DNA of 64,000 nucleotides from Acetobacterium woodii (lineage in GTDB: Bacteria; Bacillota; Clostridia; Eubacteriales; Eubacteriaceae): contig JACQZP010000026.1 in the NCBI GenBank assembly GCA_016213825.1, forward strand, positions 372,001 to 436,000. The letters run 5' to 3'. Position 1 is the stretch's first letter, and each line of letters begins with the position of its first letter. Position numbers and translations under genes: made by a program. The notes under the pieces are model-generated. The model ran no database searches. It worked only from the letters and a program-made list of their open reading frames with translations, and had not been told where the DNA came from. This document shows positions 1 through 64,000 of the stretch, one piece after another.

Positions 1-83
1 CAGAGAATTTTAGTTTTATATTTTCCGCCAATCAAGCTGATGGTGGCATCGATGGGGCAGCAGAAATGTTTTTTTTCGGTCAT
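1..83 (-). CDS. HxlR-family transcriptional regulator, N-terminal part (cut by window edge)
   Basis: Only the first 27 codons are inside the window. Reading leftward from the ATG at 83, the protein begins MTEKKHFCCPIDATISLIGG, the hallmark start of HxlR winged-helix repressors (a cysteine-proline pair followed by a helix with GGKYK). A Shine-Dalgarno AAAAGGAG lies just upstream. Cysteines 8 and 9 sit where redox-sensing HxlR proteins such as Bacillus YodB carry their thiol sensor; that it senses oxidants or electrophiles is an inference. It is divergent from the flavin reductase/nitroreductase pair, which it probably controls. Confidence 0.75.
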   Translation of the reverse strand, partial: MTEKKHFCCPIDATISLIGGKYKTKIL

Positions 84-110
84 TTGGTACTCCTTTTATT
101 TTTTATGGAT

Positions 111-155
111 ACTTACTATCCTTTTGGGTAGTAAGTGACTAATAAGTGCATACTT
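111..155. promoter_or_regulatory. Two adjacent dyads, likely HxlR operator
   Basis: Positions 111-136 form a hyphenated inverted repeat: ACTTACTATCC, TTTT, GGGTAGTAAGT, with one mismatch. Positions 144-155 form a second short dyad, AAGT-GCAT-ACTT. Both lie in the divergent intergenic region between the partial HxlR gene and the flavin reductase gene. The TACT...AGTA core resembles sites known for YodB-type HxlR repressors. A weak promoter candidate for the rightward genes (TTGTAA at 154-159, 16-bp spacer, TAAAAT at 176-181) overlaps the second dyad. Confidence 0.5.
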
Positions 156-241
156 GTAATTTTGAAAATCACTGATAAAATGATAGCATGGATTGAAAAG
201 AGAAGCAAGGAGATAGAAAAACAACAGATAAGGAGTAATAA

Positions 242-751
242 ATGAGCGCATTTAAAACAATTAAGGCAGTAAACTTTGATGTCAGTCCGTTTCGATTGAT
301 CGGACATGACTGGATGCTGATTACTGCCGAAAAGGATGGGAAAATCAATAGTATGACGGCATCCTGGGGTGGCCTGGGTGTCATTTGGAACAAAAACGTG
401 GCCTATATTGTGATTCGCAAGAGCCGGTTTACCAAGGAATTTGTGGATGGCTCGGAGCATTTTTCATTGACATTTTTTGACCGAAAAGAACACCAGAAAA
501 TGCTTAACTATATGGGTACCGTATCCGGCCGGGATGAAGATAAGATAAAAGTGAGTGAACTGACTGTTGCTCATCAGGATGGGATTCCTTATTTTGAGGA
601 AGCCAAGACCGTGATGTTGTGCCGAAAAATGTGCCGACAACCGATCGATCCGGAAAACTTTATTGATGGATCCATTGATGATCAGTGGTATGCCGACAAG
701 GATTATCACGATCTTTATATTGGTGAAATTGTTGATATCCTGCAAAAGTAG
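242..751 (+). CDS. Flavin reductase family protein (FMN-binding split barrel)
   Basis: The 169-residue protein has the flavin-reductase-like split-barrel pattern: an early segment ending LITA, then NSMTASWGGLGVIWNK (about residues 36-51) that contacts FMN, followed by a predicted strand and the FTKEF segment. It should bind FMN in the cytoplasm and transfer hydride or electrons to a small acceptor; the acceptor is not visible. AAGGAG at 230-235 sets the ATG start. The nitroreductase gene follows after about 50 bp, and both lie between HxlR regulators with a divergent operator in front, fitting a small electrophile- or quinone-responsive reductase operon (inference). Confidence 0.8.
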   Translation: MSAFKTIKAVNFDVSPFRLIGHDWMLITAEKDGKINSMTASWGGLGVIWNKNVAYIVIRKSRFTKEFVDGSEHFSLTFFDRKEHQKMLNYMGTVSGRDEDKIKVSELTVAHQDGIPYFEEAKTVMLCRKMCRQPIDPENFIDGSIDDQWYADKDYHDLYIGEIVDILQK

Positions 752-800
752 TATTGTTGAAAGTAGTGAAAAATAATCAAAAAATAATTGGAGGAAAAAA

Positions 801-1292
801 ATGAGCGTTGTATTTAATCGAACCAGTGTCAGAAAGTATGAAAACAAAGAAGTGGAAGCGGAAAAAATTGAGCTGTTATTAAAAGCGGCCATGGCTGCGC
901 CGTCAGCTGCCAATCAACAACCCTGGGAATTTTATGTGGTTAAAAGCAAAGAAACCCTGGCTGCCCTAGCTGACTGCAGCCCCTATGGCGGATGCATCAA
1001 AGATGCCGCCCTGGCAATTGTGCCAGTTTATCGAAAAGAAATGATGATGCCGGAATTTGCCGACATCGATATGGCTGCTGCCACCCAGAATATTCTGCTG
1101 GAAGTGACCGAATTGGGACTGGGTGCCGTCTGGATCGGCATTGCGCCACTGGCAGATCGAATGGAAAATGTTCGTAAAGTTCTGAATGTTCCGGATCATC
1201 TCCAGCCCTATGCCATCATTCCGATTGGCTACCCAGTAGCGGATGCAAAACAGCAAGACCGCTTTGATGCAACCCGAGTTCATTTCGAATAA
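801..1292 (+). CDS. Nitroreductase family protein
   Basis: A 163-residue compact nitroreductase-fold protein. The start contains NRTSVRKYENKEV (the R-S-x-R FMN phosphate-binding pattern) and then AAMAAPSAANQQPWEF, the signature loop of the family. A glycine-rich GLGAVWIG segment near residue 113 and the terminal PIGYP complete the fold. It is predicted to be an FMN-dependent NAD(P)H oxidoreductase acting on nitro, quinone or enone compounds. A good Shine-Dalgarno (TTGGAGG) precedes the ATG. It is second in the operon with the flavin reductase gene and is closed by a strong terminator. Confidence 0.88.
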   Translation: MSVVFNRTSVRKYENKEVEAEKIELLLKAAMAAPSAANQQPWEFYVVKSKETLAALADCSPYGGCIKDAALAIVPVYRKEMMMPEFADIDMAAATQNILLEVTELGLGAVWIGIAPLADRMENVRKVLNVPDHLQPYAIIPIGYPVADAKQQDRFDATRVHFE

Positions 1293-1324
1293 ACTATAAA
1301 ATTTTAAGTGAACAGATGATATGC

Positions 1325-1370
1325 AAAACCTGTTTTCAACCGATATCGATGGCTGAAAACAGGTTTTTTA
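1325..1370. terminator. Rho-independent terminator after the nitroreductase gene
   Basis: A perfect 14-bp stem (AAAACCTGTTTTCA at 1325-1338 pairing with 1354-1367) with a 15-nt loop and a flanking T run. A-tract and T-tract on the two sides allow it to serve both the nitroreductase operon and the convergent HxlR gene. Confidence 0.9.
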
Positions 1371-1383
1371 TTTGAAAAAACAT

Positions 1384-1704
1384 TCATAGGTAGCGTTCCT
1401 TATACTGGGTTCCCCAGGCAGTCATCGAATCAAGAATAGGTGCCAGACTATAGCCAGTTTCGGTGAGGGTATATTCAACCCGTGGGGGAACTTCCGGATA
1501 GACTTTTCGGGTAATCAGGTCGCAGCTTTCCATGGCTCGCAAATGGCTGGTCAGAACCTTCTGGGAAATGCCGCTGACCGATTTCTTCAATTCGCCAAAA
1601 CGCTTGGTGCCGGACATCAAATCCCTTATAATCAGAACCTTCCACTTGTCGCCGATAAGCTGCAACGTCATTTCTACTGGACAATCGGGTATTTCTTTGG
1701 CCAT
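1384..1704 (-). CDS. HxlR-family transcriptional regulator
   Basis: A winged-helix repressor of about 106 residues. The start MAKEIPDCPVEMTLQLIGDK and the following WKVLIIRDLMSGTKRFGEL are diagnostic of HxlR proteins; the recognition helix region SGISQKVLTSHLRAME and the wing (PPRVEYTLTETGYSL) follow. I chose the ATG at 1704 because AAAGGGGAA precedes it; an upstream in-frame ATG at 1758 has no comparable site. The single conserved cysteine near residue 8 matches the redox-active Cys of YodB/HypR-type members. It is convergent with the nitroreductase gene, so this locus is flanked by two HxlR paralogues. Confidence 0.88.
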   Translation of the reverse strand: MAKEIPDCPVEMTLQLIGDKWKVLIIRDLMSGTKRFGELKKSVSGISQKVLTSHLRAMESCDLITRKVYPEVPPRVEYTLTETGYSLAPILDSMTAWGTQYKERYL

Positions 1705-1844
1705 ATTTTTCCCCTTTACATATATATCGCTGTCTTTAAAACAGCTTAGCATTATCAATTTTATACAGTTATTATAATAAAATCCTTAAAAACAATCAAG
1801 AAAAATCGCATCGTCAAGCGACGGGAAATGGCTTAAAATAAAAA

Positions 1845-1863
1845 TAGTATCCATTATATACTA
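1845..1863. promoter_or_regulatory. Dyad TAGTAT-N7-ATACTA between the HxlR and macrodomain genes
   Basis: A perfect 6-bp inverted repeat with a 7-bp centre in the divergent spacer between the HxlR gene (start 1704) and the macrodomain gene (start 1959). Its TAGTA/TACTA arms echo the dyad at 111-136, so it is a candidate second HxlR site. Which of the two divergent genes it would serve is not clear. Confidence 0.35.
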
Positions 1864-1958
1864 AACAACATTTTTGTGCTTACTTTACCTTGAGATACTT
1901 TCGGATTATACTAAAGCAACAAGAAAAACACAATACTGTTATGAAAAAGGACAAAAAA

Positions 1959-2828
1959 ATGAAAGATAACATGAATAATAGATTGAATCAAAGTGAAGCA
2001 TTGGATTATTTAATCAAAACATTAGCCAATGAAACTGAGCAGTACCGGAATCTGACCATTCCGACTGATCATGATGGGAAACGCCGACTACTCCGGGGAT
2101 TAATGAACGTCAGAGCACCGGGACCCATCGATCCGGAGTTTTTAAAGGTACAGGACAGCCTGCTCCAAAGTGAGGTGCGGGAAAAGGGCATCGTGACGAT
2201 TGCGGAAATTCAAACGGTGAATGAGGGCTTAATAAAAAGCGGTCTGGCAAAAATTTCGTTTGGCGATAAACTGTCTCTCTGGCAGGGCGATATCACCCGG
2301 CTGGCGGTGGATGCCATAGTCAATGCGGCTAACAGTCAGCTGCTGGGCTGTTTTGTCCCCGGTCACAATTGTATTGACAACGTGATCCACAGCGCAGCTG
2401 GCATTCAGTTACGGGAAGCCTGTTTTGCTTTAATGACAGCTCAGAACTTGCCGGAACTAACCGGAACAGCAAAAATAACCAGCGCCTATAATCTGCCAAG
2501 CAAGCATGTGATTCACACCGTTGGGCCGATCGTGCAGGATGGCTTAACAACAGGGTTGGAACAGGATCTGGCCAACTGCTATCGCTCCTGTCTTGAAATT
2601 GCGGTTAAAAATCAAGTGCGCAGCCTGGCATTTTGCTGCTTATCGACCGGGGTGTTTCACTTTCCCAACCAACGGGCAGCTGAAATTGCAGTGGCTACGG
2701 TGATGGATTTTCTCAAAAAATATGAAGATAAATTTGAGCGCATTATTTTTAATGTCTTTCTAGAGGTGGATCTTAAAATTTATAATCATTTATTTAATAG
2801 TTACTCAGAAAAAGTTTTACTGGACTGA
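1959..2828 (+). CDS. Macrodomain protein, probable zinc-dependent protein-ADP-ribose hydrolase
   Basis: About 289 residues from the ATG at 1959, chosen because AAAAAGGA lies 7 bp upstream. An N-terminal helical region (roughly residues 1-110) precedes a macrodomain with LWQGDITRLAVDAIVNAANS (ADP-ribose-binding loop), then GCFVPGHNCIDNVIHSAAG, and a late STGVFHFP phosphate loop. The Cys/His spacing GCF-P-H-C-IDN is what I recall for zinc-binding macrodomains, which are often linked to a class M sirtuin and lipoyl-carrier genes. No such partners are present here, so its ADP-ribosylated target is unknown. Removal of ADP-ribose from protein is inferred from family. It is convergent with the MerR gene that follows. 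Confidence 0.85.
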   Translation: MKDNMNNRLNQSEALDYLIKTLANETEQYRNLTIPTDHDGKRRLLRGLMNVRAPGPIDPEFLKVQDSLLQSEVREKGIVTIAEIQTVNEGLIKSGLAKISFGDKLSLWQGDITRLAVDAIVNAANSQLLGCFVPGHNCIDNVIHSAAGIQLREACFALMTAQNLPELTGTAKITSAYNLPSKHVIHTVGPIVQDGLTTGLEQDLANCYRSCLEIAVKNQVRSLAFCCLSTGVFHFPNQRAAEIAVATVMDFLKKYEDKFERIIFNVFLEVDLKIYNHLFNSYSEKVLLD

Positions 2829-2887
2829 TGTTCTGAAAATGAGCTAAAAGAAAACTGAGTCAGGAAAGCGGCACAGAAGCTTTGCGC

Positions 2888-3715
2888 TCAGAATTTTCGC
2901 ATAATCTGCAGATCCATATAATAATCGTATTTGGTAGCGGCAGAAACGTTGACCATTTTAGAAATAAGATAAACTGTATCATCCAGTTTAATATCATGGG
3001 TATGGCTGTAACGGATCAGGTTTCTCAGGGTGGCCAGGCAATTTTCTTCCGAATACAGAAAGCGCTGGGTCAGATAGCGACCTTCCGGGATAAGTTTCGA
3101 CTTTAATCCCGGTATTTTTTTGTCTGAAAAAATTCCAAATCCTTTAACGTTCAGTGCCTGATTGGTTTCATAATCAGCAATGGAATAAATCGTGCACATC
3201 ACATTGCTTTCCCGGTTATCGATGTGGCCGGTATCAATAGAGATCCGGCTGACGTGTTTATCCAGGTCATAAATGGAAATATTCAGCTCGTTGTAATAGA
3301 GATTTCGAGTCAACAGGTAGGATTCATGGATTTCGATTTCTTCTTCATTATTATCCCGGTATTTAATATCGGTAATTAATCCTTCGGTAACCCGTTTGGA
3401 ATATTCCAGCTCGGTGATTTTCTGCTCCAGGGAATTTTTATGGGATTCCAGCAGGTTTAAAAGCTTTTGATGGTCTTTGTTTTCACCCATTAATTCCCGA
3501 ATATCTTCCAGCGGAACAAAAAGCACCTTATTCAGATAGCGGATGACATCGATGGTGAAAAACTGGTCATAGCTGTAATAACGGTACTTGGTCTCCTCAT
3601 CCACATGTTCTGGTTTCAGTAAATTCAGCTGGTCGTAATTGCGCAGGGCCTTGGAGGGAATCCGGAGAATTCGGGACACTTCACCGATGGAATATAATTT
3701 TTTCATTTTTTTCAC
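2888..3715 (-). CDS. MerR-family transcriptional activator (likely regulator of the divergent Fe-S flavoprotein operon)
   Basis: A 275-residue protein: N-terminal MerR winged helix (YSIGEVSRILRIPSKALRNY, then YRYYSYDQF), a coiled-coil dimerisation helix at about residues 75-120, and a C-terminal ligand-binding region of some 155 residues resembling the GyrI/BmrR effector domain. The GTG at 3715 has AGAGGAAA 5 bp upstream; an ATG three codons later is the alternative. It is divergent from the operon starting at 3838, and the spacer holds a textbook MerR promoter, so activation of that operon on binding an organic ligand is the likely role. Confidence 0.85.
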   Translation of the reverse strand: MKKMKKLYSIGEVSRILRIPSKALRNYDQLNLLKPEHVDEETKYRYYSYDQFFTIDVIRYLNKVLFVPLEDIRELMGENKDHQKLLNLLESHKNSLEQKITELEYSKRVTEGLITDIKYRDNNEEEIEIHESYLLTRNLYYNELNISIYDLDKHVSRISIDTGHIDNRESNVMCTIYSIADYETNQALNVKGFGIFSDKKIPGLKSKLIPEGRYLTQRFLYSEENCLATLRNLIRYSHTHDIKLDDTVYLISKMVNVSAATKYDYYMDLQIMRKF

Positions 3716-3724
3716 GCTTTCCTC

Positions 3725-3755
3725 TTGACTTTGCCCCTAGGGCAAACCTTATAGT
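3725..3755 (+). promoter_or_regulatory. MerR-type promoter/operator with 19-bp spacer
   Basis: TTGACT at 3725-3730 and TATAGT at 3750-3755 are separated by exactly 19 bp, too long for normal RNA polymerase but typical of MerR-activated promoters. The spacer contains the dyad TTTGCCC-CTA-GGGCAAA (3730-3746). It points right, toward the operon at 3838, with an 80-nt leader; MerR is encoded on the other side. Confidence 0.88.
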
Positions 3756-3837
3756 CACATTATAAATTGATTGATATTTAACAGTCAAGGCGTTGACGCG
3801 TTATTTATCTTATGAAAAATGTATTGGAGTGTGCTAA

Positions 3838-5952
3838 TTGAAAACGGTAACGATAACCATTGACGGGCATGTGCTGGCAGTTGATTCAGGGGATAGCATT
3901 TTAAAAGCTGCCCTTAAGTCAGACCTGTACATCCCACATTTATGTCACCATCCGGATCTGCCAGACATCAGCGCCTGTGGGCTCTGTGTGGTGGAAATTG
4001 AAGGGATCGAGGGGGTTAAATCCGCCTGTTCCACTGCAGTTGAAGCCAATATGATCATCTGCACCAAAACAGAAAAGCTGAATAAAATGCGGCGTTTGTC
4101 GATGGAGCTGATGTTGGCTAATCACGTGGATGATTGCACCACCTGTCCCAAATATTTAAAATGCGAGCTCCAGTCCCTGATTCAATACCTGGGAGTGAGC
4201 ACCGCCCGGCTGAAGCGAACCCTCAATGCCGTGCCGGTGAATACATCAAATCCCTTGTTTGTCAGAGATTTAAACCGCTGTGTGTCCTGCGGGCGATGCG
4301 TCCGAGCCTGTCGGGATTTACGGGGCGTAGATGTACTGGATTATCAAGTGATGGAGGATGACCGAATCATGGTGGATGTTCGCCAGCATCACCGGATGAC
4401 TGAAGAAAACTGCCGATTCTGTGGTGCCTGCGTGGAAGTTTGTCCCACCGGGGCGCTTCAGGATAAGGAAGGGGTTTTCACGGCTGATCTAAACCGGGAA
4501 ATTGGACTTTCACCCTGTCGGTCAGCCTGTCCGGGCCAGATCAATGTGCCTAAATACATCCGGCTTATTAAAGAAGGACAGTATCAGGAAGCCATCGCCG
4601 TGATCCGGGAGCGGGCACCTTTCCCGCACTCATTGGGGTATGTGTGTATGGCCTTCTGCGAAGACCAATGCCGGCGCAAAGAGATTAACGAAGCGCTGTC
4701 GGTTCGGGAGCTGAAAAAATTTGCTGCCGCTCAGGATCAGGGGCTTTGGAAAGATAAGGTTGGGATCAAGACGGCCAGTGGGAAAAAAGTGGCCATCATC
4801 GGCAGCGGACCGGCGGGACTGACAGCTGCTTACTATTTGAAAAAATCCGGCCATGAGGTAACGGTATTTGAAAAACTGCCAGTTGCCGGCGGCATGCTGA
4901 CCACCGGGATTCCGGCTTATCGGCTGCCCCGGCAAGCAGTACAGGCCGAAATTCAGGTGATTACCGATAGTGGTGTAAAGATTCTGACTGACACAGAAAT
5001 TACTGATCTGGAAGCATTAAAAAAATTAGGTTATGATAAAATTTTGATTGCCATCGGAGCCGGACAGGGAACAAGGCTGCCCATTGATGGCGCCGATTGC
5101 GACAATGTGCTGGAAAATATCGCGTTTTTAAAAAATGCCGCACTGGAAATATCACCCAAACTGGACGGCAGGGTAGTGGTACTGGGTGGTGGCAACGTGG
5201 CCTTTGACTGTGCCCGAACTGCCCGACGACTGGGGGCAACGGAGGTGAGCATCCTTTGCCTGGAAAGCCGGGAAGGGATGACCGCCAGTCCAGACGAAAT
5301 CGAAGAAGGGTTGGCAGAAGGCATCCAGATTATTAATGACACTTCTTTTTATGCCATCGAAAATAATGATAATCATGCCACCGGGGCAAACTGCCGCAAA
5401 GTGGAATCATTTAGTTTTGATGAAAACCGGAAGATGCAATTAAAGCTAGTGCCAGATTCGGAACATGTGATTCCTGCTGATACCATCATCTTTGCCACCG
5501 GCCAGCGACCGGAAATACCGGCAGGCTGGGATCTGCCGGTAATAGGTGGCAATCTGATTGCGTCGGCTGATGAGGTCAAAGTGAAAGATAGCAGTGTTTT
5601 CCTAGCCGGGGATGTGTCCTATGGCACCCACTCGGTTATCCGGGCCATTGCTTCGGGGCGAAAAGCGGCGGTGGCCATTGACCTGGCGTTAGGCGGCGAC
5701 GGAAAAATTGAGGATGTGCTGGCAGCGGAAGAAGTGACGGGAAGCTGGCTGGGCAGGGACGAAACCTTTCTGAAAAAGCAGCGGGAGCAGCCCGCGCAGG
5801 AAAATCCCGAAACGCGGATCACCGGATTTGCGGCAGTCACCGATTGTCTCAGTGCGAATAACGCCTGTAAGGAAGCGGAACGTTGTTTCCAGTGTGACTT
5901 GCGGGTTGCTATCACCAAACCCAAATTCTGGGCCAGCTATGGAATCAAATAA
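3838..5952 (+). CDS. Fusion of 2Fe-2S/4Fe-4S ferredoxin module with a GltD-like FAD/NAD(P)H oxidoreductase
   Basis: 704 residues with four parts: an N-terminal 2Fe-2S ferredoxin domain (HHPDLPDISACGLCVVEI region, residues 1-78), an H-D-D-C-T-T-C-P segment like the His/Cys cluster of NuoG and Fe-only hydrogenases (about 95-115), two 4Fe-4S clusters (CVSCGRCVRAC and CRFCGACVEVCP, about 148-205), and a glutamate-synthase-beta-like domain. That domain has its own cysteine region, a GSGPAGL FAD motif near 320 and a GGGNVAFD NAD(P)H motif near 450. Translation begins at TTG with GGAG 8 bp upstream. It probably takes electrons from NAD(P)H and passes them through Fe-S clusters to the downstream flavoprotein. 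The electron acceptor is not evident. Confidence 0.88.
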   Translation: MKTVTITIDGHVLAVDSGDSILKAALKSDLYIPHLCHHPDLPDISACGLCVVEIEGIEGVKSACSTAVEANMIICTKTEKLNKMRRLSMELMLANHVDDCTTCPKYLKCELQSLIQYLGVSTARLKRTLNAVPVNTSNPLFVRDLNRCVSCGRCVRACRDLRGVDVLDYQVMEDDRIMVDVRQHHRMTEENCRFCGACVEVCPTGALQDKEGVFTADLNREIGLSPCRSACPGQINVPKYIRLIKEGQYQEAIAVIRERAPFPHSLGYVCMAFCEDQCRRKEINEALSVRELKKFAAAQDQGLWKDKVGIKTASGKKVAIIGSGPAGLTAAYYLKKSGHEVTVFEKLPVAGGMLTTGIPAYRLPRQAVQAEIQVITDSGVKILTDTEITDLEALKKLGYDKILIAIGAGQGTRLPIDGADCDNVLENIAFLKNAALEISPKLDGRVVVLGGGNVAFDCARTARRLGATEVSILCLESREGMTASPDEIEEGLAEGIQIINDTSFYAIENNDNHATGANCRKVESFSFDENRKMQLKLVPDSEHVIPADTIIFATGQRPEIPAGWDLPVIGGNLIASADEVKVKDSSVFLAGDVSYGTHSVIRAIASGRKAAVAIDLALGGDGKIEDVLAAEEVTGSWLGRDETFLKKQREQPAQENPETRITGFAAVTDCLSANNACKEAERCFQCDLRVAITKPKFWASYGIK

Positions 5953-5961
5953 GGAGGGGTT

Positions 5962-6657
5962 ATGATGATGGAAAACAGAATACGAAAACAGTGGAAAAAA
6001 GCTTCATCAGATGAAATCGGCGAATACGTGGAATCAATACACCAAGCAATAAAGAACACGCCCTGTCCGGTGGACCAGCTAAAACAGTTTACGGACACAG
6101 TCCGACGAAACAGTTGTGGGGAGTGTGTCATTTGCCGGGAAGGGCTACTGCAACTGGCGCTGGTCACCGATGGCATTACCCAGGGACTGGGCCGGGAACA
6201 GGATGTGGAGATTATTCAGGATATCTCAGCTGATCTGGTTTCAGGATCCAGCTGTGACTATGGCAAAGCAGTGGGTAAGATTATCAAACAGAAGATTGCT
6301 GAATATGAAGATGACGTTACCAAACATATCAAACGAAAACGCTGCGATGGGCTGGTCTGCAACAAACTGATTACCTTTTACGCAGCTCCCGAAAGCTGTA
6401 GCGGCTGCAGCAAATGTATTGGGGCCTGTCCGGTCAATGCCATTGCTGGCGGTGAGGGACTTATTCATGTGATTGATGTCGCCCGCTGCAATCGCTGCGG
6501 CGATTGTGAAGCTGTCTGTAGCGATAAAGCAATTTTACGGGCCGGAGCAGTCTTGCCTAAACTACCGGAGGCACCAGTTCCGGTGGGCAGCTTCCTGGCT
6601 GATGCAGAAAGCGGCGGGCTGATGTCCCGGAAGCGACGACGAAAAAGCGAACAATGA
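5962..6657 (+). CDS. Fe-S electron-transfer subunit: NuoF-type Fe-S tail plus 2[4Fe-4S] ferredoxin
   Basis: 231 residues. The region SCGECVICREG with a fourth cysteine in SSCDYGK reproduces the C-terminal Fe-S-binding fold of NuoF/HydB, but the FMN/NADH-binding part of those proteins is absent. A two-cluster ferredoxin follows (CSGCSKCIGACP and CNRCGDCEAVC, about residues 145-190), then a basic tail. AAGGAGGGG overlaps the stop of the preceding gene; ATGs at 5962, 5965 and 5968 are all possible, and 5965 has the best spacing. It is the middle gene of the operon and is read here as the wire between the FAD/NAD(P)H protein and the terminal flavoprotein. Confidence 0.85.
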   Translation: MMMENRIRKQWKKASSDEIGEYVESIHQAIKNTPCPVDQLKQFTDTVRRNSCGECVICREGLLQLALVTDGITQGLGREQDVEIIQDISADLVSGSSCDYGKAVGKIIKQKIAEYEDDVTKHIKRKRCDGLVCNKLITFYAAPESCSGCSKCIGACPVNAIAGGEGLIHVIDVARCNRCGDCEAVCSDKAILRAGAVLPKLPEAPVPVGSFLADAESGGLMSRKRRRKSEQ

Positions 6658-6688
6658 TTAAAATAATAGAGTTGAAGGAGAAAACAAA

Positions 6689-8143
6689 ATGAGAGAATTT
6701 GAAACAGATGTAATTGTGGTCGGCGGCGGTGCTGCTGGTTTGGCAGCGGCTATTACTGCAGCTGAAAACGGTGCTGAGGTCACGATTCTGGAAAAAGCCA
6801 ACACTACCGGGGGCTGTGCCAACATGGCCATGGGTTTGTTGGGGGTTGAAACCAAACTGCAGAAAGAGCGGTTAATTGGAATTACCCGTGAACAGGCTTA
6901 TGAAAAATTTATGGACTATACCCATTGGCGTTCTGATGCCAAACTGGTAAAAAAATATATCGATCAGTCAGCCGGAACCATTGAATGGCTTCAGGACATG
7001 GGCGTGGAGTTTGCCCTGCCATCCAAATATTTCCCGGGTTCTGAAGCAACCTGGCATATTGTTCAGCCAAAATCCGGCAAACCGGGTCTGCGGGCTGCGG
7101 CAACTATGATTAAAGCCATGACTGAACGGGCTGAAGAACTAGGGGTCAAGATTATGCTGGAAACTCCAGTTAAAGGGCTGATTAAAGAAGACGGCGAAAT
7201 CATCGGCGCGGCGGCCAAAGATAAGGAAGGCGACCTGGAAATCTTCGGCGGAGCGGTGATTATCACCACTGGCGGATTTGGGGACAGTCCGGAATTTATT
7301 GAAAAATATACGCCATATGAATGGGGCAAAGATCTCTACTCCTATCGGATTCCCGGCCTAACCGGCGATGGGATTCAGATGGCCTGGGATGCCGGTGCTG
7401 GCAAAGATTACATGGATATGGAACTGGTCTTCTTCGCGCCTAATACCGGTGGCTACGCCCCCATTGAACTGCCCTTCCGTCAGCCCAACGTCTTTGTAAA
7501 TCTGGATGGCCAGCGTTTCTACAATGAAGCTGTGGTCGAAAATCCAGTGTTTTCAGTGAATGCCATCTCCCGTCAGAAAAATCGGGTGGCCTTCTCCATC
7601 GTTGACGACAAAATCATGAAGAAATACGAAGAAAACGGCTTTGATCTGATCAACGTCGTCACCTCGTCCATGGATATGAATGATTTCAAGCAGGAAATGG
7701 AAGAACATCTAAAAAATGGTAGCGATGTTTTCTACGTCGCAGATTCACTGGAAGAACTGGCTGAAAAAACTGGTATTAACAAAGACGGCCTGATTGCCGG
7801 TATTGCCCAATACAACGACATGTGCCAGACCGGCGATGCGGATTTCAACAAAGAACTGAAATACATGACCCCGCTGGATGGCAGTAAATTCTATGCCCTC
7901 AAATTTGCCCCCAGCGCATACGGCAGTCTGGGCGGCATCCGCATTAATGACATGACCGAAGTGGTGGACGACAGCCTCAACACCATCCCCGGTCTTTACG
8001 CAGCAGGCACCGATGCCAATTCTGTCTGTAATCCGGATTATGTCTTTGTACTGCCGGGGAATACCCTTGGCTTTGCGGTAAACTCCGGCCGGATGGCAGG
8101 AAAAAATGCCGTGACCTATATTAAAGAAGCTTTAGCAGAGTAA
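6689..8143 (+). CDS. FAD-binding fumarate-reductase/3-ketosteroid-dehydrogenase-like flavoprotein
   Basis: 484 residues of the FAD_binding_2 family: a dinucleotide motif VVGGGAAGLAAAITAAENGA at residues 10-29, GGCANMAMG after it, an ITTGGFG strand-turn, and a C-terminal FAD segment (GGIRIND ... GLYAAGTDA ... GNTLGFAVNSGRMAG). There is no signal peptide, haem or FMN-binding domain, so it is a cytoplasmic catalytic subunit fed by the two upstream Fe-S proteins. The histidine usual before the GG-hydrophobic-xI motif of true fumarate reductases is absent (sequence SAYGSLGG), so another enoate or enone substrate seems likelier. A strong Shine-Dalgarno (GAAGGAGAA) and terminator frame it. Confidence 0.85.
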   Translation: MREFETDVIVVGGGAAGLAAAITAAENGAEVTILEKANTTGGCANMAMGLLGVETKLQKERLIGITREQAYEKFMDYTHWRSDAKLVKKYIDQSAGTIEWLQDMGVEFALPSKYFPGSEATWHIVQPKSGKPGLRAAATMIKAMTERAEELGVKIMLETPVKGLIKEDGEIIGAAAKDKEGDLEIFGGAVIITTGGFGDSPEFIEKYTPYEWGKDLYSYRIPGLTGDGIQMAWDAGAGKDYMDMELVFFAPNTGGYAPIELPFRQPNVFVNLDGQRFYNEAVVENPVFSVNAISRQKNRVAFSIVDDKIMKKYEENGFDLINVVTSSMDMNDFKQEMEEHLKNGSDVFYVADSLEELAEKTGINKDGLIAGIAQYNDMCQTGDADFNKELKYMTPLDGSKFYALKFAPSAYGSLGGIRINDMTEVVDDSLNTIPGLYAAGTDANSVCNPDYVFVLPGNTLGFAVNSGRMAGKNAVTYIKEALAE

Positions 8144-8158
8144 AAAGCACCAGATCGG

Positions 8159-8207
8159 ACCCATCCGTTGAGCCACATCGTGGTAGATCGGATGGGTTTT
8201 GTTTTTT
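8159..8207 (+). terminator. Rho-independent terminator of the Fe-S flavoprotein operon
   Basis: ACCCATCCG at 8159-8167 pairs with CGGATGGGT at 8189-8197, followed by TTTGTTTTTT. Confidence 0.9.
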
Positions 8208-8353
8208 GAATAATCATTCTCTTGAGATAGATAAGATCCATGATACAGTAGAAACGATAAACCAAATGTGCAAAAAAATATCAGTACAATGTAAAAAACA
8301 ATAAAAAAACATTGGAATATTCAAAAAAACAAGTTTATACTAGATGTAGTCGT

Positions 8354-8390
8354 TTAATTTAATTTTGCAAATTAGAATAAATTAAATTAA
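8354..8390. repeat. Perfect 12-bp AT inverted repeat in the 445-bp gap before chemoreceptor 1
   Basis: TTAATTTAATTT (8354-8365) and AAATTAAATTAA (8379-8390) are perfect complements around a 13-bp centre. The surrounding gene-free stretch (8208-8588) is very AT-rich with A-tracts. I see no further gene or convincing sigma-D-type flagellar promoter in it. The repeat may be an operator or bent-DNA element; function unknown. Confidence 0.45.
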
Positions 8391-8588
8391 TGATCAAAAG
8401 AGTAAAATATTGTTATTTTCAGTTGCTTTTCTAAAACGAAAAATTAGCTTCTGTTCTGAACAATAATTAGCCACTTAAAAACTGAAAGCGATAACCGTTG
8501 TGATTTGTATCAATATCGTTTTTCCAGTTTAGACGGTGTAATGTTAAGGGTATGAAGAAAATTAAATAAAGCATCATGGAGGGGAAAA

Positions 8589-10877
8589 ATGAATCAAAAA
8601 AAGAGTTTGTTGTCGAAGTTGGTATTGTCGGTAGGATTGCCAATTGGTGTAATCTTTTTAATTGTTGCTGGTTTAATCGTATCAATGGGAAATCAGAGCA
8701 ATAGTACATTGATTTTTGGAATTGGTTTTGTTGCGATGCTGGGCGTATTTATTTTGTCAGTAAAAGGGATTTCGAATAAACTGTCAGAGCTGACTCTGGC
8801 GGCCAGTCAACTGGCAAGGGGAAATATTGATGCCGTAATTGCGGTTGATCATTCCCAGGATCAATTGGGAGAGCTCAGCGAAGCCTTTGCCGAGATTGCC
8901 GAAAATTTCAGGACGCATACTGCTGAAGCAAAAAAACTGGCTGCAGGGGATATGACGGTTGACATCATCACCGGATCGGATATGGATATCCTGGGAACTA
9001 GTCTAATGACAATCCGAGATTCCATCAAACGCTTTGCCGGGGACACCGCAATGCTGGTAGAGTGGGCCCAAAGTGGGGAATTTTCTAAACGAGACCCCGC
9101 TGATGACCTTGTGGGAGAATATCAAAAAGCCGTTTTAAATACCAATGAGGTGATGGATATTGTTGTTGATAAAATGCAATGGTATGAAGCAATTCTGGAT
9201 GCGATTCCATTCCCGGTTCATGTTATTGATAACGATATGAATTGGACCTTCTTAAACAAGCCATTTTCTGATCTGATGATTGCCAACGGCGTTATCAATA
9301 ATCGGGATGCCGCTTGTGGCATGCCATGCAGCAGTGCCAATGCCGACATCTGTAATACCGAAGGTTGTGGAATCAGACGACTGGTTGATCAAGGTCTGAC
9401 CGACAGTTATTTTGAATGGGTCGGCAGAAATAATAAACAGGATACCGCTTATTTGATCAATAAAAAAGGTGAGAAGGTTGGCTATGTCGAAATTGTAACG
9501 GATCTAACATCGATTATCAGTGTAAATGAATACTCCAATACCGAAATAAAACGACTAGAAGAGAACTTATTGCGTTTAGCTGAAGGCGACCTGGATCTTG
9601 ATACGAACATTGCCCCAGCCGGGGAATATACAGAAGAAGTCTATCGTCAATTCAATGAAATCGGTGATAATTTAGCAGCGGTGAAAAAATCAATTGGTAA
9701 TCTGATTAATGATGCCACCATGCTAACCAAGGCCGCCATTGATGGAGAATTGGATACCAGAGCAGATGCCGGTAAATTTAAGGGTGCCTGGGAAGATTTG
9801 GTCAGCGGGATGAATAACATTCTTGATGAAATTGCCAAACCAACCCGAGAAGTTGCCAAAGTAATGGTTGAAATGGCCAAAGGCTTTTTACATGTGGAAG
9901 TATCCGGCACCTATAAAGGTGAATTTGATGAACTGGTTAAGTCCGTCAACTACACCGCTGTTCGAATTGAAAATGTTGTTCAGGAAATGTCCGTTGTCAC
10001 CGGAGAAATTGAAAAAGGAAATCTTAATCTAGAACAGGTTAGAGACTATGGTGGAGATTTCCATAAAATATCCAATGACTTAAATGGCATTATAACTTCA
10101 TTGAATAAATTGCTCGGCGATATCAGTGATGCGGCCCAACAGGTAACCACTGGTTCAGCGCAGGTTTCAATGGGAAGCCAGTCATTGGCTCAAGGATCCA
10201 CGGAACAGGCAAGCTCGATTCAGGAACTGACCGCATCGATTAGTGAGGTTGCCGATCAAACCAAAGCAAACGCTATGAACGCCAACAAGGCCAGAGAACT
10301 AGCCATGGATGTCCGGGAAAATGCTGCCAAGGGAAATGCACAGATGACCGAAATGCAGGGTGCCATGGTGGAAATTAATCAGTCATCTCAGGACATTTCC
10401 AAAATTATCAAGGTTATTGATGACATTGCTTTCCAGACGAATATTTTGGCGTTAAATGCTGCTGTTGAAGCCGCCAGAGCTGGTCAGCATGGCAAGGGTT
10501 TTGCCGTCGTTGCCGAGGAAGTGCGAACTCTGGCCGCCAGAAGCGCCGAAGCCGCTAAAGAAACAACTGTTTTAATTGAAGGTTCCATCAATAAGGTGCA
10601 ACATGGGACAAAAATTGCGGATGATACTGCTGCTGCGCTGGATGAAATCGTCGGAGGGATAGGCGAAGTTACCGATTTAGTCGGGAATATTGCTGAAGCC
10701 TCCAATGAACAGGCCACCGGTATTGCCCAGATCAACACTGGCATTGAGCAGGTCGCTCAGGTTGTCCAACAGAATTCTGCTACCGCTGAACAGAGTGCCG
10801 CCGCCAGTGAAGAATTATCAAGTCAGGCAGAAATGCTGAAAGAAATGATTAATCAGTTTGAATTAAAGCGAAGATAA
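8589..10877 (+). CDS. Methyl-accepting chemotaxis protein 1, no extracellular sensor, cysteine-PAS module
   Basis: 762 residues. Two membrane segments (about 10-33 and 38-58) are joined by a loop of only a few residues, so no periplasmic ligand domain exists. Then follow HAMP-like repeats, a PAS domain ([20 protein letters not shown] onward, about 200-315) with a C-x7-C-x4-C-GIR cluster, further HAMP-like segments, and the methyl-accepting coiled coil with the conserved tip [19 protein letters not shown] and [10 protein letters not shown]. It should signal to CheA/CheW from an internal cue. GGAGGGG precedes the ATG. Gene-sized transcription is closed by a terminator, so it appears monocistronic. 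Confidence 0.92.
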
Positions 10878-10912
10878 AACAGCTGCGTTAGAACAGAATT
10901 AATGTAAAGGTC

Positions 10913-10951
10913 AAACCCACCCGGATTAATTGCTGATCCGAGTGGGTTTTT
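10913..10951 (+). terminator. Rho-independent terminator of chemoreceptor 1
   Basis: AACCCAC-CCGGAT (from 10914) pairs imperfectly with ATCCGAGTGGGTT (10936-10948) and ends in a T run. Confidence 0.85.
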
Positions 10952-11016
10952 ATGATCAGCAAAAGCATCGATTAGATTGCTTGGAAAGATAAACATCTAA
11001 CACCTTAATTATTTCA

Positions 11017-11098
11017 TTGACAGAAAAAATTGCACATAATATAATATTTACAATTTAACCGGTAAAGTTTTCATTAAATTATAAATTTATCCGGTAAA
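11017..11098 (+). promoter_or_regulatory. Consensus promoter followed by two AACCGGTA-type operator copies
   Basis: TTGACA (11017-11022), 17-bp spacer, TATAAT (11040-11045): a full consensus housekeeping promoter. Downstream, AATTTAACCGGTAAA (11052-11066) and AATTTATCCGGTAAA (11084-11098) form a direct repeat 32 bp apart, about three helical turns. The first is centred 15.5 bp beyond the -10, where a bound repressor would block initiation. The same arrangement occurs at 16389 and 63119. Confidence 0.75.
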
Positions 11099-11126
11099 AA
11101 AACGTTATCATTGTTAGGAGAAAATT

Positions 11127-12296
11127 TTGGAAAAGAGAAAAATTAAGGTTGCGATTTTGTCGATCTCATCATTGTTGATGATCTCAATGACCGCATCAGC
11201 GATTCTGGCCGATATTCAGGCCTTTTTTGTGGGCGTGGATCCATCGCTGATTTCGATGGTGTTAACCATCCCATCATTAATGGGGCTTGTCTTTGCCTTT
11301 GCATCCGGCCCGTTATCACTGCGAATGCCGAAAAAAAACCTGGTTGTCTTTGGCCTGGTCTGCGGATTGATCGGAGGGATGGTCGCGCTGCTTTTTGGTT
11401 CGTTCAGTATTTATGTGTTGTTGGGCTGCAGTCTATTATTGGGGGTTGCTCAGGGGATCAATTCAACCATGTCAATGGCCTTGATTGCCGATTATTTTGT
11501 GGCTGAGGAAAGTGGGGCCCTGATGGGCCTGCAGTCGGCCTTCGTCAACGGCGGTAGCATGGTGCTGCTGTTTACTTCGGGAATGTTGGCCGGGATCCAG
11601 TGGCAAATGTCTTATCTGGTTTATCTGGTCTTTATTCCAGTGACTGTCATTGTCATGAGAAACTTGCCCAAAGATCAGCCTCTGGCTCATGAAGTAGATA
11701 AACAGACTGAAAAAAGCGCGAAACTCAATGCCCGGGTTTATTTTACCGCCGTGATCATGTTTTTATTTGGCGTTTTTCTGTTTGTTTTTCAGACTAATGT
11801 CGCCATGTATGTGGCCGGCAAAGGTTTTGGCGATGCCTCAACTAGTGGTCTGATCAATACTTCGATGTCAGCCGCCGGAATGCTCACTGGGGTGCTGTTT
11901 GGACGGATGCAACGGGTTCTTAAAAAACTGGTCATTCCGGTATCGCTATTGGTTGGTGCACTGGGAATGCTGGCCATCTTTGTGGTTGGTTCGCTGCCAT
12001 CGTTGTTTATCGGCGCGATGTGCTGTGGCTTTTGTCTGGCGACTATTAATCCGGCGGGTACATTTCTGGCGGCCAACGCAGTTCATCCTTCGATCAGTTC
12101 ATTAGCCATTGCCGTCGTTACCGCAGCCACCAGCGTGGGGATCTTTGTCTCACCGATCCTTTCCAATGCAGTAGCTAACGCCAGCGGCGGCAACATCGAA
12201 ATTAAATTTCTGCTGGCCGCTCTGGGGCTGTTCAGTGTAGCCGTGCTGTCCTGGTTTGGCAATATGATTTTGGATAAAAAACAGGTTGGGGCATGA
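11127..12296 (+). CDS. MFS transporter (12-TM class)
   Basis: 389 residues, almost entirely hydrophobic, with 12 predicted membrane helices and a cytosolic charged loop near residue 190 (HEVDKQTEKSAKLNA) dividing two six-helix halves. The first half has a short MPKKN loop between helices 2 and 3 in place of a strong MFS motif A. Translation starts at TTG with TAGGAGAAA upstream. Its substrate is not readable. It has the same operator type as the corrinoid/methyltransferase operon and resembles the transporter at 18410 in size and organisation, so uptake of a methylated substrate is a reasonable inference. Confidence 0.85.
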   Translation: MEKRKIKVAILSISSLLMISMTASAILADIQAFFVGVDPSLISMVLTIPSLMGLVFAFASGPLSLRMPKKNLVVFGLVCGLIGGMVALLFGSFSIYVLLGCSLLLGVAQGINSTMSMALIADYFVAEESGALMGLQSAFVNGGSMVLLFTSGMLAGIQWQMSYLVYLVFIPVTVIVMRNLPKDQPLAHEVDKQTEKSAKLNARVYFTAVIMFLFGVFLFVFQTNVAMYVAGKGFGDASTSGLINTSMSAAGMLTGVLFGRMQRVLKKLVIPVSLLVGALGMLAIFVVGSLPSLFIGAMCCGFCLATINPAGTFLAANAVHPSISSLAIAVVTAATSVGIFVSPILSNAVANASGGNIEIKFLLAALGLFSVAVLSWFGNMILDKKQVGA

Positions 12297-12339
12297 TTTT
12301 TCGACCACTGAATTAAAAAAATCGAATGATCACCAAAAG

Positions 12340-12373
12340 TTCAGCTAAGAGCAATTTTAGCTGAATTTTTTTT
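12340..12373 (+). terminator. Rho-independent terminator after MFS transporter
   Basis: TTCAGCTAA (12340-12348) pairs with TTAGCTGAA (12357-12365), followed by eight T residues. Confidence 0.92.
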
Positions 12374-12404
12374 GCGTTCGGCCATACTAATCCTGAACTA
12401 CTGA

Positions 12405-12419
12405 ATGTTCCCGGAACAT
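12405..12419. promoter_or_regulatory. 15-bp palindrome upstream of the GGDEF-EAL gene
   Basis: ATGTTCC-C-GGAACAT is perfect apart from its central base. It lies 190 bp upstream of the ATG at 12611 and just after the preceding terminator, so it could be an operator for the diguanylate cyclase gene. The remaining spacer is AT-rich, with a possible -10 TATACT near 12533. Confidence 0.35.
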
Positions 12420-12610
12420 GAGTTGGATCAAGATTGAGCGCCAGATTTATTTTTTATTTGAGCAGGAATTTAAATAGGGCATCGATAGTAATAAAGTGAC
12501 AACTTAATTGTTTAAGACAAATAAAAAAAGGTATACTATAAAACATCAAAAATTTATTGCCAGCTTTATCTAAACACTGATAACCGGGATTCCGGCAAGG
12601 AGAAAGATTG

Positions 12611-15559
12611 ATGCAAGTTAAGCAAAAAATAAAAAGGCGGTTTTTATATCTAATGCCTGGTTTCATCGGGATACTCTTTATTTTCTTTTTTCAGACCTTA
12701 ATGGTACAAGGACAAGATAAGAGTCAAAAGGTTTTGTACATCAGCTCCTATAGTGAAAGCTACGCACCAGTTCCCGATCATATCAAAGGGATACAAGGTG
12801 CCCTTGGGGACAAGGTCATACTTGATATTGAATACATGGACACAAAGCGATTGGATACAGCAGAAAATAAACAATTGTTTTATGAACTGATTAAATTTAA
12901 ATTAAAAAATTTACCCGCCTATGATGCCGTCATTGTAGGGGATGACAATGCCTTGCAATTTATAATGGAACGCAAAGATGAACTGTTTCCACAAACGCCA
13001 ATCGTATTTTTTGGTATCAATAATTGGGAAAGTGGCCGGAAAGCGGCGGAAGATCCTCTGGTTACCGGCATACTCGAAAAATTTTCGCTAGTCGAAACCA
13101 TCAACGTTGCGAAGTCCTTTAAACCTGGTGCCACGAAGGTAGTTGCAATTGTAGATTCCACTCTCACAGGCCAGGGAGATCAGCAACAGCTTAATGAAAC
13201 CCGAGCTGCTTTTCCAGATATGGAATTCAGTTTGTTAAATGTATCCGATTATACCTTTAAGGAATTTTCAACGATTTTGGGAACATTAAACGAAGACACC
13301 ATTTTACTTTTTTTAAGTATGTCTCAAGATAAAACCGGAACCTATATGAATATGGCGGATGAGTATGCCTTCATCAAGGAACATACCAAGATACCAGTCT
13401 ATAATGCCACTTTTGGAGGCGTCGGAGCGGGTCTGATGGGCGGAAAACTAATTGACTATGAGGCCTTTGGAAAGATTTCCGGCGAATTGGTCATGGAAAT
13501 TCTGGGGGGAAAACCAGTGGAGTCTATCGATGTAATCGAGGAAACTCCCTATTATTACATTTTTGACTATGACCTAATCGAAAAATTTAATATTGATAAG
13601 CGCTTAATTCCGGCGGGCTCAGTTTTGGTTAATAAGGAAGAAAACCCTATGGAAAAGTACTGGGGTATCCTTGTGTCGATTGGAATCATTGTCATCTTCC
13701 TTACTTTAGTTACGTTAATTCTGATTGCCGATAATCTAAAACGTCGGACCATTCAAAAGGCTTTAGGTGAAAGTAATGAAAAACTTAAAAGCACATTCCT
13801 GGAACTTGAAGAAAAAGAAGAAGAATTGAGAAATCAATACGAAATTATTAAAGTAAATGCGGTTGAATCAGAAATTCTAAACCAGAAATATGCCATTGCA
13901 ACAGAAACAACCAATAGTGCTGTATGGGAATTAAATCTGACAAACAGTGAGATCATGATTTCAGAGAACTTTTCTCAAATTGTCAACCAGAAAATTAATA
14001 AAAAGGAAAATATTTTCACCTTAATGGATTTATTGTTGGATCAGACGTCTATAAACCAATTAAGTGATGTGATTGATGCTTACCAGAAAGGGAAAATTTC
14101 AGAAATCAATATTCAGATCCCAATCATGAATGGGGAACAGGAAAAAAAGTGGATTTTAATCCGGGGGAGGGGTATTAAGCAGGAGAATCAAGAGGTGAAG
14201 CAGCTCCATGGTATTTTGATGGACACCACAAAAATGAAAGAACAGGAAGACTATATCAAATACCTGGCCACCCATGACTATTTAACGAAACTCCCCAATC
14301 GATTGAACTTTCTGAATCATTTATCGAATGAATTAGATGCCGGTAAATCCGGGGCAGTTTTTCTTTTTGATATTGACAATTTTAAGGGTATCAATGATAC
14401 CCAGGGCCATGTCTATGGTGATGAATTATTAAAGATCATTGCCGAACGATTAAAAAATAACGTCGACAAAAAGATGTTTGCGGCCCGATTAGGTGGCGAT
14501 GAATTTCTTGTTCTGATTAAAAACACCAACAATCATCAGGAAATTGACACTTATGCAAAAAAAGTCATTACCATTTTCGATGAATCCTTCAGGCTTGAAC
14601 GGAAGGAAAATTATATCAGTATCAGTATGGGGGTTACCTGTTTTCCAGAGGACAGTGCCGACATCGACCAGTTGATTATGCACGCCGATACCGCCATGTA
14701 TTCAGTTAAACATAGTGATAAAAACAATTATGCTTTTTATCAGAATGATATGAAAAAGGATATTGACAGTAGAGTCAAGATCGAAGAAATTTTACGGAAT
14801 GCCTTAAAGAATGATGGGTTTAAGTTAGTCTATCAACCGCAAGTCGATTTAAAAACAGGGATGATCGATGGATTTGAAGCGTTGCTAAGATTAAAGGAGC
14901 ATGCCATTCGTCCAGATCAATTCATTCCAATTGCGGAAGAAACCGGTTTGATTATTAAAATCGGGCGATGGGTCACTAAAGAGGTGGTTGAACAGTTTGT
15001 CAGATGGCGGGATAAAGGTTTAGGAGAAAAGAAGATCGCGATTAATTATTCCAGTAAGCAGCTAAAAGATAAGGAATATGTCAAATATCTGGAAAATCTG
15101 CTTGATGAAAATAAAGTAAAAACAGAGTTGATCGAAATTGAAATCACTGAAAGTATTTTATTGGAAAACAATACAATTACTATGGACTTTCTTCACGAAC
15201 TAAAAACTGCCGGCTTCAAAATTGCCCTTGATGATTTTGGTACCGGATATTCATCGCTGCATTATTTGACTTATATTCCAGTTGATAAGGTCAAGCTTGA
15301 TAAATCCATTAATGATAAGTTTTTGAATTTGGAAAACAATAAGGTAATGGACAGTTTGATTTTTCTGGCTCATAGTTTGAACCTGAAAATTACTGCCGAA
15401 GGGGTTGAAGTATGGGGAAAATATTTACGACTAAAAGACGGTGGCTGTGATTACATTCAGGGTTACTTGTTCAGCAAACCCTTAGATCCGGCTGATGTAG
15501 AGGAAGTATACAATCAAAATTTTATTGAAGTAGCGCAATTAATTGACGCTATTGAATAG
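12611..15559 (+). CDS. Membrane sensor with ABC-substrate-binding-like domain, PAS, GGDEF and EAL domains
   Basis: About 982 residues. A membrane/signal segment (15-35) is followed by an extracytoplasmic region (about 40-335) of the ABC-substrate-binding-like type (VLYISSYSES; IVFFGINNW), a second membrane helix (350-372), a coiled coil and a PAS-like region (420-550). GGDEF (LGGDEFLVL) is intact and lacks an RxxD inhibitory site just upstream. EAL is also complete (FEALLRL, DDFGTGYSS, TAEGVE). So both c-di-GMP synthesis and breakdown are possible, controlled by an external ligand. I prefer the ATG at 12611 with AAGGAGA 7 bp upstream over the TTG just before it. Confidence 0.9.
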   Translation: MQVKQKIKRRFLYLMPGFIGILFIFFFQTLMVQGQDKSQKVLYISSYSESYAPVPDHIKGIQGALGDKVILDIEYMDTKRLDTAENKQLFYELIKFKLKNLPAYDAVIVGDDNALQFIMERKDELFPQTPIVFFGINNWESGRKAAEDPLVTGILEKFSLVETINVAKSFKPGATKVVAIVDSTLTGQGDQQQLNETRAAFPDMEFSLLNVSDYTFKEFSTILGTLNEDTILLFLSMSQDKTGTYMNMADEYAFIKEHTKIPVYNATFGGVGAGLMGGKLIDYEAFGKISGELVMEILGGKPVESIDVIEETPYYYIFDYDLIEKFNIDKRLIPAGSVLVNKEENPMEKYWGILVSIGIIVIFLTLVTLILIADNLKRRTIQKALGESNEKLKSTFLELEEKEEELRNQYEIIKVNAVESEILNQKYAIATETTNSAVWELNLTNSEIMISENFSQIVNQKINKKENIFTLMDLLLDQTSINQLSDVIDAYQKGKISEINIQIPIMNGEQEKKWILIRGRGIKQENQEVKQLHGILMDTTKMKEQEDYIKYLATHDYLTKLPNRLNFLNHLSNELDAGKSGAVFLFDIDNFKGINDTQGHVYGDELLKIIAERLKNNVDKKMFAARLGGDEFLVLIKNTNNHQEIDTYAKKVITIFDESFRLERKENYISISMGVTCFPEDSADIDQLIMHADTAMYSVKHSDKNNYAFYQNDMKKDIDSRVKIEEILRNALKNDGFKLVYQPQVDLKTGMIDGFEALLRLKEHAIRPDQFIPIAEETGLIIKIGRWVTKEVVEQFVRWRDKGLGEKKIAINYSSKQLKDKEYVKYLENLLDENKVKTELIEIEITESILLENNTITMDFLHELKTAGFKIALDDFGTGYSSLHYLTYIPVDKVKLDKSINDKFLNLENNKVMDSLIFLAHSLNLKITAEGVEVWGKYLRLKDGGCDYIQGYLFSKPLDPADVEEVYNQNFIEVAQLIDAIE

Positions 15560-15564
15560 TCTAA

Positions 15565-15614
15565 CAATCCCCCAGCAAATAGGCATTTGCTGGGGGATTG
15601 CTAGTTTATTTTTA
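15565..15614. terminator. Strong bidirectional terminator between GGDEF-EAL and TetR genes
   Basis: A perfect 16-bp stem (15565-15580 with 15585-15600) with a 4-nt loop and nearby T-rich DNA. It separates convergent genes and can serve both. Confidence 0.9.
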
Positions 15615-16274
15615 TTATTCAATTTGAAAATAAGGCTTAAATTCAAAGTGAACCTGAGAAAGGGCTTGTTTGCTTTCCTTAACGATGGCATCAATCCGTT
15701 TTGAGTCAATGTGCATTAATACAAAATTAAGGCGGGTTATATAATCCAGACAATCTTCCTGTGAACATTTGAACTCGCCCCGGTCGTAAGCCCATAAAAC
15801 AGAAAAACCAGCGCCCCGGGCAGCATTGGCAATCATGGCCAGTTCATCGATATCATCGCGAATATCCAAATGATAACGGCGATCGTGAATTTTATAAAGC
15901 CGGATACTGTCCTGACTGAACAGATCTTCATATTTGTCATCAGCCAGTTCTTTCAGAAAGCGCATAGCCTTAGGATCAGTGAGAAACATCTGATTATACA
16001 ACCAAATCTCAACTGCGGTACTGACCTGAAGGTCGACCTTCCGTCCTTTAAAATAGTCGGTATAGAGTTTAAAGGCCACGTTGTTTTTGAGGTCAAAAAG
16101 GAAGGTATCACTGACCGCCCGGGCCAAACTTGATTTCGATTTATAATAATAGGAGATCAGGGGTTTAGTAATTTCACAGATCTCGGCAATTTGATCCAGG
16201 TAAGTTTTTTTGTAACCCTGTTCATAAAACAGCTGGCTGGCCACCTGGAGGATTTGTTCTTTTTGGTTATTCAT
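15615..16274 (-). CDS. TetR-family transcriptional regulator, likely repressor of the corrinoid/methyltransferase genes
   Basis: About 219 residues. The N-terminal helix-turn-helix is clear: ILQVASQLFYEQGYKKTYLDQIAEICEITKPLISYYYKSK, read in pieces as the TetR fold (helix, turn at GYKKT, recognition helix ending YYYKSKSSL). The C-terminal ligand domain is all-helical with no recognised signature. The ATG at 16274 has GAGAGAG upstream; an in-frame ATG five codons earlier lacks one. It is divergent from the corrinoid operon, and candidate operators lie in the shared spacer and at two other promoters in the window. The inducer may be a methylated compound (inference). Confidence 0.88.
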   Translation of the reverse strand: MNNQKEQILQVASQLFYEQGYKKTYLDQIAEICEITKPLISYYYKSKSSLARAVSDTFLFDLKNNVAFKLYTDYFKGRKVDLQVSTAVEIWLYNQMFLTDPKAMRFLKELADDKYEDLFSQDSIRLYKIHDRRYHLDIRDDIDELAMIANAARGAGFSVLWAYDRGEFKCSQEDCLDYITRLNFVLMHIDSKRIDAIVKESKQALSQVHFEFKPYFQIE

Positions 16275-16353
16275 GGTTATCTCTCTCATATTGGAATTTT
16301 TAGAATATCACTTCATTTTAGCGCTTTCGACTGATGGATGCAAGTTTATTTTA

Positions 16354-16367
16354 CTGTACCGGTTCAA
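16354..16367. promoter_or_regulatory. Operator-like site GTACCGGTTC between TetR and corrinoid genes
   Basis: The CCGG core centred at 16360.5 has the flanks TGTACCGGTTCA, matching the AACCGGTT motif of nearby sites. It lies on the TetR side of the divergent promoter and could mediate autoregulation. Confidence 0.5.
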
Positions 16368-16388
16368 ATTAAATTGATGTAAAATGTA

Positions 16389-16452
16389 TTGACAATTCGT
16401 AAAAAACCGTTTACAATACAAATATTGAACCGGTTAAAGATACTAAACCGGG
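16389..16452 (+). promoter_or_regulatory. Promoter and operators of the corrinoid/methyltransferase operon
   Basis: TTGACA (16389-16394), 17-bp spacer, TACAAT (16412-16417). GAACCGGTTAAAG is centred at 16431.5, 14.5 bp past the -10, and AAACCGGG is centred at 16449.5. The core AACCGGTT is a perfect 8-bp palindrome. The leader up to the ATG at 16617 is about 190 nt with no gene in it; I found no cobalamin-riboswitch B12 box there. Confidence 0.75.
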
Positions 16453-16616
16453 AGAATGCGTTTGGTGATATCACTGATTTTATCGATTATATGGTGTTGT
16501 TATGGGATTTTTACGCGTTTAATAATGCGAATATAAAAACGAAAGATATCAGAATAAATAATCAAAAGCTTCTCATTTCGTAAGAAATTTGAATTTGTTT
16601 AACAGGAGGAAGAAAG

Positions 16617-17246
16617 ATGTCAAAAATTGAAGAAGTTAAAGCTAAGGTTGAAGCAGGGAAATCTAAACTGGTTCCCGGACTGGTTCAGGAAGCACTCGAT
16701 GAAGGTGCAGCACCAGCTGCGATTCTGCAAGCAATGGTAGAATCCATGAGCGTAGTTGGGGATAAGTTTTCTTCTGGAGAAATCTTTGTGCCAGAAATGC
16801 TAATCGCCGCTAAAGCGATGTCAAAAGGTGTGGAAGTATTAAAACCACTAATGGCTGGAGACGGTTCTGCTTCTCTGGGTACCTGTGTTATTGGAACGGT
16901 TGCTGGCGATTTACATGATATCGGAAAAAATCTGGTTTCGATGATGATCGAAAGTGCTGGTTTTGATATGGTGGATTTGGGCGTAGATGTCCCAGCTGAT
17001 ACTTTCGTACAAGCTGCAAAAGATAATGCCAATGTCAAATTAGTTGCCTGCTCTGGTTTGTTAACCACCACCATGCCCGCGTTAAAAGAAGCAGTCCAGA
17101 CCATTAAAGCTGCTTGTCCAGATATAAAAGTTATTGTCGGTGGAGCACCGGTAACGCCAGAGTACGCGGCCGAAGTTGGTGCTGACGGATATGCACCAGA
17201 TGCCGGAAGTGCTGCTGTAAAAGCGAAAGAATTGGTCACAGCATAA
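16617..17246 (+). CDS. Corrinoid (methyl-carrier) protein of a methyltransferase system
   Basis: 209 residues with the two-domain plan of methanol/methylamine/O-demethylase corrinoid proteins. A helical cap (residues 1-90, including DKFSSGEIFVPEML) precedes a Rossmann B12-binding domain. That domain has the cobalt-coordinating DLHDIGKNLV motif (D-x-H-x-x-G) at about residue 100, an S-G-L-L segment and a final GGAPVT loop. It carries a methyl group on Co(III) between the substrate methyltransferase encoded next and a tetrahydrofolate methyltransferase not present in this window. AGGAGGA precedes the ATG. It is first in the operon. Confidence 0.93.
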   Translation: MSKIEEVKAKVEAGKSKLVPGLVQEALDEGAAPAAILQAMVESMSVVGDKFSSGEIFVPEMLIAAKAMSKGVEVLKPLMAGDGSASLGTCVIGTVAGDLHDIGKNLVSMMIESAGFDMVDLGVDVPADTFVQAAKDNANVKLVACSGLLTTTMPALKEAVQTIKAACPDIKVIVGGAPVTPEYAAEVGADGYAPDAGSAAVKAKELVTA

Positions 17247-17330
17247 TACCTTCAAATTAGTACAAGCAACGCTTGTTAATTATTATCTACACTGAAAACG
17301 TATCACACATACCGTTAGGAGGTAGTAAAA

Positions 17331-18308
17331 ATGTTAACAAAAAGACAAAATATGCTTGAAACCATCAAGGGTGGCAATCCTGATCGTTTCGTCAATCAAT
17401 ATGAATTTCTGAACATTATTATGGAAATTCCGACTGGCCTGGCATTTAATTATGGCCAAACTTGGAAAGATCATTGGGGAATTACCTGGCAATGGCCTGA
17501 AGGTCAGTTGGGGATGTTCCCGGTCCATCATGATGGACTCGCTGTTATTCAGGACATTACCGAATGGCAGAAGTATGTCAAAAAACCGGAAATTGCGAAA
17601 TCAGACGAAGCCTGGGCAGCGGCTATTGAACATGCCAATACGGTTGATCGCAATGAAGAGTATGTAGCTGGCTTCTTTGCTCCAGGCATCTTTGAAATGA
17701 CTCATCATTTGATGGGAATGGAAAATGCATTGATGGCTCTTTATGAAGAACCGGAAGCGATGCATGAACTCATTGATTACCTGGTTGGCTATGAATTGGA
17801 ATTTGCCGAAGTAATGGTTGAAAAAATCAAACCGGATTGCATTTTCCACCATGATGATTGGGGTAGCCAAATTTCATCATTCGTTTCGCCTGATATGTTT
17901 GAAGAATTTTTCTTGCCTGCCTATAAAAAAATCTATGGCTTCTATAAAGCCAACGGCGTTGAACTCGTTGTTCACCATAGTGACAGCTATGCTGCTAACC
18001 TGGTGCCGTTCATGATCGACATGGGCATTGACATCTGGCAAGGTGTTATGAACACCAACAACATTCCCGAACTGATCAAAGAATACGGTGGGAAAATTTC
18101 GTTTATGGGCGGTATCCATAGTGGTCAGGTTGATTTCCCGGCCTGGACTCCTGAAATTGTCGCCGACTTTGTGGAAAAAGCCTGTCGCGATAACGGGAAG
18201 CTATACTTCATTCCCTGTCAAACATCTGGTCTTCCCATTGATAATTTTGAAGGGGTATACACTACCGTCAGCAAAGAAATTGATCGTATGAGTACGGTTC
18301 TTTTCTGA
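17331..18308 (+). CDS. Uroporphyrinogen-decarboxylase-superfamily methyltransferase (substrate:corrinoid)
   Basis: 325 residues of the URO-D TIM-barrel family that includes MtaA/MtbA and O-demethylase methyltransferases. Recognisable parts are the start TKRQNMLETIKGGNPDRF, a metal-ligand-like HHDDWG near residue 175, VVHHSD near 215 and a late FMGGIHSG. The gene follows the corrinoid protein by 84 bp, with AGGAGG before the ATG, so it probably demethylates a substrate onto that carrier. Metal ligands look His/Asp-rich rather than the H-x-C...C set of MtbA; the substrate (methoxylated aromatic or another methyl donor) cannot be read. Confidence 0.85.
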   Translation: MLTKRQNMLETIKGGNPDRFVNQYEFLNIIMEIPTGLAFNYGQTWKDHWGITWQWPEGQLGMFPVHHDGLAVIQDITEWQKYVKKPEIAKSDEAWAAAIEHANTVDRNEEYVAGFFAPGIFEMTHHLMGMENALMALYEEPEAMHELIDYLVGYELEFAEVMVEKIKPDCIFHHDDWGSQISSFVSPDMFEEFFLPAYKKIYGFYKANGVELVVHHSDSYAANLVPFMIDMGIDIWQGVMNTNNIPELIKEYGGKISFMGGIHSGQVDFPAWTPEIVADFVEKACRDNGKLYFIPCQTSGLPIDNFEGVYTTVSKEIDRMSTVLF

Positions 18309-18338
18309 AATTTCCAGATCTAAATAATTTTAATTCAT

Positions 18339-18379
18339 GTATTTGCGGGGTGCAAAGTTCGGAGCACTTTCGCAAATAC
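18339..18379 (+). promoter_or_regulatory. Intra-operon hairpin between methyltransferase and transporter genes
   Basis: GTATTTGCG (18339-18347) pairs with CGCAAATAC (18371-18379), with inner GTGC/GCAC. There is no T run after it, so it is more likely an RNA-stability or partial-attenuation element than a full terminator. Confidence 0.45.
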
Positions 18380-18409
18380 TGAACATACAACTAATAAAGG
18401 AGGAATAAT

Positions 18410-19582
18410 ATGAATCAAGTAAAACCAATCTCAGCTTTTACCATCTTGGCCCTGGCGTTTTTTGGAATGGGTGTTGGGACAATTACCCCAGCCCTTAATG
18501 CAATTTTTGTACAATTTAGTGATTTGCCGATTACCACCCTTTTGCTGGTGTCAACCCTGCCATCATTGCTCGTCATTCCAGCCACTATTATCGCTGGAGC
18601 CGTAGCTGGTAGCAAAGTCAAATATAAAACCTTAGCTATCCTGGGGATGACCCTCTTTGTACTAGGTGGTGTTGCTCCATATTTTGCAACTGACTTTACT
18701 GTCATTCTGATCGAACGTGCCGTCTTTGGTATCGGTCTTGGGATTATGTCACCATTGGCCAATTCACTAGTCATGGGACTTTATGAAGGCGATAAAGTAG
18801 CAACGATGACTGGAATGGTTACCCTTGCTATGAACATTGGGGGGATGGTCCTTCAATTTATGGGTGGTTATTTTGCTTCTATCGGCTGGAATTACAGTTT
18901 CCTGCCTCATGCCCTTGGTATTATTTCTCTAATTATGGTTATCTTCTTCTTACCAGAACCAGCCAAAGCACCAGTTACTGCTCAAACCGAGGTTGTTCCC
19001 AAAGAAAAGTTGCCAGCAAAAGTTTGGATTACCGTACTGGTCTACGGGCTCTTTACCCTGACTATTTATCCAATGCTGGTTAATATGTCCACCCTGATTG
19101 TTAATCGTGAATTAGGAACAACTGCAACAGCTGGAATTGTTCTCGCATTTCTGACCATCGGTGGGATGCTTGCCGGATCTATTTTCGGTAAGGTTTTTAA
19201 AATTTCCGGTCGATTTGTCATGGCATTAGGATTTGGTTGCGCTGCGATTGGTCTGGCGATGGTGGTTTTTGCATCAAACGTCTTCATCTTAACCATCGGT
19301 GTATTTATCGAAGGGTTAGCGATGTCCACCTTAATTCCAGCCTGTATGATGATCATCGGCATGTCTGCTAAACCAGCTCAGATGGCCTTTGCTGTATCTC
19401 TGTTCTTTGCTGGTATGAATCTTTTCGGATTCTTATCAACATACTGGATCGGCGCCATTGCTGGCTTCACTGGTGATGCCGTTACTGCACCAATCATGGT
19501 CGGTATGGGGGTCCAAGCAGTACTTTGCGTAATCTATCTGGTTGTTAATCCATTAAAACCAAGTTCTGGTAGCGCACAGTAA
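18410..19582 (+). CDS. MFS transporter linked to the corrinoid/methyltransferase operon
   Basis: 390 residues with 12 predicted membrane helices. It begins KPISAFTILALAFFGMGVGT, has a short cytosolic loop after helix 2 (GSKVKYKT) and a central charged loop (EVVPKEKLPAKV, about 195-205). A good Shine-Dalgarno (AAAGGAGGA) precedes the ATG. Position after the corrinoid protein and methyltransferase suggests uptake of the methylated substrate or export of the demethylated product. It resembles the transporter at 11127 in size and organisation (sequence identity not measured). Confidence 0.87.
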   Translation: MNQVKPISAFTILALAFFGMGVGTITPALNAIFVQFSDLPITTLLLVSTLPSLLVIPATIIAGAVAGSKVKYKTLAILGMTLFVLGGVAPYFATDFTVILIERAVFGIGLGIMSPLANSLVMGLYEGDKVATMTGMVTLAMNIGGMVLQFMGGYFASIGWNYSFLPHALGIISLIMVIFFLPEPAKAPVTAQTEVVPKEKLPAKVWITVLVYGLFTLTIYPMLVNMSTLIVNRELGTTATAGIVLAFLTIGGMLAGSIFGKVFKISGRFVMALGFGCAAIGLAMVVFASNVFILTIGVFIEGLAMSTLIPACMMIIGMSAKPAQMAFAVSLFFAGMNLFGFLSTYWIGAIAGFTGDAVTAPIMVGMGVQAVLCVIYLVVNPLKPSSGSAQ

Positions 19583-19622
19583 CAGAAAATCTGATTTAAC
19601 ATCTTAATAGTTTGATAAATAT

Positions 19623-19660
19623 AAGCCGCCCATTATCGTTGCGAAATGGGCGGCTTTATT
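19623..19660 (+). terminator. Rho-independent terminator of the corrinoid operon
   Basis: AAGCCGCCCATT (19623-19634) pairs perfectly with AATGGGCGGCTT (19645-19656), followed by TATTTT. Confidence 0.9.
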
Positions 19661-19735
19661 TTCAATTAAAGGCATATTTAGTAAAAATTTGTGATAATAG
19701 TGATCTAATATGGGGGATTGTCCCAAAAATTGTAC

Positions 19736-22700
19736 TTATATCTGGGTATTGATGACAACTGTTTTTTCGACTGCGGTGGCAGCGGTTGTTTGTTTTTTTA
19801 CCGACATTTTATCAGTCAGGGCAATCAGTGCTGGAATCGCCACCGGCAGCAGGATGAAGCCGAGCAAGAACAGTCCGATCACCACGCAAATAGCCAGTTC
19901 CATCAAAACGATGATGTTGGATGGATATAAGGTGGCAAAGGTTCCAGCCAGGATCAGAGCAGCTGACATGACCACACCACCGATATTGCGGGCGGCCAGC
20001 ACAATCGCTTCATGAGGTGACAGATCAGGATATTCCCGGTAGCGATCCATCAGGAAGATGCTGTAGTCAACCCCCAGAGCGGCAATCATCACAAACGAAA
20101 AGAAGGGAACATTCCAGGACAGCCCTTCAGCGGCGCTGCTGAACAGGAACTTAGAAACAAATGCTGTTGCCGATAAAGCTGTGTAGTAGGCGGCCAGCAG
20201 TGATCCGACGATAAACACCGGAATTCGAATAGATTTGGTTACACCAATCAGCAGGATAAAGATGGCCATCAAAACAATAATTTGGGTAAAAATGATATCA
20301 TGGGTGGCGACATTTTTCATATCATAGGAAGTTGCGGTGGCACCGGCTACTCCAAAGCGGGCTTCACTAAGGGTGGTTCCGGTCAATTGGCTTTGCACCG
20401 TGGTATTGATATCTTTAATCGAATTTATGGATTCTTCAGCGTAGGGCTCAGAATCCAGCGTTACTGTTAGCTTGGTGGTTTTGCGATCTTCGGACATATA
20501 CAGGTCTAACATTTTTTTGATGTCACTGCTGCCCAGCGCTTCGGTTGGGATATAAAAACTCTGAGTATTGGTGAGTTGAGTCAGAAAATTGCCGCTTTTA
20601 CTGATCCCATCAGAGACTGCCGTTAAGCCGTTGCTGCTCTGGCTGATCCCGTCTTTTAATTGAGTCATGCCGCTGCTGAGGGTGGTCAGACCGCTGTACA
20701 GGCTGTCCTGCCCAGTTTTTATTTTATCCGCCCCGTTGCTTAATTGCGCCATGCTGGCAATTACTTGCTGCTGGCCGGTGGCGCCCTGATTGAGTCCATC
20801 AGATAGGGCATTGGCACCTGCCTCCAGCTCATTGATACCGGTCACCAACTGGGATTCGGTACTGGTTGCAGCAATGAGTGACTGGACGCCGCTGTTTACC
20901 TGAGCCAGACCGGAAGTGAGGGTATCATAGCTGGCGTTGGCTGAATTCATGGCCGTGTTCAGGCTGCTCAGGGAGTCCGAGAGGGTGGACGTCATTGCTG
21001 TTAGTGCCGCCACATCGGGGTCATTAGGCAGTTTGGTATCCAGGTTGGCCAGGTTAATCTGCATCATCGCAGTCATCTGGTTCAACTGCTCAATTGAAGT
21101 GGCAATCGACCCATATCCTTCGCCCAGGGTGTTGTAACCATTGTTGATATCAGATAGGTTAGCTGAGACACTAGTCAGACCGCCATTGATGACTGCTACC
21201 CCGTCTTTAAGCTGAGCGATTCCCGTCGCCAGCCGATCGGCACCATTTGAACCGGCATCAATACCCTGATTGATGGCCTCAAGACCAAGGGTTACCGAAT
21301 CGATCCCATTTTTCAAGGATCCGGTGCCCTGGGATAATTCCTGAACGGGCGAGAAATCCGGAGTGGTTAGACTGTTATTTATGGTGCTCAGGCCATTATT
21401 GATTTGGCTGACACCGTTGTTGGTGGCGGTGAGTCCGTTAACCACGGTATTGGTTTGGGTATTGGTGTACAAATCGGCGATCATTTCACCCTTCGGCTGG
21501 GTTGGCCCAGCCACGGCGCTGATGCCATCCATATTTTTAAGTTTTTCGGTCAGTCCATCGAGAACGGCGAGATCTTGGTTATTGTCCATCGCACGGTCAT
21601 TTTCAATTACCACGGTAGTCTGCATGACCTTACCAGAACCGAACTTATCCGCAACCAAGTTAAAGCCTTGAACTGAGGGATCACTGACACTTAAATCTTT
21701 GATATTATCAAAGGATAATTGGGCTGGATTAAACAAGATCACTGGTGCCAGTACCAGTGCCACTACCAGTAATGACCGAACCGGATACTTCACCGAAACT
21801 GACGCCGCCTGCCCCCAAAGACGGCTGTCTTTATGACCGGCGGTGCTTTTGGAAGGCCAGAACAGTTTAGCACCCAAAAATTTCATCAATAGCGGGGTCA
21901 GGGTCAGCATTACCACCAGCAATACCCCAATACCGATGGCGACTGCATTGGCAGATCGATATACCGGAAATTGGACAAAGCTTAAACTGGCAAAACCCAT
22001 AAAAACAGTCAAACCGCTATAAAAAATGGTTTTACCGGCGGTTTTAAAACTTTTCAGGATGGCGTCATTAATGGACAGTCCATGGGACAGTTCTTCTTTG
22101 AAGCGATTGAACAGCAGGATATGATAATCTGTGCCGATGCCGAATAACACCAGAATAATAAACATCTGGGTAAAACTGGTTACCGGAAAATTAAACTGAT
22201 TGACCATAAAACCGATGATTCCCATCGAACAAAGATAGGAAACCCCTACTGACAAAAGACTGACCAGTGGGGTAACCACCGAGCGGAACATCAACACCAG
22301 CACAATTAAGATAAACCCGATGGTTATGATTCCGCTTTTTTCCACGCCTTTGGCCACATCATTGACATAGTCATTGCCAATGGCGGTGGAACCGGTAAAA
22401 TAATGGGTGACCGTCATGGTTTCGGTGGCTGTCTGAAAATCTTTCATGATGGTTTGACTGTCCCGGGTTCCCTTTTCAAAGGAGATCGGAATGATCAAAG
22501 TGGTGTGATCCGATGATAACAGCTGATCCTTGGCCTCTGGGGTCGTAAATGGATCAATCAGATTAGTGATCTGAAGTTGTTCCCGTTCGGCATTGAGCTC
22601 ATCGATGCCGGTTTCAATCGCCTTCATATCATTATCGGACAGTTGATTTTCATTATTGAAAACCAGCAGCATCGATTCGCCCTTCGAGGTTCCCATTTTA

Positions 22701-22864
22701 TTCAGCATTTCTGAGGCAATGGCCGAAGGTTCGCTATCAGAAATGGTGGCTTCGCCTTTTTGATTGATAATTTGCTTTAAATTTGGTTGGTTAATAGCGA
22801 ACAGGATCGTCACGACAATCCAGATGGCTAAAACTAAGTAGCGGTATTTCAGTAGTTTCTGCAT
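19736..22864 (-). CDS. MMPL/RND-type membrane exporter with long Leu-Gly heptad-repeat extracellular region
   Basis: 1042 residues. Two MMPL halves each begin with a membrane helix, an extracytoplasmic domain and a five- to six-helix bundle (first bundle at about 170-360, including FGIGTDYHILLFNRFKEE; second at about 840-1030, including AALGVDYSIFLMDRYRE). These G-x-D-Y segments are the proton-relay motif of the family. The second extracytoplasmic domain (about 440-780) holds many x-x-x-L-x-x-G-like repeats such as NNGLSTINNSL and LKDGISQSSNGL. It likely exports a lipophilic compound or toxin. The divergent TetR gene presumably represses it. Confidence 0.9.
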   Translation of the reverse strand: MQKLLKYRYLVLAIWIVVTILFAINQPNLKQIINQKGEATISDSEPSAIASEMLNKMGTSKGESMLLVFNNENQLSDNDMKAIETGIDELNAEREQLQITNLIDPFTTPEAKDQLLSSDHTTLIIPISFEKGTRDSQTIMKDFQTATETMTVTHYFTGSTAIGNDYVNDVAKGVEKSGIITIGFILIVLVLMFRSVVTPLVSLLSVGVSYLCSMGIIGFMVNQFNFPVTSFTQMFIILVLFGIGTDYHILLFNRFKEELSHGLSINDAILKSFKTAGKTIFYSGLTVFMGFASLSFVQFPVYRSANAVAIGIGVLLVVMLTLTPLLMKFLGAKLFWPSKSTAGHKDSRLWGQAASVSVKYPVRSLLVVALVLAPVILFNPAQLSFDNIKDLSVSDPSVQGFNLVADKFGSGKVMQTTVVIENDRAMDNNQDLAVLDGLTEKLKNMDGISAVAGPTQPKGEMIADLYTNTQTNTVVNGLTATNNGVSQINNGLSTINNSLTTPDFSPVQELSQGTGSLKNGIDSVTLGLEAINQGIDAGSNGADRLATGIAQLKDGVAVINGGLTSVSANLSDINNGYNTLGEGYGSIATSIEQLNQMTAMMQINLANLDTKLPNDPDVAALTAMTSTLSDSLSSLNTAMNSANASYDTLTSGLAQVNSGVQSLIAATSTESQLVTGINELEAGANALSDGLNQGATGQQQVIASMAQLSNGADKIKTGQDSLYSGLTTLSSGMTQLKDGISQSSNGLTAVSDGISKSGNFLTQLTNTQSFYIPTEALGSSDIKKMLDLYMSEDRKTTKLTVTLDSEPYAEESINSIKDINTTVQSQLTGTTLSEARFGVAGATATSYDMKNVATHDIIFTQIIVLMAIFILLIGVTKSIRIPVFIVGSLLAAYYTALSATAFVSKFLFSSAAEGLSWNVPFFSFVMIAALGVDYSIFLMDRYREYPDLSPHEAIVLAARNIGGVVMSAALILAGTFATLYPSNIIVLMELAICVVIGLFLLGFILLPVAIPALIALTDKMSVKKQTTAATAVEKTVVINTQI

Positions 22865-22889
22865 TTATTTCTCCTTTAAAATGATCACA

Positions 22890-23010
22890 TGTTCAAAAAT
22901 GAATAATTGATCAAAATAGAACATCTATTGAATTTTGTTTCCGCATGTATTATAATAATTCTTATGTAAGGTGACAATCATCAGATTTACACAAAATGTT
23001 CAAAATTGTA
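22890..23010. promoter_or_regulatory. Overlapping divergent promoters between the MMPL and TetR genes
   Basis: Rightward: TTGAAT (22928-22933), 17 bp, TATAAT (22951-22956). Leftward: TTGTCA (22977-22972), 17 bp, TATAAT (22954-22949). The two -10 elements share the ATTATAAT block, so only one polymerase can bind. Nearby TGTTC/GAACA and CAAAAT/ATTTTG repeats (22890-22937 and around 22995) are candidate TetR operator halves. Confidence 0.65.
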
Positions 23011-23057
23011 CACTTGATGATATTTTGTTTGATTTTGTAATAAGTTAGGAGCACATC

Positions 23058-23657
23058 ATGGGCGAAAAAGCTGAATATAAAAGTGCGATCCGTTCGCGGC
23101 GGATGATCCGGCAGGCATTTCTGGAACTGATCCAGGAAAAGGATGTGGAGAAAATTACAGTAACGGATATTATCACCCGGGCTGACATCAACCGGGGGAC
23201 TTTTTATGCCCACTATCGGGATATTCGGGATTTGATGGAGCAGAACGGCAATGAAATCATTGCTAAAGTCATCAGTGTGCTGAATGACTTTCACTATCAT
23301 CACTTTATGCATGATCCGCTGCCACTGCTACGAAAAATTTCCGATTGGCTGGAAGCAGATTTAGAGTACTTTCGCATTCTGGTCAATGCTCGGGGCTCGG
23401 AAGCGTTTCTGACCAAACTCAAAGAAATTTTTATTCAGCAGATGGAAATAGACAGTGACATCCCCGAAGCAATTAAGCAATCGCCGGAATTTACCATCCA
23501 TTTGCATTTCATGGCTGGTGGCATTATCAATCTGTATCAGGTTTGGCTCCGGGGCGGAATCAACACTTCGATTCAGGAAATTACAAATCAAATTTGTCGA
23601 ATTCTGTCGATTTATCCCGGATGTCCGGATGTAACGGTTGGGAATAAAAATTTATGA
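23058..23657 (+). CDS. TetR/AcrR-family regulator, likely repressor of the MMPL exporter
   Basis: 199 residues. The helix-turn-helix is typical of the Dha-operon-type TetR subgroup (RSRRMIRQAFLELIQEKD, then KITVTDIITRADINRGTFYA, HYRDIRDL), with a roughly 130-residue helical C-terminal domain with an Ile/Leu-rich end. TAGGAG lies 6 bp before the ATG. It is divergent from the exporter with overlapping promoters, so it most likely represses both itself and the exporter until an exported compound binds. Confidence 0.88.
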   Translation: MGEKAEYKSAIRSRRMIRQAFLELIQEKDVEKITVTDIITRADINRGTFYAHYRDIRDLMEQNGNEIIAKVISVLNDFHYHHFMHDPLPLLRKISDWLEADLEYFRILVNARGSEAFLTKLKEIFIQQMEIDSDIPEAIKQSPEFTIHLHFMAGGIINLYQVWLRGGINTSIQEITNQICRILSIYPGCPDVTVGNKNL

Positions 23658-23857
23658 AACAATAAAAATCGCTGTGTTGAAAATGGAATAGAACGAATAT
23701 TTGAAATAAAAAAGAGATTAACCCCAAAAGCGACTCAGATTACCGGACAGGAGGGACCAGTGATCATCAAGGTTACGCTGGTCTAAGAAATCAAAAGGCT
23801 GAGGCAGTGACTGTTAAAAATAAACAGGTTGAGTTTCACGACTGAATGAAAATGAAA

Positions 23858-23930
23858 AAGGCATCCAAAATTAAACCATTGCGATGATGTAGTAATACAT
23901 CAATCCGGTTTGATCGAGGATGCCTTATTT
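23858..23930 (+). repeat. Branched hairpin with terminator-like end, in the 476-bp gap 23658-24133
   Basis: Outer stem AAGGCATCC (23858-23866) pairs with GGATGCCTT (23918-23926). An intermediate AAACC/GGTTT and an inner GATGTA-GTAA-TACATC (23886-23901) fold inside it. It is followed by ATTTTAT, so it may terminate the TetR transcript, but its nested structure is unusual for a terminator. I see no gene elsewhere in the gap. Confidence 0.5.
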
Positions 23931-24133
23931 TATCGATGTGAAGTCAGTTTTTAATAACATAATTTTAATCCGGTTGTGGTCATATTATTTGAGTATATCA
24001 ATACCGGAATTGATAAAACTGCATAAAAAGGGTATGTAATACTCAGAAAGGCTGAGATAATCAAACACGTCATCCAGTTAAAAGAACTGTTTGGAAAAAT
24101 CATCAAGCACAAGACTGCAATGAAAGGATTCCG

Positions 24134-24931
24134 ATGCTGACTTATGACATGACCAATACCTACAAAGGGATGGGCGTTTCCAGTGGACTGGATCGCGGAG
24201 TACAGGTTTATTATGATAATATCCTGATCCTTGAAGAAGGAATGGGACTGGGTGCCTGCGCGTTGCAGACGAAAGGATATACCTACTTCACCACGATAAA
24301 GAAAATTAACAAAAAAGAAGAAGGAAAGTTTGAAGTATTCTTAGAAATAGATCAGCAACTGGTATGGAATATTCTAGGGATGAACGCGCGCTTAATCACG
24401 CAAATGCTGGAAAAACTCACAACTAGTATCTACATGAAACAGGAGAAACGGCAAAAGTCATATCTTAAGCTGGGGAATCTGTTGCGAAAGGTTTTTAGGG
24501 TCAGATCATGTTTTATCACCGTGGCGAAACAGGCCGATATAGTTATGGCTGTTGTAATGGGAGGAAATCGAGTCGACATCGATTTGAGTCTGAAAACTCA
24601 GGTTAAGGACGTCAATCGGAAGTTTTTTGTGATGAATGAATTAAGCGGCAATCATTTTAATAAAGGACTTGTCAATGGTACAGTAAGACCTCCACCCACC
24701 GGATGGCAAAAAATCGATGCGAATGTGGAACTTTATAGTCAGAAATTAAACATAGCCTTTTCCATGGCAGAAAAACAAATCCCTGAAAATGTTACGAGCA
24801 CGCTTTACTGGGGTCGGGAGTCTATCAGTGACAGTTATTGTTGGGCGGGGTTTGAAAGTGAACTATCATGGAATACGCAACAATTCGATCATTACAAATA
24901 TGTCATAAATTTTAAAGAGGTAACCTTATGA
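24134..24931 (+). CDS. Unknown protein translationally coupled to a B12 radical SAM enzyme
   Basis: 265 residues, family not recognised. No signal peptide or membrane helix. The middle is rich in basic residues (MKQEKRQKSYLKLGNLLRKV, about 115-135) and the rest looks beta-rich, with aromatic-rich segments toward the end (LYWGRESISDSYCWAGF, about 230-247). GAAAGGAT precedes the ATG. The last codons overlap the start of the radical SAM gene by 4 bp (ATGA), implying coupled translation and a shared pathway; it could supply or bind the substrate of that enzyme. No function can be assigned from sequence. Confidence 0.8.
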   Translation: MLTYDMTNTYKGMGVSSGLDRGVQVYYDNILILEEGMGLGACALQTKGYTYFTTIKKINKKEEGKFEVFLEIDQQLVWNILGMNARLITQMLEKLTTSIYMKQEKRQKSYLKLGNLLRKVFRVRSCFITVAKQADIVMAVVMGGNRVDIDLSLKTQVKDVNRKFFVMNELSGNHFNKGLVNGTVRPPPTGWQKIDANVELYSQKLNIAFSMAEKQIPENVTSTLYWGRESISDSYCWAGFESELSWNTQQFDHYKYVINFKEVTL

Positions 24932-26226
24932 GACAAAAAAAAGTGCTATTGATTTATCCATATTTTTATACTGGCATAGTTAAAGATCAATTATTTTCGC
25001 CCCTCGGAATCAGTATTCTTGCCGGGATGTTAAAACAACATAAAATTGATGTGATGAAACTAGATTGCACTTTTATAACTTTTGACGAGGCCATTAGAAA
25101 AGCTGAGGCCTATCAACCAGACATCACAGGTATTTATGTGATGACCACACTGGCAAAAAATGCTATTGAACTTCTGAAGACACTCAGAGATGTAAATCCG
25201 AACAGCCATTATGTGGCAGGCGGACCCCTGCCATCACTCTATCCGAAAAAATTCGCTAAAGAATTTGATCACGTTTTTGTGGGCGAAGCCGCCAAGAGCT
25301 TCCCCAGTTTTTGCCGTGATTATTTTGAAGCGTCAGATGCGGGCGACTTTCTGAAATATATTCAAAATGAAAAGTATCCGGGACTCTATGGGAAAATGAT
25401 GGATTTGAATGATGTAAGACGTGGCTATCTCAGCAGCGAAGAAATTGATGCGTGTCCGAAACCGGATCGCAGTGGTTTTAACCATGAAAAATATCAGGAG
25501 TTGTGTCATCAGGCTACCGGCTATAAAAGAGCATCCATCATGATGACCTATGGCTGCCAGTTTTCCTGCGATTTTTGTTCAAAACCAATATTTGGAAATA
25601 AGGTTCGCTTCAGAGATCAGGATAATATTTTCGAGGAGATCGAAGATATCTGTTCTTATGGCTATGATACCCTGTGGATTGCCGACGATTTGTTTACCTA
25701 TAATCCAGAATTTCTCAAACGATTTTGCCAACGACTGATCGAAGAAAAATGGAATATTAAGTGGAGCTGTCTGTCCCGGGTTGACGGCATAACGGATGAG
25801 ATGGTCGACCTGATGAAGAAATCAGGCTGTTACAAGGTATATTTGGGGATTGAATCTGGAAATAATCGAATTTTGGAACTAATGAACAAGCGAACCACGA
25901 CCAATGGGATCAGAGCGGGTGTTCAAGTTTTTAAACGGCATGGCGTCGACTGCGCTGGCTTTTTTATTGTCGGTTATCCCGGAGAAACCATCGAAACCAT
26001 CGAAGAAACCTTGGCATTTTCATTGTCACTGGATCTTGAAGAAAGCTCATTTAATGTGCCCTATCCATTGCCTGGTTCAAAACTTTATCAGCGTGTATCC
26101 GGTATTTCTGACGACGACTGGACCATTGAGAACGAGACCCGGTTTCTCTATCAAAGTGAATTTGATGAGAACTGGCTAAAAAAGCGGATCAGAGAGACCA
26201 AGGAAGCCATGGGAAGATCTGAATAA
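24928..26226 (+). CDS. B12-binding-domain radical SAM enzyme (class B type)
   Basis: 432 residues. The N-terminal 150 residues form a cobalamin-binding Rossmann domain (LLIYPYF ... SPLGISILAGMLKQHKIDV; VAGGPLPSLYP), lacking the D-x-H-x-x-G motif as usual in this class. A radical SAM core follows with C-x3-C-x2-C as CQFSCDFC near residue 210, then VYLGIESGNN and VGYPGET, typical of BchE/MiaB-like elongator-type folds. Such enzymes methylate unactivated carbons or build rings. The upstream unknown protein overlaps it. Nothing else in the operon hints at the product. Confidence 0.9.
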   Translation: MRQKKVLLIYPYFYTGIVKDQLFSPLGISILAGMLKQHKIDVMKLDCTFITFDEAIRKAEAYQPDITGIYVMTTLAKNAIELLKTLRDVNPNSHYVAGGPLPSLYPKKFAKEFDHVFVGEAAKSFPSFCRDYFEASDAGDFLKYIQNEKYPGLYGKMMDLNDVRRGYLSSEEIDACPKPDRSGFNHEKYQELCHQATGYKRASIMMTYGCQFSCDFCSKPIFGNKVRFRDQDNIFEEIEDICSYGYDTLWIADDLFTYNPEFLKRFCQRLIEEKWNIKWSCLSRVDGITDEMVDLMKKSGCYKVYLGIESGNNRILELMNKRTTTNGIRAGVQVFKRHGVDCAGFFIVGYPGETIETIEETLAFSLSLDLEESSFNVPYPLPGSKLYQRVSGISDDDWTIENETRFLYQSEFDENWLKKRIRETKEAMGRSE

Positions 26227-26279
26227 TGTGGGAGTCGAATTCTGACGAATCATCGGAAGAGTCAAATATAGCAATAAAT

Positions 26280-26311
26280 CAGCCTCTGACTTGTAAAATT
26301 GTCAGAGGCTG
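26280..26311. terminator. Hairpin after the radical SAM gene
   Basis: CAGCCTCTGAC (26280-26290) pairs perfectly with GTCAGAGGCTG (26301-26311). The T run is poor, so termination is likely but not certain; it sits between convergent genes. Confidence 0.6.
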
Positions 26312-26395
26312 GAGTATTTAGTGTTTAATTACATCGCTTCCACGATAATATCATCGGTAAAGTCGTTAATGGACCTAACAGTTGGTGTTGTTAAA

Positions 26396-26920
26396 TTAAT
26401 AGAGCACCATCATAAAAAAACCGACCTTATTGTCTCCGGCATTGTAGGTCATTCCGAGACCTCTTGACATGGTCACAATATCCATGCCGCTGCCTTCCAT
26501 GGAGTAACGCTTCTGGTCCGGAAAACGACAGACTTCCGAAGTTTTGGCGGAACACTCGTCGCAGAGATTACAGCCGCCGGGACCAGCAATCATGACCGGC
26601 TCATCGTCTAATTGGTCGCGCAGACGATCTAATAATTCAAAGACTTCAGTCATGCTCGATTCCATTTTTTCATAGTATTCCCCTAGAAACATAATTTTAT
26701 TGAGGATGATGGCGTGGTCATAATTTAAGAATCGCTGTTTATTTGTGTCCATATCGCCTGAAAGCGGGGGGCACGAGTGATTTTGACCGTAATTGCCACA
26801 GGTGTTTGCTTTGCAGCTGGCAAAAACAGCGTCGGCAAAAATAATATCGGCAGACGAAATCTCTTTGTATTCGTCGAAACCGACTTCACTGATGGCGTTG
26901 ATAATTTTGTCTCTTAACAT
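26396..26920 (-). CDS. DUF2284 family predicted metal-binding protein
   Basis: 174 residues with a cysteine arrangement I recognise as DUF2284. C-x4-C-x2-Y-G followed by SCPP lies at about residues 35-52 (CKANTCGNYGQNHSCPP), and GGCNLCDECS with a further cysteine before RFP lies at about 115-135. Such proteins are thought to hold Fe-S clusters; a redox role is inferred, substrate unknown. GGAGGA precedes the ATG. It is transcribed alone. Confidence 0.8.
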   Translation of the reverse strand: MLRDKIINAISEVGFDEYKEISSADIIFADAVFASCKANTCGNYGQNHSCPPLSGDMDTNKQRFLNYDHAIILNKIMFLGEYYEKMESSMTEVFELLDRLRDQLDDEPVMIAGPGGCNLCDECSAKTSEVCRFPDQKRYSMEGSGMDIVTMSRGLGMTYNAGDNKVGFFMMVLY

Positions 26921-27336
26921 GGTTCCTCCATAGATTATTTTGAGATTAAAATACGCAAAGGTATTTTAATAATCATTTGATTTTTCAGAAATAGTTACTC
27001 TTTTATTTTATTGTAAACGATGGTTAAAAGCTACCAATTTATTAAAAATATTTTAGCAATTAAGAGCACACCTTTTGCGGCTCTGGCCATTTAAGTCCCG
27101 ATAGATCTACCGGGACCGCTGGTTTCGATTTGATAGGCAATCTTTTGCTTTTTATCAGTAACCAGTTCAATCGAGCGGATAAAGGGGTTTAGAACAATCA
27201 GCAATCTTTAATTTGGTGAAATTTGATAATAGCTGTAGGTCTATTGAAAAAATGGGTATAACATTTATGTGTTTTCACATTTAAAGCGGCTGGTTACTTT
27301 TGCATTGATGAGACTATGAAGGGAGAACGAATTGAA
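26921..27336. other. Gene-free stretch with a 22-bp palindrome
   Basis: No open frame of note. The only structure is GTCCCG-A-TAGATCTA-C-CGGGAC at 27095-27116, palindromic except for one pair. It is preceded and followed by AT-rich sequence and may be an operator or small-RNA stem. The leader of the HD-GYP gene probably begins after 27230. Confidence 0.4.
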
Positions 27337-30123
27337 ATGATTGATAAAAATTTAAATAATCAAAAAAATCAAGAATCGGAGCAATTATTTTTCACTTTAT
27401 TCAATGCAAGTCCAACTGCAATCGTACTAAGTGATCTAAACAATGGCCGTTTTGTAGAATTTAATCAAGAATTTCTAATTTTAACTGGATATTCTCGAGA
27501 TGAATTAATCGGGTTAACATCCTTTGAAGCGGGTATTGTTTCTGATCCAGAATCGCGGGAAAAAACGCTGCGAAATCTCCAGAATAATGAGAAAGTGAAG
27601 CCATTTGAAGTGATCATCAAACATAAATCTGGAAAGATACGCTATGGTGTTGTCACCCTCGAAGTTATTGAAATAAAAAGTCAAAAATATGCCTTATCTA
27701 ATTTTATGGATATCACCGATAGAAAAGCAGCGGAAAACAAAGTAATACAGCTTAAACGCCTTTATAAAACCTTGAGTCAAATCAATCAGGCGATTGTCAG
27801 GAATAATGAGTTAGAAGAACTGTATCAACATATTTGTGATATTTCAGTGACCAGCGGGGAATTCAGTCTGGCTTGGATTGGTGTGATTGATCAGGAATCT
27901 GGAGTGCTCTATTCAGAGTACCCAAGCTATAGTAAAAGTTTATTGATCAGTCAGGAAGAGATTCATGCGATAGCAAAAATAAAATCTTCTCTGATTGATT
28001 TAGCGATTAGTGAAGCCAAAGTAAAAATCTGTAATAATCTGACTATGACAGCTTCATATAACAGCGTGTTAATGAAAGGTCTTTCTTCTCAAGCCATTGT
28101 GCCATTTGAATTATGCGGCAAAGTGATGGGATTTTTGAGTTTATATACCTGCGAAAAAGAATTTTTTGATGATAAAGAAGTTCAATTACTGGAAGAAATC
28201 AGTCTTGATATTTCATATGCATTGGATCAGATGCGAATTGATCGGGAACGCAAAAAGACAGAAGCCCAGCTTGAAGAAAGTGAAGAAAATTACAGACTTT
28301 TGTCGGAAAGTGCTGATGACTGGGTTTATTGGATGACCCCAGAAAACTGCATGCGGTATGTTTCGCCATCCTGCAAAAGTATGACTGGATACGATATTGA
28401 AGCGTTTAAAGCGGATCCGGAGCTGGTATTAAAAATCACACATCCAGATGATCGAGAAATGTTGCAGTCTCATCGGGGCAATTTGAGAAAACCAAATTGT
28501 GAAAATTTTGAATACCGAATTATTACAAAAACTGGGGAGGAGAAATGGATCAACCATTCCTGTGCGCCAATAATTGGTGATAATGGCGATTTTCTGGGTA
28601 GGCGAGTGGCTAACAGAAACATTACCGACAAAAAACTAATGGAGCTGGAAGTAAGAGACAGTGATGCCCGATTAAAGACAATTTTTCAGGTATCACCGGA
28701 TGCAGTGCTTATCTTCGAAGTTGATGGAAAAATTATCGATGCAAATCCTGCCAGTATTGAATTATCCGGTTATTCAAGGGATGAATTACTTGAAATGTGC
28801 TTCTGGGATCTTTCACCAAGTAAAAATGCATTTTTTACCGATGCACTGATGGAGAATATCATAAAAATTGAAACGCTGGAATGGCAACTCAAAAGTAAAA
28901 ATGGTAATATAACGCCAATCGAAATTATTTTCAAACCATTTATGATGGATGGTGCGCCACAAATTTTCACAAGTGCCAGAGATATCACTAACCGCATTGA
29001 GTCAGAGAAGAAAATAAATTTACAGCTTAAACGGCTAAGAGGATTACGGACCATCGATTTAATGATCACGTCAAATATTGACCTGTATAGCACGATGGAG
29101 GTTATTCTGGATGAGACGATGATCCAGCTCAATGTTGATGCGGCTGCGATTCTTTTATTTGATGAAAATACAAGAACACTGGAATATATTGCCAAATCTG
29201 GCTTTCGATCCATTCCAGATAAAATCAGAGCGATCCGATTGGGAGATGATTTTGCCAGTCAGGTGATTGCTGAAAAATCGACGGTTCACATTGCCAATAT
29301 TCCGGACAGCCATATTGACATTGGTGAAAAATTGCGATTAGTCAATGAATCATTTATTGAATACTATGGGGTTCCTCTTATTTCAAACGGTTTGACTATC
29401 GGAGTGATGGAAATCTATAATCGTTCACAGATTAACAATGAAGCGGATTGGCAGGAATATTTAGAAACACTTGCAGGTCAGGTGGCAATTGCTGCCATTG
29501 ATGCAAAATTGTTTGAAGACGTTAGACGCTCTAATTCTGAGCTTAAAATAGCCTACGATGCTACCATAGAAGGATGGTCCCGAGCCATGGATCTAAGGGA
29601 TAAAGATACCGAAGGTCACAGTCTCCGGGTTACGGATATGACCATCAAACTGGCGATCGCTGCAGAGATGAAAAAAGAACAGATCAGCCATATGCGTCGG
29701 GGGGCGCTCTTGCATGATATTGGAAAGCTGGGAATACCGGATTCGATACTCCTCAAACCAGGTAAACTATCAACCGAAGAATGGTCAATCATGCGGATGC
29801 ACCCGCAGTTTGCGTATGAAATGCTGTCACCGATTGACTATTTGAAACCAGCACTTGAAATTCCCTATTGCCATCACGAAAAATGGGACGGAAGCGGGTA
29901 TCCGCAGGGCTTGAAAGGCGAAGATATCCCATTATCGGCCAGATTATTTGCCATTGTTGATGTTTGGGATGCCTTGCATTCTGACCGACCCTATCGATTG
30001 GGATGGGCAGATAAAGATGTGCTGGCCTATATAAAAAAAGAAACCGGCACTCATTTCGATCCGAAAGCGGTGGAATTATTTTTTCAAGTATTTGGAGATC
30101 GTTTGTTTTCTGGAGCAAAGTAA
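27337..30123 (+). CDS. PAS/GAF-regulated HD-GYP cyclic-di-GMP phosphodiesterase
   Basis: About 928 residues, no membrane helix. Domain order: PAS (about 15-135), GAF (140-300), PAS (320-430), PAS (440-560), GAF (575-730), HD-GYP (750-920). The catalytic domain has HSLRVTD, LLHDIGKLGIPD (HD pair), HHEKWDGSGYP (the GYP signature) and DVWDALHSDRPYR, so hydrolytic activity is expected. The ATG at 27337 is preferred because AGGGAGA lies 10 bp upstream; an earlier ATG at 27316 has no ribosome site. It would respond to cytoplasmic redox, gas or small-molecule cues through its PAS/GAF domains. Confidence 0.92.
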   Translation: MIDKNLNNQKNQESEQLFFTLFNASPTAIVLSDLNNGRFVEFNQEFLILTGYSRDELIGLTSFEAGIVSDPESREKTLRNLQNNEKVKPFEVIIKHKSGKIRYGVVTLEVIEIKSQKYALSNFMDITDRKAAENKVIQLKRLYKTLSQINQAIVRNNELEELYQHICDISVTSGEFSLAWIGVIDQESGVLYSEYPSYSKSLLISQEEIHAIAKIKSSLIDLAISEAKVKICNNLTMTASYNSVLMKGLSSQAIVPFELCGKVMGFLSLYTCEKEFFDDKEVQLLEEISLDISYALDQMRIDRERKKTEAQLEESEENYRLLSESADDWVYWMTPENCMRYVSPSCKSMTGYDIEAFKADPELVLKITHPDDREMLQSHRGNLRKPNCENFEYRIITKTGEEKWINHSCAPIIGDNGDFLGRRVANRNITDKKLMELEVRDSDARLKTIFQVSPDAVLIFEVDGKIIDANPASIELSGYSRDELLEMCFWDLSPSKNAFFTDALMENIIKIETLEWQLKSKNGNITPIEIIFKPFMMDGAPQIFTSARDITNRIESEKKINLQLKRLRGLRTIDLMITSNIDLYSTMEVILDETMIQLNVDAAAILLFDENTRTLEYIAKSGFRSIPDKIRAIRLGDDFASQVIAEKSTVHIANIPDSHIDIGEKLRLVNESFIEYYGVPLISNGLTIGVMEIYNRSQINNEADWQEYLETLAGQVAIAAIDAKLFEDVRRSNSELKIAYDATIEGWSRAMDLRDKDTEGHSLRVTDMTIKLAIAAEMKKEQISHMRRGALLHDIGKLGIPDSILLKPGKLSTEEWSIMRMHPQFAYEMLSPIDYLKPALEIPYCHHEKWDGSGYPQGLKGEDIPLSARLFAIVDVWDALHSDRPYRLGWADKDVLAYIKKETGTHFDPKAVELFFQVFGDRLFSGAK

Positions 30124-30207
30124 AAAGATCACAGTCCGGATAAAACTTATCCAGACTATGATCGTTCGACATCTAAATTTCATATTCAGTAACACTGAAA
30201 TGGCTTC

Positions 30208-30330
30208 ATGGCTGTGATCAGCTGGAATGATACCGACAGTTTAATTCCCGATGTCGGAAGCGCTGCATCCAACGTTGAGGGCATTATTGGCGTTAACTCA
30301 GTTGCTAAAAAAACATTAGGTGGATTATAA
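30208..30330 (+). pseudogene. Short 40-codon frame, probably a gene remnant
   Basis: ATG at 30208 reads MAVISWNDTDSLIPDVGSAA and continues to a stop at 30330. The composition is protein-like, but there is no Shine-Dalgarno site and an in-frame stop lies just upstream. It looks like a leftover piece of a larger coding region rather than a functional gene. Its end lies next to the stop of the leftward gene at 30325. Confidence 0.25.
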
Positions 30331-30717
30331 ATAACGGTCATATTCGGAAAAAGATTCTTTGATTTTGGTGTCTTCAAAGTCATTCATTGCTAAGCTATAG
30401 TTAGAAAGGAACAATTGTTCAAAGGCTGAAAGCTTATGCTTGCTCTCATTCAGACACCCTAAGCATTGATTATCAATGGTCTCTGGGATCTCTATATCCG
30501 CTGTTTTGGTAATCGTATTAAAATCAATATTAGTCAGATTACAGTGGTTTTCAATGTCGACTTCGGACCAGAGGCTTTTTAAAAACTTCAGGCAGGTTTT
30601 TTGAGGTTGCTCAAATATTTCTTTAATATGTGAGCGGTTGAAATTTTGATTAAGCATCATCACTTTTTTTTCAAGATCGGCTAGTGGTAAATAATCATTT
30701 ATTGTTAATTGATTCAT
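30325..30717 (-). CDS. Small hypothetical cytoplasmic protein
   Basis: 130 residues, family not recognised. It starts MNQLTINDYLPLADLEKKVM, has a helical, acidic middle and one C-x2-C (CLGC) near residue 85; no membrane segment. TAGGAGAAA precedes the ATG, which supports a real gene. It is transcribed alone, with a 375-bp gene-free region upstream. Confidence 0.7.
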   Translation of the reverse strand: MNQLTINDYLPLADLEKKVMMLNQNFNRSHIKEIFEQPQKTCLKFLKSLWSEVDIENHCNLTNIDFNTITKTADIEIPETIDNQCLGCLNESKHKLSAFEQLFLSNYSLAMNDFEDTKIKESFSEYDRYL

Positions 30718-31006
30718 TTTATTTCTCCTAAATTAGTTATTATCTGTAAAAATACTTTTGATAAAAAAGATTCATGTCCAAGCTTTCAATTCGTTACATG
30801 GTTTTATTACGCCTAGACTTTATTGTTCAACCGGCAGCTATGCATGCGGAATTAATTTATTGAACTAATAATAACAGATGAATGTGAACGTTATGTTAAC
30901 AAAAGATTAAGATTTATTGAACTTTTTAACGGCCCGTAATTTTAAGAGGCTCTTAAGAAATGAAAATGAGAGTAGGACTGCTTGGTGTGATAAAAAATCG
31001 CTTACC

Positions 31007-31057
31007 AAAAAGAACCATTTTGGAAAAAAACAGTACTATTCCAAAATGGTTCTTTTT
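31007..31057. terminator. Long bidirectional terminator in gap 30718-31092
   Basis: A perfect 19-bp stem (31007-31025 with 31039-31057), with A and T runs on both sides. It mainly serves the leftward MerR gene that ends at 31093. The rest of the gap shows no gene, only the upstream region of the gene ending at 30325. Confidence 0.9.
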
Positions 31058-31092
31058 AGTTTAATGATTAAATCGATTATCGGAAGAAAATC

Positions 31093-31830
31093 TTATTTTG
31101 CCGTATAAATCCCAATGGCATCGCTCATAAATTGAGCCAGGCCGGTTGCGTGTTCATCGATGTTTTCCTTGAACCGGTCGTCATGAACATACATGAGACC
31201 CAATCCAGCTAGGATCTCATTAGTGCAGTTGTAGTAATGCTTGGTGATGTTATTCTGCCACTGTACCACCAGATCCTGCACAATCGGATCAGCGGTGTCC
31301 TTATCCATATTGGCAACAAAGCTGGCATAGATAGCTTCGGTTTCGTTGTGGATAGCCGCCCAGTTCTCGGGTGTATATCCTTTTGTTTTTTGTTCGCTTT
31401 GATGATAAGCGTCGGTGTTTCCCCAACGTTCTTGAGTTTCTTTTTGGTATTTTCTCTGATTTTCTTCAATCTCTTTCATATCAAATGGTTTGAAATTCAT
31501 GGTTTCTTCTCCTTGTAATTTTTGATCCAGTAATGCAATGAGTTTATCAAGACGGTTACGCTTGAGTTGGAGCAGATGACGTTGTTTTTTAAACGAGTCC
31601 ATTTCATCATAATTAGGATCGGCCAATATCCCTTTGATTTCCTGAATGGAAAAATCCAGCTCGCGCAAGAATAAAATATTCTGGAGCTGCTCGAGATTAG
31701 TCGCGTCATAGTATCGATACTTGTTTTCGGTCACTTCACATGGTATCAGAATTCCTTCACGGTGATAATAGTGAAGGGTGCGCACACTGACGCCGGTGAG
31801 ATTGGCGACTTCTTTGACGGTCATCTTCAT
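31093..31830 (-). CDS. TipA-type MerR transcriptional activator
   Basis: About 245 residues. MerR winged helix (MTVKEVANLTGVSVRTLHYY, YRYYDATNLEQLQ), a long dimerisation helix (75-115) and a C-terminal TipAS antibiotic-recognition domain (GYTPENWAAIHNETEAIYAS; HYYNCTNEILAGLG). TipA/Mta proteins activate their own gene and sometimes exporters on binding drugs. AAGGAG lies in front of the ATG at 31830. An exact 19-bp MerR promoter precedes it, pointing at its own gene, so autoactivation is predicted. The NRAMP gene next door appears separately regulated. Confidence 0.9.
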   Translation of the reverse strand: MKMTVKEVANLTGVSVRTLHYYHREGILIPCEVTENKYRYYDATNLEQLQNILFLRELDFSIQEIKGILADPNYDEMDSFKKQRHLLQLKRNRLDKLIALLDQKLQGEETMNFKPFDMKEIEENQRKYQKETQERWGNTDAYHQSEQKTKGYTPENWAAIHNETEAIYASFVANMDKDTADPIVQDLVVQWQNNITKHYYNCTNEILAGLGLMYVHDDRFKENIDEHATGLAQFMSDAIGIYTAK

Positions 31831-31892
31831 TTTGTTTCTCCTTGCATTAAGTTGGTGGTTTGGCAAACAGTCGTTTTCCTTACCATGAGTTC

Positions 31893-31923
31893 ATCATAAA
31901 CTATTACCTAAGGTGAGTGTCAA
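31893..31923 (-). promoter_or_regulatory. MerR-type promoter of the TipA-like gene, 19-bp spacer
   Basis: On the minus strand, TTGACA (31923-31918) and TATGAT (31898-31893) are 19 bp apart, with TCACCT-T-AGGTAA inside the spacer (one mismatch). This is the geometry of self-activated Mta/TipA promoters. Confidence 0.85.
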
Positions 31924-32000
31924 GGCGAATTGACACAAAAAACAAAAATAATTTTAACGTTTTGAATTGCTGAGGTAATGTCCGCTACAAAGTCCATTAT

Positions 32001-33263
32001 TTAGTTGAATAGTGCAAAATACAAGAGCATCAGATTTAAAATCGTCAGAACAACGGCAATGGCAATCAGGATCGTTTTGGTAAACAAGCCGTTCTTATAG
32101 GAGCCCATTACCTTTTCGGATGAAGTCAGATAAATCTGTAACACAACCGTGATCGGCAGTTGAATACTTAACAGCATCTGACTGTAGATTAGCCCTTTAA
32201 ACGGATCTGAAATGAGAAAGATACACACTGTTGCCAGAATAAGTATCAGCGAAACACCAAACTTGGTATGGTTGTCCTTAATATCGTAGGGTTCGCCAAA
32301 GAGCCCAGCAAAAATCGTGCCGCCGGCAATACCAGCAGTTGTGGTGGAGGAGATGCCAGAAAAAAGCAGGGCTACCGCAAAAACCAGACCAGCCCAATCG
32401 CCTAGCAGCGGGATTAGCATCTTTTGAGCCTGGGATAGCTCGGTAACCTGAAAGTGTTGGCTGAAAAAGGTTGCTGCCGCCAGAATAATCATCGCACTGT
32501 TAATCGCCCAACCAACAATCATGGAAAAAAGCGTATCAAAAAATTCATATTTAAGTTGTTTTTTTATAACGACATCATCTTCCAGATTCCACTGACGGCT
32601 CTGGATAATTTCTGAATGAAGAAACAGATTATGGGGCATGACCACTGCGCCCAATACCGACATAATAATCGGCATCGAACCAGCTGGAATACTAATTGTC
32701 GTCCAGCCAGAAATGGCCGCTGGCCAGTTAACATCCACTAGCGTTAGTTCATATAGAAAAGATAAACCAATAATGGAAACAAAACCGATAATGAGCTTTT
32801 CCAGACGACCATAGGAATGGCTGAATACCAGCCATAGAGTCAATGCCAGCATTAATACGGAGCCGATCACAATGGGGATTTTAAAAAGCATCTGCAGAGC
32901 GATGGCGCCACCAAGAATTTCGGCAAGGGCGGTTGAAACCGAGGCTAACATTGCGGTTCCCAAAGTAAAACGAGCTAGTGGTTTAGGTAGGTGTCTGGCG
33001 GCTGATTCAGCCAGACAATCACCGGTGACAATCCCTAAATGGGCGACGTTGTGTTGCAGCACGATCAGCATAATGGTAGATAGGGTGACCATCCAAAGCA
33101 GGGCGTAACCATAAGAAGAACCGGCGGCAATGTTTGAGGCCCAATTTCCCGGGTCAATAAAACCGACTGTAACGAGGAGTCCTGGACCAAGATATTTTAG
33201 TAGATTTTTAAAGCCCAATGCTGGCTTATGGTTTGTTCCCATAAGTCTTGAAAACCAATTCAT
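32001..33263 (-). CDS. NRAMP-family Mn2+/Fe2+ transporter
   Basis: About 420 residues with eleven predicted membrane helices. The metal-site motifs are intact: GFIDPGNWASN in helix 1 and VVMPHNLFLHSE in helix 6, the DPGN and MPH signatures of NRAMP transporters. It should import divalent metals, mainly manganese or iron, with protons. The ATG at 33263 has AAGGAGG 7 bp upstream. Its promoter carries a GGTAG-N2-CTACC dyad like DtxR/MntR-type sites, consistent with metal repression. Confidence 0.93.
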   Translation of the reverse strand: MNWFSRLMGTNHKPALGFKNLLKYLGPGLLVTVGFIDPGNWASNIAAGSSYGYALLWMVTLSTIMLIVLQHNVAHLGIVTGDCLAESAARHLPKPLARFTLGTAMLASVSTALAEILGGAIALQMLFKIPIVIGSVLMLALTLWLVFSHSYGRLEKLIIGFVSIIGLSFLYELTLVDVNWPAAISGWTTISIPAGSMPIIMSVLGAVVMPHNLFLHSEIIQSRQWNLEDDVVIKKQLKYEFFDTLFSMIVGWAINSAMIILAAATFFSQHFQVTELSQAQKMLIPLLGDWAGLVFAVALLFSGISSTTTAGIAGGTIFAGLFGEPYDIKDNHTKFGVSLILILATVCIFLISDPFKGLIYSQMLLSIQLPITVVLQIYLTSSEKVMGSYKNGLFTKTILIAIAVVLTILNLMLLYFALFN

Positions 33264-33315
33264 TGTGATACCTCCTTGCGACACTGATATTTGTCAATTA
33301 ATTAAATACAATTAA

Positions 33316-33342
33316 TTGGTAGTGCTACCTAAAGTAACTATA
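33316..33342 (-). promoter_or_regulatory. Metal-regulator-like operator at the NRAMP promoter
   Basis: On the minus strand, TATAGT (33342-33337) is followed by TTTAGGTAGCACTACCAAT (33334-33316). The core GGTAG-CA-CTACC is a perfect 5-bp dyad and resembles the TTAGGT-like box of DtxR/MntR/IdeR repressors. No such repressor gene lies in this window. The rest of the 343-bp spacer to 33606 also holds the upstream region of the exporter gene. Confidence 0.55.
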
Positions 33343-33606
33343 ATTGAGACCAAATAGGTTGATTGATACTCATTTTTCGATAGTTTAAATATAACGAATG
33401 AAGAAGGATGTGTCAAGAAGAACCAGTATAAAAAAAGATGTTTTCATGGTAGCTAACATAATCGATAACCGAAGTGCCATGAGCTTTGCTGGCTTTAACC
33501 CGATTTGTCTGTTATAATATAAAAATTGACGGAAAAGGCAGTGATGAATGAAAATATTACTGCTTTTTATAATTTAAAAATGGGAATAAACAGGGAAGAC
33601 ATATAA

Positions 33607-35133
33607 ATGATGAAAAAAGAAGGTAGTAAAAAAAAGATTACCATCGCTTTGATGGTGGCAATGTTTTTGGCGGCGGTGGAAGGGACGGTAGTCACCACTG
33701 CCGCTTCCACCATTGCCAAAGATTTAAATGGATTTGAAAATATCAGTCTGGTTTTTTCAGCCTACTTATTAACTTCAGCTATTGCAACACCAATTTATGG
33801 TAAACTGGCTGATCTTTATGGCCGAAAAAATGTGATTTCGATAGGGATCATAATCTTTCTGGTTGGGAGTACTCTCTGTGGATTCTCCCAGAGCATGAAT
33901 ATGCTGATCGGCTTTCGGGCCATCCAGGGGTTGGGTGCTGGCGCAATTTTTACTTTGACCTATACCATTGTCGGTGATATTTTTACATTGGAAGAACGAC
34001 CTAAAATACAGGGTAGCTTAGGAACCGTCTGGGGGATCGCCGGTCTGGTGGGGCCCTTAATGGGCGGCGCCTTTATTGATCTGCTTTCCTGGCATTGGAT
34101 ATTTTTTATTAATATTCCCTTCGGGATCTTGTCAATTTTCCTAATCCAACGAAATCTCAAGGAATCCTTCGAAAAGAAAAAACAGATTATCGACTATGCC
34201 GGGATTGTGACCTTATCAGCAGCCATGCTGTTATTTTTCAATATTTTTTTGTCAGCAAAATATATGGATTACAGCCGCATCTTCATCGGGGTGTCGGTTG
34301 CGGGAACACTTTTATTACTGGCAGCATTTTATCGCATTGAGAAAAAGGCCATTGAGCCGATTGTGCCGCTGGAAATTCTCACTAAAACCAATCAAATAGT
34401 GAATGCTATCAGCTTTCTATTGGCTGCTGTTTTAATCGGGATTGATGTCTATATGCCTATTTATCTCCAGAATGTGTTGGGATTCAGCCCCACGGTTTCT
34501 GGTTTGGCATTGGTATCGATGACCATCACCTGGCTGATTTCAGCGGTGGTCTTGGGCAAGATGATCATCAGGCGTGGCGGCAAAACGGTAACCATCATTG
34601 CTAATGTAATTTTGCTGCTGGGGATTCTGTTACTGCCCACCCTGGGACTTCATACCCCACTAATTATAGTGATCCTTTATGTTGGGGTCATCGGTTTTGG
34701 AATGGGGGGAGCTCTGACGATCCTGACCATCTTGATTCAGGAGTCGGTAGGTTACAACCAGAGGGGTGCGGCGACAGCGACCAACACGTTACTGAAGACA
34801 TTGGGGCAGACTATCGGCATTAGCATCTTCGGATCGGTGTTTAATCTGTTTATTGTTCAATACTTTAATGACAATGGTATCCAGGGCGTTAATCCCAATG
34901 ACTTATATGGATCCTCGGATCAGGGGATTACGCTTACTGGCCAACAGGTCATTTTGTCATTGAATGCATCGCTGCATGTGGTGTACATCATTCTGGGAGT
35001 GCTGGTCTTAATTGCGCTGGTGCTTTCGGTAATGTTGCCTAAAAATAGTGAACTCGTGAAAAAAGCATGTCACAATAAAGCGTATGCAGATGGGGAGGAG
35101 ACAATCGATCAGATAAAAAAAGAAGTGCTTTGA
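33607..35133 (+). CDS. DHA2-type (14-TM) MFS drug exporter
   Basis: 508 residues with 14 predicted membrane helices. It starts with a basic stretch followed by ALMVAMFLAAVEGTVVTTA (helix 1, typical of EmrB/QacA proteins), motif A GKLADLYGRKN at about 60-70, and motif C-like GPLMGGAFIDLLSWHWIFFI (DHA2 hallmark, about 145-165). It is predicted to export amphipathic drugs or toxins with protons. No regulator is fused or immediately adjacent; the TipA-like MerR gene two genes left is a possible but unproven regulator. Confidence 0.9.
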   Translation: MMKKEGSKKKITIALMVAMFLAAVEGTVVTTAASTIAKDLNGFENISLVFSAYLLTSAIATPIYGKLADLYGRKNVISIGIIIFLVGSTLCGFSQSMNMLIGFRAIQGLGAGAIFTLTYTIVGDIFTLEERPKIQGSLGTVWGIAGLVGPLMGGAFIDLLSWHWIFFINIPFGILSIFLIQRNLKESFEKKKQIIDYAGIVTLSAAMLLFFNIFLSAKYMDYSRIFIGVSVAGTLLLLAAFYRIEKKAIEPIVPLEILTKTNQIVNAISFLLAAVLIGIDVYMPIYLQNVLGFSPTVSGLALVSMTITWLISAVVLGKMIIRRGGKTVTIIANVILLLGILLLPTLGLHTPLIIVILYVGVIGFGMGGALTILTILIQESVGYNQRGAATATNTLLKTLGQTIGISIFGSVFNLFIVQYFNDNGIQGVNPNDLYGSSDQGITLTGQQVILSLNASLHVVYIILGVLVLIALVLSVMLPKNSELVKKACHNKAYADGEETIDQIKKEVL

Positions 35134-35156
35134 CCTGCTCAGATCACTAACATAAA

Positions 35157-35199
35157 ACTTGGATAAGACCCAATGTGATTCAGTCTTATCCGGGTTTTG
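35157..35199 (+). terminator. Terminator after the DHA2 exporter
   Basis: GGATAAGAC (35161-35169) pairs with GTCTTATCC (35183-35191); the following GGGTTTTG is only a short T run. Confidence 0.65.
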
Positions 35200-35294
35200 G
35201 AGTTAGTTTGATCAGTTTATTTAATTTGAAGTGTTCAATAGTATAAATGCGTTGAGAACCTTAGTGTGGAAAGGGTGTTAGATTTTTCGGAACT

Positions 35295-36560
35295 TTAAAA
35301 ATGAGCATTCTTAATAGTAGAGACTTCATTATAATCACGGTACTGCTGGTAAAGGGTCTGGATGGAAGGATTCGGTAGCTGCCCCAGTTCCGATAGGAGC
35401 AGATTTGTCAAATTCTCATAATGCTGAGAAAAGGAAATATAATCATCATCAAAAAGAAAGACATTTAATAGTAGTTCGTGATATTTTTCATTGAGATTAT
35501 CAAGCGAAATCAATTTGGTTAAGACCCGTTTTGTCGAAAGATAATCATGTTTTAAAAAATGATGACGGGCCAGATCAAATGCTTTTTTTTCAAACTGATG
35601 TCGATAGAAGGCTGATTGGCTAACTGCCCAAGGATAATCATTTTCTGCCAGAAAATCATTTTCGTATAATAGTATGCCTTGTTCGGTTTTTTGGACTGTT
35701 TCTTTATCGTAGCAATCATAGGGACTCACAAAGGTTTTGATTAAACTTTTTAATTCGCTAAGGTCGGAATAAAAACGATACTCATCATAACAGTAAAAAC
35801 CATTGACTAGTTCCAGCTGAAAGGATACATTAACCGATTTTAAATCCTTTTTCAGATTATAAATAGAAGTATGAAGATATTTAATGGCTTTTTCTAGTTC
35901 AAGTTCAGGCCAAAGAGCTTCCAGTATTTCATCTTTTGAAACATATGGGCATTCTTTCTGTAATAAAAATGCAAATAGTTCTTCGGTTTTACTAGTTCGC
36001 CATCTGATCGGTTTGTTGGAATTGTTGGCAAATACTCTGAATTTTCCAAAAAAATATATGTATAACTCAGGCTTGTTAGTTTTTGATGGTTTCAGCTCGT
36101 TAATAACTTTGTGCTGATTTCTGATAGTATCAATCAGTTTTTTTTCATGCAGTTTTCGCTGATTGATGTCTCGCGATACACCTATACCCAGAATGTGATT
36201 GGTATTTTCATCAATTTCCAGTCGTATAGAGATCTCAATATTTTTGATGGAACCATCCTTACAATATTGTTGATAGTCACTTAGGTTATAGACAATGTCA
36301 TTGCTGCGGTCACCTTCAATAAATCGTCGAAATCGTCGTAGGAAGCCATTTTTCAATTTTTGCAGTGATTCGATGGTTAAAGAATCTTCCAAACTTTCTT
36401 TCATGGCTTCTACTACGGTGATTCCTCGTAACTGATAAACGGAGGGACTGATATACAGAAATTTACTTTCAGTAAGATCATAAACCCAGACGCACTCACT
36501 GAGTGCATCAACCAGAACATTAAAATCAATTGCCATATCATGTGTTAATAGTTTACCCAT
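35295..36560 (-). CDS. PAS-domain SARP/BTAD-type transcriptional regulator
   Basis: 421 residues. A PAS domain (about 10-145; LSECVWVYDL, FLYISPSVYQLRG, GIGVSRDINQRK) is joined to an OmpR-like winged helix (about 165-250; RWRTSKTEELFAFLLQK, EALWPELELEKAIKYLHTSI) and a bacterial transcriptional activator TPR domain (about 275-410). SARP-like activators bind short direct repeats. Here a PAS input replaces the usual ATPase or other output domain. It is monocistronic and divergent from chemoreceptor 2. The PAS ligand is unknown. Confidence 0.85.
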   Translation of the reverse strand: MGKLLTHDMAIDFNVLVDALSECVWVYDLTESKFLYISPSVYQLRGITVVEAMKESLEDSLTIESLQKLKNGFLRRFRRFIEGDRSNDIVYNLSDYQQYCKDGSIKNIEISIRLEIDENTNHILGIGVSRDINQRKLHEKKLIDTIRNQHKVINELKPSKTNKPELYIYFFGKFRVFANNSNKPIRWRTSKTEELFAFLLQKECPYVSKDEILEALWPELELEKAIKYLHTSIYNLKKDLKSVNVSFQLELVNGFYCYDEYRFYSDLSELKSLIKTFVSPYDCYDKETVQKTEQGILLYENDFLAENDYPWAVSQSAFYRHQFEKKAFDLARHHFLKHDYLSTKRVLTKLISLDNLNEKYHELLLNVFLFDDDYISFSQHYENLTNLLLSELGQLPNPSIQTLYQQYRDYNEVSTIKNAHF

Positions 36561-36598
36561 AAATCAATTACCTCATAAGTATTAGATTGTTCAGTGAT

Positions 36599-36628
36599 GT
36601 ATTGTACGGTATTGCATTGTATTGTATT
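36599..36628. repeat. Tandem pentamer repeat upstream of the BTAD regulator
   Basis: Six consecutive 5-bp units: GTATT, GTACG, GTATT, GCATT, GTATT, GTATT. It lies 38-68 bp upstream of the regulator start in the spacer with chemoreceptor 2. Short direct repeats are what SARP/BTAD proteins bind, so this may be an autoregulatory site; slippage-generated repeats are the alternative. Confidence 0.5.
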
Positions 36629-36859
36629 TTGCTTTACTTTGTTTAGAATTTGTTGAGTTTATTATAGTATAATCCTAAACATTGTGGCTTTCAAGAGTTA
36701 AATATGAATAATTCCTAACCGTTTTTTTCTTAATCTTTGCTAAAAATATTCAAATATCGATACGTTTTAGATTTATTTGGCATCAAAGAGTAATATATTT
36801 TCAATGAAAAGTAAAAAACTGCAGCTGCATCCGAAAAAAATTCGAAAGGAGTAACAGAA

Positions 36860-39800
36860 ATGAAGGCAGAAAGAAATGATTCACAGAACAATCAGAATGG
36901 AGGTGATAATTTTGTTATAAAAATGCGCCTGACCACAAAGCTAATTCTCTTAACGGTGCTGACGCTGGCAGCAGCCATTATTACTTTGGGGATTCTGGTG
37001 GTTAATACTGGTGCAGCGATTATTGATCAGGGATCAGAAGCAGATGCTCTAGAATATGTGGAAGAATCAGCCAGTCTGATTGGGACTGAGATTTCAGGCA
37101 ATCTGGAAACACTGAATGAGATCGCCCTTCGAGACCGAACCACAGGTATGGATTTTGCGACTCAGGTGGCATCCATTTCTGCTGACGTGGACCGATTGGG
37201 CTATCAGGATATGGCCGTGATTGGAACGAATGGTCATGGTAAGTATGTTGTCAGCGGTGGAGAGTTTGATGTGCCCAATGAGATCTGGTATCAGGAAGCA
37301 TTAAAAGGGAATGCCTACATATCGGATGTTGCCATCAGCCAGGTGACAAAAAAGCCAGCTGTTTTTGAAGTGGTACCCATTAAAAAAGATAACCAGGTTG
37401 TCGGCGTGCTGCTAGGAAGACGGGATGCCAATTTCTTAAGCGCCATTACCAACACCCTTGGCGATGGTAAAATTAAATACGGTTATGTAATCAGTGCCAG
37501 CGGCGGGATGATGGCTCACCCTAGTGAAGAAATCGTTCTGAACCAGACCAATGTCTTTAACAATATTGAAAAAGACGGACCCCAGGGTTTTGGCGCCATG
37601 TTCAAGGCACTCGGATCAAATGAAGTTGCTGATTTTGAATATCAATACAATGGTGACACCAAATTAGCCTATGTGGCACCCATTCCGAAAACCGAATGGA
37701 CGTTGGTCATCACCGAATCTCAAGCAGCGATGTTGGCACCAATTGTGCAGTTGCGTAATACAATTATCATGTTTGCACTCGGAATTCTGGTTGCCGGAGC
37801 GGTGATTTCTTATCTTATTTCTAAACGGATTGCCAAGCCGGTGATCGCAGCCAATACGATGATCAAGGAAATCAATGCGGGCCATCTCGGCGAACGACTG
37901 GAAATTATCTCCAAGGACGAGGTTGGCGAAATGACTGATTCCCTCAATCAGCTGGCAGATACTTTCCAGTTTGGGATTATTGGTCTGTTGAAGAAAATTT
38001 CAAATGGTGATGTGTCATCGGTTATTGAGGTGACAGATCCAACAAATGAAGTAACCCCGGTGCTTAAACAGACCGTGGAAACCGTTCGGGGATTGATCGC
38101 TGAAGCCACGATGCTATCCAATGCAGCACTGGCCGGGCATTGGGACACCCGGGGCGATGCGGATGCTTTTGACGGCGGGTTTAAAGAGATCGTTCAAGGT
38201 GTTAATGACACGCTGGATACGGTGGTTGACAAGATGGTCTGGTATGAAGCAATCATTGATTCGGTTCCATTCCCTTTGCATGTTACCGATAATGATATGA
38301 AATGGGCATTTATGAACAAAGCTTTTGAAGAATTGATGATTGATGGTAAGGTGATCAAGGATCGAAAAGCTGCCGTCGGTATGGATTGCCACAATGCCGG
38401 GGCGAATATTTGTCAAACTGAAGGCTGTGGCATCCGTCGCCTGGTTGATCAGGGCATCGGTGAGACTTATTTTGACTGGTGTGGTCGAAACAACAAGCAG
38501 GACACGGCTTATCTGAAAAATGCCAAAGGCGAAAACGTCGGTTTTGTGGAGATTGTAACGGATTTAACCCCGATGATTCGCGTGAGTAATTATACCAGCA
38601 ATGAAGTAGCCCGATTGGCCAATAATCTAATTCATCTGTCAGAAGGTAATTTGGAGTTCGACTTGATGATTGGCGAAGCGGATGAGTATACTTCTGAAGT
38701 CAGCGCTCAATTTGCCGAAATTCGCAATAGCTTATCGGATGTAAAAGACTCAGTTGACAACCTGATCAGTGATGCTACCATGTTAGCCCAGGCGGGGATT
38801 GAAGGCCAACTGGACACCAGAGCCGATGCCAGTCGCCATCAGGGCGATTTTGCTAAAATTGTGGACGGCGTCAATGCCACGTTGGACGCGGTCGTAGCAC
38901 CTGTTCAGGAAGCTTCGGCAACCCTCAAAGAACTGGCCCAGGGGAATCTCAACACCGGGATGGTAGGGAATTACAACGGCGATTATACCCAAATTAAAGA
39001 GGATATGAACCAGACAGTTACCTTCCTGAAACGCTATGTCGATGAAATCGCTGATACGTTAAAAAAAGTTGGCGCAGGCAATCTGGATCTGGAAATAACC
39101 GGGGAATATCTGGGTGACTTTCAGGCCATTAAAATAGCTCTCAATGAGATTACCAATAATCTTAGTACCACCATGTCCGACATTTATGAGGCCGCTGGTC
39201 AGGTAGAAGCTGGTGCCATCCAGATTTCAGACGGCGGACAAGCTTTGTCACAAGGTACTACCGAACAGGCCAGCTCGATTCAGGAGCTGACCGCTTCCAT
39301 GGAAGAAGTCGCTGGTGAAACCATGCGCAACGCCAAAAATGCCAATAATGCCAATGAATTAGCTTCTGAAGTTAAAACAAATGCCGAGGTGGGAAATGTG
39401 CAAATGGCCCAGATGGTATCAGCTATGGTGGAAATCAACGAGGCCTCCAGTAACATTTCAAAAATCATTAAGGTTATTGATGACATTGCTTTCCAAACCA
39501 ATATTCTGGCACTGAATGCAGCGGTTGAAGCTGCCCGGGCTGGACAACATGGTAAGGGTTTTGCGGTGGTGGCCGAAGAAGTGCGGACCCTGGCGGCCCG
39601 AAGTGCTGATGCCGCCAAAGAAACAACCGCATTGATCGAGGGCTCGATTTTGAAAACCGAAGCGGGCTCAAAAATAGCGGGACAAACGGCAGACAGCCTA
39701 AAAGAAATTCTCAATCAAATTGAGAAGGTTACTAGTCTTGTTGGCGATATTGCCCGGGCTTCCAATGACCAGGCATCGGAAATTGCCCAGATCAATCAGG

Positions 39801-40045
39801 GGATTGAACAGGTTTCTCAGGTGGTACAGACAAATTCTGCTACCGCTGAAGAAAGCGCCGCTGCCAGCGAGGAACTCTCTGGACAGGCCGAAATCCTTAA
39901 ACAGATGGTTGGTGCTTTCCAACTAAAAGGAAAGAGTTCAGGAGTCGGCACGAAAACTATGTCGCAACTGCCTCCAAAGCAGGTAAAGACAACGTCACCT
40001 CAAATTGATATCTTTTTAGATGACAAAGAAATAGATAAATACTGA
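36860..40045 (+). CDS. Methyl-accepting chemotaxis protein 2, dCache sensor plus cysteine-PAS module
   Basis: 1061 residues. A membrane helix (about 28-50) leads into a double-Cache extracellular domain (55-290; VIGTNGHGKYVVSGG, WYQEALKGN, GYVISASGGMMAHP), a second helix (about 297-320), HAMP, a further HAMP-like repeat, a PAS domain (about 460-580) with C-x7-C-x4-C (CHNAGANICQTEGC), more HAMP-like repeats and the methyl-accepting coiled coil. A C-terminal tail of about 35 residues ends DDKEIDKY and is unlike the paralogues. AAAGGAG precedes the ATG. External small molecules (often amino or carboxylic acids for dCache) are likely ligands. Confidence 0.92.
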   Translation: MKAERNDSQNNQNGGDNFVIKMRLTTKLILLTVLTLAAAIITLGILVVNTGAAIIDQGSEADALEYVEESASLIGTEISGNLETLNEIALRDRTTGMDFATQVASISADVDRLGYQDMAVIGTNGHGKYVVSGGEFDVPNEIWYQEALKGNAYISDVAISQVTKKPAVFEVVPIKKDNQVVGVLLGRRDANFLSAITNTLGDGKIKYGYVISASGGMMAHPSEEIVLNQTNVFNNIEKDGPQGFGAMFKALGSNEVADFEYQYNGDTKLAYVAPIPKTEWTLVITESQAAMLAPIVQLRNTIIMFALGILVAGAVISYLISKRIAKPVIAANTMIKEINAGHLGERLEIISKDEVGEMTDSLNQLADTFQFGIIGLLKKISNGDVSSVIEVTDPTNEVTPVLKQTVETVRGLIAEATMLSNAALAGHWDTRGDADAFDGGFKEIVQGVNDTLDTVVDKMVWYEAIIDSVPFPLHVTDNDMKWAFMNKAFEELMIDGKVIKDRKAAVGMDCHNAGANICQTEGCGIRRLVDQGIGETYFDWCGRNNKQDTAYLKNAKGENVGFVEIVTDLTPMIRVSNYTSNEVARLANNLIHLSEGNLEFDLMIGEADEYTSEVSAQFAEIRNSLSDVKDSVDNLISDATMLAQAGIEGQLDTRADASRHQGDFAKIVDGVNATLDAVVAPVQEASATLKELAQGNLNTGMVGNYNGDYTQIKEDMNQTVTFLKRYVDEIADTLKKVGAGNLDLEITGEYLGDFQAIKIALNEITNNLSTTMSDIYEAAGQVEAGAIQISDGGQALSQGTTEQASSIQELTASMEEVAGETMRNAKNANNANELASEVKTNAEVGNVQMAQMVSAMVEINEASSNISKIIKVIDDIAFQTNILALNAAVEAARAGQHGKGFAVVAEEVRTLAARSADAAKETTALIEGSILKTEAGSKIAGQTADSLKEILNQIEKVTSLVGDIARASNDQASEIAQINQGIEQVSQVVQTNSATAEESAAASEELSGQAEILKQMVGAFQLKGKSSGVGTKTMSQLPPKQVKTTSPQIDIFLDDKEIDKY

Positions 40046-40080
40046 TGTATCGCTATTTGCGATAGCCAAAAATTATGAAA

Positions 40081-40114
40081 AAAACCTGAAAGTTTTTAGC
40101 TTTCAGGTTTTTTT
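40081..40114 (+). terminator. Rho-independent terminator of chemoreceptor 2
   Basis: AACCTGAAAG (40083-40092) pairs with CTTTCAGGTT (40100-40109) and ends in seven T. Confidence 0.93.
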
Positions 40115-40156
40115 AGTCGATTTAATGATACATGTATAATCGGGATTGATAGTTCT

Positions 40157-41203
40157 TTAGCGGATTAAACACTTCAAAATCGCCGTTACCGCATCCGGTT
40201 CTTCAAAAATCGGGCTGTGGGCAGAATCTTCAAAAAGGTAGAAATGCTTTTTCGGAGCCTGGATTTCATCCAGATAGACTTCAGATAAGTAGTGATTAAC
40301 GGTGTAGTCATAAGTACCAGAAAAAAAGTAGAGTGGGACATCCACTCGGATCAATGTTTCACCCAGATCACATCGCCGAAATTCCTCGTTGAGGGTCGTG
40401 TTTTTTGAAAACGCCTTGCCCCGCCAAATATTGATCTTCTCCAATAACATGTACTCTCGGTTTTTCATCACCCCGAGAAAAATCCCACTGATGACTGAAT
40501 ACATGTTGTGGATGGTGCCAATACCTGCTTGGTGCATCAAACGATCCCGGATCTTTTGGTAGGCTTCCGAGTCGTAGGGTGCTTCTTCCAGTTGTTTGAC
40601 GATTTTCTGATCATCCGCATTTTTATAGTAGTCCAGCATAAAATCATGAGCCAGCTCTTCAGAGTGATCCAGATTCGCAACCTGAGCCACGCCGATATAA
40701 GCATGGTAGAGCTGCGGCGCTTTGGCAGCGGCCTGAATGCCGATATAGGTACCATAGGAATGCGCCATCAGATAGATCTTATCCTGTCGAAATCGCTGGC
40801 GCAAATAATTGCTAACGGCAATGGTATCATCAACAATTTGGGCGGTGGTCATGGTTTCAGGTGAAATATCGCTGCGGTAAGATAGCCCGGCACCCCGCTG
40901 ATCCCACCAGACCACCATAAAGAGCTCATCCAGATGGGATGGATAGCTATGATTCAGCCAATATTCGGGCATGCCCGGACCACCGTGAACAAATAGTAAT
41001 ATCGGTTTGGTTACATCTTTAGCCTTAATAATCATCCCCATATCCACGCCGTTGATATTCACCCAGGATTTTTCCGACAAGCTGCCCCGTAGCACATTCC
41101 CCGCAGCATCTCGGTAGGGGATCATTTTGCCGGTGTTGAAAACCAGCAGAACCGCTGTGATTGCGACAATTAAGATTAATAAAACAACAAGAAAAGCAAG
41201 CAT
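40157..41203 (-). CDS. Membrane-anchored alpha/beta hydrolase (proline iminopeptidase-like)
   Basis: 348 residues. An N-terminal membrane helix (3-23) with no cleavage site is followed by an alpha/beta-hydrolase fold: HGGPG oxyanion motif near residue 70, WWDQRGAGLS near 97, nucleophile elbow AHSYGTY (Ser near 145), acid Asp in GTYDYTV and His in DSAHSP near the end. The HGGPG and WDQRG pair is typical of prolyl aminopeptidase-like hydrolases. It would face the cell exterior. The catalytic set is complete; the substrate is unknown. It has its own promoter with a palindrome. Confidence 0.85.
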   Translation of the reverse strand: MLAFLVVLLILIVAITAVLLVFNTGKMIPYRDAAGNVLRGSLSEKSWVNINGVDMGMIIKAKDVTKPILLFVHGGPGMPEYWLNHSYPSHLDELFMVVWWDQRGAGLSYRSDISPETMTTAQIVDDTIAVSNYLRQRFRQDKIYLMAHSYGTYIGIQAAAKAPQLYHAYIGVAQVANLDHSEELAHDFMLDYYKNADDQKIVKQLEEAPYDSEAYQKIRDRLMHQAGIGTIHNMYSVISGIFLGVMKNREYMLLEKINIWRGKAFSKNTTLNEEFRRCDLGETLIRVDVPLYFFSGTYDYTVNHYLSEVYLDEIQAPKKHFYLFEDSAHSPIFEEPDAVTAILKCLIR

Positions 41204-41278
41204 GATTTTTCGACCCTTTCACAGTAAATTTCTAAGAGTATTTATTTTTAGGACTAGTGTTTTTCAACACATCACATC

Positions 41279-41331
41279 TTTTCGATAGTCATAATAGTTA
41301 CGATTATATCGAAACACTTTGATAGCGTCAA
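41279..41331 (-). promoter_or_regulatory. Promoter with TTTCGATA dyad for the alpha/beta hydrolase gene
   Basis: Minus strand: TTGACG (41331-41326), 17-bp spacer, TATAAT (41308-41303). TTTCGATA (41280-41287) and TATCGAAA (41307-41314) are perfect inverted arms that straddle the -10 and start region, as expected for a repressor site. No adjacent regulator gene. The remainder of the gap to 41543 holds nothing else I can name. Confidence 0.65.
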
Positions 41332-41543
41332 GGGCATGTCAAGGGAGTGATAGCAAATTGCACAGTTGTTACGGTTGAAATGCCGGAATCATAATAATTC
41401 GATTGCGATACTTAAACGACTTCGTGAATGGCTGATTTTCGGTGTGAACTGCTGTTGTGAATGGCTGTTGAAAGGGTTACACTTTGTATAGAAGGCATTT
41501 TCAAAAGGAGCCTTAACCATTTCAATTAGTGAGGAGTAGAATA

Positions 41544-41954
41544 ATGGGATTTTTTGACAAGTTTAAACAGGGATCGAAAGATATGATTAAAAGTTATGAC
41601 AAGGTGAAACTCAACCAAAAACTGAGTTATGAAGAGCTTCACGAGATTATGAAAGCGGGTAGCTATCCCTGTGGGGAACCTCAGTTGACTGGAAAAGGGA
41701 TCATGCATTGCATTCAGTTTCCACCGGTTGATAAATATGTTATCCAGGTAGCTCTAAGCGGAACCACCGTAACCATTACAAAGATTTATAGCGGGGTTGG
41801 CGGGATCCTCAAAGAAACCGTCGGTGATGCTGTGACTGGCGGCTGGTATGATGTGCTCAATGGTGAAAACATTGACCTCAATCAAATGACCCGGATCATC
41901 GGAGAAGAGCTGTCCAAGCTGTGTGGCGAAAAAGGCTTGCTCAAAACAGCATAA
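41544..41954 (+). CDS. Small hypothetical protein, unknown family
   Basis: 136 residues, starting MGFFDKFKQGSKDMIKSYDK; GAGGAG lies 7 bp before the ATG at 41544 (an upstream in-frame GTG at 41529 overlaps that site and is rejected). The first 25 residues look amphipathic. The rest is mixed alpha/beta with a glycine-rich stretch (YSGVGGILKETVGDAVTGGW, about 88-107). No signal peptide or true membrane helix. An in-frame coding-like stretch continues past its stop. Confidence 0.7.
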   Translation: MGFFDKFKQGSKDMIKSYDKVKLNQKLSYEELHEIMKAGSYPCGEPQLTGKGIMHCIQFPPVDKYVIQVALSGTTVTITKIYSGVGGILKETVGDAVTGGWYDVLNGENIDLNQMTRIIGEELSKLCGEKGLLKTA

Positions 41955-42119
41955 GCCATTTGGACAACGAAAAAATCAAATATTGAACTCAAAGAAGAGC
42001 GGATCAGGGATCTGTTCGTCGACTTTTTTATCGATCTGCCCAACAGCAATTACGTGCTGTCTCGGGAAGAGACCATCGCCCAACTGGATGAAATGATTGA
42101 TGAATTTGAAAATGAATAA
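41955..42119 (+). pseudogene. Start-less frame following the stop of the previous gene
   Basis: Directly after the TAA at 41952-41954 the same reading frame stays open for 54 codons and encodes a protein-like acidic segment (ELKEERIRDLFVDFF near the beginning, QLDEMIDEFENE at the end). It has no ATG, GTG or TTG start and no ribosome site. It is either a remnant of a second small gene or a tail made by readthrough. I favour a remnant. Confidence 0.35.
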
Positions 42120-42779
42120 GTCTTTAAGTGGCGCCTCGGGTTCTATTAAACCAAAAAATAATTTAAAAAAATAAATCAAAAAAGAACTAGCGCCGATTCC
42201 ACAATTTTACCTGCGAAACCGGCCTAGTTCACAATCTCAGTCGTCATCCTTTTGGACTCCTTCTTTTGATTTTATCAAAAACCTTCTTTTTCACTTCTCA
42301 GTTTATAGATTACACACATATTAGGGGATATCCATCTGCTAAAAAGATTTCGCCTTTTAATAGTTGGAAGATCTGGCTTGTTGCGGATTGTTTTCCCGGC
42401 CTGTCAATCAATTATTTCATCATGGTCAAATTTTCACCTTCAACCTCGGGTCGGTACATTGATTTTATTGCCTGTGTCATAATCAGCCAAATCAAATCAC
42501 TTAAATTAAATAATCTAAATCACTTGAATCTGAAAATGATTGAGTTGATCTTTGATATGTACTTATTATATCACGCAGTACCAGAAAGTAAATAGACAAG
42601 ATGTAAACGTTTGTATAAAAATCGTATACGATTGTGGACAGCTTTTATTTGAACAAATGAGTCAATAACTTTATTAAGTTTATCCATAAAAGATCCATCA
42701 CTAAACAAAATCGCTTTTCACTTGCAAACTTGGATATAACTGGTATGATTTTATCATCAATTAAAACAGGAGCAAACTA
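42120..42779. other. 660-bp gene-poor stretch with leftward transcript signals and a decayed frame
   Basis: On the minus strand there is a promoter-like TTTACT-N16-TATAAT near 42590-42563. A frame at 42459-42310 (MYRPEVEGENLTMMK, then an in-frame TAA, then LIDRPGKQSATSQIFQLLKG) looks like a broken small gene. An AGAAGGAG-led ATG starts a 7-codon peptide near 42255. A terminator-type hairpin at about 42184-42234 (AACTAG...CTAGTT, then TTCTTTTTT on that strand) ends it. It could encode a small RNA or be decaying coding sequence. No intact gene is visible. Confidence 0.4.
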
Positions 42780-45554
42780 ATGGAAATCCAGGATCTAATC
42801 ATTTACCAAAAGACCATCGCTAAACGGGAGGGCTGTTATGCCGATTTTCCCGCCAGCCTGTCCGCTGAAATCGGAGATTTCTTGTCAACCCGGGGCATCA
42901 CCAGACTTTACAGCCATCAGGCAGAAATGTTTGAAGCGGCTCAGGCGCAGAAAAATATCGTTATCACCACCGCCACCGCCAGCGGCAAAACCCTGAGTTT
43001 TCTGCTGCCAGTGCTGCAGGAAATCCTTTCAAATCCCACCGCCCGGGCTATTTTTGTCTATCCCACCAAGGCGCTGGCCAGTGATCAGTACCGCGCGCTG
43101 ATGCCCTATCTGGACTATTTTGGGGCAAATCGGATCTCCGCCGGGGTTTATGATGGGGATACCCCGGTAAATGAACGCAGCCGGATCCGCAAAAATGCTA
43201 ATATTATTTTAACCAATCCGGAGATGTTAAACAGTGCCTTCTTATCCAACCACAGCAAATTTGGTTTTGATTTTATTTTTTCTAATCTCAAATATCTGGT
43301 CGTTGACGAGCTCCATACCTATCGGGGTGCTTTTGGCTCCCATCTGGCCAATGTTTTTCGGCGGCTGAAACGGATTTGCCGGTATTATCACGCCGCTCCC
43401 CAATATCTCTGCAGCTCGGCCACCATTGCCAACCCGCTGGAGTTGGCTGAAGGTATCTGCGGACAGCCCTTTATTAAGATTGACCAGGACGGCTCCCCGG
43501 CGGCTCAGCGAACCTATCTGCTGGTTCAGCCACCCCGGATTATTGGTCGGGATCAGCAAGATCTGGGACAGCTCCAGCCAACTGCCATTGCCGCTGATTT
43601 AATTCCCGATCTGGTGGAAGCGGAGCACAGTTTTATTGCTTTTGCCAAATCCCGGAAAAATGTCGAAATCGTCTTGAAAGAATCCCGGGACAAGCTGGAA
43701 ACTGAAAGTTTTTTTGGCCCGGCGTTGACCGATAAAATCTCCGGCTATCGCGGCGGTTACACCCCGCTGGAACGAAAAGAAATTGAAAATAAGATGATCA
43801 CCGGGGCTATCCGGGGGCTGGTGTCCACCAATGCCCTGGAACTGGGCATCGACATCGGCAAAATTGATACCACTGTGCTGGTCGGCTATCCCGGCACCCG
43901 GGCGTCTTTCTGGCAGCAGACCGGCCGAGCCGGGCGCAGCGGCAAAGAATGCACCAATTATCTGATTCTCGACAATTTGCCTTTTGATCAGTATATTGCC
44001 ATCAATCCGGACTGGCTTTTTGAAAGCAGCAGTGAAAATGCCGTGATTGATCCCAACAATCTGCTGATTCAGCTGGCACATATCCGGGCGGCGGCAGCCG
44101 AAATTCCGCTGACACTGGACGATATCGCCCTGTTTCCCGATCTGGGCGAGACCATTCCGGTGCTGTTACAGGCCCATGAACTGACCAGCCAGAATGGCAA
44201 GTTTGCCTGGAGTGGCCAGGCCTTTCCCGCCGGCGATTTCAGCTTGCGCAACATCGATCAATCCCGTTATAAACTGTTCAATCAGGAAAATAACCTGGAA
44301 ATTACCGAGATGGATGAAATGCAGGCCTTTCGGGAGCTCCATCAGGGTGCCATCTATATGCACGACGGGGTGCTCTTTGAGGTGATCCGGCTGGATCTGG
44401 AAAGTCATACCGCCTTTGCGATCCCCTTTAGCGGCAATTATTACACCATGCCGGGGAGTCACACCAAGATCCGTATCATTGCGGCCTGCCGGGAACTAAA
44501 TCAAATACCGAGCGAAAAACAGATCAAAAATCGAATCAGTGGAGCATTCGGAGATGTCAATGTCAATGAAATGGTCTATATGTATAAAAAACTCCAGTTT
44601 CACAACCATCAGAATCTGGGTTATGAACAGTTCGAAAAACCGCTGGCCAAGGATTACGACACCGAAAGCACCTGGATCAACCTTCCTGCCAATGTGGTCA
44701 GTATTTATCGGCGGCTGATCCAGTGGAGCCAAAACGGCCAGATCATCCGGAACAATCATTTTGAAGGGGTGGCCTATGCCATTAAAAATGCGACCATGAT
44801 GGCCACTATGACCGAGCGGGACGATATCGGGGTGGCAGTCTCAAACAATGCCATCGATCTGGGCGCCGAGTCAGACGAGGACGTGTACCTCTATCTTTAT
44901 GACCGCTACATCGGCGGCTTGGGCTATGCCGAAAAAGCCTTTGATCTGATTGCAACCATCATCCACAATGCTATCCGGATGGTCAGCGGCTGTCCCTGTG
45001 AACAGGGCTGTGCTGCCTGTATCGGGGATTATCATCTCGATAAAGGCCTGGTGCTCTGGGGACTGCGAAATTTCCTGGAAGAGTTGGCGGTGCCAAAGGG
45101 TCTCAAACTGACAGCTCCCGGAATCGCTCCGGCAGTTCCTGTGATGAACAAGCCCTTTAGTTTTGACACCCTTCCAGAAAATTGGGGCGCCTTTTGCGAT
45201 TATCTCTTGAAAAAGGGGGAGCGCTTTGGGTCTTTTCTGAGCGCCGTTGCGGCGGTGGAAGTTGACGGTCAGGGGCTGACTTTGGTGATGCATCAGGATT
45301 TTTACCGGGAATGGGTGATGGATGCCACCAATAAAAAAAGTTTGATCAATCTGTTTAGCTATTACACCGATGCCCCCGCCGATCTGCAGCTGGCGATTCG
45401 GATTGATGTGCAGCGCGATGAGTTGCATGCTGATCTAAATACGGATCTAAATGCTGATCCGTCGGACAAGAGAAAGAAATTGCAACGGCGTTATGAAAAT
45501 CTGCAAGTAAAAAAGGTCAGCGAAAATAAGATCAAAGAAAATCAGGAAGAGTAG
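42780..45554 (+). CDS. MrfA-like DEAD/DEAH-box helicase
   Basis: 924 residues. Helicase core: Q-like YSHQAEMF, Walker A ATASGKT (about 65), VYPTKAL, Walker B VVDELH (DELH, about 178), SSAT, then the second RecA domain with STNALELGIDIG and QQTGRAGRSG. The C-terminal half carries the cysteine set CPCEQGCAACIGD (about 740), typical of the MrfA/YprA family that handles damaged DNA such as mitomycin lesions in Bacillus. CAGGAGC precedes the ATG. The UvrD-like gene follows after 9 bp, so the two form an operon, suggesting joint DNA repair. Confidence 0.88.
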   Translation: MEIQDLIIYQKTIAKREGCYADFPASLSAEIGDFLSTRGITRLYSHQAEMFEAAQAQKNIVITTATASGKTLSFLLPVLQEILSNPTARAIFVYPTKALASDQYRALMPYLDYFGANRISAGVYDGDTPVNERSRIRKNANIILTNPEMLNSAFLSNHSKFGFDFIFSNLKYLVVDELHTYRGAFGSHLANVFRRLKRICRYYHAAPQYLCSSATIANPLELAEGICGQPFIKIDQDGSPAAQRTYLLVQPPRIIGRDQQDLGQLQPTAIAADLIPDLVEAEHSFIAFAKSRKNVEIVLKESRDKLETESFFGPALTDKISGYRGGYTPLERKEIENKMITGAIRGLVSTNALELGIDIGKIDTTVLVGYPGTRASFWQQTGRAGRSGKECTNYLILDNLPFDQYIAINPDWLFESSSENAVIDPNNLLIQLAHIRAAAAEIPLTLDDIALFPDLGETIPVLLQAHELTSQNGKFAWSGQAFPAGDFSLRNIDQSRYKLFNQENNLEITEMDEMQAFRELHQGAIYMHDGVLFEVIRLDLESHTAFAIPFSGNYYTMPGSHTKIRIIAACRELNQIPSEKQIKNRISGAFGDVNVNEMVYMYKKLQFHNHQNLGYEQFEKPLAKDYDTESTWINLPANVVSIYRRLIQWSQNGQIIRNNHFEGVAYAIKNATMMATMTERDDIGVAVSNNAIDLGAESDEDVYLYLYDRYIGGLGYAEKAFDLIATIIHNAIRMVSGCPCEQGCAACIGDYHLDKGLVLWGLRNFLEELAVPKGLKLTAPGIAPAVPVMNKPFSFDTLPENWGAFCDYLLKKGERFGSFLSAVAAVEVDGQGLTLVMHQDFYREWVMDATNKKSLINLFSYYTDAPADLQLAIRIDVQRDELHADLNTDLNADPSDKRKKLQRRYENLQVKKVSENKIKENQEE

Positions 45555-45563
45555 GAGACGGCC

Positions 45564-47702
45564 ATGAAGGGGTTAGAAAATCATGAAAAAGACTGGGAAC
45601 AGTTAAATGCTTATCAGCAAGAAGTCGTTTTGGATGAAAGCCAAGCTTGCCTGGTCAATGCCCATGTGGGCAGCGGCAAAACAACGGTACTGATTGCCAA
45701 GATCCGCCATCTTCATGAGGTTGTGGGGATCAGCTATGGCGAGATGATTGTGCTGACCTTTACCAACAAGGCCGCCAATGAAATCAAAGCTCGGCTGCTG
45801 GTGTCTGACCCTAAAATCGCTAAGGACGAACTGGAAGGATTTGGCACCTTTCATTCGGTGGCTCTGCACTTGCTGAAAAACCGCCTACCATTAGAAAAAC
45901 TGGGCTATACCAGTGCCTTCCAGGTCATCACGCCAGATGAAGAACAGGATCTGGCGCTGTCGATCATCAAGACCGAGAAGCTCAAGATTAAATACAAAAA
46001 CCGCCTGAAAAAGCGTTTGGAAGCGGCTCGGATTGGTTCAGCGGACGGCCCGGTTTCATCCGGAGACGCTTATGATGACGAGATTATGAAGCTATTAGTT
46101 TTACTGAAAGACGAAAAAATCAGACAAAACAAGATGTCCTTTTCCGATCTGATCCAGAATGCCACTACGCTAATTGGCGAAACACCTGGGCTTTGCCCCC
46201 GTTGGATTATCATCGATGAGGTTCAGGACTGCGATCAGTTGCAACTGGATTTTATCCATGGTTTGAAAAATAAAGACACCCGACTCTTTGCGGTGGGAGA
46301 TCCCAATCAGGTGATTTACAGCTGGCGGGGCAGTATTCTCAACGTCTTTGAGACTCTCAAACAGCAATACCAGGCCGTTGAAAAGACCCTGCCGATCAAT
46401 TACCGTTCCAGTGCTTCAATCCTGGATGCGGCCAAGTGTTTTCTCAAAAATGGGGAGAACATCAAGGGAATCCGGGAACCGGGCAGCAAAATTGTGGTGA
46501 AAAACCAGTACAACCCCTTTAACGAAGCCTGCTATCTGGCCGATAAGATTCAGGCCTTCCATGAGGCTGGAGTGCCCTATGGGGAGATGGCGGTTTTTTA
46601 CCGTACCCAGAATCAGTCCAAGGTTTTTGAAGATGTCTTTGCCAAAAACGAGATTCCTTTTGAAGTGTCCCTGAAGAAAAAAATCGGTGATGTGCCGGCG
46701 CTCAACTGGCTGATCAAATTGCTGCGGGCCAGTTTGAATCATCAGGACTTAGCCTCAGCGGTAGAGGTGCTTGCTCATAAAGAGTATGGGGAGAAAATTA
46801 CCGAGAAAAAAGCTCGCAAAATTGTCACCGAAGGTCTGATTGAACAATCGCTGCTGTTTGCCAGAATCCAGGGCTTTCGTAAGCAAAGCTTCGACATCAA
46901 AACGGCCGCAGAACTGGAAAGTTATTTTGATTTTGACCAGTACATCCACCCCAATGCCGCCAGTTATCAGGCCGATCAACAAGCGATCCGAGACTTTTTA
47001 AACCGGATTATCGAAGATTCAGTAAAAAAACAGCTGCCCTTACTGGACAGCCTGGGGGATTTTATTAATTCATCGGCATTGTACGGCATCGATCTGGCCA
47101 GCCAATCAATTCAGACCGGAACGGACTCTGTGAAGCTGATGACCCTCCACGCTGCCAAGGGGCTGGAGTTTGACCGGGTTTTTATCACAGGCATCAACTA
47201 TGGACTGATCCCGTTGCATTTGAAAACCCCGGCCGAGGAAGCCGAAGAACGGCGATTGTTTTTTGTAGGCATGACCCGAGCCCGGGATTATCTGGAACTT
47301 TCCTATTATACCAACCCTGATGACTACCGGGTGATTCCTGGCGAAAGTCGCTACATCAATATGATTCCGCCCCAACTGGTTGAGAATCAATCGGTAACCA
47401 GTCAGCCCGTTAATCTGCAGGAACTGAAGCGGCAGATCCAGGCGGCTCAAGTCATTCAGGTGGTTCAGTGCGAAGAAAAAGACTCTGAAAAGTTTGACAG
47501 CAAAGAGCCAAGAAAAAATCAGGCTGAGCCCACCGCACCAGCTGACCCGCCAGCGCTTCGTCAGGTCAGCCACAAAAAATACGGCATTGGCCAGGTCATC
47601 AGCGAAGATGAAAACATGATTGAGGTGGACTTTGAAAACTATGGAATCAAGGCCTTTGTCAAAGCCTTCAGCGAGCTGGAGGTTCTGGGGGAAGAGGCAT
47701 AA
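45564..47702 (+). CDS. UvrD/PcrA-like superfamily 1 DNA helicase
   Basis: 712 residues. Motifs in order: NAHVGSGKTTVL (Walker A, about 30), VLTFTNKAANEI (Ia), GTFHSV, DEVQDCDQLQ (motif II, about 215), VGDPNQVIYSWRG (III), NYRSS (IV), a late TLHAAKGLEFDRVF (V) and GMTRARDYL (VI). A C-terminal Tudor-like segment (HKKYGIGQVISEDENMIEVD) resembles the RNA-polymerase-binding tail of PcrA. It is a 3'-5' DNA helicase by family. TAGGAG precedes the ATG, 9 bp after the MrfA-like gene. Confidence 0.9.
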   Translation: MKGLENHEKDWEQLNAYQQEVVLDESQACLVNAHVGSGKTTVLIAKIRHLHEVVGISYGEMIVLTFTNKAANEIKARLLVSDPKIAKDELEGFGTFHSVALHLLKNRLPLEKLGYTSAFQVITPDEEQDLALSIIKTEKLKIKYKNRLKKRLEAARIGSADGPVSSGDAYDDEIMKLLVLLKDEKIRQNKMSFSDLIQNATTLIGETPGLCPRWIIIDEVQDCDQLQLDFIHGLKNKDTRLFAVGDPNQVIYSWRGSILNVFETLKQQYQAVEKTLPINYRSSASILDAAKCFLKNGENIKGIREPGSKIVVKNQYNPFNEACYLADKIQAFHEAGVPYGEMAVFYRTQNQSKVFEDVFAKNEIPFEVSLKKKIGDVPALNWLIKLLRASLNHQDLASAVEVLAHKEYGEKITEKKARKIVTEGLIEQSLLFARIQGFRKQSFDIKTAAELESYFDFDQYIHPNAASYQADQQAIRDFLNRIIEDSVKKQLPLLDSLGDFINSSALYGIDLASQSIQTGTDSVKLMTLHAAKGLEFDRVFITGINYGLIPLHLKTPAEEAEERRLFFVGMTRARDYLELSYYTNPDDYRVIPGESRYINMIPPQLVENQSVTSQPVNLQELKRQIQAAQVIQVVQCEEKDSEKFDSKEPRKNQAEPTAPADPPALRQVSHKKYGIGQVISEDENMIEVDFENYGIKAFVKAFSELEVLGEEA

Positions 47703-47759
47703 TTACGGCATCGCTCAACCCTAATCAAAAACTATTGGGCGATAATTATCGGCATCTCA

Positions 47760-48404
47760 TCAAAGATAGGGCTGATCAAAACGATTTTCAAAACAGCCGT
47801 TTCTTTTGAGAATCCAGTTCCACCCAATCTGATTGAGTCGTTTAACAAGAGGTGATTCCAATAGCCGAACCTGAAATTTTGATAAATCAACCGGGTAACC
47901 CAGCTTTGTGACTAAGAGCGGATTGAAAGATCCGTTTTTTTCATAATATGCACCCAAAGCTTTGAGCTGTTTAAACAGTTTGCCAAAGAAAAAATGTGGC
48001 AGGATCGAACAGGCGGCCGCATCTCCCTTAATGACGGTGCCAAGATAGGTGTAATTTAAACGATTGGCTAAAGATGAAAGATACTGTTCTAGAAACCGGG
48101 CGGTTGAACTTTCAATAAAACCAGCCTGGACAATAAAACCGATTTTTATTTTGTGATTGGTGGGGTGGGGTTTTAGTTTCTCAAAAAGTTTCATCACAAT
48201 TCCAGGCATGGCATGGATGTACAGTGGCATCACCAGTAGGATCGTGTCATAATCATGCATCTCCAGGGCTAATTTTTCTGGGTTCTCCCGGAGAATATAG
48301 CGAACCGACAGCGGTCGGGTGAGCCCGGATTGAAAATGGTCAATAAATAATTGGGTATTCCCGTGATCAGCCCGGGGGGAGCCGTTAAGGATCAGTGTTT
48401 TCAT
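47760..48404 (-). CDS. NAD(P)H-dependent flavodoxin-fold oxidoreductase
   Basis: 214 residues. N-terminal FMN-phosphate loop LILNGSPRADHGNTQ and a MPLYIHAMPG loop near residue 60 are typical of NADPH-dependent FMN reductases. The C-terminal third has lower similarity and no cluster cysteines. Its start overlaps the stop of the upstream flavodoxin-like gene by 4 bp (ATGA), so the two are co-translated and probably function together. Both are downstream of a MerR-type promoter. Confidence 0.83.
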   Translation of the reverse strand: MKTLILNGSPRADHGNTQLFIDHFQSGLTRPLSVRYILRENPEKLALEMHDYDTILLVMPLYIHAMPGIVMKLFEKLKPHPTNHKIKIGFIVQAGFIESSTARFLEQYLSSLANRLNYTYLGTVIKGDAAACSILPHFFFGKLFKQLKALGAYYEKNGSFNPLLVTKLGYPVDLSKFQVRLLESPLVKRLNQIGWNWILKRNGCFENRFDQPYL

Positions 48405-48868
48405 GGTCGTACATCTCGCATTTCCCCAATCAGACTGATATTTTTGCTGTGAAACTGGTAAAATGTTCGCTGCAGATAGTCTTCGAAGATTTTTTTTTCG
48501 GCCGCATCTAAAAAAGTATCATAATAGTGAATTTCGATATCAGGATAACGGTCATAGCGCTTATCATGCATGGACTCGCCCGAAGCATAATTGGTGTAGG
48601 GCAGAAAAAGGGGGATCATCCGGTCAAACAGGGTTTTCAGATTGCCGCTGACAAACCCCTGAGATACCGTGAGATAAAAGCTGACCTTTTCTGAGGTGAT
48701 ATAGTGATGGTAAAAGAAATCCAAATCATGATGGATGCAGCGCCCTGGTGTTTTCCACCAGCATGTCCAACAGCCGGTGCAACCTTTTATCTTTTGATCG
48801 CTTAGATCCAGTATATATGAATCAGGAAGGAAAAAATCGTGATATTCTCTAACAATCATTGTTTTCAT
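48401..48868 (-). CDS. Flavodoxin-fold reductase with cysteine-rich segment, N-terminal loop missing
   Basis: About 155 residues. The motif GCTGCWTCWWKTPGRCIHHD (about residues 29-48) is the cysteine region seen in iron-sulfur flavoprotein-like and NADPH:FMN reductases, and LTVSQGFVSGNLKTLFDR gives the next flavodoxin element. The usual GSPR phosphate loop at the start is absent: the protein opens MKTMIVREYHDFFLPD. The loop's function may therefore come from the partner at 47760, whose own loop is intact (inference). AAGGAG is placed well for the ATG at 48868. Confidence 0.8.
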   Translation of the reverse strand: MKTMIVREYHDFFLPDSYILDLSDQKIKGCTGCWTCWWKTPGRCIHHDLDFFYHHYITSEKVSFYLTVSQGFVSGNLKTLFDRMIPLFLPYTNYASGESMHDKRYDRYPDIEIHYYDTFLDAAEKKIFEDYLQRTFYQFHSKNISLIGEMRDVRP

Positions 48869-48897
48869 TTGCGACTCCTTATTAATGATATGTCTAG

Positions 48898-48928
48898 AGT
48901 ATAAAGCCGGGGGCAGCCCCCAGGTCAA
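48898..48928 (-). promoter_or_regulatory. MerR-type promoter of the flavodoxin-like gene pair, 19-bp spacer
   Basis: Minus strand: TTGACC (48928-48923) and TATACT (48903-48898), exactly 19 bp apart. The spacer carries GGGGGC-T-GCCCCC, a perfect 6-bp dyad. The MerR gene lies immediately upstream (ending at 48940). Confidence 0.9.
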
Positions 48929-48939
48929 CCATTATTTTG

Positions 48940-49794
48940 TCAATTGTTTCGATCAATGGGAGCCCAGGCTTCCACAAAGGCCTGTTCGAGATTGTCATGA
49001 AAGAGGATTAAACGGACATGCAGATATACGGTGCCCGTTAACCGGAGCTGGTTTTTATTTGCCCACTGATAGGCCGCCAGTCGCGTTTTTTCAATGACCT
49101 GATTGGTTGCATCACTGTAACGGCCGCTTTCAACAACAATGTGAAGACACGGGCCATCGTCCAGATAGTCTTTGCCGATTTCCCGATGGCTAGCCGGGGC
49201 GACCAGATGCATCTCGGTATCGTGATACTGGGTAGCATCAAAGGTGACACAGCGAATCATATTGGAAAGCAAATCCTCGTCAGCGAGATTTATATGGGCA
49301 AGAACCTTTTCCTGATATTCGTCAAAGGCGGAAATGGCAGAAAAGGAGCTGACAATCTCATAAAGCGGGAAGTCCATCACTGAAAACTGATTGAGGTGTT
49401 GGGGTAATGTCTGACAAAATGCTTGGGTGTCGGCTAATTTTAACAGCAGTTGCTGTTGCTTTTTGATCTCTTGTTCAATGGCGGTCTGCTTTTGAACAAG
49501 GTTCGCCGTTAAAGGGATGAGCTGATCATTGGCAATCATTTGGTTGATTTCAGCTAGGGCGAAACCTCTTTTTTTATAAAATTCGATAACCAGCAGCTTA
49601 TAAATTTCATCAAAACCATACTGGCGATAATTATTGGTTTGATCATGGCAGGGTTTTAAAAATCCCATGGTTTCGTAATGTCTTAGCGTATCCCGGGTAA
49701 ATCCGAGGTAACGGAACAGTTCGCCAGTTTGAAAGGTGTTGTTCTGGTTATTAAGATCAATGTCGTCGATATGTTTTTGGGGGTCATTTTCCAT
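48940..49794 (-). CDS. MerR-family activator of the flavodoxin-like gene pair
   Basis: 284 residues. After an acidic N-terminal extension of about 20 residues come the winged helix (FQTGELFRYLGFTRDTLRHY, NNYRQYGFDEIY), a dimerisation helix (about 95-130) and a C-terminal effector-binding region of some 150 residues of GyrI/BmrR character (WANKNQLRLTGTVYLHV). The MerR promoter at 48898-48928 lies directly after its stop, so it probably activates the two reductase genes. It follows the alpha/beta hydrolase gene by 15 bp and may be co-transcribed with it. Confidence 0.87.
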   Translation of the reverse strand: MENDPQKHIDDIDLNNQNNTFQTGELFRYLGFTRDTLRHYETMGFLKPCHDQTNNYRQYGFDEIYKLLVIEFYKKRGFALAEINQMIANDQLIPLTANLVQKQTAIEQEIKKQQQLLLKLADTQAFCQTLPQHLNQFSVMDFPLYEIVSSFSAISAFDEYQEKVLAHINLADEDLLSNMIRCVTFDATQYHDTEMHLVAPASHREIGKDYLDDGPCLHIVVESGRYSDATNQVIEKTRLAAYQWANKNQLRLTGTVYLHVRLILFHDNLEQAFVEAWAPIDRNN

Positions 49795-49809
49795 TTTGCT
49801 GCTCCTTTT

Positions 49810-50619
49810 TTACGGGACAAGAAGATTATTATCCAGAAAACTCTGAACCACAGTATTAAATATGAGCGGATTGTCCACATTGGCATTATGGCCGGCATGG
49901 GGAATGATCTTTAATGGATAACCAGTTTTGGCTGCCCAGGCATAATTGTATTGGGGCACCTTGCCGAATCTATCATATTCCCCCAGAATCAGCAACACCG
50001 GAAATTCAAAGACGGCATCCCGATTTTCTTTGAGAAAGCTGGCATAGGCAGTCCCCATGATGTGGCAGAGTTCTGTTTTTTTATAGGGGGTTAGCATGGT
50101 CATCATATTGTCGTAACCCTTTTTAGTATAGGTGACTCCTTTAGCGATGCCAGTCAGCAGTTTGTCATGGGAATAGCAGCGGGACATCCACTCCACCTGT
50201 CGCACCCAGAACTTATCTGTGGTTGAATAGTAGGAAAGTCCAAAGGGTGAGGTATCCACCCCCACAAAAGCCAGTACCTGTTCCGGGTAATCCAGGGCAA
50301 ACTGCTGACAGGCATAGCCCCCCAGGGACTGGCCGATGAGCACCACTGCGGAGATGTTTTCTTGTTGGAGGATGGCCTCCAGATCGGCAGCAGCATGGTG
50401 AAACGAAAAATCCGCATATGGACGGGAAGCCCCGTGGAGTGGCAGATCCCAGGTGATGACGGTATAATGCTTTTTAAAATAGGCCATCTGGTGATCAAAC
50501 ATCTGATGATTGGCAGTGAGTCCGTGGGTGAATACCAGACAGGTTGCTTGGGGATCCCGGTGCTGTTCGATCCAGTAATGAACCGTGCCCCGGGGCGAGG
50601 TAATTGTTTTTTCCAGCAC
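49810..50619 (-). CDS. Alpha/beta hydrolase (soluble)
   Basis: 269 residues. FTHGLTANHQMF provides the oxyanion hole, WDLPLHGASRP follows, the nucleophile elbow is GQSLGGYA (Ser near 95), the acid is in LGEYDRFG near 214 and the histidine in IPHAGHNAN near 243. The triad is complete. There is no membrane anchor, unlike the hydrolase at 40157. Translation starts at GTG, with AGAAGGT 7 bp upstream. It is the first gene of a leftward operon with the MerR gene and perhaps the reductase pair; an ester or lactone substrate is only a guess. Confidence 0.85.
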   Translation of the reverse strand: MLEKTITSPRGTVHYWIEQHRDPQATCLVFTHGLTANHQMFDHQMAYFKKHYTVITWDLPLHGASRPYADFSFHHAAADLEAILQQENISAVVLIGQSLGGYACQQFALDYPEQVLAFVGVDTSPFGLSYYSTTDKFWVRQVEWMSRCYSHDKLLTGIAKGVTYTKKGYDNMMTMLTPYKKTELCHIMGTAYASFLKENRDAVFEFPVLLILGEYDRFGKVPQYNYAWAAKTGYPLKIIPHAGHNANVDNPLIFNTVVQSFLDNNLLVP

Positions 50620-50743
50620 GTTGACGACCTTCTTTCGCAGAGTTTCCCATTCCCGTGGAATAGGTCTTTTGCTTTAAGTTTAGCCATAAAAAAAGGGGAA
50701 GTCAATGGAAGAATTAGGAAGAATTGTGAAGAATCAGCTGTTT

Positions 50744-50893
50744 TTAATCCCCAATCCAATCGATCAGCAGTTGCTGGGTTTGGGCTGGTGGTGTTTTGTC
50801 AAGCCCGTTGGGAAACGGCAAATGGACAATCTTTCTTCCCGCTTTTAAGGTCGTCAGTAGACATCGGCCAACCTTCATTTTGAATGTGAACAT
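50744..50893 (-). CDS. Small 49-residue hypothetical protein
   Basis: From ATG at 50893, preceded by AAGGA 7 bp upstream, the frame reads MFTFKMKVGRCLLTTLKAGR and ends TQQLLIDWIGD before the stop at 50744. The ribosome site, ordinary composition and lack of a competing frame make it plausible. The family is not recognised. The region between 50894 and 51370 holds no further gene I can see. Confidence 0.45.
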   Translation of the reverse strand: MFTFKMKVGRCLLTTLKAGRKIVHLPFPNGLDKTPPAQTQQLLIDWIGD

Positions 50894-51370
50894 TAACGAT
50901 TCCTTGTTGGGATTTTATTAAAGGAGTCCTAATTAGAAGGGGAACGCAGTCGGTTTTGTATTTGTAGCGGGGATGTTCACCCGCCGAGGGCCGAGTACCG
51001 AGAAAATGATTGACATTTGCTAAAAAGTGAATGAGGGGAAAAAGCGTGGCGGAAAAAGTATGATTTGAGATAGCCATATTTTAATAAAAAGCGTATAATT
51101 ATAAACAAATGAAAAATGAATCTGTCCAGGGCAGATAAAATAGACACCGGAAATCATGAAAAAATGATCACGGGCCAAGTACAAAAAGTCATAAAATATT
51201 GACCGATATCTAGCGGGGTATGTTACCAAATAAACCAAACCTGAAAGTGGCATAATGAGGGTATCATAAAGACATAGATTGTTTGCCGGTTCACAAATTT
51301 TCTTTTAAGGGATAAATAATTCAAAACATGCCAGATGGTTAGTGTTTAAATAAAACTTAGGGAGTCAAAA

Positions 51371-52012
51371 ATGGAAATAATAAACAACGTTTATCAACTG
51401 GATCGTGTTAAAGGCAGCCATGTCTTTTTAATCAAGGGTGAAGAAAATATTTTAATCGACACCGGGATGCCAGGAGCTTCGGAGCAGATCCTTGCGGAGA
51501 TCAACGATCTCGGCGTGGCTGCAAAAGATCTCCAAAAGATACTGCTGACCCATCATGATATCGATCATATCGGAAATGTCGGGATTTTAGAAGCGCAAAC
51601 TGGTGCAGAAGTCTGGGCACCGGAAGCGGATATTCCTTATATTCTGGGACAAAAAAATCGGGAGGGCATCAAGCGGGTGATCCAGAATTTTAACCGGGCA
51701 CCAAAGCCGGTCAAGCTAAACGGATATGCAGATAATCAAAAATTCGGCGAAATTCAGATCATTCCGGCACCAGGACATACACCAGGGCATTCAATTGTTT
51801 TATATCGTAATGTTTTGTTTGTCGGTGATCTTTTTAAAACAAATGGTTCAGAAATATCGCCGCTGCCACGATTCATGAATCGGGATCAGCAACAGGCCCA
51901 AAAAGCAGTGGCAGTTTTAAAAGATTTAAATTACGATTGGCTGTGCCCTGCCCATGGAAACCCGATTCAGAACGGAGCAGAAATTCAACAATTTATCAGT
52001 CGATATAGTTGA
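51371..52012 (+). CDS. Metallo-beta-lactamase-fold hydrolase
   Basis: 213 residues. The zinc motif THHDIDHIGN (H-x-H-x-D-H pattern with the first His in TH) is near residue 60, followed by APGHTPGHS (third His ligand) near 138, VGDLF and PAHGNP. IDTGMP near residue 30 supplies the conserved Asp-bearing strand. This is a glyoxalase-II/lactonase-like hydrolase; the substrate is unknown. AGGGAGTC precedes the ATG. It heads a cluster of small enzymes and is followed by a membrane-protein gene 16 bp later. Confidence 0.88.
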   Translation: MEIINNVYQLDRVKGSHVFLIKGEENILIDTGMPGASEQILAEINDLGVAAKDLQKILLTHHDIDHIGNVGILEAQTGAEVWAPEADIPYILGQKNREGIKRVIQNFNRAPKPVKLNGYADNQKFGEIQIIPAPGHTPGHSIVLYRNVLFVGDLFKTNGSEISPLPRFMNRDQQQAQKAVAVLKDLNYDWLCPAHGNPIQNGAEIQQFISRYS

Positions 52013-52028
52013 TGAAGTGAGAGGTTAA

Positions 52029-52283
52029 ATGGATGCATTTCAACAGCACATCATTAACAGCCTAATCCCCATTGCAATCTTCATTTTTTCTTTTGGAACG
52101 ATGGCTTATACAAATTTCAGAAATGGAAAAGCAACTGGAAACGAACGATTAAAGGGTTTTGGCATTATGTACTTGGTCTTTCTGATCGGCGGTTTAGTAA
52201 TAATTGGCGTGATGTTTTATCTGGAATATCAGGAATTGATTTTTGATCTGTCGGCTGAATTAATAAATAGGAAGTTGATATGA
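52029..52283 (+). CDS. Small two-helix membrane protein
   Basis: 84 residues: membrane helix 1 (about 10-27), a basic loop NFRNGKATGNERLKG, and helix 2 (about 45-65), with an acidic C terminus. AGAGGTT upstream of the ATG. It probably shares a transcript with the metallo-hydrolase. No family recognised. Confidence 0.7.
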   Translation: MDAFQQHIINSLIPIAIFIFSFGTMAYTNFRNGKATGNERLKGFGIMYLVFLIGGLVIIGVMFYLEYQELIFDLSAELINRKLI

Positions 52284-52361
52284 TTTCAAACACCGGTAGA
52301 GGTTTAGTTTAAATGCTGTAACTTAAATGCAATGACTTACACGAGAAGAGGAGAATCAACC

Positions 52362-52487
52362 ATGGGTTCCCGGAAAGATTTGGTTTTACAGGATATTGTC
52401 AGTTTCCCTAAAAATTGCAGTGAAAAAGACGAAACCATTGCCGGAATCGAGGCGATCATCCGGGATTATAGCAGAGACAATAAGTGA
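52362..52487 (+). CDS. Small 41-residue hypothetical protein
   Basis: From the ATG at 52362 the frame reads MGSRKDLVLQDIVSFPKNCS and ends IIRDYSRDNK. A strong AGAGGAGAA site precedes it. It is short, charged and predicted helical. The methyltransferase gene follows 18 bp after its stop, suggesting one transcript. Function unknown. Confidence 0.6.
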   Translation: MGSRKDLVLQDIVSFPKNCSEKDETIAGIEAIIRDYSRDNK

Positions 52488-52505
52488 AGGGATAGGCTGC
52501 AAGAA

Positions 52506-53270
52506 ATGAATTTAATAAAAGAATATTCAATTCAAAATAGATGGCGGGATTGGGAACGATATTTAGAAAAACTGCCGCTGGATCAAAATCAAATTGTTTA
52601 TGATTTAGGCTGCTCAATTGGAACCGTATCCCATTTGCTTGCAAAAAAAACAAAACAAGTGACGGGCTTTGATAATGATCAAGCGCTTTTAGAGATCGCG
52701 AACAAAGCAAAAGAAAATAATTGTAAATTTGTCGATGCCAATATGTTTACTTTAGATCCAAATGAATTAGAAAAATGTGATGGAATCTGGATGAGTTTTG
52801 CTTTGGCATATATGAAAACCCCGGATTTGTTTATTGCTAATTGGGCAAAATGTTTAAATAGCAATGGCTGGTTTGCAATTGTCGATATTGATGATTTGTT
52901 CTCTGGTCATTTACCCGAAAACAATAAATTTCTCAAAGAAATAAAAAACTTTGAATGCGAATCGGAAAAAAGCAAGACTTATGATTTTAAAATTGGTGGA
53001 AAAATAAAATCACTCATGGAAAAGAACGGTCTGGAGATCATCGTAGCTGAAGAAAATTGGTATGATATCGAACTCAATTTCAGTGGAAAAGCCAATAAAA
53101 ACGTCATTGAAAATTGGCAAGCGAGACTGGAACGGATGGTGTATTTAAAAAATTACTTTGGCGAAAATTATGGAGAGTTCTGTGATTTGTTTATCAATTC
53201 ACTGTCATCAGAAGAACATAGTGCAAATGGTTGTGTGAAGTTTTACGTGGGAAGAAAAAAACAGCAGTGA
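52506..53270 (+). CDS. Class I SAM-dependent methyltransferase
   Basis: 254 residues. Motif I VYDLGCSIGTVSHLL at about residue 35, motif II TGFDNDQALL at about 55, and an acidic MSFALAYM / VDIDDLF stretch at about 98-125 that corresponds to motif III. Substrate unknown. The ribosome site is weak (GGGATAGGCTGCAAGAA). It resembles small-molecule methyltransferases rather than DNA methylases, as there is no NPPY motif. Confidence 0.85.
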   Translation: MNLIKEYSIQNRWRDWERYLEKLPLDQNQIVYDLGCSIGTVSHLLAKKTKQVTGFDNDQALLEIANKAKENNCKFVDANMFTLDPNELEKCDGIWMSFALAYMKTPDLFIANWAKCLNSNGWFAIVDIDDLFSGHLPENNKFLKEIKNFECESEKSKTYDFKIGGKIKSLMEKNGLEIIVAEENWYDIELNFSGKANKNVIENWQARLERMVYLKNYFGENYGEFCDLFINSLSSEEHSANGCVKFYVGRKKQQ

Positions 53271-53371
53271 CAGTGCCAATTAGACTGAGGTGTTAACTTA
53301 ACCGAATCAATTTAAAATGAGGAAGGTAGCACTGGTTGGAAGAAAACACGATTCATAGGAGGAAAGTGTTT

Positions 53372-53830
53372 ATGGCTAAGAAATCCTTTAATGAGAAACT
53401 AAATGACAGCAAGAATTTTCCGGAAATTGTTGAAGTCACCGATAGTAAAGCGGTTGAGCGGTTTGGTGGCACAAAGATGCTGATTGCACCGCCACTTTTC
53501 TATGATGCCATCATGAAAAAAATCCCGGAGGGTAAACTGATCACCTCAGACCGAATCAGAAACTTCCTGGCAAAAGAAAATGGAGCCGATTATACCTGTC
53601 AGCTTACTGCTGGGATCTTTATTAATATTGTCGCCAAAGCCTCGGAAGAAAGAGACGAGGATGAAACGCCCTACTGGCGAACCCTGAAAAAAGACGGGGA
53701 ACTCAATGAGAAATATCCTGGAGGCATCGACGCCCAAAAAGCCCGACTTGAAATGGAAGGGCATACGGTTATCCAAAAGGGCAAGCGTTACTTTGTCAAA
53801 GATTTTACGAGCAAGCTGGCCGAACTGTAA
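53372..53830 (+). CDS. MGMT-family protein (alkyltransferase-like/MGMT-related)
   Basis: About 152 residues. Segments FGGTKMLIAPPLFYDAIMKK, IPEGKLITSDRIRNFLAKEN, ADYTCQLTAGIFINI and TPYWRTLKKDGELNEKYPGG match the MGMT-like family I know from clostridia. The one cysteine in ADYTCQL is not the PCHR active site of methylguanine methyltransferase, so DNA binding without methyl transfer is probable. TAGGAGGAAA precedes the ATG at 53372; an upstream TTG at 53336 is the alternative start. Role: DNA alkylation handling, inferred from family. Confidence 0.8.
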   Translation: MAKKSFNEKLNDSKNFPEIVEVTDSKAVERFGGTKMLIAPPLFYDAIMKKIPEGKLITSDRIRNFLAKENGADYTCQLTAGIFINIVAKASEERDEDETPYWRTLKKDGELNEKYPGGIDAQKARLEMEGHTVIQKGKRYFVKDFTSKLAEL

Positions 53831-53906
53831 GGACAGATACTAACGGTGACAGCATTGGCTTATCATAATAGCAGTATGCTATCTTGAAGTGTGAAAGTGA
53901 GAAAAA

Positions 53907-54539
53907 ATGGAATCAGATGAGTTTTACCAATTTAATACCAAAGTCTATGATGTACTCGATCGAACCTACTTTAGAAAGCCGGCCACCAGCCCTCGAAATG
54001 CCGTTATTTCTGTATTAGGTGATGAACCCCTAAAAATTTTGGACATGTGTACCGGAACTGCGGCCAATGCGATTGCCATTGCCGGGACTAAAAGCAAGGT
54101 TAACGTAACCGGCATCGATATTTCTAAAGCGATGTTGCAAAAAGCAGCATTTAAACTAGCACAAGAGAGGTTGTCCAATGTTAAACTGATGCATATGGAT
54201 GCGGCAAACCTGCAACTCCCAAATGAGGAATTTGATGTGGTGCTGATCTCGTTGGTATTGCATGAGATCAGCCCTGATCTCGCTGGGCAACTACTATTGG
54301 AAGCTCGAAGAGTTTTAATGACTAGCGGAAAACTGATTGTCGTGGAGTGGGAGGAGCCAGTCAGCCTGTTCAAAAAGATTCCGTTTTATCTTATAAAAAA
54401 AACGGAACCCGCAGGTTTTGAGGATTTTCTAAAATGTGAGATGGATCATTATTTTTCCCGATTTGGTTTTGAAATGACGCAGACAATTCATTGCGATTAC
54501 AGCAAGGTGATGATCTTGAGTAAGAACGAACACCTTTAA
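53907..54539 (+). CDS. SAM-dependent methyltransferase, UbiE-like
   Basis: 210 residues. Motif I ILDMCTGTAANAIAIA at about residue 44, motif II TGIDISKAML at about 68, motif III FDVVLISLVLHEI (about 110) and the later LIVVEWEEP. This order is typical of UbiE/COQ5-like methyltransferases acting on small molecules. A GTGAGAAAA site precedes the ATG. Adjacent genes suggest a metabolite- or stress-related cluster, but the substrate is unknown. Confidence 0.85.
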   Translation: MESDEFYQFNTKVYDVLDRTYFRKPATSPRNAVISVLGDEPLKILDMCTGTAANAIAIAGTKSKVNVTGIDISKAMLQKAAFKLAQERLSNVKLMHMDAANLQLPNEEFDVVLISLVLHEISPDLAGQLLLEARRVLMTSGKLIVVEWEEPVSLFKKIPFYLIKKTEPAGFEDFLKCEMDHYFSRFGFEMTQTIHCDYSKVMILSKNEHL

Positions 54540-54575
54540 AAATCAAACTGTTAGCCATGAAATCAGAATTTAAAT

Positions 54576-54971
54576 TCATACCGACTCAGGATTAATTATT
54601 TCACGCGTCATAAAAACATGTTTTGCCACCATGACGGCATTTAAAACCTTGGGGAAACCGGTGTAGGGGATACACTGAATAAAGGCCTCAATAATTTTCT
54701 CAGGCGAGATTCCCACATTTAAAGCCCCATTGATATGGACATCCAACTGCGGTTCGCAGCCACCGGCAGTTAATAGGCTGGTGATGGTGATCAATTCCCG
54801 CTCCTGAAGGGATAGTCCCTCCCGGGGATAAATATCGCCAAAGGCAAATTCAATAATATATTTTCCTAAATCAGGAGCGATGCCTTTAAGTGATTCGATC
54901 ACCTTTTCGCCTCCAATACCATCGATTTTCTTAAGCTGTTCGGTTCCAATTTCATAACGTGTTTGATTCAT
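54576..54971 (-). CDS. Carboxymuconolactone-decarboxylase-family protein
   Basis: 131 residues with the family pattern: FAFGDIYPREGLSLQERELI (about 42-62), then LLTAGGCEPQLDVHINGALN (68-87), AFIQCIPYTGFPKVLNA. Only one cysteine stands at the position where peroxidase-type (AhpD-like) members have C-x2-C, so peroxidase activity is unlikely; a gamma-carboxymuconolactone-decarboxylase-like role is more plausible. GGAGGTAA precedes the ATG. It is divergent from a MerR gene, whose 19-bp promoter faces it. Confidence 0.88.
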   Translation of the reverse strand: MNQTRYEIGTEQLKKIDGIGGEKVIESLKGIAPDLGKYIIEFAFGDIYPREGLSLQERELITITSLLTAGGCEPQLDVHINGALNVGISPEKIIEAFIQCIPYTGFPKVLNAVMVAKHVFMTREIINPESV

Positions 54972-55003
54972 TTGTAATTACCTCCAAATTTCTTTATAAT
55001 ATG

Positions 55004-55034
55004 AGTGTAGCGCTTAGACTATGGTCTAAGTCAA
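55004..55034 (-). promoter_or_regulatory. MerR-type promoter of the carboxymuconolactone-decarboxylase-like gene
   Basis: Minus strand: TTGACT (55034-55029) and TACACT (55009-55004), 19 bp apart, with a perfect dyad TTAGAC-CATA-GTCTAA across the start of the spacer. It points at the decarboxylase-like gene, and MerR is encoded divergently. Confidence 0.88.
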
Positions 55035-55062
55035 CCATTATTTTTGAAAGGTTTAATAATAA

Positions 55063-55434
55063 ATGATTATTAGCGAAATGGCGAAGTTGACTAATATCAG
55101 TGAACATACCCTGCGGTATTATGAGAAAAAAGAATTGATTGCAGTTTCACGGGATGAGCGTGGCAGGCGCAGTTATGATGAAAATGAAATCGAATGGATT
55201 CGTTTTATTCAGCGACTTAAGGAAACCGGAATGCTCCTGCGTGACATAAAAAAATATTCAGATCTGCGAGCAGAAGGGGATAAAACCATCCCTGAAAGAT
55301 TGGAAATGCTGGAGCAACATCGCGTATTTGTGATTGCTGAACAGAATAAATGGGCGCGAAATCTTGATAACTTGGATATAAAAATAGCGTTTTATAAGAA
55401 AAGCGTTTCGGATCAGGATACCCATTTATATTAA
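55063..55434 (+). CDS. Short MerR-family activator
   Basis: 123 residues: winged helix (ISEMAKLTNISEHTLRYYEK, then RRSYDENEIEWIRFI), and a dimerisation helix ending near residue 115 (AEQNKWARNLDNLDIKIAFY). It has no separate ligand-binding domain, as in short MerR proteins such as AdhR-like aldehyde/redox regulators. It contains no cysteine, so the sensing mechanism is unclear. GAAAGG-type ribosome site upstream. It is divergent from the decarboxylase-like gene and is followed by the toroid protein gene 19 bp later. Confidence 0.87.
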   Translation: MIISEMAKLTNISEHTLRYYEKKELIAVSRDERGRRSYDENEIEWIRFIQRLKETGMLLRDIKKYSDLRAEGDKTIPERLEMLEQHRVFVIAEQNKWARNLDNLDIKIAFYKKSVSDQDTHLY

Positions 55435-55453
55435 TGTTGAAACAAGGAGACTA

Positions 55454-56299
55454 ATGATTTTGAATGAAAATATAAACCAGATGGATTTAAATCAGATCCT
55501 GGCTACCCGCCATGACAACGGCGCGGATTTCTGGGCAACACCGGACGGACGCTTGGGTATTGAAAAACCAATCAGCACGCTGACAGCATTGATGATCATG
55601 AGTGAATTAAACGTATCAGGAGATCATGAAGCGCTTCAGGGCGCGGCTGAACTGGTTCTGATGGCAATAAAAGACGATGGCCGGGTGCGGATTACCCCCA
55701 AGGGTGCAATCTATCCCTGCCATACGGCTCATGCGGTGGCAGGTCTTTGCCGAAATGGTTATGCTGGTGACCCTCGGGTACAGTCTGCCCTGGATTATCT
55801 GCTTTCTAGCCAATACGATGATGGCGGCTGGCGTTGTAAAAAATTTACATTTGGACATGGTCCAGAAACCGATTTTTCCAATCCTGGGGTAACACTCTTA
55901 GCCCTGGACGCATTTCGTTGCGCGGGAATTCATAAAGGAAAAGCAGATTTAGATCGGGCCGTTGAAACGTTGCTGGATCACTGGACCGTCAAGAAGCCCA
56001 TTGGTCCTTGTCACTATGGGATGGGAACCTTGTTTATGCAAGTGGAGTATCCGTTTCTGAGATATAACCTGTTTTATTATGTTTATGTGCTTTCCTTTTA
56101 TGAAAAAGCCCAGAAGGATGAACGTTTTAAGGAGGCGTTATCGGCATTAAGGAAGAAACTGGATGGCCAGAATATGATGATTGTAGAACGTCCTAATCGC
56201 AAACTGAGTAACCTGGATATTTGCAGAAAAGGGAAATCATCAGAAGTCGCCACCGAGCGATATTTAGAAATCATAAATAATCTGGCGGAAATGAATTAG
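55454..56299 (+). CDS. Alpha/alpha-toroid protein, prenyltransferase/squalene-cyclase-like repeats
   Basis: 281 residues. A predicted all-helical protein with a QW-like motif QYDDGGWRC near residue 115 and paired helices (AVAGLCRNGYAGDPRVQSAL; DRAVETLLDHWTV), as in the terpenoid-cyclase/prenyltransferase fold. The catalytic DxDD of squalene-hopene cyclases is not present, so enzymatic cyclisation is unlikely; a binding or lyase-like role is possible. AAGGAGA precedes the ATG. It lies in an operon with the MerR gene, next to the decarboxylase-like gene. Confidence 0.7.
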   Translation: MILNENINQMDLNQILATRHDNGADFWATPDGRLGIEKPISTLTALMIMSELNVSGDHEALQGAAELVLMAIKDDGRVRITPKGAIYPCHTAHAVAGLCRNGYAGDPRVQSALDYLLSSQYDDGGWRCKKFTFGHGPETDFSNPGVTLLALDAFRCAGIHKGKADLDRAVETLLDHWTVKKPIGPCHYGMGTLFMQVEYPFLRYNLFYYVYVLSFYEKAQKDERFKEALSALRKKLDGQNMMIVERPNRKLSNLDICRKGKSSEVATERYLEIINNLAEMN

Positions 56300-56302
56300 C
56301 AG

Positions 56303-56358
56303 AAAGGGGCAACCTGATAACAGGCTGACTTTTCCAAGAAAAGTTTAGTTGCCTTTTT
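56303..56358 (+). terminator. Rho-independent terminator after the toroid gene
   Basis: GGCAAC (56308-56313) pairs with GTTGCC (56348-56353), with an inner CTTTT/AAAAG hairpin, then a five-T run. The remaining 300 bp to 56660 is the upstream region of chemoreceptor 3, with no gene seen. Confidence 0.75.
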
Positions 56359-56660
56359 ATTTGATCTGTTATAAAATAACAAAAGAATATTAATAGAATA
56401 GTAACAAGACATTAAATGATTGCAAAGAAGCCGCCAATGCTGCTTTCTCTGCGCTCTTTTTTTGTCTCTTTTTTTGACAGAAACTGGAATAAGAGCGAAC
56501 TGCATTGATGTTAAATGCAAGTAAAAAGTTTCGCCTAAACTAAACGAGTCGATCGAATTATGATATCATCGAAGCAAAAGGTTTAAAGTAGGTCACACTA
56601 CATAAATACATCTTACGAAAGGACTAAAATGATATCGCAGGATATCATCGGTGAAAGAAA

Positions 56661-59600
56661 TTGAATAATAAGAGAGGTTTACTCGTCCGGATGTTGTTAA
56701 GCATCGGGCTGCCGGTTGCTATTATTTTTGCTGTAGTCGCCGGTACCGTTCTATATGTGGTCGATCAGTCCATTACTGAAATTAAAGTTAATGAATTATC
56801 AGCTCGGTCTGAATCGGTTTCACATCAAATTGAAACATATTTTACAAAATATCTGGAGGATGCCAAGCAATTGTCAACGAGTCCGGAAATCCAGAGCCTG
56901 TTTAATCAGGTGACTCCGGGGGTAGGCATTACCACAACAGCTAATTTTCCAGAAATCAAGCAAAACCTGGATAATGTGGTCGCCACCGATCCTGAAAATA
57001 TTCGGGTAACGTGGATTGCCGATGTGGACTCCAGTCAGTTTACCCAGTCTGATGGGGTAGTATCAGACGCTTCCTATGACATCAACGCCCGGCCCTGGTT
57101 TAAAGAACTGATGGCGCAAAAGAAGGCTTTTATTTCGGAGCCCTACGAAGATATTACCACCAAGGAAATGATCGTTAGCGTGGTTGCCCCGGTATTCAAA
57201 CCGGGAACTCAAGAACTGGCGGGAGCCACCTGTGTGGATGTTTCCATCGACCGGATCAAAGGCATCATTGCTGAAAACAAAATTGGCAAATCCGGATTCT
57301 TTGTCGTTTCAACCAATAGCGGTATGGTTTTTGATCATCCCAACCCGGATTACAACAATGGTATGCTTTCCGATACGGATATGTCAGCGAATATCATTGC
57401 AGCGTTGATGGATAAAACGACAGGACCGATCACCTATTCAACGAATGGCATCGAAAGCAGAGGTTATGTCACCGAAATCGGCGACACCGGCTGGGTGTTG
57501 GCAACCGGATTGCCAACATCAGAATTTAATGAAGCCTTTTCAGGAATTCGGACCATGATGTTGCTTGTTTTTGGGCTGGGACTCCTGGTCATTATAGGAA
57601 TCATCGTCGCCTCAACGAGAAACTTCGTCCGCCCCATTACCCGACTGGCTAAGGCCGCTGATCGCCTGGCACTGGGGGATGTGAATATCGACCAGACCAT
57701 GGCTGAGGATGCCAAAGATGACGAAATTGTTGAGCTCACCCGATCCTTTGTAAATATGGCGGGAAACATCCGGGAACAGGCTGAAGCCGCCCAAGCCATT
57801 GCCAAAGGTGATTTAGCTATTGATTTTAAACCAAAATCGGCGGGAGATGTGCTGGGTAATAGTATGGTTTCAATTAAAGAATCAATTGGAAATCTGGTCT
57901 CCGATACCATTATGCTTTCCGATGCAGCAATTAAGGGCGATTTCACCAGACGGGCAGCCGTGGACAACCACTCGGGCGAGTATGCCCAGGTTATTTCCGG
58001 TGTCAATCAGACTCTTGACACTGTGGTAGACAAGATGTTCTGGTATGAGGCTATTATTGACGGGATTCCATTCCCGGTTCATGTTACCGACAATGACATG
58101 AAATGGACCTTTATGAACCATGCATTTGAAGATCTGATGATTGAGAATGGCGTGATCCATGATCGGGTTTCTGCCTGTGGGATGGATTGTTACAATGCCG
58201 GAGCCAGCATTTGTCAAACCCAAGGCTGTGGAATCAGACAACTGGTGGACCAGGGATCATCAGAAAGCTATTTTGAATGGGTTGGCCGCAGCAATAAACA
58301 GGCAACTGCTTATCTCAAAAATAAAAATGGTGAAAATGTTGGTTTCATTGAAGTAGTTACCGATATTACGCCGATTATTCGTGTCAGTGATTATACTAAA
58401 GCTGAAGTAGCCCGTTTGGGTGAAAATCTGATCCATTTAGCAGAAGGAAATCTGGACTTTGATATGAATTGTGGTGCTGCCGATGAGTATACCTCGGAAG
58501 TCAGTGCGCAGTTTAATGAGATCAATAATAGTCTGATGCTGGTCAAAGAATCCATCGGCACCTTAATTGATGATGCCACCATGATTACCAATGCTGTCAT
58601 TGATGGAAATCTCCGGGCCAGAGCTGATACCAGCATCTTCCAGGGAGCCTGGCGGGAAGTCGTCGGCGGAATGAATGCCATTCTGGAAGAACTGAATAAA
58701 CCCCTGGGGGAAGTCATGGAAGTCATGGAAGCCATTTCTAATGGAAATCTGCGTGTACGGATTAATGGCGAGTATCGGGGAGATGTGGATTTACTTAAAC
58801 AAAGCGTTAATTCAACGGCCACCTTGCTGGACGGGGTTGTTGGGGAAATTACCGAAAAAATCGAACAATTATCCCAGGGAAATCTGGATATTGAAAATGC
58901 TCAAGCGTTTCGGGGCGATTTTGTGACCATTTCCAATGCCCTGAATGTGATCATTCATTCCCTCAATGAGGTTATGGGAGATATTAATATTGCCGCTGAG
59001 CAAGTGAATGTCGGCGCCAATCAGGTGTCCGACAGTAGTCAGGCATTGGCCCAGGGTTCCACCGAACAGGCCAGCTCGATTCAGGAACTGACCGCCTCCA
59101 TTGCTGAAATTGCTGATCAGACCAAAAACAACGCTGTTGATGCCAACAAAGCCAGAGAATTGGCAACCGATGTAATGGGGAATGCTGAAAAAGGCAATCG
59201 TCAGATGACCGAAATGCAGCGTTCCATGGTCGAAATTAATAAATCATCCGAGGATATTTCCAAAATTATCAAAGTAATTGATGACATTGCTTTCCAGACC
59301 AATATCCTGGCGCTTAACGCTGCGGTTGAAGCTGCTCGGGCTGGACAGCATGGTAAAGGGTTTGCGGTGGTTGCCGAAGAAGTTCGGACATTAGCAGCCA
59401 GAAGTGCGGAAGCTGCCAAAGAGACGACGGTGCTGATTGAAGGCTCCATCAGCAATGTTCAGGAAGGAACAAAAATAGCCGATGACACTGCCGGAGCACT
59501 GGATGAAATTGTTTCAGGAATTGGCAAGGTTACGAGCTTAATTGGTAATATTGCTGGAGCATCGAATGAACAGGCCACCGGTATTGCCCAGATCAATCTG

Positions 59601-59738
59601 GGCGTTGAACAGGTTGCCCAAGTTGTTCAGCAAAATTCAGCGACTGCTGAACAGAGTGCCGCTGCCAGCGAAGAACTCTCCGGCCAATCGGTTCTGCTGA
59701 AACAAATGATCGATCAGTTCAAAATCCGAAAGGTTTAA
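56661..59738 (+). CDS. Methyl-accepting chemotaxis protein 3, dCache sensor plus cysteine-PAS module
   Basis: 1025 residues. N-terminal membrane helix (about 12-32), double-Cache region (about 35-285; [18 protein letters not shown] and GWVLATG), second helix (about 292-315), HAMP and HAMP-like repeats, PAS domain (about 460-580) with [14 protein letters not shown], more HAMP-like repeats and the methyl-accepting coiled coil. It starts at TTG. The N-terminal membrane segment closely matches that of chemoreceptor 1, which lacks the Cache part. The ribosome site is weak (GTGAAAGAAA). Ligands unknown. Confidence 0.9.
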
Positions 59739-59770
59739 TCAGTATTCCCATAAAGACAAGATAATTTTAC

Positions 59771-59810
59771 AATCACAAAGACCACCTTTGGCGAGGTGGT
59801 CTTTGTGATT
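59771..59810 (+). terminator. Rho-independent terminator of chemoreceptor 3
   Basis: AATCACAAAGACCACCT (from 59771) pairs with GGTGGTCTTTGTGATT (59795-59810), a near-perfect 16-bp stem. The T run after it is short. Confidence 0.85.
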
Positions 59811-59897
59811 GTCAGGGAGTTTGTGCTATGATAGAATTAAAACTATACGTTAACCTCATAAAGCTACATATGAAGCCGCTTTGGGAAGGAGAAAATT

Positions 59898-60479
59898 GTG
59901 AAAATAATATGTTTTGGCGACAGTCTGACCTTTGGTTACCAGGTGTCCCGGGAAGAAAAATGGCATGTGATTGCTGAAAAAAAGACCGGAATCCAAATGG
60001 TCAATCGCGGTGTCAGTGGGGATACCACTGAGGGTATGCTGGAACGGATTCAGAAACAGGTGTTGGATGCAAAGCCTGATGGAGTAATCCTGATGGGTGG
60101 CTACAATGATATCTTTTTTAACCGTAACTGGGAGCGAGCCGCACAAAATATGAGTGCAATGGTTGACCAGTTCAAAACTAATAATATTAAGGCTTTTGTC
60201 GCTATCCCTCCGCCGATTCATCTGCCGGTGGCTTTTAAAGATGGTGGTGAGATGGTCGATTTTGAAGAATCGGCGGTAATGATTGAAGCCTATTGCCAGT
60301 GGTTAAGAGATTATACGGTATCATCGCGGATCCCAACCCTGGATTTCAGAGCATCCATCGACTGGACTGACAAAGATCTGTATCTGGATGGGATTCATCA
60401 GAGTCCCGCTGGTCATCAGCGAATGGCGGACAGTTTCATTGTATTTTGGAAATCCAGCCGAGTTGTGTCAGTCAGCTGA
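59898..60479 (+). CDS. SGNH/GDSL-family hydrolase
   Basis: 193 residues. Block I ICFGDSLTFGY (Ser nucleophile at residue 9), block II NRGVSGDTTEGM, block III MGGYNDIFF, block V LYLDGIHQSPAGH (Asp/His pair) are all present, so a catalytically complete SGNH esterase/lipase. No signal peptide, so probably cytoplasmic. Starts at GTG with GGAAGGAGAA upstream. Isolated between terminator and the GNAT gene; the substrate is unknown. The 180-bp spacer after it (60480-60660) shows no gene. Confidence 0.9.
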   Translation: MKIICFGDSLTFGYQVSREEKWHVIAEKKTGIQMVNRGVSGDTTEGMLERIQKQVLDAKPDGVILMGGYNDIFFNRNWERAAQNMSAMVDQFKTNNIKAFVAIPPPIHLPVAFKDGGEMVDFEESAVMIEAYCQWLRDYTVSSRIPTLDFRASIDWTDKDLYLDGIHQSPAGHQRMADSFIVFWKSSRVVSVS

Positions 60480-60660
60480 TCGATCACCGTCTGATCCAGG
60501 TCAAAACAAAGACAAGTGGTAGCTACTAGACGGAAGTATTCAATCAGGAATTCTCTGATCATCAGGATGCTATGTAATGGCAGACTCATGTGCCTGTCAA
60601 TGACAGTCAAAAAAACTAATTATAATTGTAATTAAACAGGAATATGGAGAGGGAAAGAAA

Positions 60661-61263
60661 ATGTTAAATGAGCATGAATTAAAAACCTGCACCGAATTGT
60701 TGAAAACCCGGTTTATGGAAGATCCTGGGGTAATCTTTCAATTGCATGATCTGGATCGTGCCGAACTACTGATTGAAGCACAATTTGAAGGACAGATCCA
60801 GGCCTTTATAGAAGAAAATGCAGTGCAGATCCTGGAAGGTGGCAAAGGGCTACTGATTGGCTACTCCACCAAAGAATTGCCGGAAGACCGGCTCATCAAC
60901 GTGATGCAGCAATCATCTCGGAAACTTGTTGAAATAGTGACAGAAAAAGAACTGCAGGTGATTCAGGAACGTGCGATCAAACAGTCTCAGATTATTCCTC
61001 AAAATTGGCAAACCGCCTATTGTGATGGCGATGTATATCATCTGCTCGTGATCGCCACCGACAAGTCTGCAAAAGGAACCGGCATTTTTCGAAAACTTAT
61101 TACCCCAGTTCTTGAAGAATGCGCTGCGAAAAAAGAGCCCATCATTCTGGAGACCTTCAATCCAGATAACCTACCGATTTACGAACACTTTGGCTTCCAA
61201 TTAATGGAATCCCATTCTTCAGACGAGATGGATTTGACATGTTACTGCATGATGCATTTATAA
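60661..61263 (+). CDS. GNAT-family acetyltransferase
   Basis: 200 residues. C-terminal half is a GNAT fold: VYHLLVIATDKSAKGTGIF (motif A, with the K-G-T-G acyl-CoA loop), then ILETFNPDNLPIYEHFGFQL (motif B). The N-terminal half (1-110) is helical and less conserved. A GAGAGGG-type site precedes the ATG. It lies 16 bp before the ADP-ribosylglycohydrolase-GNAT fusion gene, implying co-transcription. Confidence 0.85.
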   Translation: MLNEHELKTCTELLKTRFMEDPGVIFQLHDLDRAELLIEAQFEGQIQAFIEENAVQILEGGKGLLIGYSTKELPEDRLINVMQQSSRKLVEIVTEKELQVIQERAIKQSQIIPQNWQTAYCDGDVYHLLVIATDKSAKGTGIFRKLITPVLEECAAKKEPIILETFNPDNLPIYEHFGFQLMESHSSDEMDLTCYCMMHL

Positions 61264-61279
61264 AAAAAGGAGAAAACTA

Positions 61280-62608
61280 ATGCTGGGTGCAATTATCGGG
61301 GATATTGTCGGTTCCCGTTTTGAATTCAATAATCATCGAAACAAAGACTTTGAGCTGTTTACTGAGACCTGTGAGGTTACGGATGACAGTATCATGACGC
61401 TGGCAGTGGCAAAAGCGATTATGGAAGCCGGTAAATCCGGTTGTTTGCCCTTAGAAAATGGATTAGGAAACAGGGAATATTATCGACGGATGGAAGCATT
61501 AACAATAAAATACATGCAGGAAATTGGCCGGAACTATCCTGATTGCGGTTATGGCGGTCGGTTCCGACGCTGGATTTTCAACGACGATCCCCAGCCCTAT
61601 AACAGTTATGGAAACGGCGCCGCCATGCGAATTAGTCCGGCTGCCTTTGCCGCAAGATCCGAAGCCGAAGCCCGGACACTATCGGAAGTAGTTACCCGGA
61701 TTACCCATAATCATCCAGCAGGTTTAAAGGGCGCTGAAGCTGTCTCATTGGCTATCTACATGGCCCGCAGTGGTGCCGGCAAAGACGCTATCCGGGAGCG
61801 GATCAAGGTTTGTTATTATGATCTGAATTTTACTATCGACGAAATCCGGGACACCTACCAGTTCAACGAAACCTGCCAGGAAACAGTACCTCAGGCGATC
61901 CAGTCCTTTTTCGAGGCCACTTCCTTTGAAGATGCCATCCGGACAGCTATTTCGGTGGGTGGTGACAGTGACACTCTGGCTGCCATCACCGGCGCCATTG
62001 CCGAGGCATACTATGGAGTACCAAAAGAACTGGAAGAAAAAGCTCTGTTATATCTGGATACTGAGCTTCGTGAAATTTATGATAACTGGCAAGAATATTT
62101 AAAAACTGGTCCTCGCTTAATAGTTGTAAGAGAAGCCGCCCTTGGGGAAAGGGAACTCCTTTTTAGGGACGGCTATCAGGAGTGGTCCAAAAATAGAAGC
62201 TTAGAAGAATACATCCGGGACAACTCTAAAGAAGACAACTATGGAAAACGTTTTGTCATCGATTTGGAGGGGAAAATCATCAGTTCATTGATCGTTTTGA
62301 ACTTGAAACCGATTATGGGGAAAACGGTTTACGGCATTGGTTCGGTACTCACCCCCAAACTCCATACTGGCAAAGGTTACGCAACGATTCTATTGAAAAA
62401 CTGTATTAAACAGATTGAAAAAGACGAGAATGCTCTGATTTTTCTTTTTTCCGATATCAATCCGGATTTTTACAAAAAGTTGGGCTTCAAATTGCTCCCA
62501 AAAGAACTGCAGAAAAGCGGAAAAAGTCCGTGTATGGTCAGATGCGGAGAGCAGGACTGGCATAATCTACTCAAGGTTTCAATTGATCGAATTCCAGAGT
62601 ATTTTTAA
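61280..62608 (+). CDS. Fusion: ADP-ribosylglycohydrolase (ARH/DraG) domain with C-terminal GNAT domain
   Basis: 442 residues. Residues 1-270 are an ADP-ribosylglycohydrolase: IIGDIVGSRFEF, metal ligands TDDSIMTLAVAKAI at about 40 and GGDSDTLAAITGAIA at about 225. Residues 280-442 are a GNAT-like domain with SVLTPKLHTGKGYATILLKN (acyl-CoA loop) and NPDFYKKLGFKLLP. The join occurs near EYLKTGPRLIVVREA without a visible frame problem. It would remove ADP-ribose from a target (Mg2+-dependent) and acylate something; the pairing is unusual. AAAAAGGAGAAA precedes the ATG. A GNAT gene lies just upstream, a small unknown gene downstream. Confidence 0.85.
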   Translation: MLGAIIGDIVGSRFEFNNHRNKDFELFTETCEVTDDSIMTLAVAKAIMEAGKSGCLPLENGLGNREYYRRMEALTIKYMQEIGRNYPDCGYGGRFRRWIFNDDPQPYNSYGNGAAMRISPAAFAARSEAEARTLSEVVTRITHNHPAGLKGAEAVSLAIYMARSGAGKDAIRERIKVCYYDLNFTIDEIRDTYQFNETCQETVPQAIQSFFEATSFEDAIRTAISVGGDSDTLAAITGAIAEAYYGVPKELEEKALLYLDTELREIYDNWQEYLKTGPRLIVVREAALGERELLFRDGYQEWSKNRSLEEYIRDNSKEDNYGKRFVIDLEGKIISSLIVLNLKPIMGKTVYGIGSVLTPKLHTGKGYATILLKNCIKQIEKDENALIFLFSDINPDFYKKLGFKLLPKELQKSGKSPCMVRCGEQDWHNLLKVSIDRIPEYF

Positions 62609-62676
62609 GCCCGGCTTATCGATCTAGAGTCTAATCCCAGTGGAAAAAGTATTGAACTAATCGAGGTGGTGAGAAA

Positions 62677-62913
62677 ATGTCTTTTATTTTGGAATACGAA
62701 AATTTAATCCAGGAGATTAATGAAGACATCGAAGCGGGCATTGTGACCGTGAATGATTGCATAAAGGTTGTCCGTAAAAGAAAAACCGGTCCAGATGATT
62801 ATTGCCCAATTAAGGATTATTACTATGCCGATAATCATCCCAATGTAAAAGTTGAGCAAATGCAAGTTGGTGAGGTCTTAAAAGAATTGACACTGCGTAA
62901 TATGATGCGATAA
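62677..62913 (+). CDS. Small hypothetical protein
   Basis: 78 residues: an N-terminal acidic helix (YENLIQEINEDIEAGIVTVN), a basic stretch RKRKTG, then a tyrosine-rich PIKDYYYADN. GAGGTGGTGAG precedes the ATG. It might belong to the ADP-ribosylglycohydrolase-GNAT operon (68-bp gap). Family not recognised. Confidence 0.65.
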   Translation: MSFILEYENLIQEINEDIEAGIVTVNDCIKVVRKRKTGPDDYCPIKDYYYADNHPNVKVEQMQVGEVLKELTLRNMMR

Positions 62914-62980
62914 TATCGAAACAATAATGGGATCATGGTTATCAAAACAGATGCTTAGTGTTGGGTATTACTGAAACAAA

Positions 62981-63018
62981 AAAACAAACGGGATGTTACT
63001 CACCACGTTTGTTTTTTT
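62981..63018. terminator. Terminator after the small hypothetical gene
   Basis: AAAACAAACG (62981-62990) pairs with CGTTTGTTTT (63006-63015), with seven T in all on the right. Confidence 0.88.
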
Positions 63019-63118
63019 AATTGCAATTAAAATTATAGCGAATCTCAACATGACTATCAATAATACTTAATTTATATATAGAAAAAACGCAAAAAAGAGA
63101 ATATATGGGAAAAAAGCA

Positions 63119-63170
63119 TTGACTTTGAAATCGTAAAATATTACAATAATATAAATTTAACCTGTTAAGT
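63119..63170 (+). promoter_or_regulatory. Promoter with AACCTGTTAAG operator, upstream of the partial methyltransferase gene
   Basis: TTGACT (63119-63124), 17-bp spacer, TACAAT (63142-63147), followed by TTTAACCTGTTAAG centred at 63162.5, 15.5 bp past the -10. The operator is one base off the AACCGGTT sites at 11052 and 16427. The leader to the start at 63444 is long (about 285 nt) and contains no gene or recognisable cobalamin riboswitch. Confidence 0.65.
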
Positions 63171-63443
63171 TTACATTATATTAAATGCATTTAATTTAGA
63201 AATGGATCGTGGCGAATTGATCAGCTTCACATCCGTTCTGATAACTAGCACGTTTACTTGCATCACTTGAAAACGATTGCTAATACGGTGTTCGTACAAA
63301 AAAACAGAAGCATCTTTGATTCCATTCAGACAAAAAGTGTCGGCCTAAAACCAGATCACCGATGTCAGCTAAAGAAGGATGTTCAAAAGTATAAAAGTAT
63401 AAAACTACAAAACTAAATAATTATAGTTGGAGGCAGAATAATA

Positions 63444-64000
63444 ATGAATAAAATACCATTTGATTCCAAAGAACTGCAGGTTGTAGGGGAAATACCAAAC
63501 TTTTTTGGTACCACCGACCCAATTTTCAACTCTCCGGTAAGCATGAAAGAGAACTATCTGCTGACCATGAAAAAAGATCCGGTTTGGGAAAGTCTGGGGA
63601 ACGAGTCCGGTTTGTTCTGTCCTGCAGTTGTGCCGGATAATATTGCCCGAGCCTTTGTTTTTGAAGCAAATATGTTGCCACCCCAGGATGGTATTGATAT
63701 GTTTGGGATCCCCTGGGAATATGTTCCTGATGCTCAGGGCTCCATGGTCAGACCCGGCAATCACATTCTGGCGGATGCCAATGACTGGAAAGAAGTGATC
63801 AAATTCCCGGATATTGACAGCTGGGACTGGGAAGGAAGTGCCAAAGCCAATAACGGAACCTTTTTAAACGGCAATGCTTTCGTTCTGGCGTGGCAAATCA
63901 ATGGATGGTGGTTTGAACGTCTGATTTCGTTTATGGGTTTTGAGGGAGCAGCCGAAGCCCTGATTGATGAAGATCAAACAGACGCCGTCAAAGAAATTTT
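63444..64000 (+). CDS. Uroporphyrinogen-decarboxylase-superfamily methyltransferase, N-terminal part (cut by window edge)
   Basis: At least 185 codons, running off the window. Starts MNKIPFDSKELQVVGEIPNF with TTGGAGG upstream of the ATG. Sequence such as VSMKENYLLTMKKDPVWESL, GIDMFGIPWEYVPDAQG, and RPGNHILADANDWKEVIKFP is typical of URO-D-family corrinoid methyltransferases of acetogens, including O-demethylase components. No zinc-ligand region is inside the window. Its promoter shares operator sequence with that of the corrinoid operon at 16617, so both are likely in one regulon. Substrate unknown. Confidence 0.8.
   Translation, partial: MNKIPFDSKELQVVGEIPNFFGTTDPIFNSPVSMKENYLLTMKKDPVWESLGNESGLFCPAVVPDNIARAFVFEANMLPPQDGIDMFGIPWEYVPDAQGSMVRPGNHILADANDWKEVIKFPDIDSWDWEGSAKANNGTFLNGNAFVLAWQINGWWFERLISFMGFEGAAEALIDEDQTDAVKEI

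Follow-up and report, generated by a model that had tools for sequence, protein, structure and literature searches.

A candidate TetR regulon marked by one short palindrome at scattered methyl-transfer and transport genes of the Acetobacterium group

In an acetate-maker of the Acetobacterium group, sequence comparison indicates that a few methyl-transfer and transport genes at scattered loci are probably controlled by one repressor via the same short site. Within the window, i.e., the whole stretch of 64,000 nucleotides analyzed here, three promoters of the form TTGAC[AT]-N17-TA[TC]AAT, which an earlier note had placed at 11017, 16389, and 63119, are confirmed from the letters (P1, P2, and P3; Table 1), as are AACCGGTT-like palindromes with their axes 15.5, 14.5, and 15.5 bp past the -10 element, respectively. 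At P3 in the window the core is broken, reading AACCTGTT (CCTG) in place of AACCGGTT. The TetR gene divergent from P2 does have an operator copy on its own side (TTGAACCGGTACAG, 16354-16367, minus strand), with its axis 7.5 bp past a TTGTCA-N16-TTTAAT box. A TCGTAAA element occurs in the spacers of P2 and P3 and is absent from P1. A single TetR regulon, as proposed earlier, is supported as the best reading, because the site is kept in relatives, the operator type follows the TetR type, and in one relative (G009, probably A. woodii) the operator has been swapped.

Table 1. Coordinates of promoters, operators, and genes in the window.
Feature	Position	Strand	Remarks
P1 core promoter TTGACA-N17-TATAAT, MFSa gene	11017-11045	+	TTGACA 11017-11022, TATAAT 11040-11045
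P1 operator TTTAACCGGTAAAG	11054-11067	+	
Possible second P1 site TTTATCCGGTAAAA	11086-11099	+	poorly conserved; missed by the earlier note
MFSa transporter gene	11127-12296	+	Pfam MFS_1 4.9e-34
tetR gene, 219 aa, group I TetR	15615-16274	-	Pfam TetR_N 1.5e-10
tetR-side operator TTGAACCGGTACAG	16354-16367	-	palindrome copy on the tetR side
Putative tetR promoter TTGTCA-N16-TTTAAT	16368-16395	-	consensus match only
P2 core promoter TTGACA-N17-TACAAT	16389-16417	+	TTGACA 16389-16394, TACAAT 16412-16417
TCGTAAA element, P2 spacer	16397-16403	+	
P2 operator TTGAACCGGTTAAA	16425-16438	+	
CP, corrinoid protein gene	16617-17246	+	Pfam B12-binding 3.4e-25, B12-binding_2 3.6e-16
MT, URO-D/MtaA-CmuA-type methyltransferase gene	17331-18308	+	Pfam URO-D 2.7e-15; TIGR01463 1.5e-10, below its cut-off
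MFSb transporter gene	18410-19582	+	Pfam MFS_1 2e-27
P3 core promoter TTGACT-N17-TACAAT	63119-63147	+	TTGACT 63119-63124, TACAAT 63142-63147
TCGTAAA element, P3 spacer	63131-63137	+	
P3 operator TTTAACCTGTTAAG	63156-63169	+	AACCGGTT instead in L070, L071, L074
P3 gene start, remote URO-D-like protein	63444-64000	+	full 360 aa ORF in L097; runs beyond the window

It is very likely, in our judgment, that the TetR encoded at 15615-16274 attaches as a dimer to 14-bp palindromes resembling TTKAACCGGTTMAA and represses P1, P2, P3, and its own gene, forming one inducible methyl-compound system in which P4, a promoter on another contig, is probably included. Binding, direction of control, inducer, and start points are what we infer from the sequences, as follows. 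If transcription begins 6-7 bp beyond the -10 element, as assumed here, the site at P1-P3 would span about +2 to +16, so that TetR bound over this start should block initiation or promoter escape, and the copy on the tetR side would lead to autorepression. The predicted regulon comprises the corrinoid protein, the URO-D-type methyltransferase, the remote URO-D-like protein, and two MFS transporters, a content that would fit a single inducible system that transports and demethylates a methylated compound; TetR would be released by this compound or by its product.

The gene set described earlier stands for the MFS transporter and for the corrinoid protein/methyltransferase/MFS operon, while the name "second URO-D-type methyltransferase" is loose for the P3 protein, which has no match in the Pfam scan and shares 28% identity over 258 aa with MT (pairwise E 1e-17). 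By Pfam domain content, the P2 operon holds the corrinoid protein and the methyltransferase of a predicted corrinoid-dependent methyltransferase system. MT scores 40.9 bits against the MtaA/CmuA family TIGR01463, below the curated cut-off of 235.4, and is not a member by this measure. PDB sequence searches with the MT and P3 proteins returned nothing, and no Rfam family was found in the window.

How far the arrangement departs from chance depends on what is counted. The window contains 31 promoter-like sites, three of which have an operator match of at least 12 of 14 positions, all at an axis offset of 14 or 15, and 60 first-order Markov surrogate windows (mean 16.8 promoter-like sites each, about 1,009 in all) contain no such match. 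Conversely, the bare motif TTTAACCGGTTAAA with up to two mismatches occurs at background frequency across the genome (43 sites versus 56 for the reversed control), an outcome that the earlier note had named beforehand as refuting; its count was dropped as evidence, and promoter position and conservation carry the case. Of the 39 bare-motif sites outside the window, 36 lie inside open frames of at least 80 codons and three outside frames (L144, L155, and L174). L144 is P4, and L174 was taken as a chance match, following a T-rich stretch and ending 64 bp before the -35 element of a methyltransferase paralogue's own promoter. At one site inside a frame (L153), a promoter-like sequence matches weakly (9 of 12), and the axis is 17 past its -10 element. 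A loose promoter-plus-site pattern finds two sites in the own genome, P1 and P2, versus two for the control (two versus one with a narrower spacer), but 42 versus 13 in 19 genus genomes, where 30 of the 42 are P1, P2, P3, or P2-like promoters when the list is read by hand. A genus scan for TKAACCGGTTMA yields 49 sites, against 13 for the control, spread over 17 of 19 genomes; when the list is read by hand, 29 of the 49 are P1-P4 or tetR sites.

The P1 core promoter and its site are found upstream of 13 of 14 orthologous loci, own included (83-100% identity), the P2 site at 11 of 14 (10 of the 14 loci with a group I tetR, plus G010), the P3 site at seven of nine orthologous loci of at least 84% identity, and the P4 site at 11 of 14 of at least 87% identity. 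In G010 an insertion parts tetR from P2. No ten-column window surpasses the operator core in conservation at P1 (0 of 161), nor at P2 (0 of 211) and P4 (0 of 161), where the rows were picked for having the site. The P2 core is identical across the 11 compared sequences, which were selected by the presence of TGAACCGG after the promoter. At P3 (seven rows), 40 of 181 windows beat the operator, or 23 of 181 when L074, in which the site is 1 bp nearer, is left out. P1-P3 combine the same site, a fixed position, and retention in relatives, as expected of co-regulated promoters, while at P4 the site is kept and its position differs.

P4 precedes a methyltransferase gene (G000:C10:136755-137774) and has the same operator site upstream of its -35 element, with the axis 36 bp (37 in L254) before the first -10 base, as counted in the nine of 11 rows matched by the promoter search; in 11 of 11 rows TGATATAAT comes next. 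In G006 a P4-type methyltransferase (90%) sits within a P2 operon, an arrangement that ties P4 to the P2 system, and the TetR site is probably also used at P4. The constant spacing across 52 kb that the earlier note had stressed is borne out at P1-P3 but is not a general rule, since the P4 site lies elsewhere. The distance itself overstates the dispersal: in 10 of 13 relatives P1 and tetR are no more than 4 kb apart, so that only P3 and P4 are truly distant.

The regulator itself contains TetR_N (PF00440; 41.1 bits, cut-off 24), the helix-turn-helix (HTH) domain of the TetR family, and orthologues of 74-93% identity occur in 13 of 18 other genus genomes. Its predicted structure (mean pLDDT 93.4) is a helical fold of 11 helices and two short C-terminal strands with an N-terminal HTH (helices 26-33 and 37-43). 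Residues 26, 27, and 41 differ between operator types and are placed inside these HTH helices; L026 is an exception to the residue-41 rule. None of the named TetR subfamilies (RefZ, RutR, BetI, AcrR, PsrA, and others) comes near its curated NCBIfam cut-off in a scan that returned 12 families at E up to 0.001 (best 36.6 bits versus 180 needed).

Paralogous TetRs have the same layout with different palindromes, and operator type tracks the TetR tree: for 29 TetRs, the adjacent palindrome of each having been assigned by the author of the analysis, five types require four changes, the minimum. The adjacent TetR is the best candidate for the binder, because the paralogous TetRs share this layout and operator type follows their tree. 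In G009 the P1 palindrome is replaced by AACATGTT sites, and the gene is divergent from a TetR (48%) of the AACATGTT group. A paralogous group II locus also carries a Pterin_bind gene, and the gene beside L024 and L025 has no Pfam or NCBIfam match. Somewhat better than even, in our estimate, are the chances of a wider reading, in which Acetobacterium and its kin would possess paralogous TetR repressors, each with its own operator (AACCGGTT, TACCGGTA, and AACATGTT; more distantly TACGCGTA and TACATGTA) and often its own corrinoid methyltransferase system. Operator letters would insulate the methyl-substrate systems, specificity would reside in HTH residues near 26-27 and 41, and the TCGTAAA element shared by many promoters would add common control.

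That a LacI-family regulator instead of a TetR binds AACCGGTT is improbable. According to PMC4052901, LacI-family motifs are mostly even palindromes, those of 1173 regulators being marked by a CG pair at the centre, and AACCGGTT has a central CG; however, the even palindromes given there are 16-22 nt long versus 14 bp here, the paralogous TetR loci keep their layout while the centre shifts to AT (AACATGTT, TACATGTA) or GC (TACGCGTA) with the TetR clade, and a Pfam scan of 30 window proteins shows none of the LacI type. We give rather more weight, although still little, to the view that TetR binds the sites but is an activator or has both effects; P4 is the likeliest place for this, as there a site upstream of the -35 element with TGATATAAT beside it could serve repression or activation; at P1-P3 the sites cover the assumed start, where a bound protein should block, and these near-consensus promoters need no activator. 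Least credible is a relic of one duplicated ancestral promoter that has no current role: P2-type promoters are alike among paralogous systems, but operators persist while their flanks diverge and change together with the neighbouring TetR, P1 has no TCGTAAA, and the P4 promoter is different.

Some genomes fit repression by the adjacent TetR less well. Before MFSb, G014 and G005 retain a P2-like promoter carrying CTGAACCGGTT[AT]AG, and no group I TetR was seen there, the best matches being 58%, to a TetR from a different operator group, and 46%. The P3 site is retained in G018, and no TetR orthologue was found in its assembly, which is 81% complete. G016 keeps TetR and P1, lacks P2, and has CTTTACATGTAAAG at P4, and a second MFSa copy in G011 (L043) has no site.

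Local repressors of the TetR family such as QacR, TtgR, and RutR act on a divergent target and regulate themselves. The system described here shares with them the TetR_N domain, the divergent target, and the palindrome at the promoter; unlike them, its targets would be corrinoid methyltransferase and transporter genes at several loci. The best 50 of 996 Foldseek matches of the TetR model are TetR-type or unnamed regulators, including QacR, TtgR, RutR, FadR, and FasR chains, with low TM-scores (0.28-0.51 over the query). The mechanism is ordinary, but the regulon and its operator code were found nowhere in the literature searched, and the paralogue-operator pairs would be a natural set for studying DNA choice by TetRs. 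Corrinoid protein and URO-D-type methyltransferase are also common to the acetogen systems of MTI, corrinoid protein, and MTII, such as Cdm of A. dehalogenans, as portrayed in the pertinent parts of PMC13222342; unlike these, the three P2 operon genes scanned include no pterin-binding gene. The same parts of this 2026 study count 26 putative methyltransferase systems in A. dehalogenans, describe their regulation as largely unexplored, and state that the regulatory system of cdm was not identified. With promoters that can be named, a candidate regulator, and cross-talk rules that can be predicted, this question of regulation becomes testable. The mec cassette of dichloromethane degraders likewise combines a corrinoid protein, an MtaA/CmuA-type methyltransferase, and linked regulators, which in the relevant sections of PMC9768040 are a two-component system, unlike the TetR found here.

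The earlier note had described three promoters in the window, at MFSa (an MFS transporter gene), at the operon for a corrinoid protein, a methyltransferase and a second MFS transporter (MFSb), and at a remote URO-D-like gene (P1, P2 and P3), and a re-reading of the sequence agrees with that description. Among 31 promoter-like sites in the window (both boxes at least 5/6, spacer 16-18), three carry a match of at least 12/14 to TTTAACCGGTTAAA with its axis 14-15 bp past the -10, compared with none in 60 first-order Markov surrogates of the window, which together hold about 1,009 such sites. Only four 14-mers in the whole window match at this level, namely the three operators and a second P1 site 32 bp beyond the P1 operator. 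An imperfect P3 core in the window counts against the regulon reading. The bare motif is not rare: the window's own genome (3.94 Mb) holds 43 sites with at most two mismatches vs. 56 for the reversed control. The case for a regulon is built on position and conservation. Patterns combining promoter and site gave 2 matches vs. 2 in the control in this genome (loose form) and 2 vs. 1 (narrower spacer), and 42 vs. 13 across 19 genus genomes. By reading of the list, 30 of these 42 are P1, P2, P3 or P2-like promoters, and the remaining 12 about equal the control number.

Features of the window and of compared loci
Feature	Sequence	Position	Remark
P1	window	11017	ahead of MFSa
GGDEF-EAL gene	window	12608-15559	983 aa, ABC_sub_bind domain; between MFSa and tetR
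tetR	window	15615-16274 (-)	group I TetR, divergent from P2
P2	window	16389	
TCGTAAA at P2	window	16397-16403	between -35 and -10
Second TetR gene	window	23058-23657	TetR_N + TetR_C_8
P3	window	63119	
TCGTAAA at P3	window	63131-63137	between -35 and -10
TGAAAACGATTGCT	window	63268-63281	P3 leader
P4 site CTTAACCGGTTAAA	contig C10	137863	upstream of a methyltransferase gene 56% identical to that of P2
P2-like promoter	L183	~3985	ahead of MFSb
P2-like promoter	L184	~6086	ahead of MFSb
tetR frame of genome G006	L185	1-760	beside P2, broken off after 17 codons

Conservation in relatives was counted with the own locus included. At P1, TTGACA-N17-TATAAT and TTAACCGGTWAA at unchanged distance are found in 13/14 MFSa loci (identity at least 83%; the exception, L043, is the second MFSa copy of genome G011). 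Promoter and site of P2 occur in 10 of the 14 group I tetR loci (74-100% identity) and were not found at L010, L014 and L016; genome G010 also keeps the site, with an insertion separating tetR from P2. The site is present in 7/9 P3 loci (at least 84%) and 11/14 P4 loci (at least 87%). The two P3 loci lacking it, L073 and L075, belong to G005 and G014, in neither of which a group I TetR was found. Among ten-column windows, the operator core is unsurpassed in conservation at P1 (161 windows), P2 (211) and P4 (161), a ranking in which the P2 and P4 rows favor the operator, being chosen for having the site; at P3, 40/181 windows (7 rows) or 23/181 (6 rows) are better conserved. The P3 gene of L070 (G012) has a frame of only 195 aa behind a retained promoter and site, and similar stretches to TGAAAACGATTGCT, which we take to resemble a CcpA cre site, occur in several orthologous leaders. 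P2 promoter and operator are kept in L198, L199, L210 and L221, where the methyltransferase gene, and in L198 also the corrinoid gene, is missing or reduced. Thirteen other genomes have a group I TetR, and in 10 of them (not in G008, G013 and G017) MFSa and tetR share a contig and are less than 4 kb apart; in nine relatives they are adjacent; in G010 (L187) a frame of 983 aa, equal in length to that in the window, separates the two.

Results from several genomes count against the regulon reading. A group I-like operator persists in G005 (L184) and G014 (L183), at a P2-like promoter with CTGAACCGGTT[AT]AG, and no group I TetR was found in either. G018 keeps the P3 site, again with no group I TetR found, and G016 is without P2 and has a different palindrome at P4.

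Outside the window there are 39 sites, three of them outside long frames; one of these three is the P4 site. At P4, a methyltransferase-gene promoter, the order in 11 loci is site, TTG.. -35 and TGATATAAT extended -10. In the 9 rows that a pattern script matched, the axis precedes the first -10 base by 36 bp (by 37 bp in L254). L262 (G016) carries CTTTACATGTAAAG here, a palindrome type seen beside the distant TetRs L026 and L249, and L263 and L264 show no palindrome at this position. L263, the P4-type gene of G006, is located within a P2 operon, which ties the P4 gene to the P2 system. A second element, TCGTAAA, is shared by P2 and P3 with a 4-bp difference in offset, is absent from P1, and recurs in paralogous methyltransferase promoters across the genus. 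TTGAC-N2..7-TCGTAAA-N4..9-TANNAT matches only P2 and P3 in the own genome (control 0). Across 19 genomes it matches 35 sites, of which three are overlapping duplicates, vs. 4 for the control. In 29 of 30 such loci, two of which repeat promoters already counted, the downstream stretch (0.6-1.5 kb inspected) contains a corrinoid-protein, methyltransferase, P3-type or MFSb homologue; L205 is the exception.

TetR paralogues likewise have a divergent gene beside them and palindromes surrounding a TTGACA-type promoter, and these palindromes are unlike one another: AACCGGTT for group I, TACCGGTA for group II, AACATGTT for group III, TACGCGTA for L111 and TACATGTA for L026 and L249. In 6/7 labeled group II and 3/5 group III loci, no more than 3 kb separates the TetR gene from a P2-methyltransferase paralogue. 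On a 38-row tree, the five operator types of the 29 labeled rows need four changes, the minimum, with labels assigned by us and nine rows without a clear palindrome left uncounted; the tree tool warns that the joining of the long branches L026 and L249 is uncertain. Half-site and residue 41 go together, AAC with S and TAC with T, in 28/29 labeled rows (exception L026). At residues 26-27, 5/5 AACATGTT rows have F-Y and 20/21 AACCGGTT and TACCGGTA rows have L-D or L-E (exception L021), all these rows being mutually related and not independent. In the predicted model, residue 41 falls within helix 37-43 and residues 26-27 open helix 26-33. The MFSa gene of G009 carries AACATGTT sites and is divergent from a group III TetR, so that operator and adjacent regulator differ together. 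Operator specificity across the paralogues appears an attractive pattern.

Position and conservation support the single TetR regulon proposed in the earlier note, with corrections: the motif is at genome background, the P4 site lies upstream of the -35, and P1 is close to tetR in most relatives, so that a spread over 52 kb overstates the dispersal. TetR bound across the start region of P1-P3, as judged from inferred start points, would block transcription, making repression the most likely direction of control there; the tetR-side site may serve autoregulation, and a methylated compound or its product could be the inducer that releases TetR. The P4 site position would be compatible with repression or activation. 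Neither this regulon nor a TetR operator for acetogen corrinoid methyltransferases appears in any title or abstract among the open-PMC matches listed, subscription literature being mostly outside that set, and a whole-word search of PMC8604678 for TetR gave 0 hits. The mechanism is ordinary, its setting little explored. Against the TetR reading, AACCGGTT also stands beside TetRs of another family (L024, L025), next to a gene without Pfam/NCBIfam match and a GPH-type transporter, and no methyltransferase was recognized there by Pfam or NCBIfam; a central CG, as in this palindrome, is common in LacI-type sites (PMC4052901).
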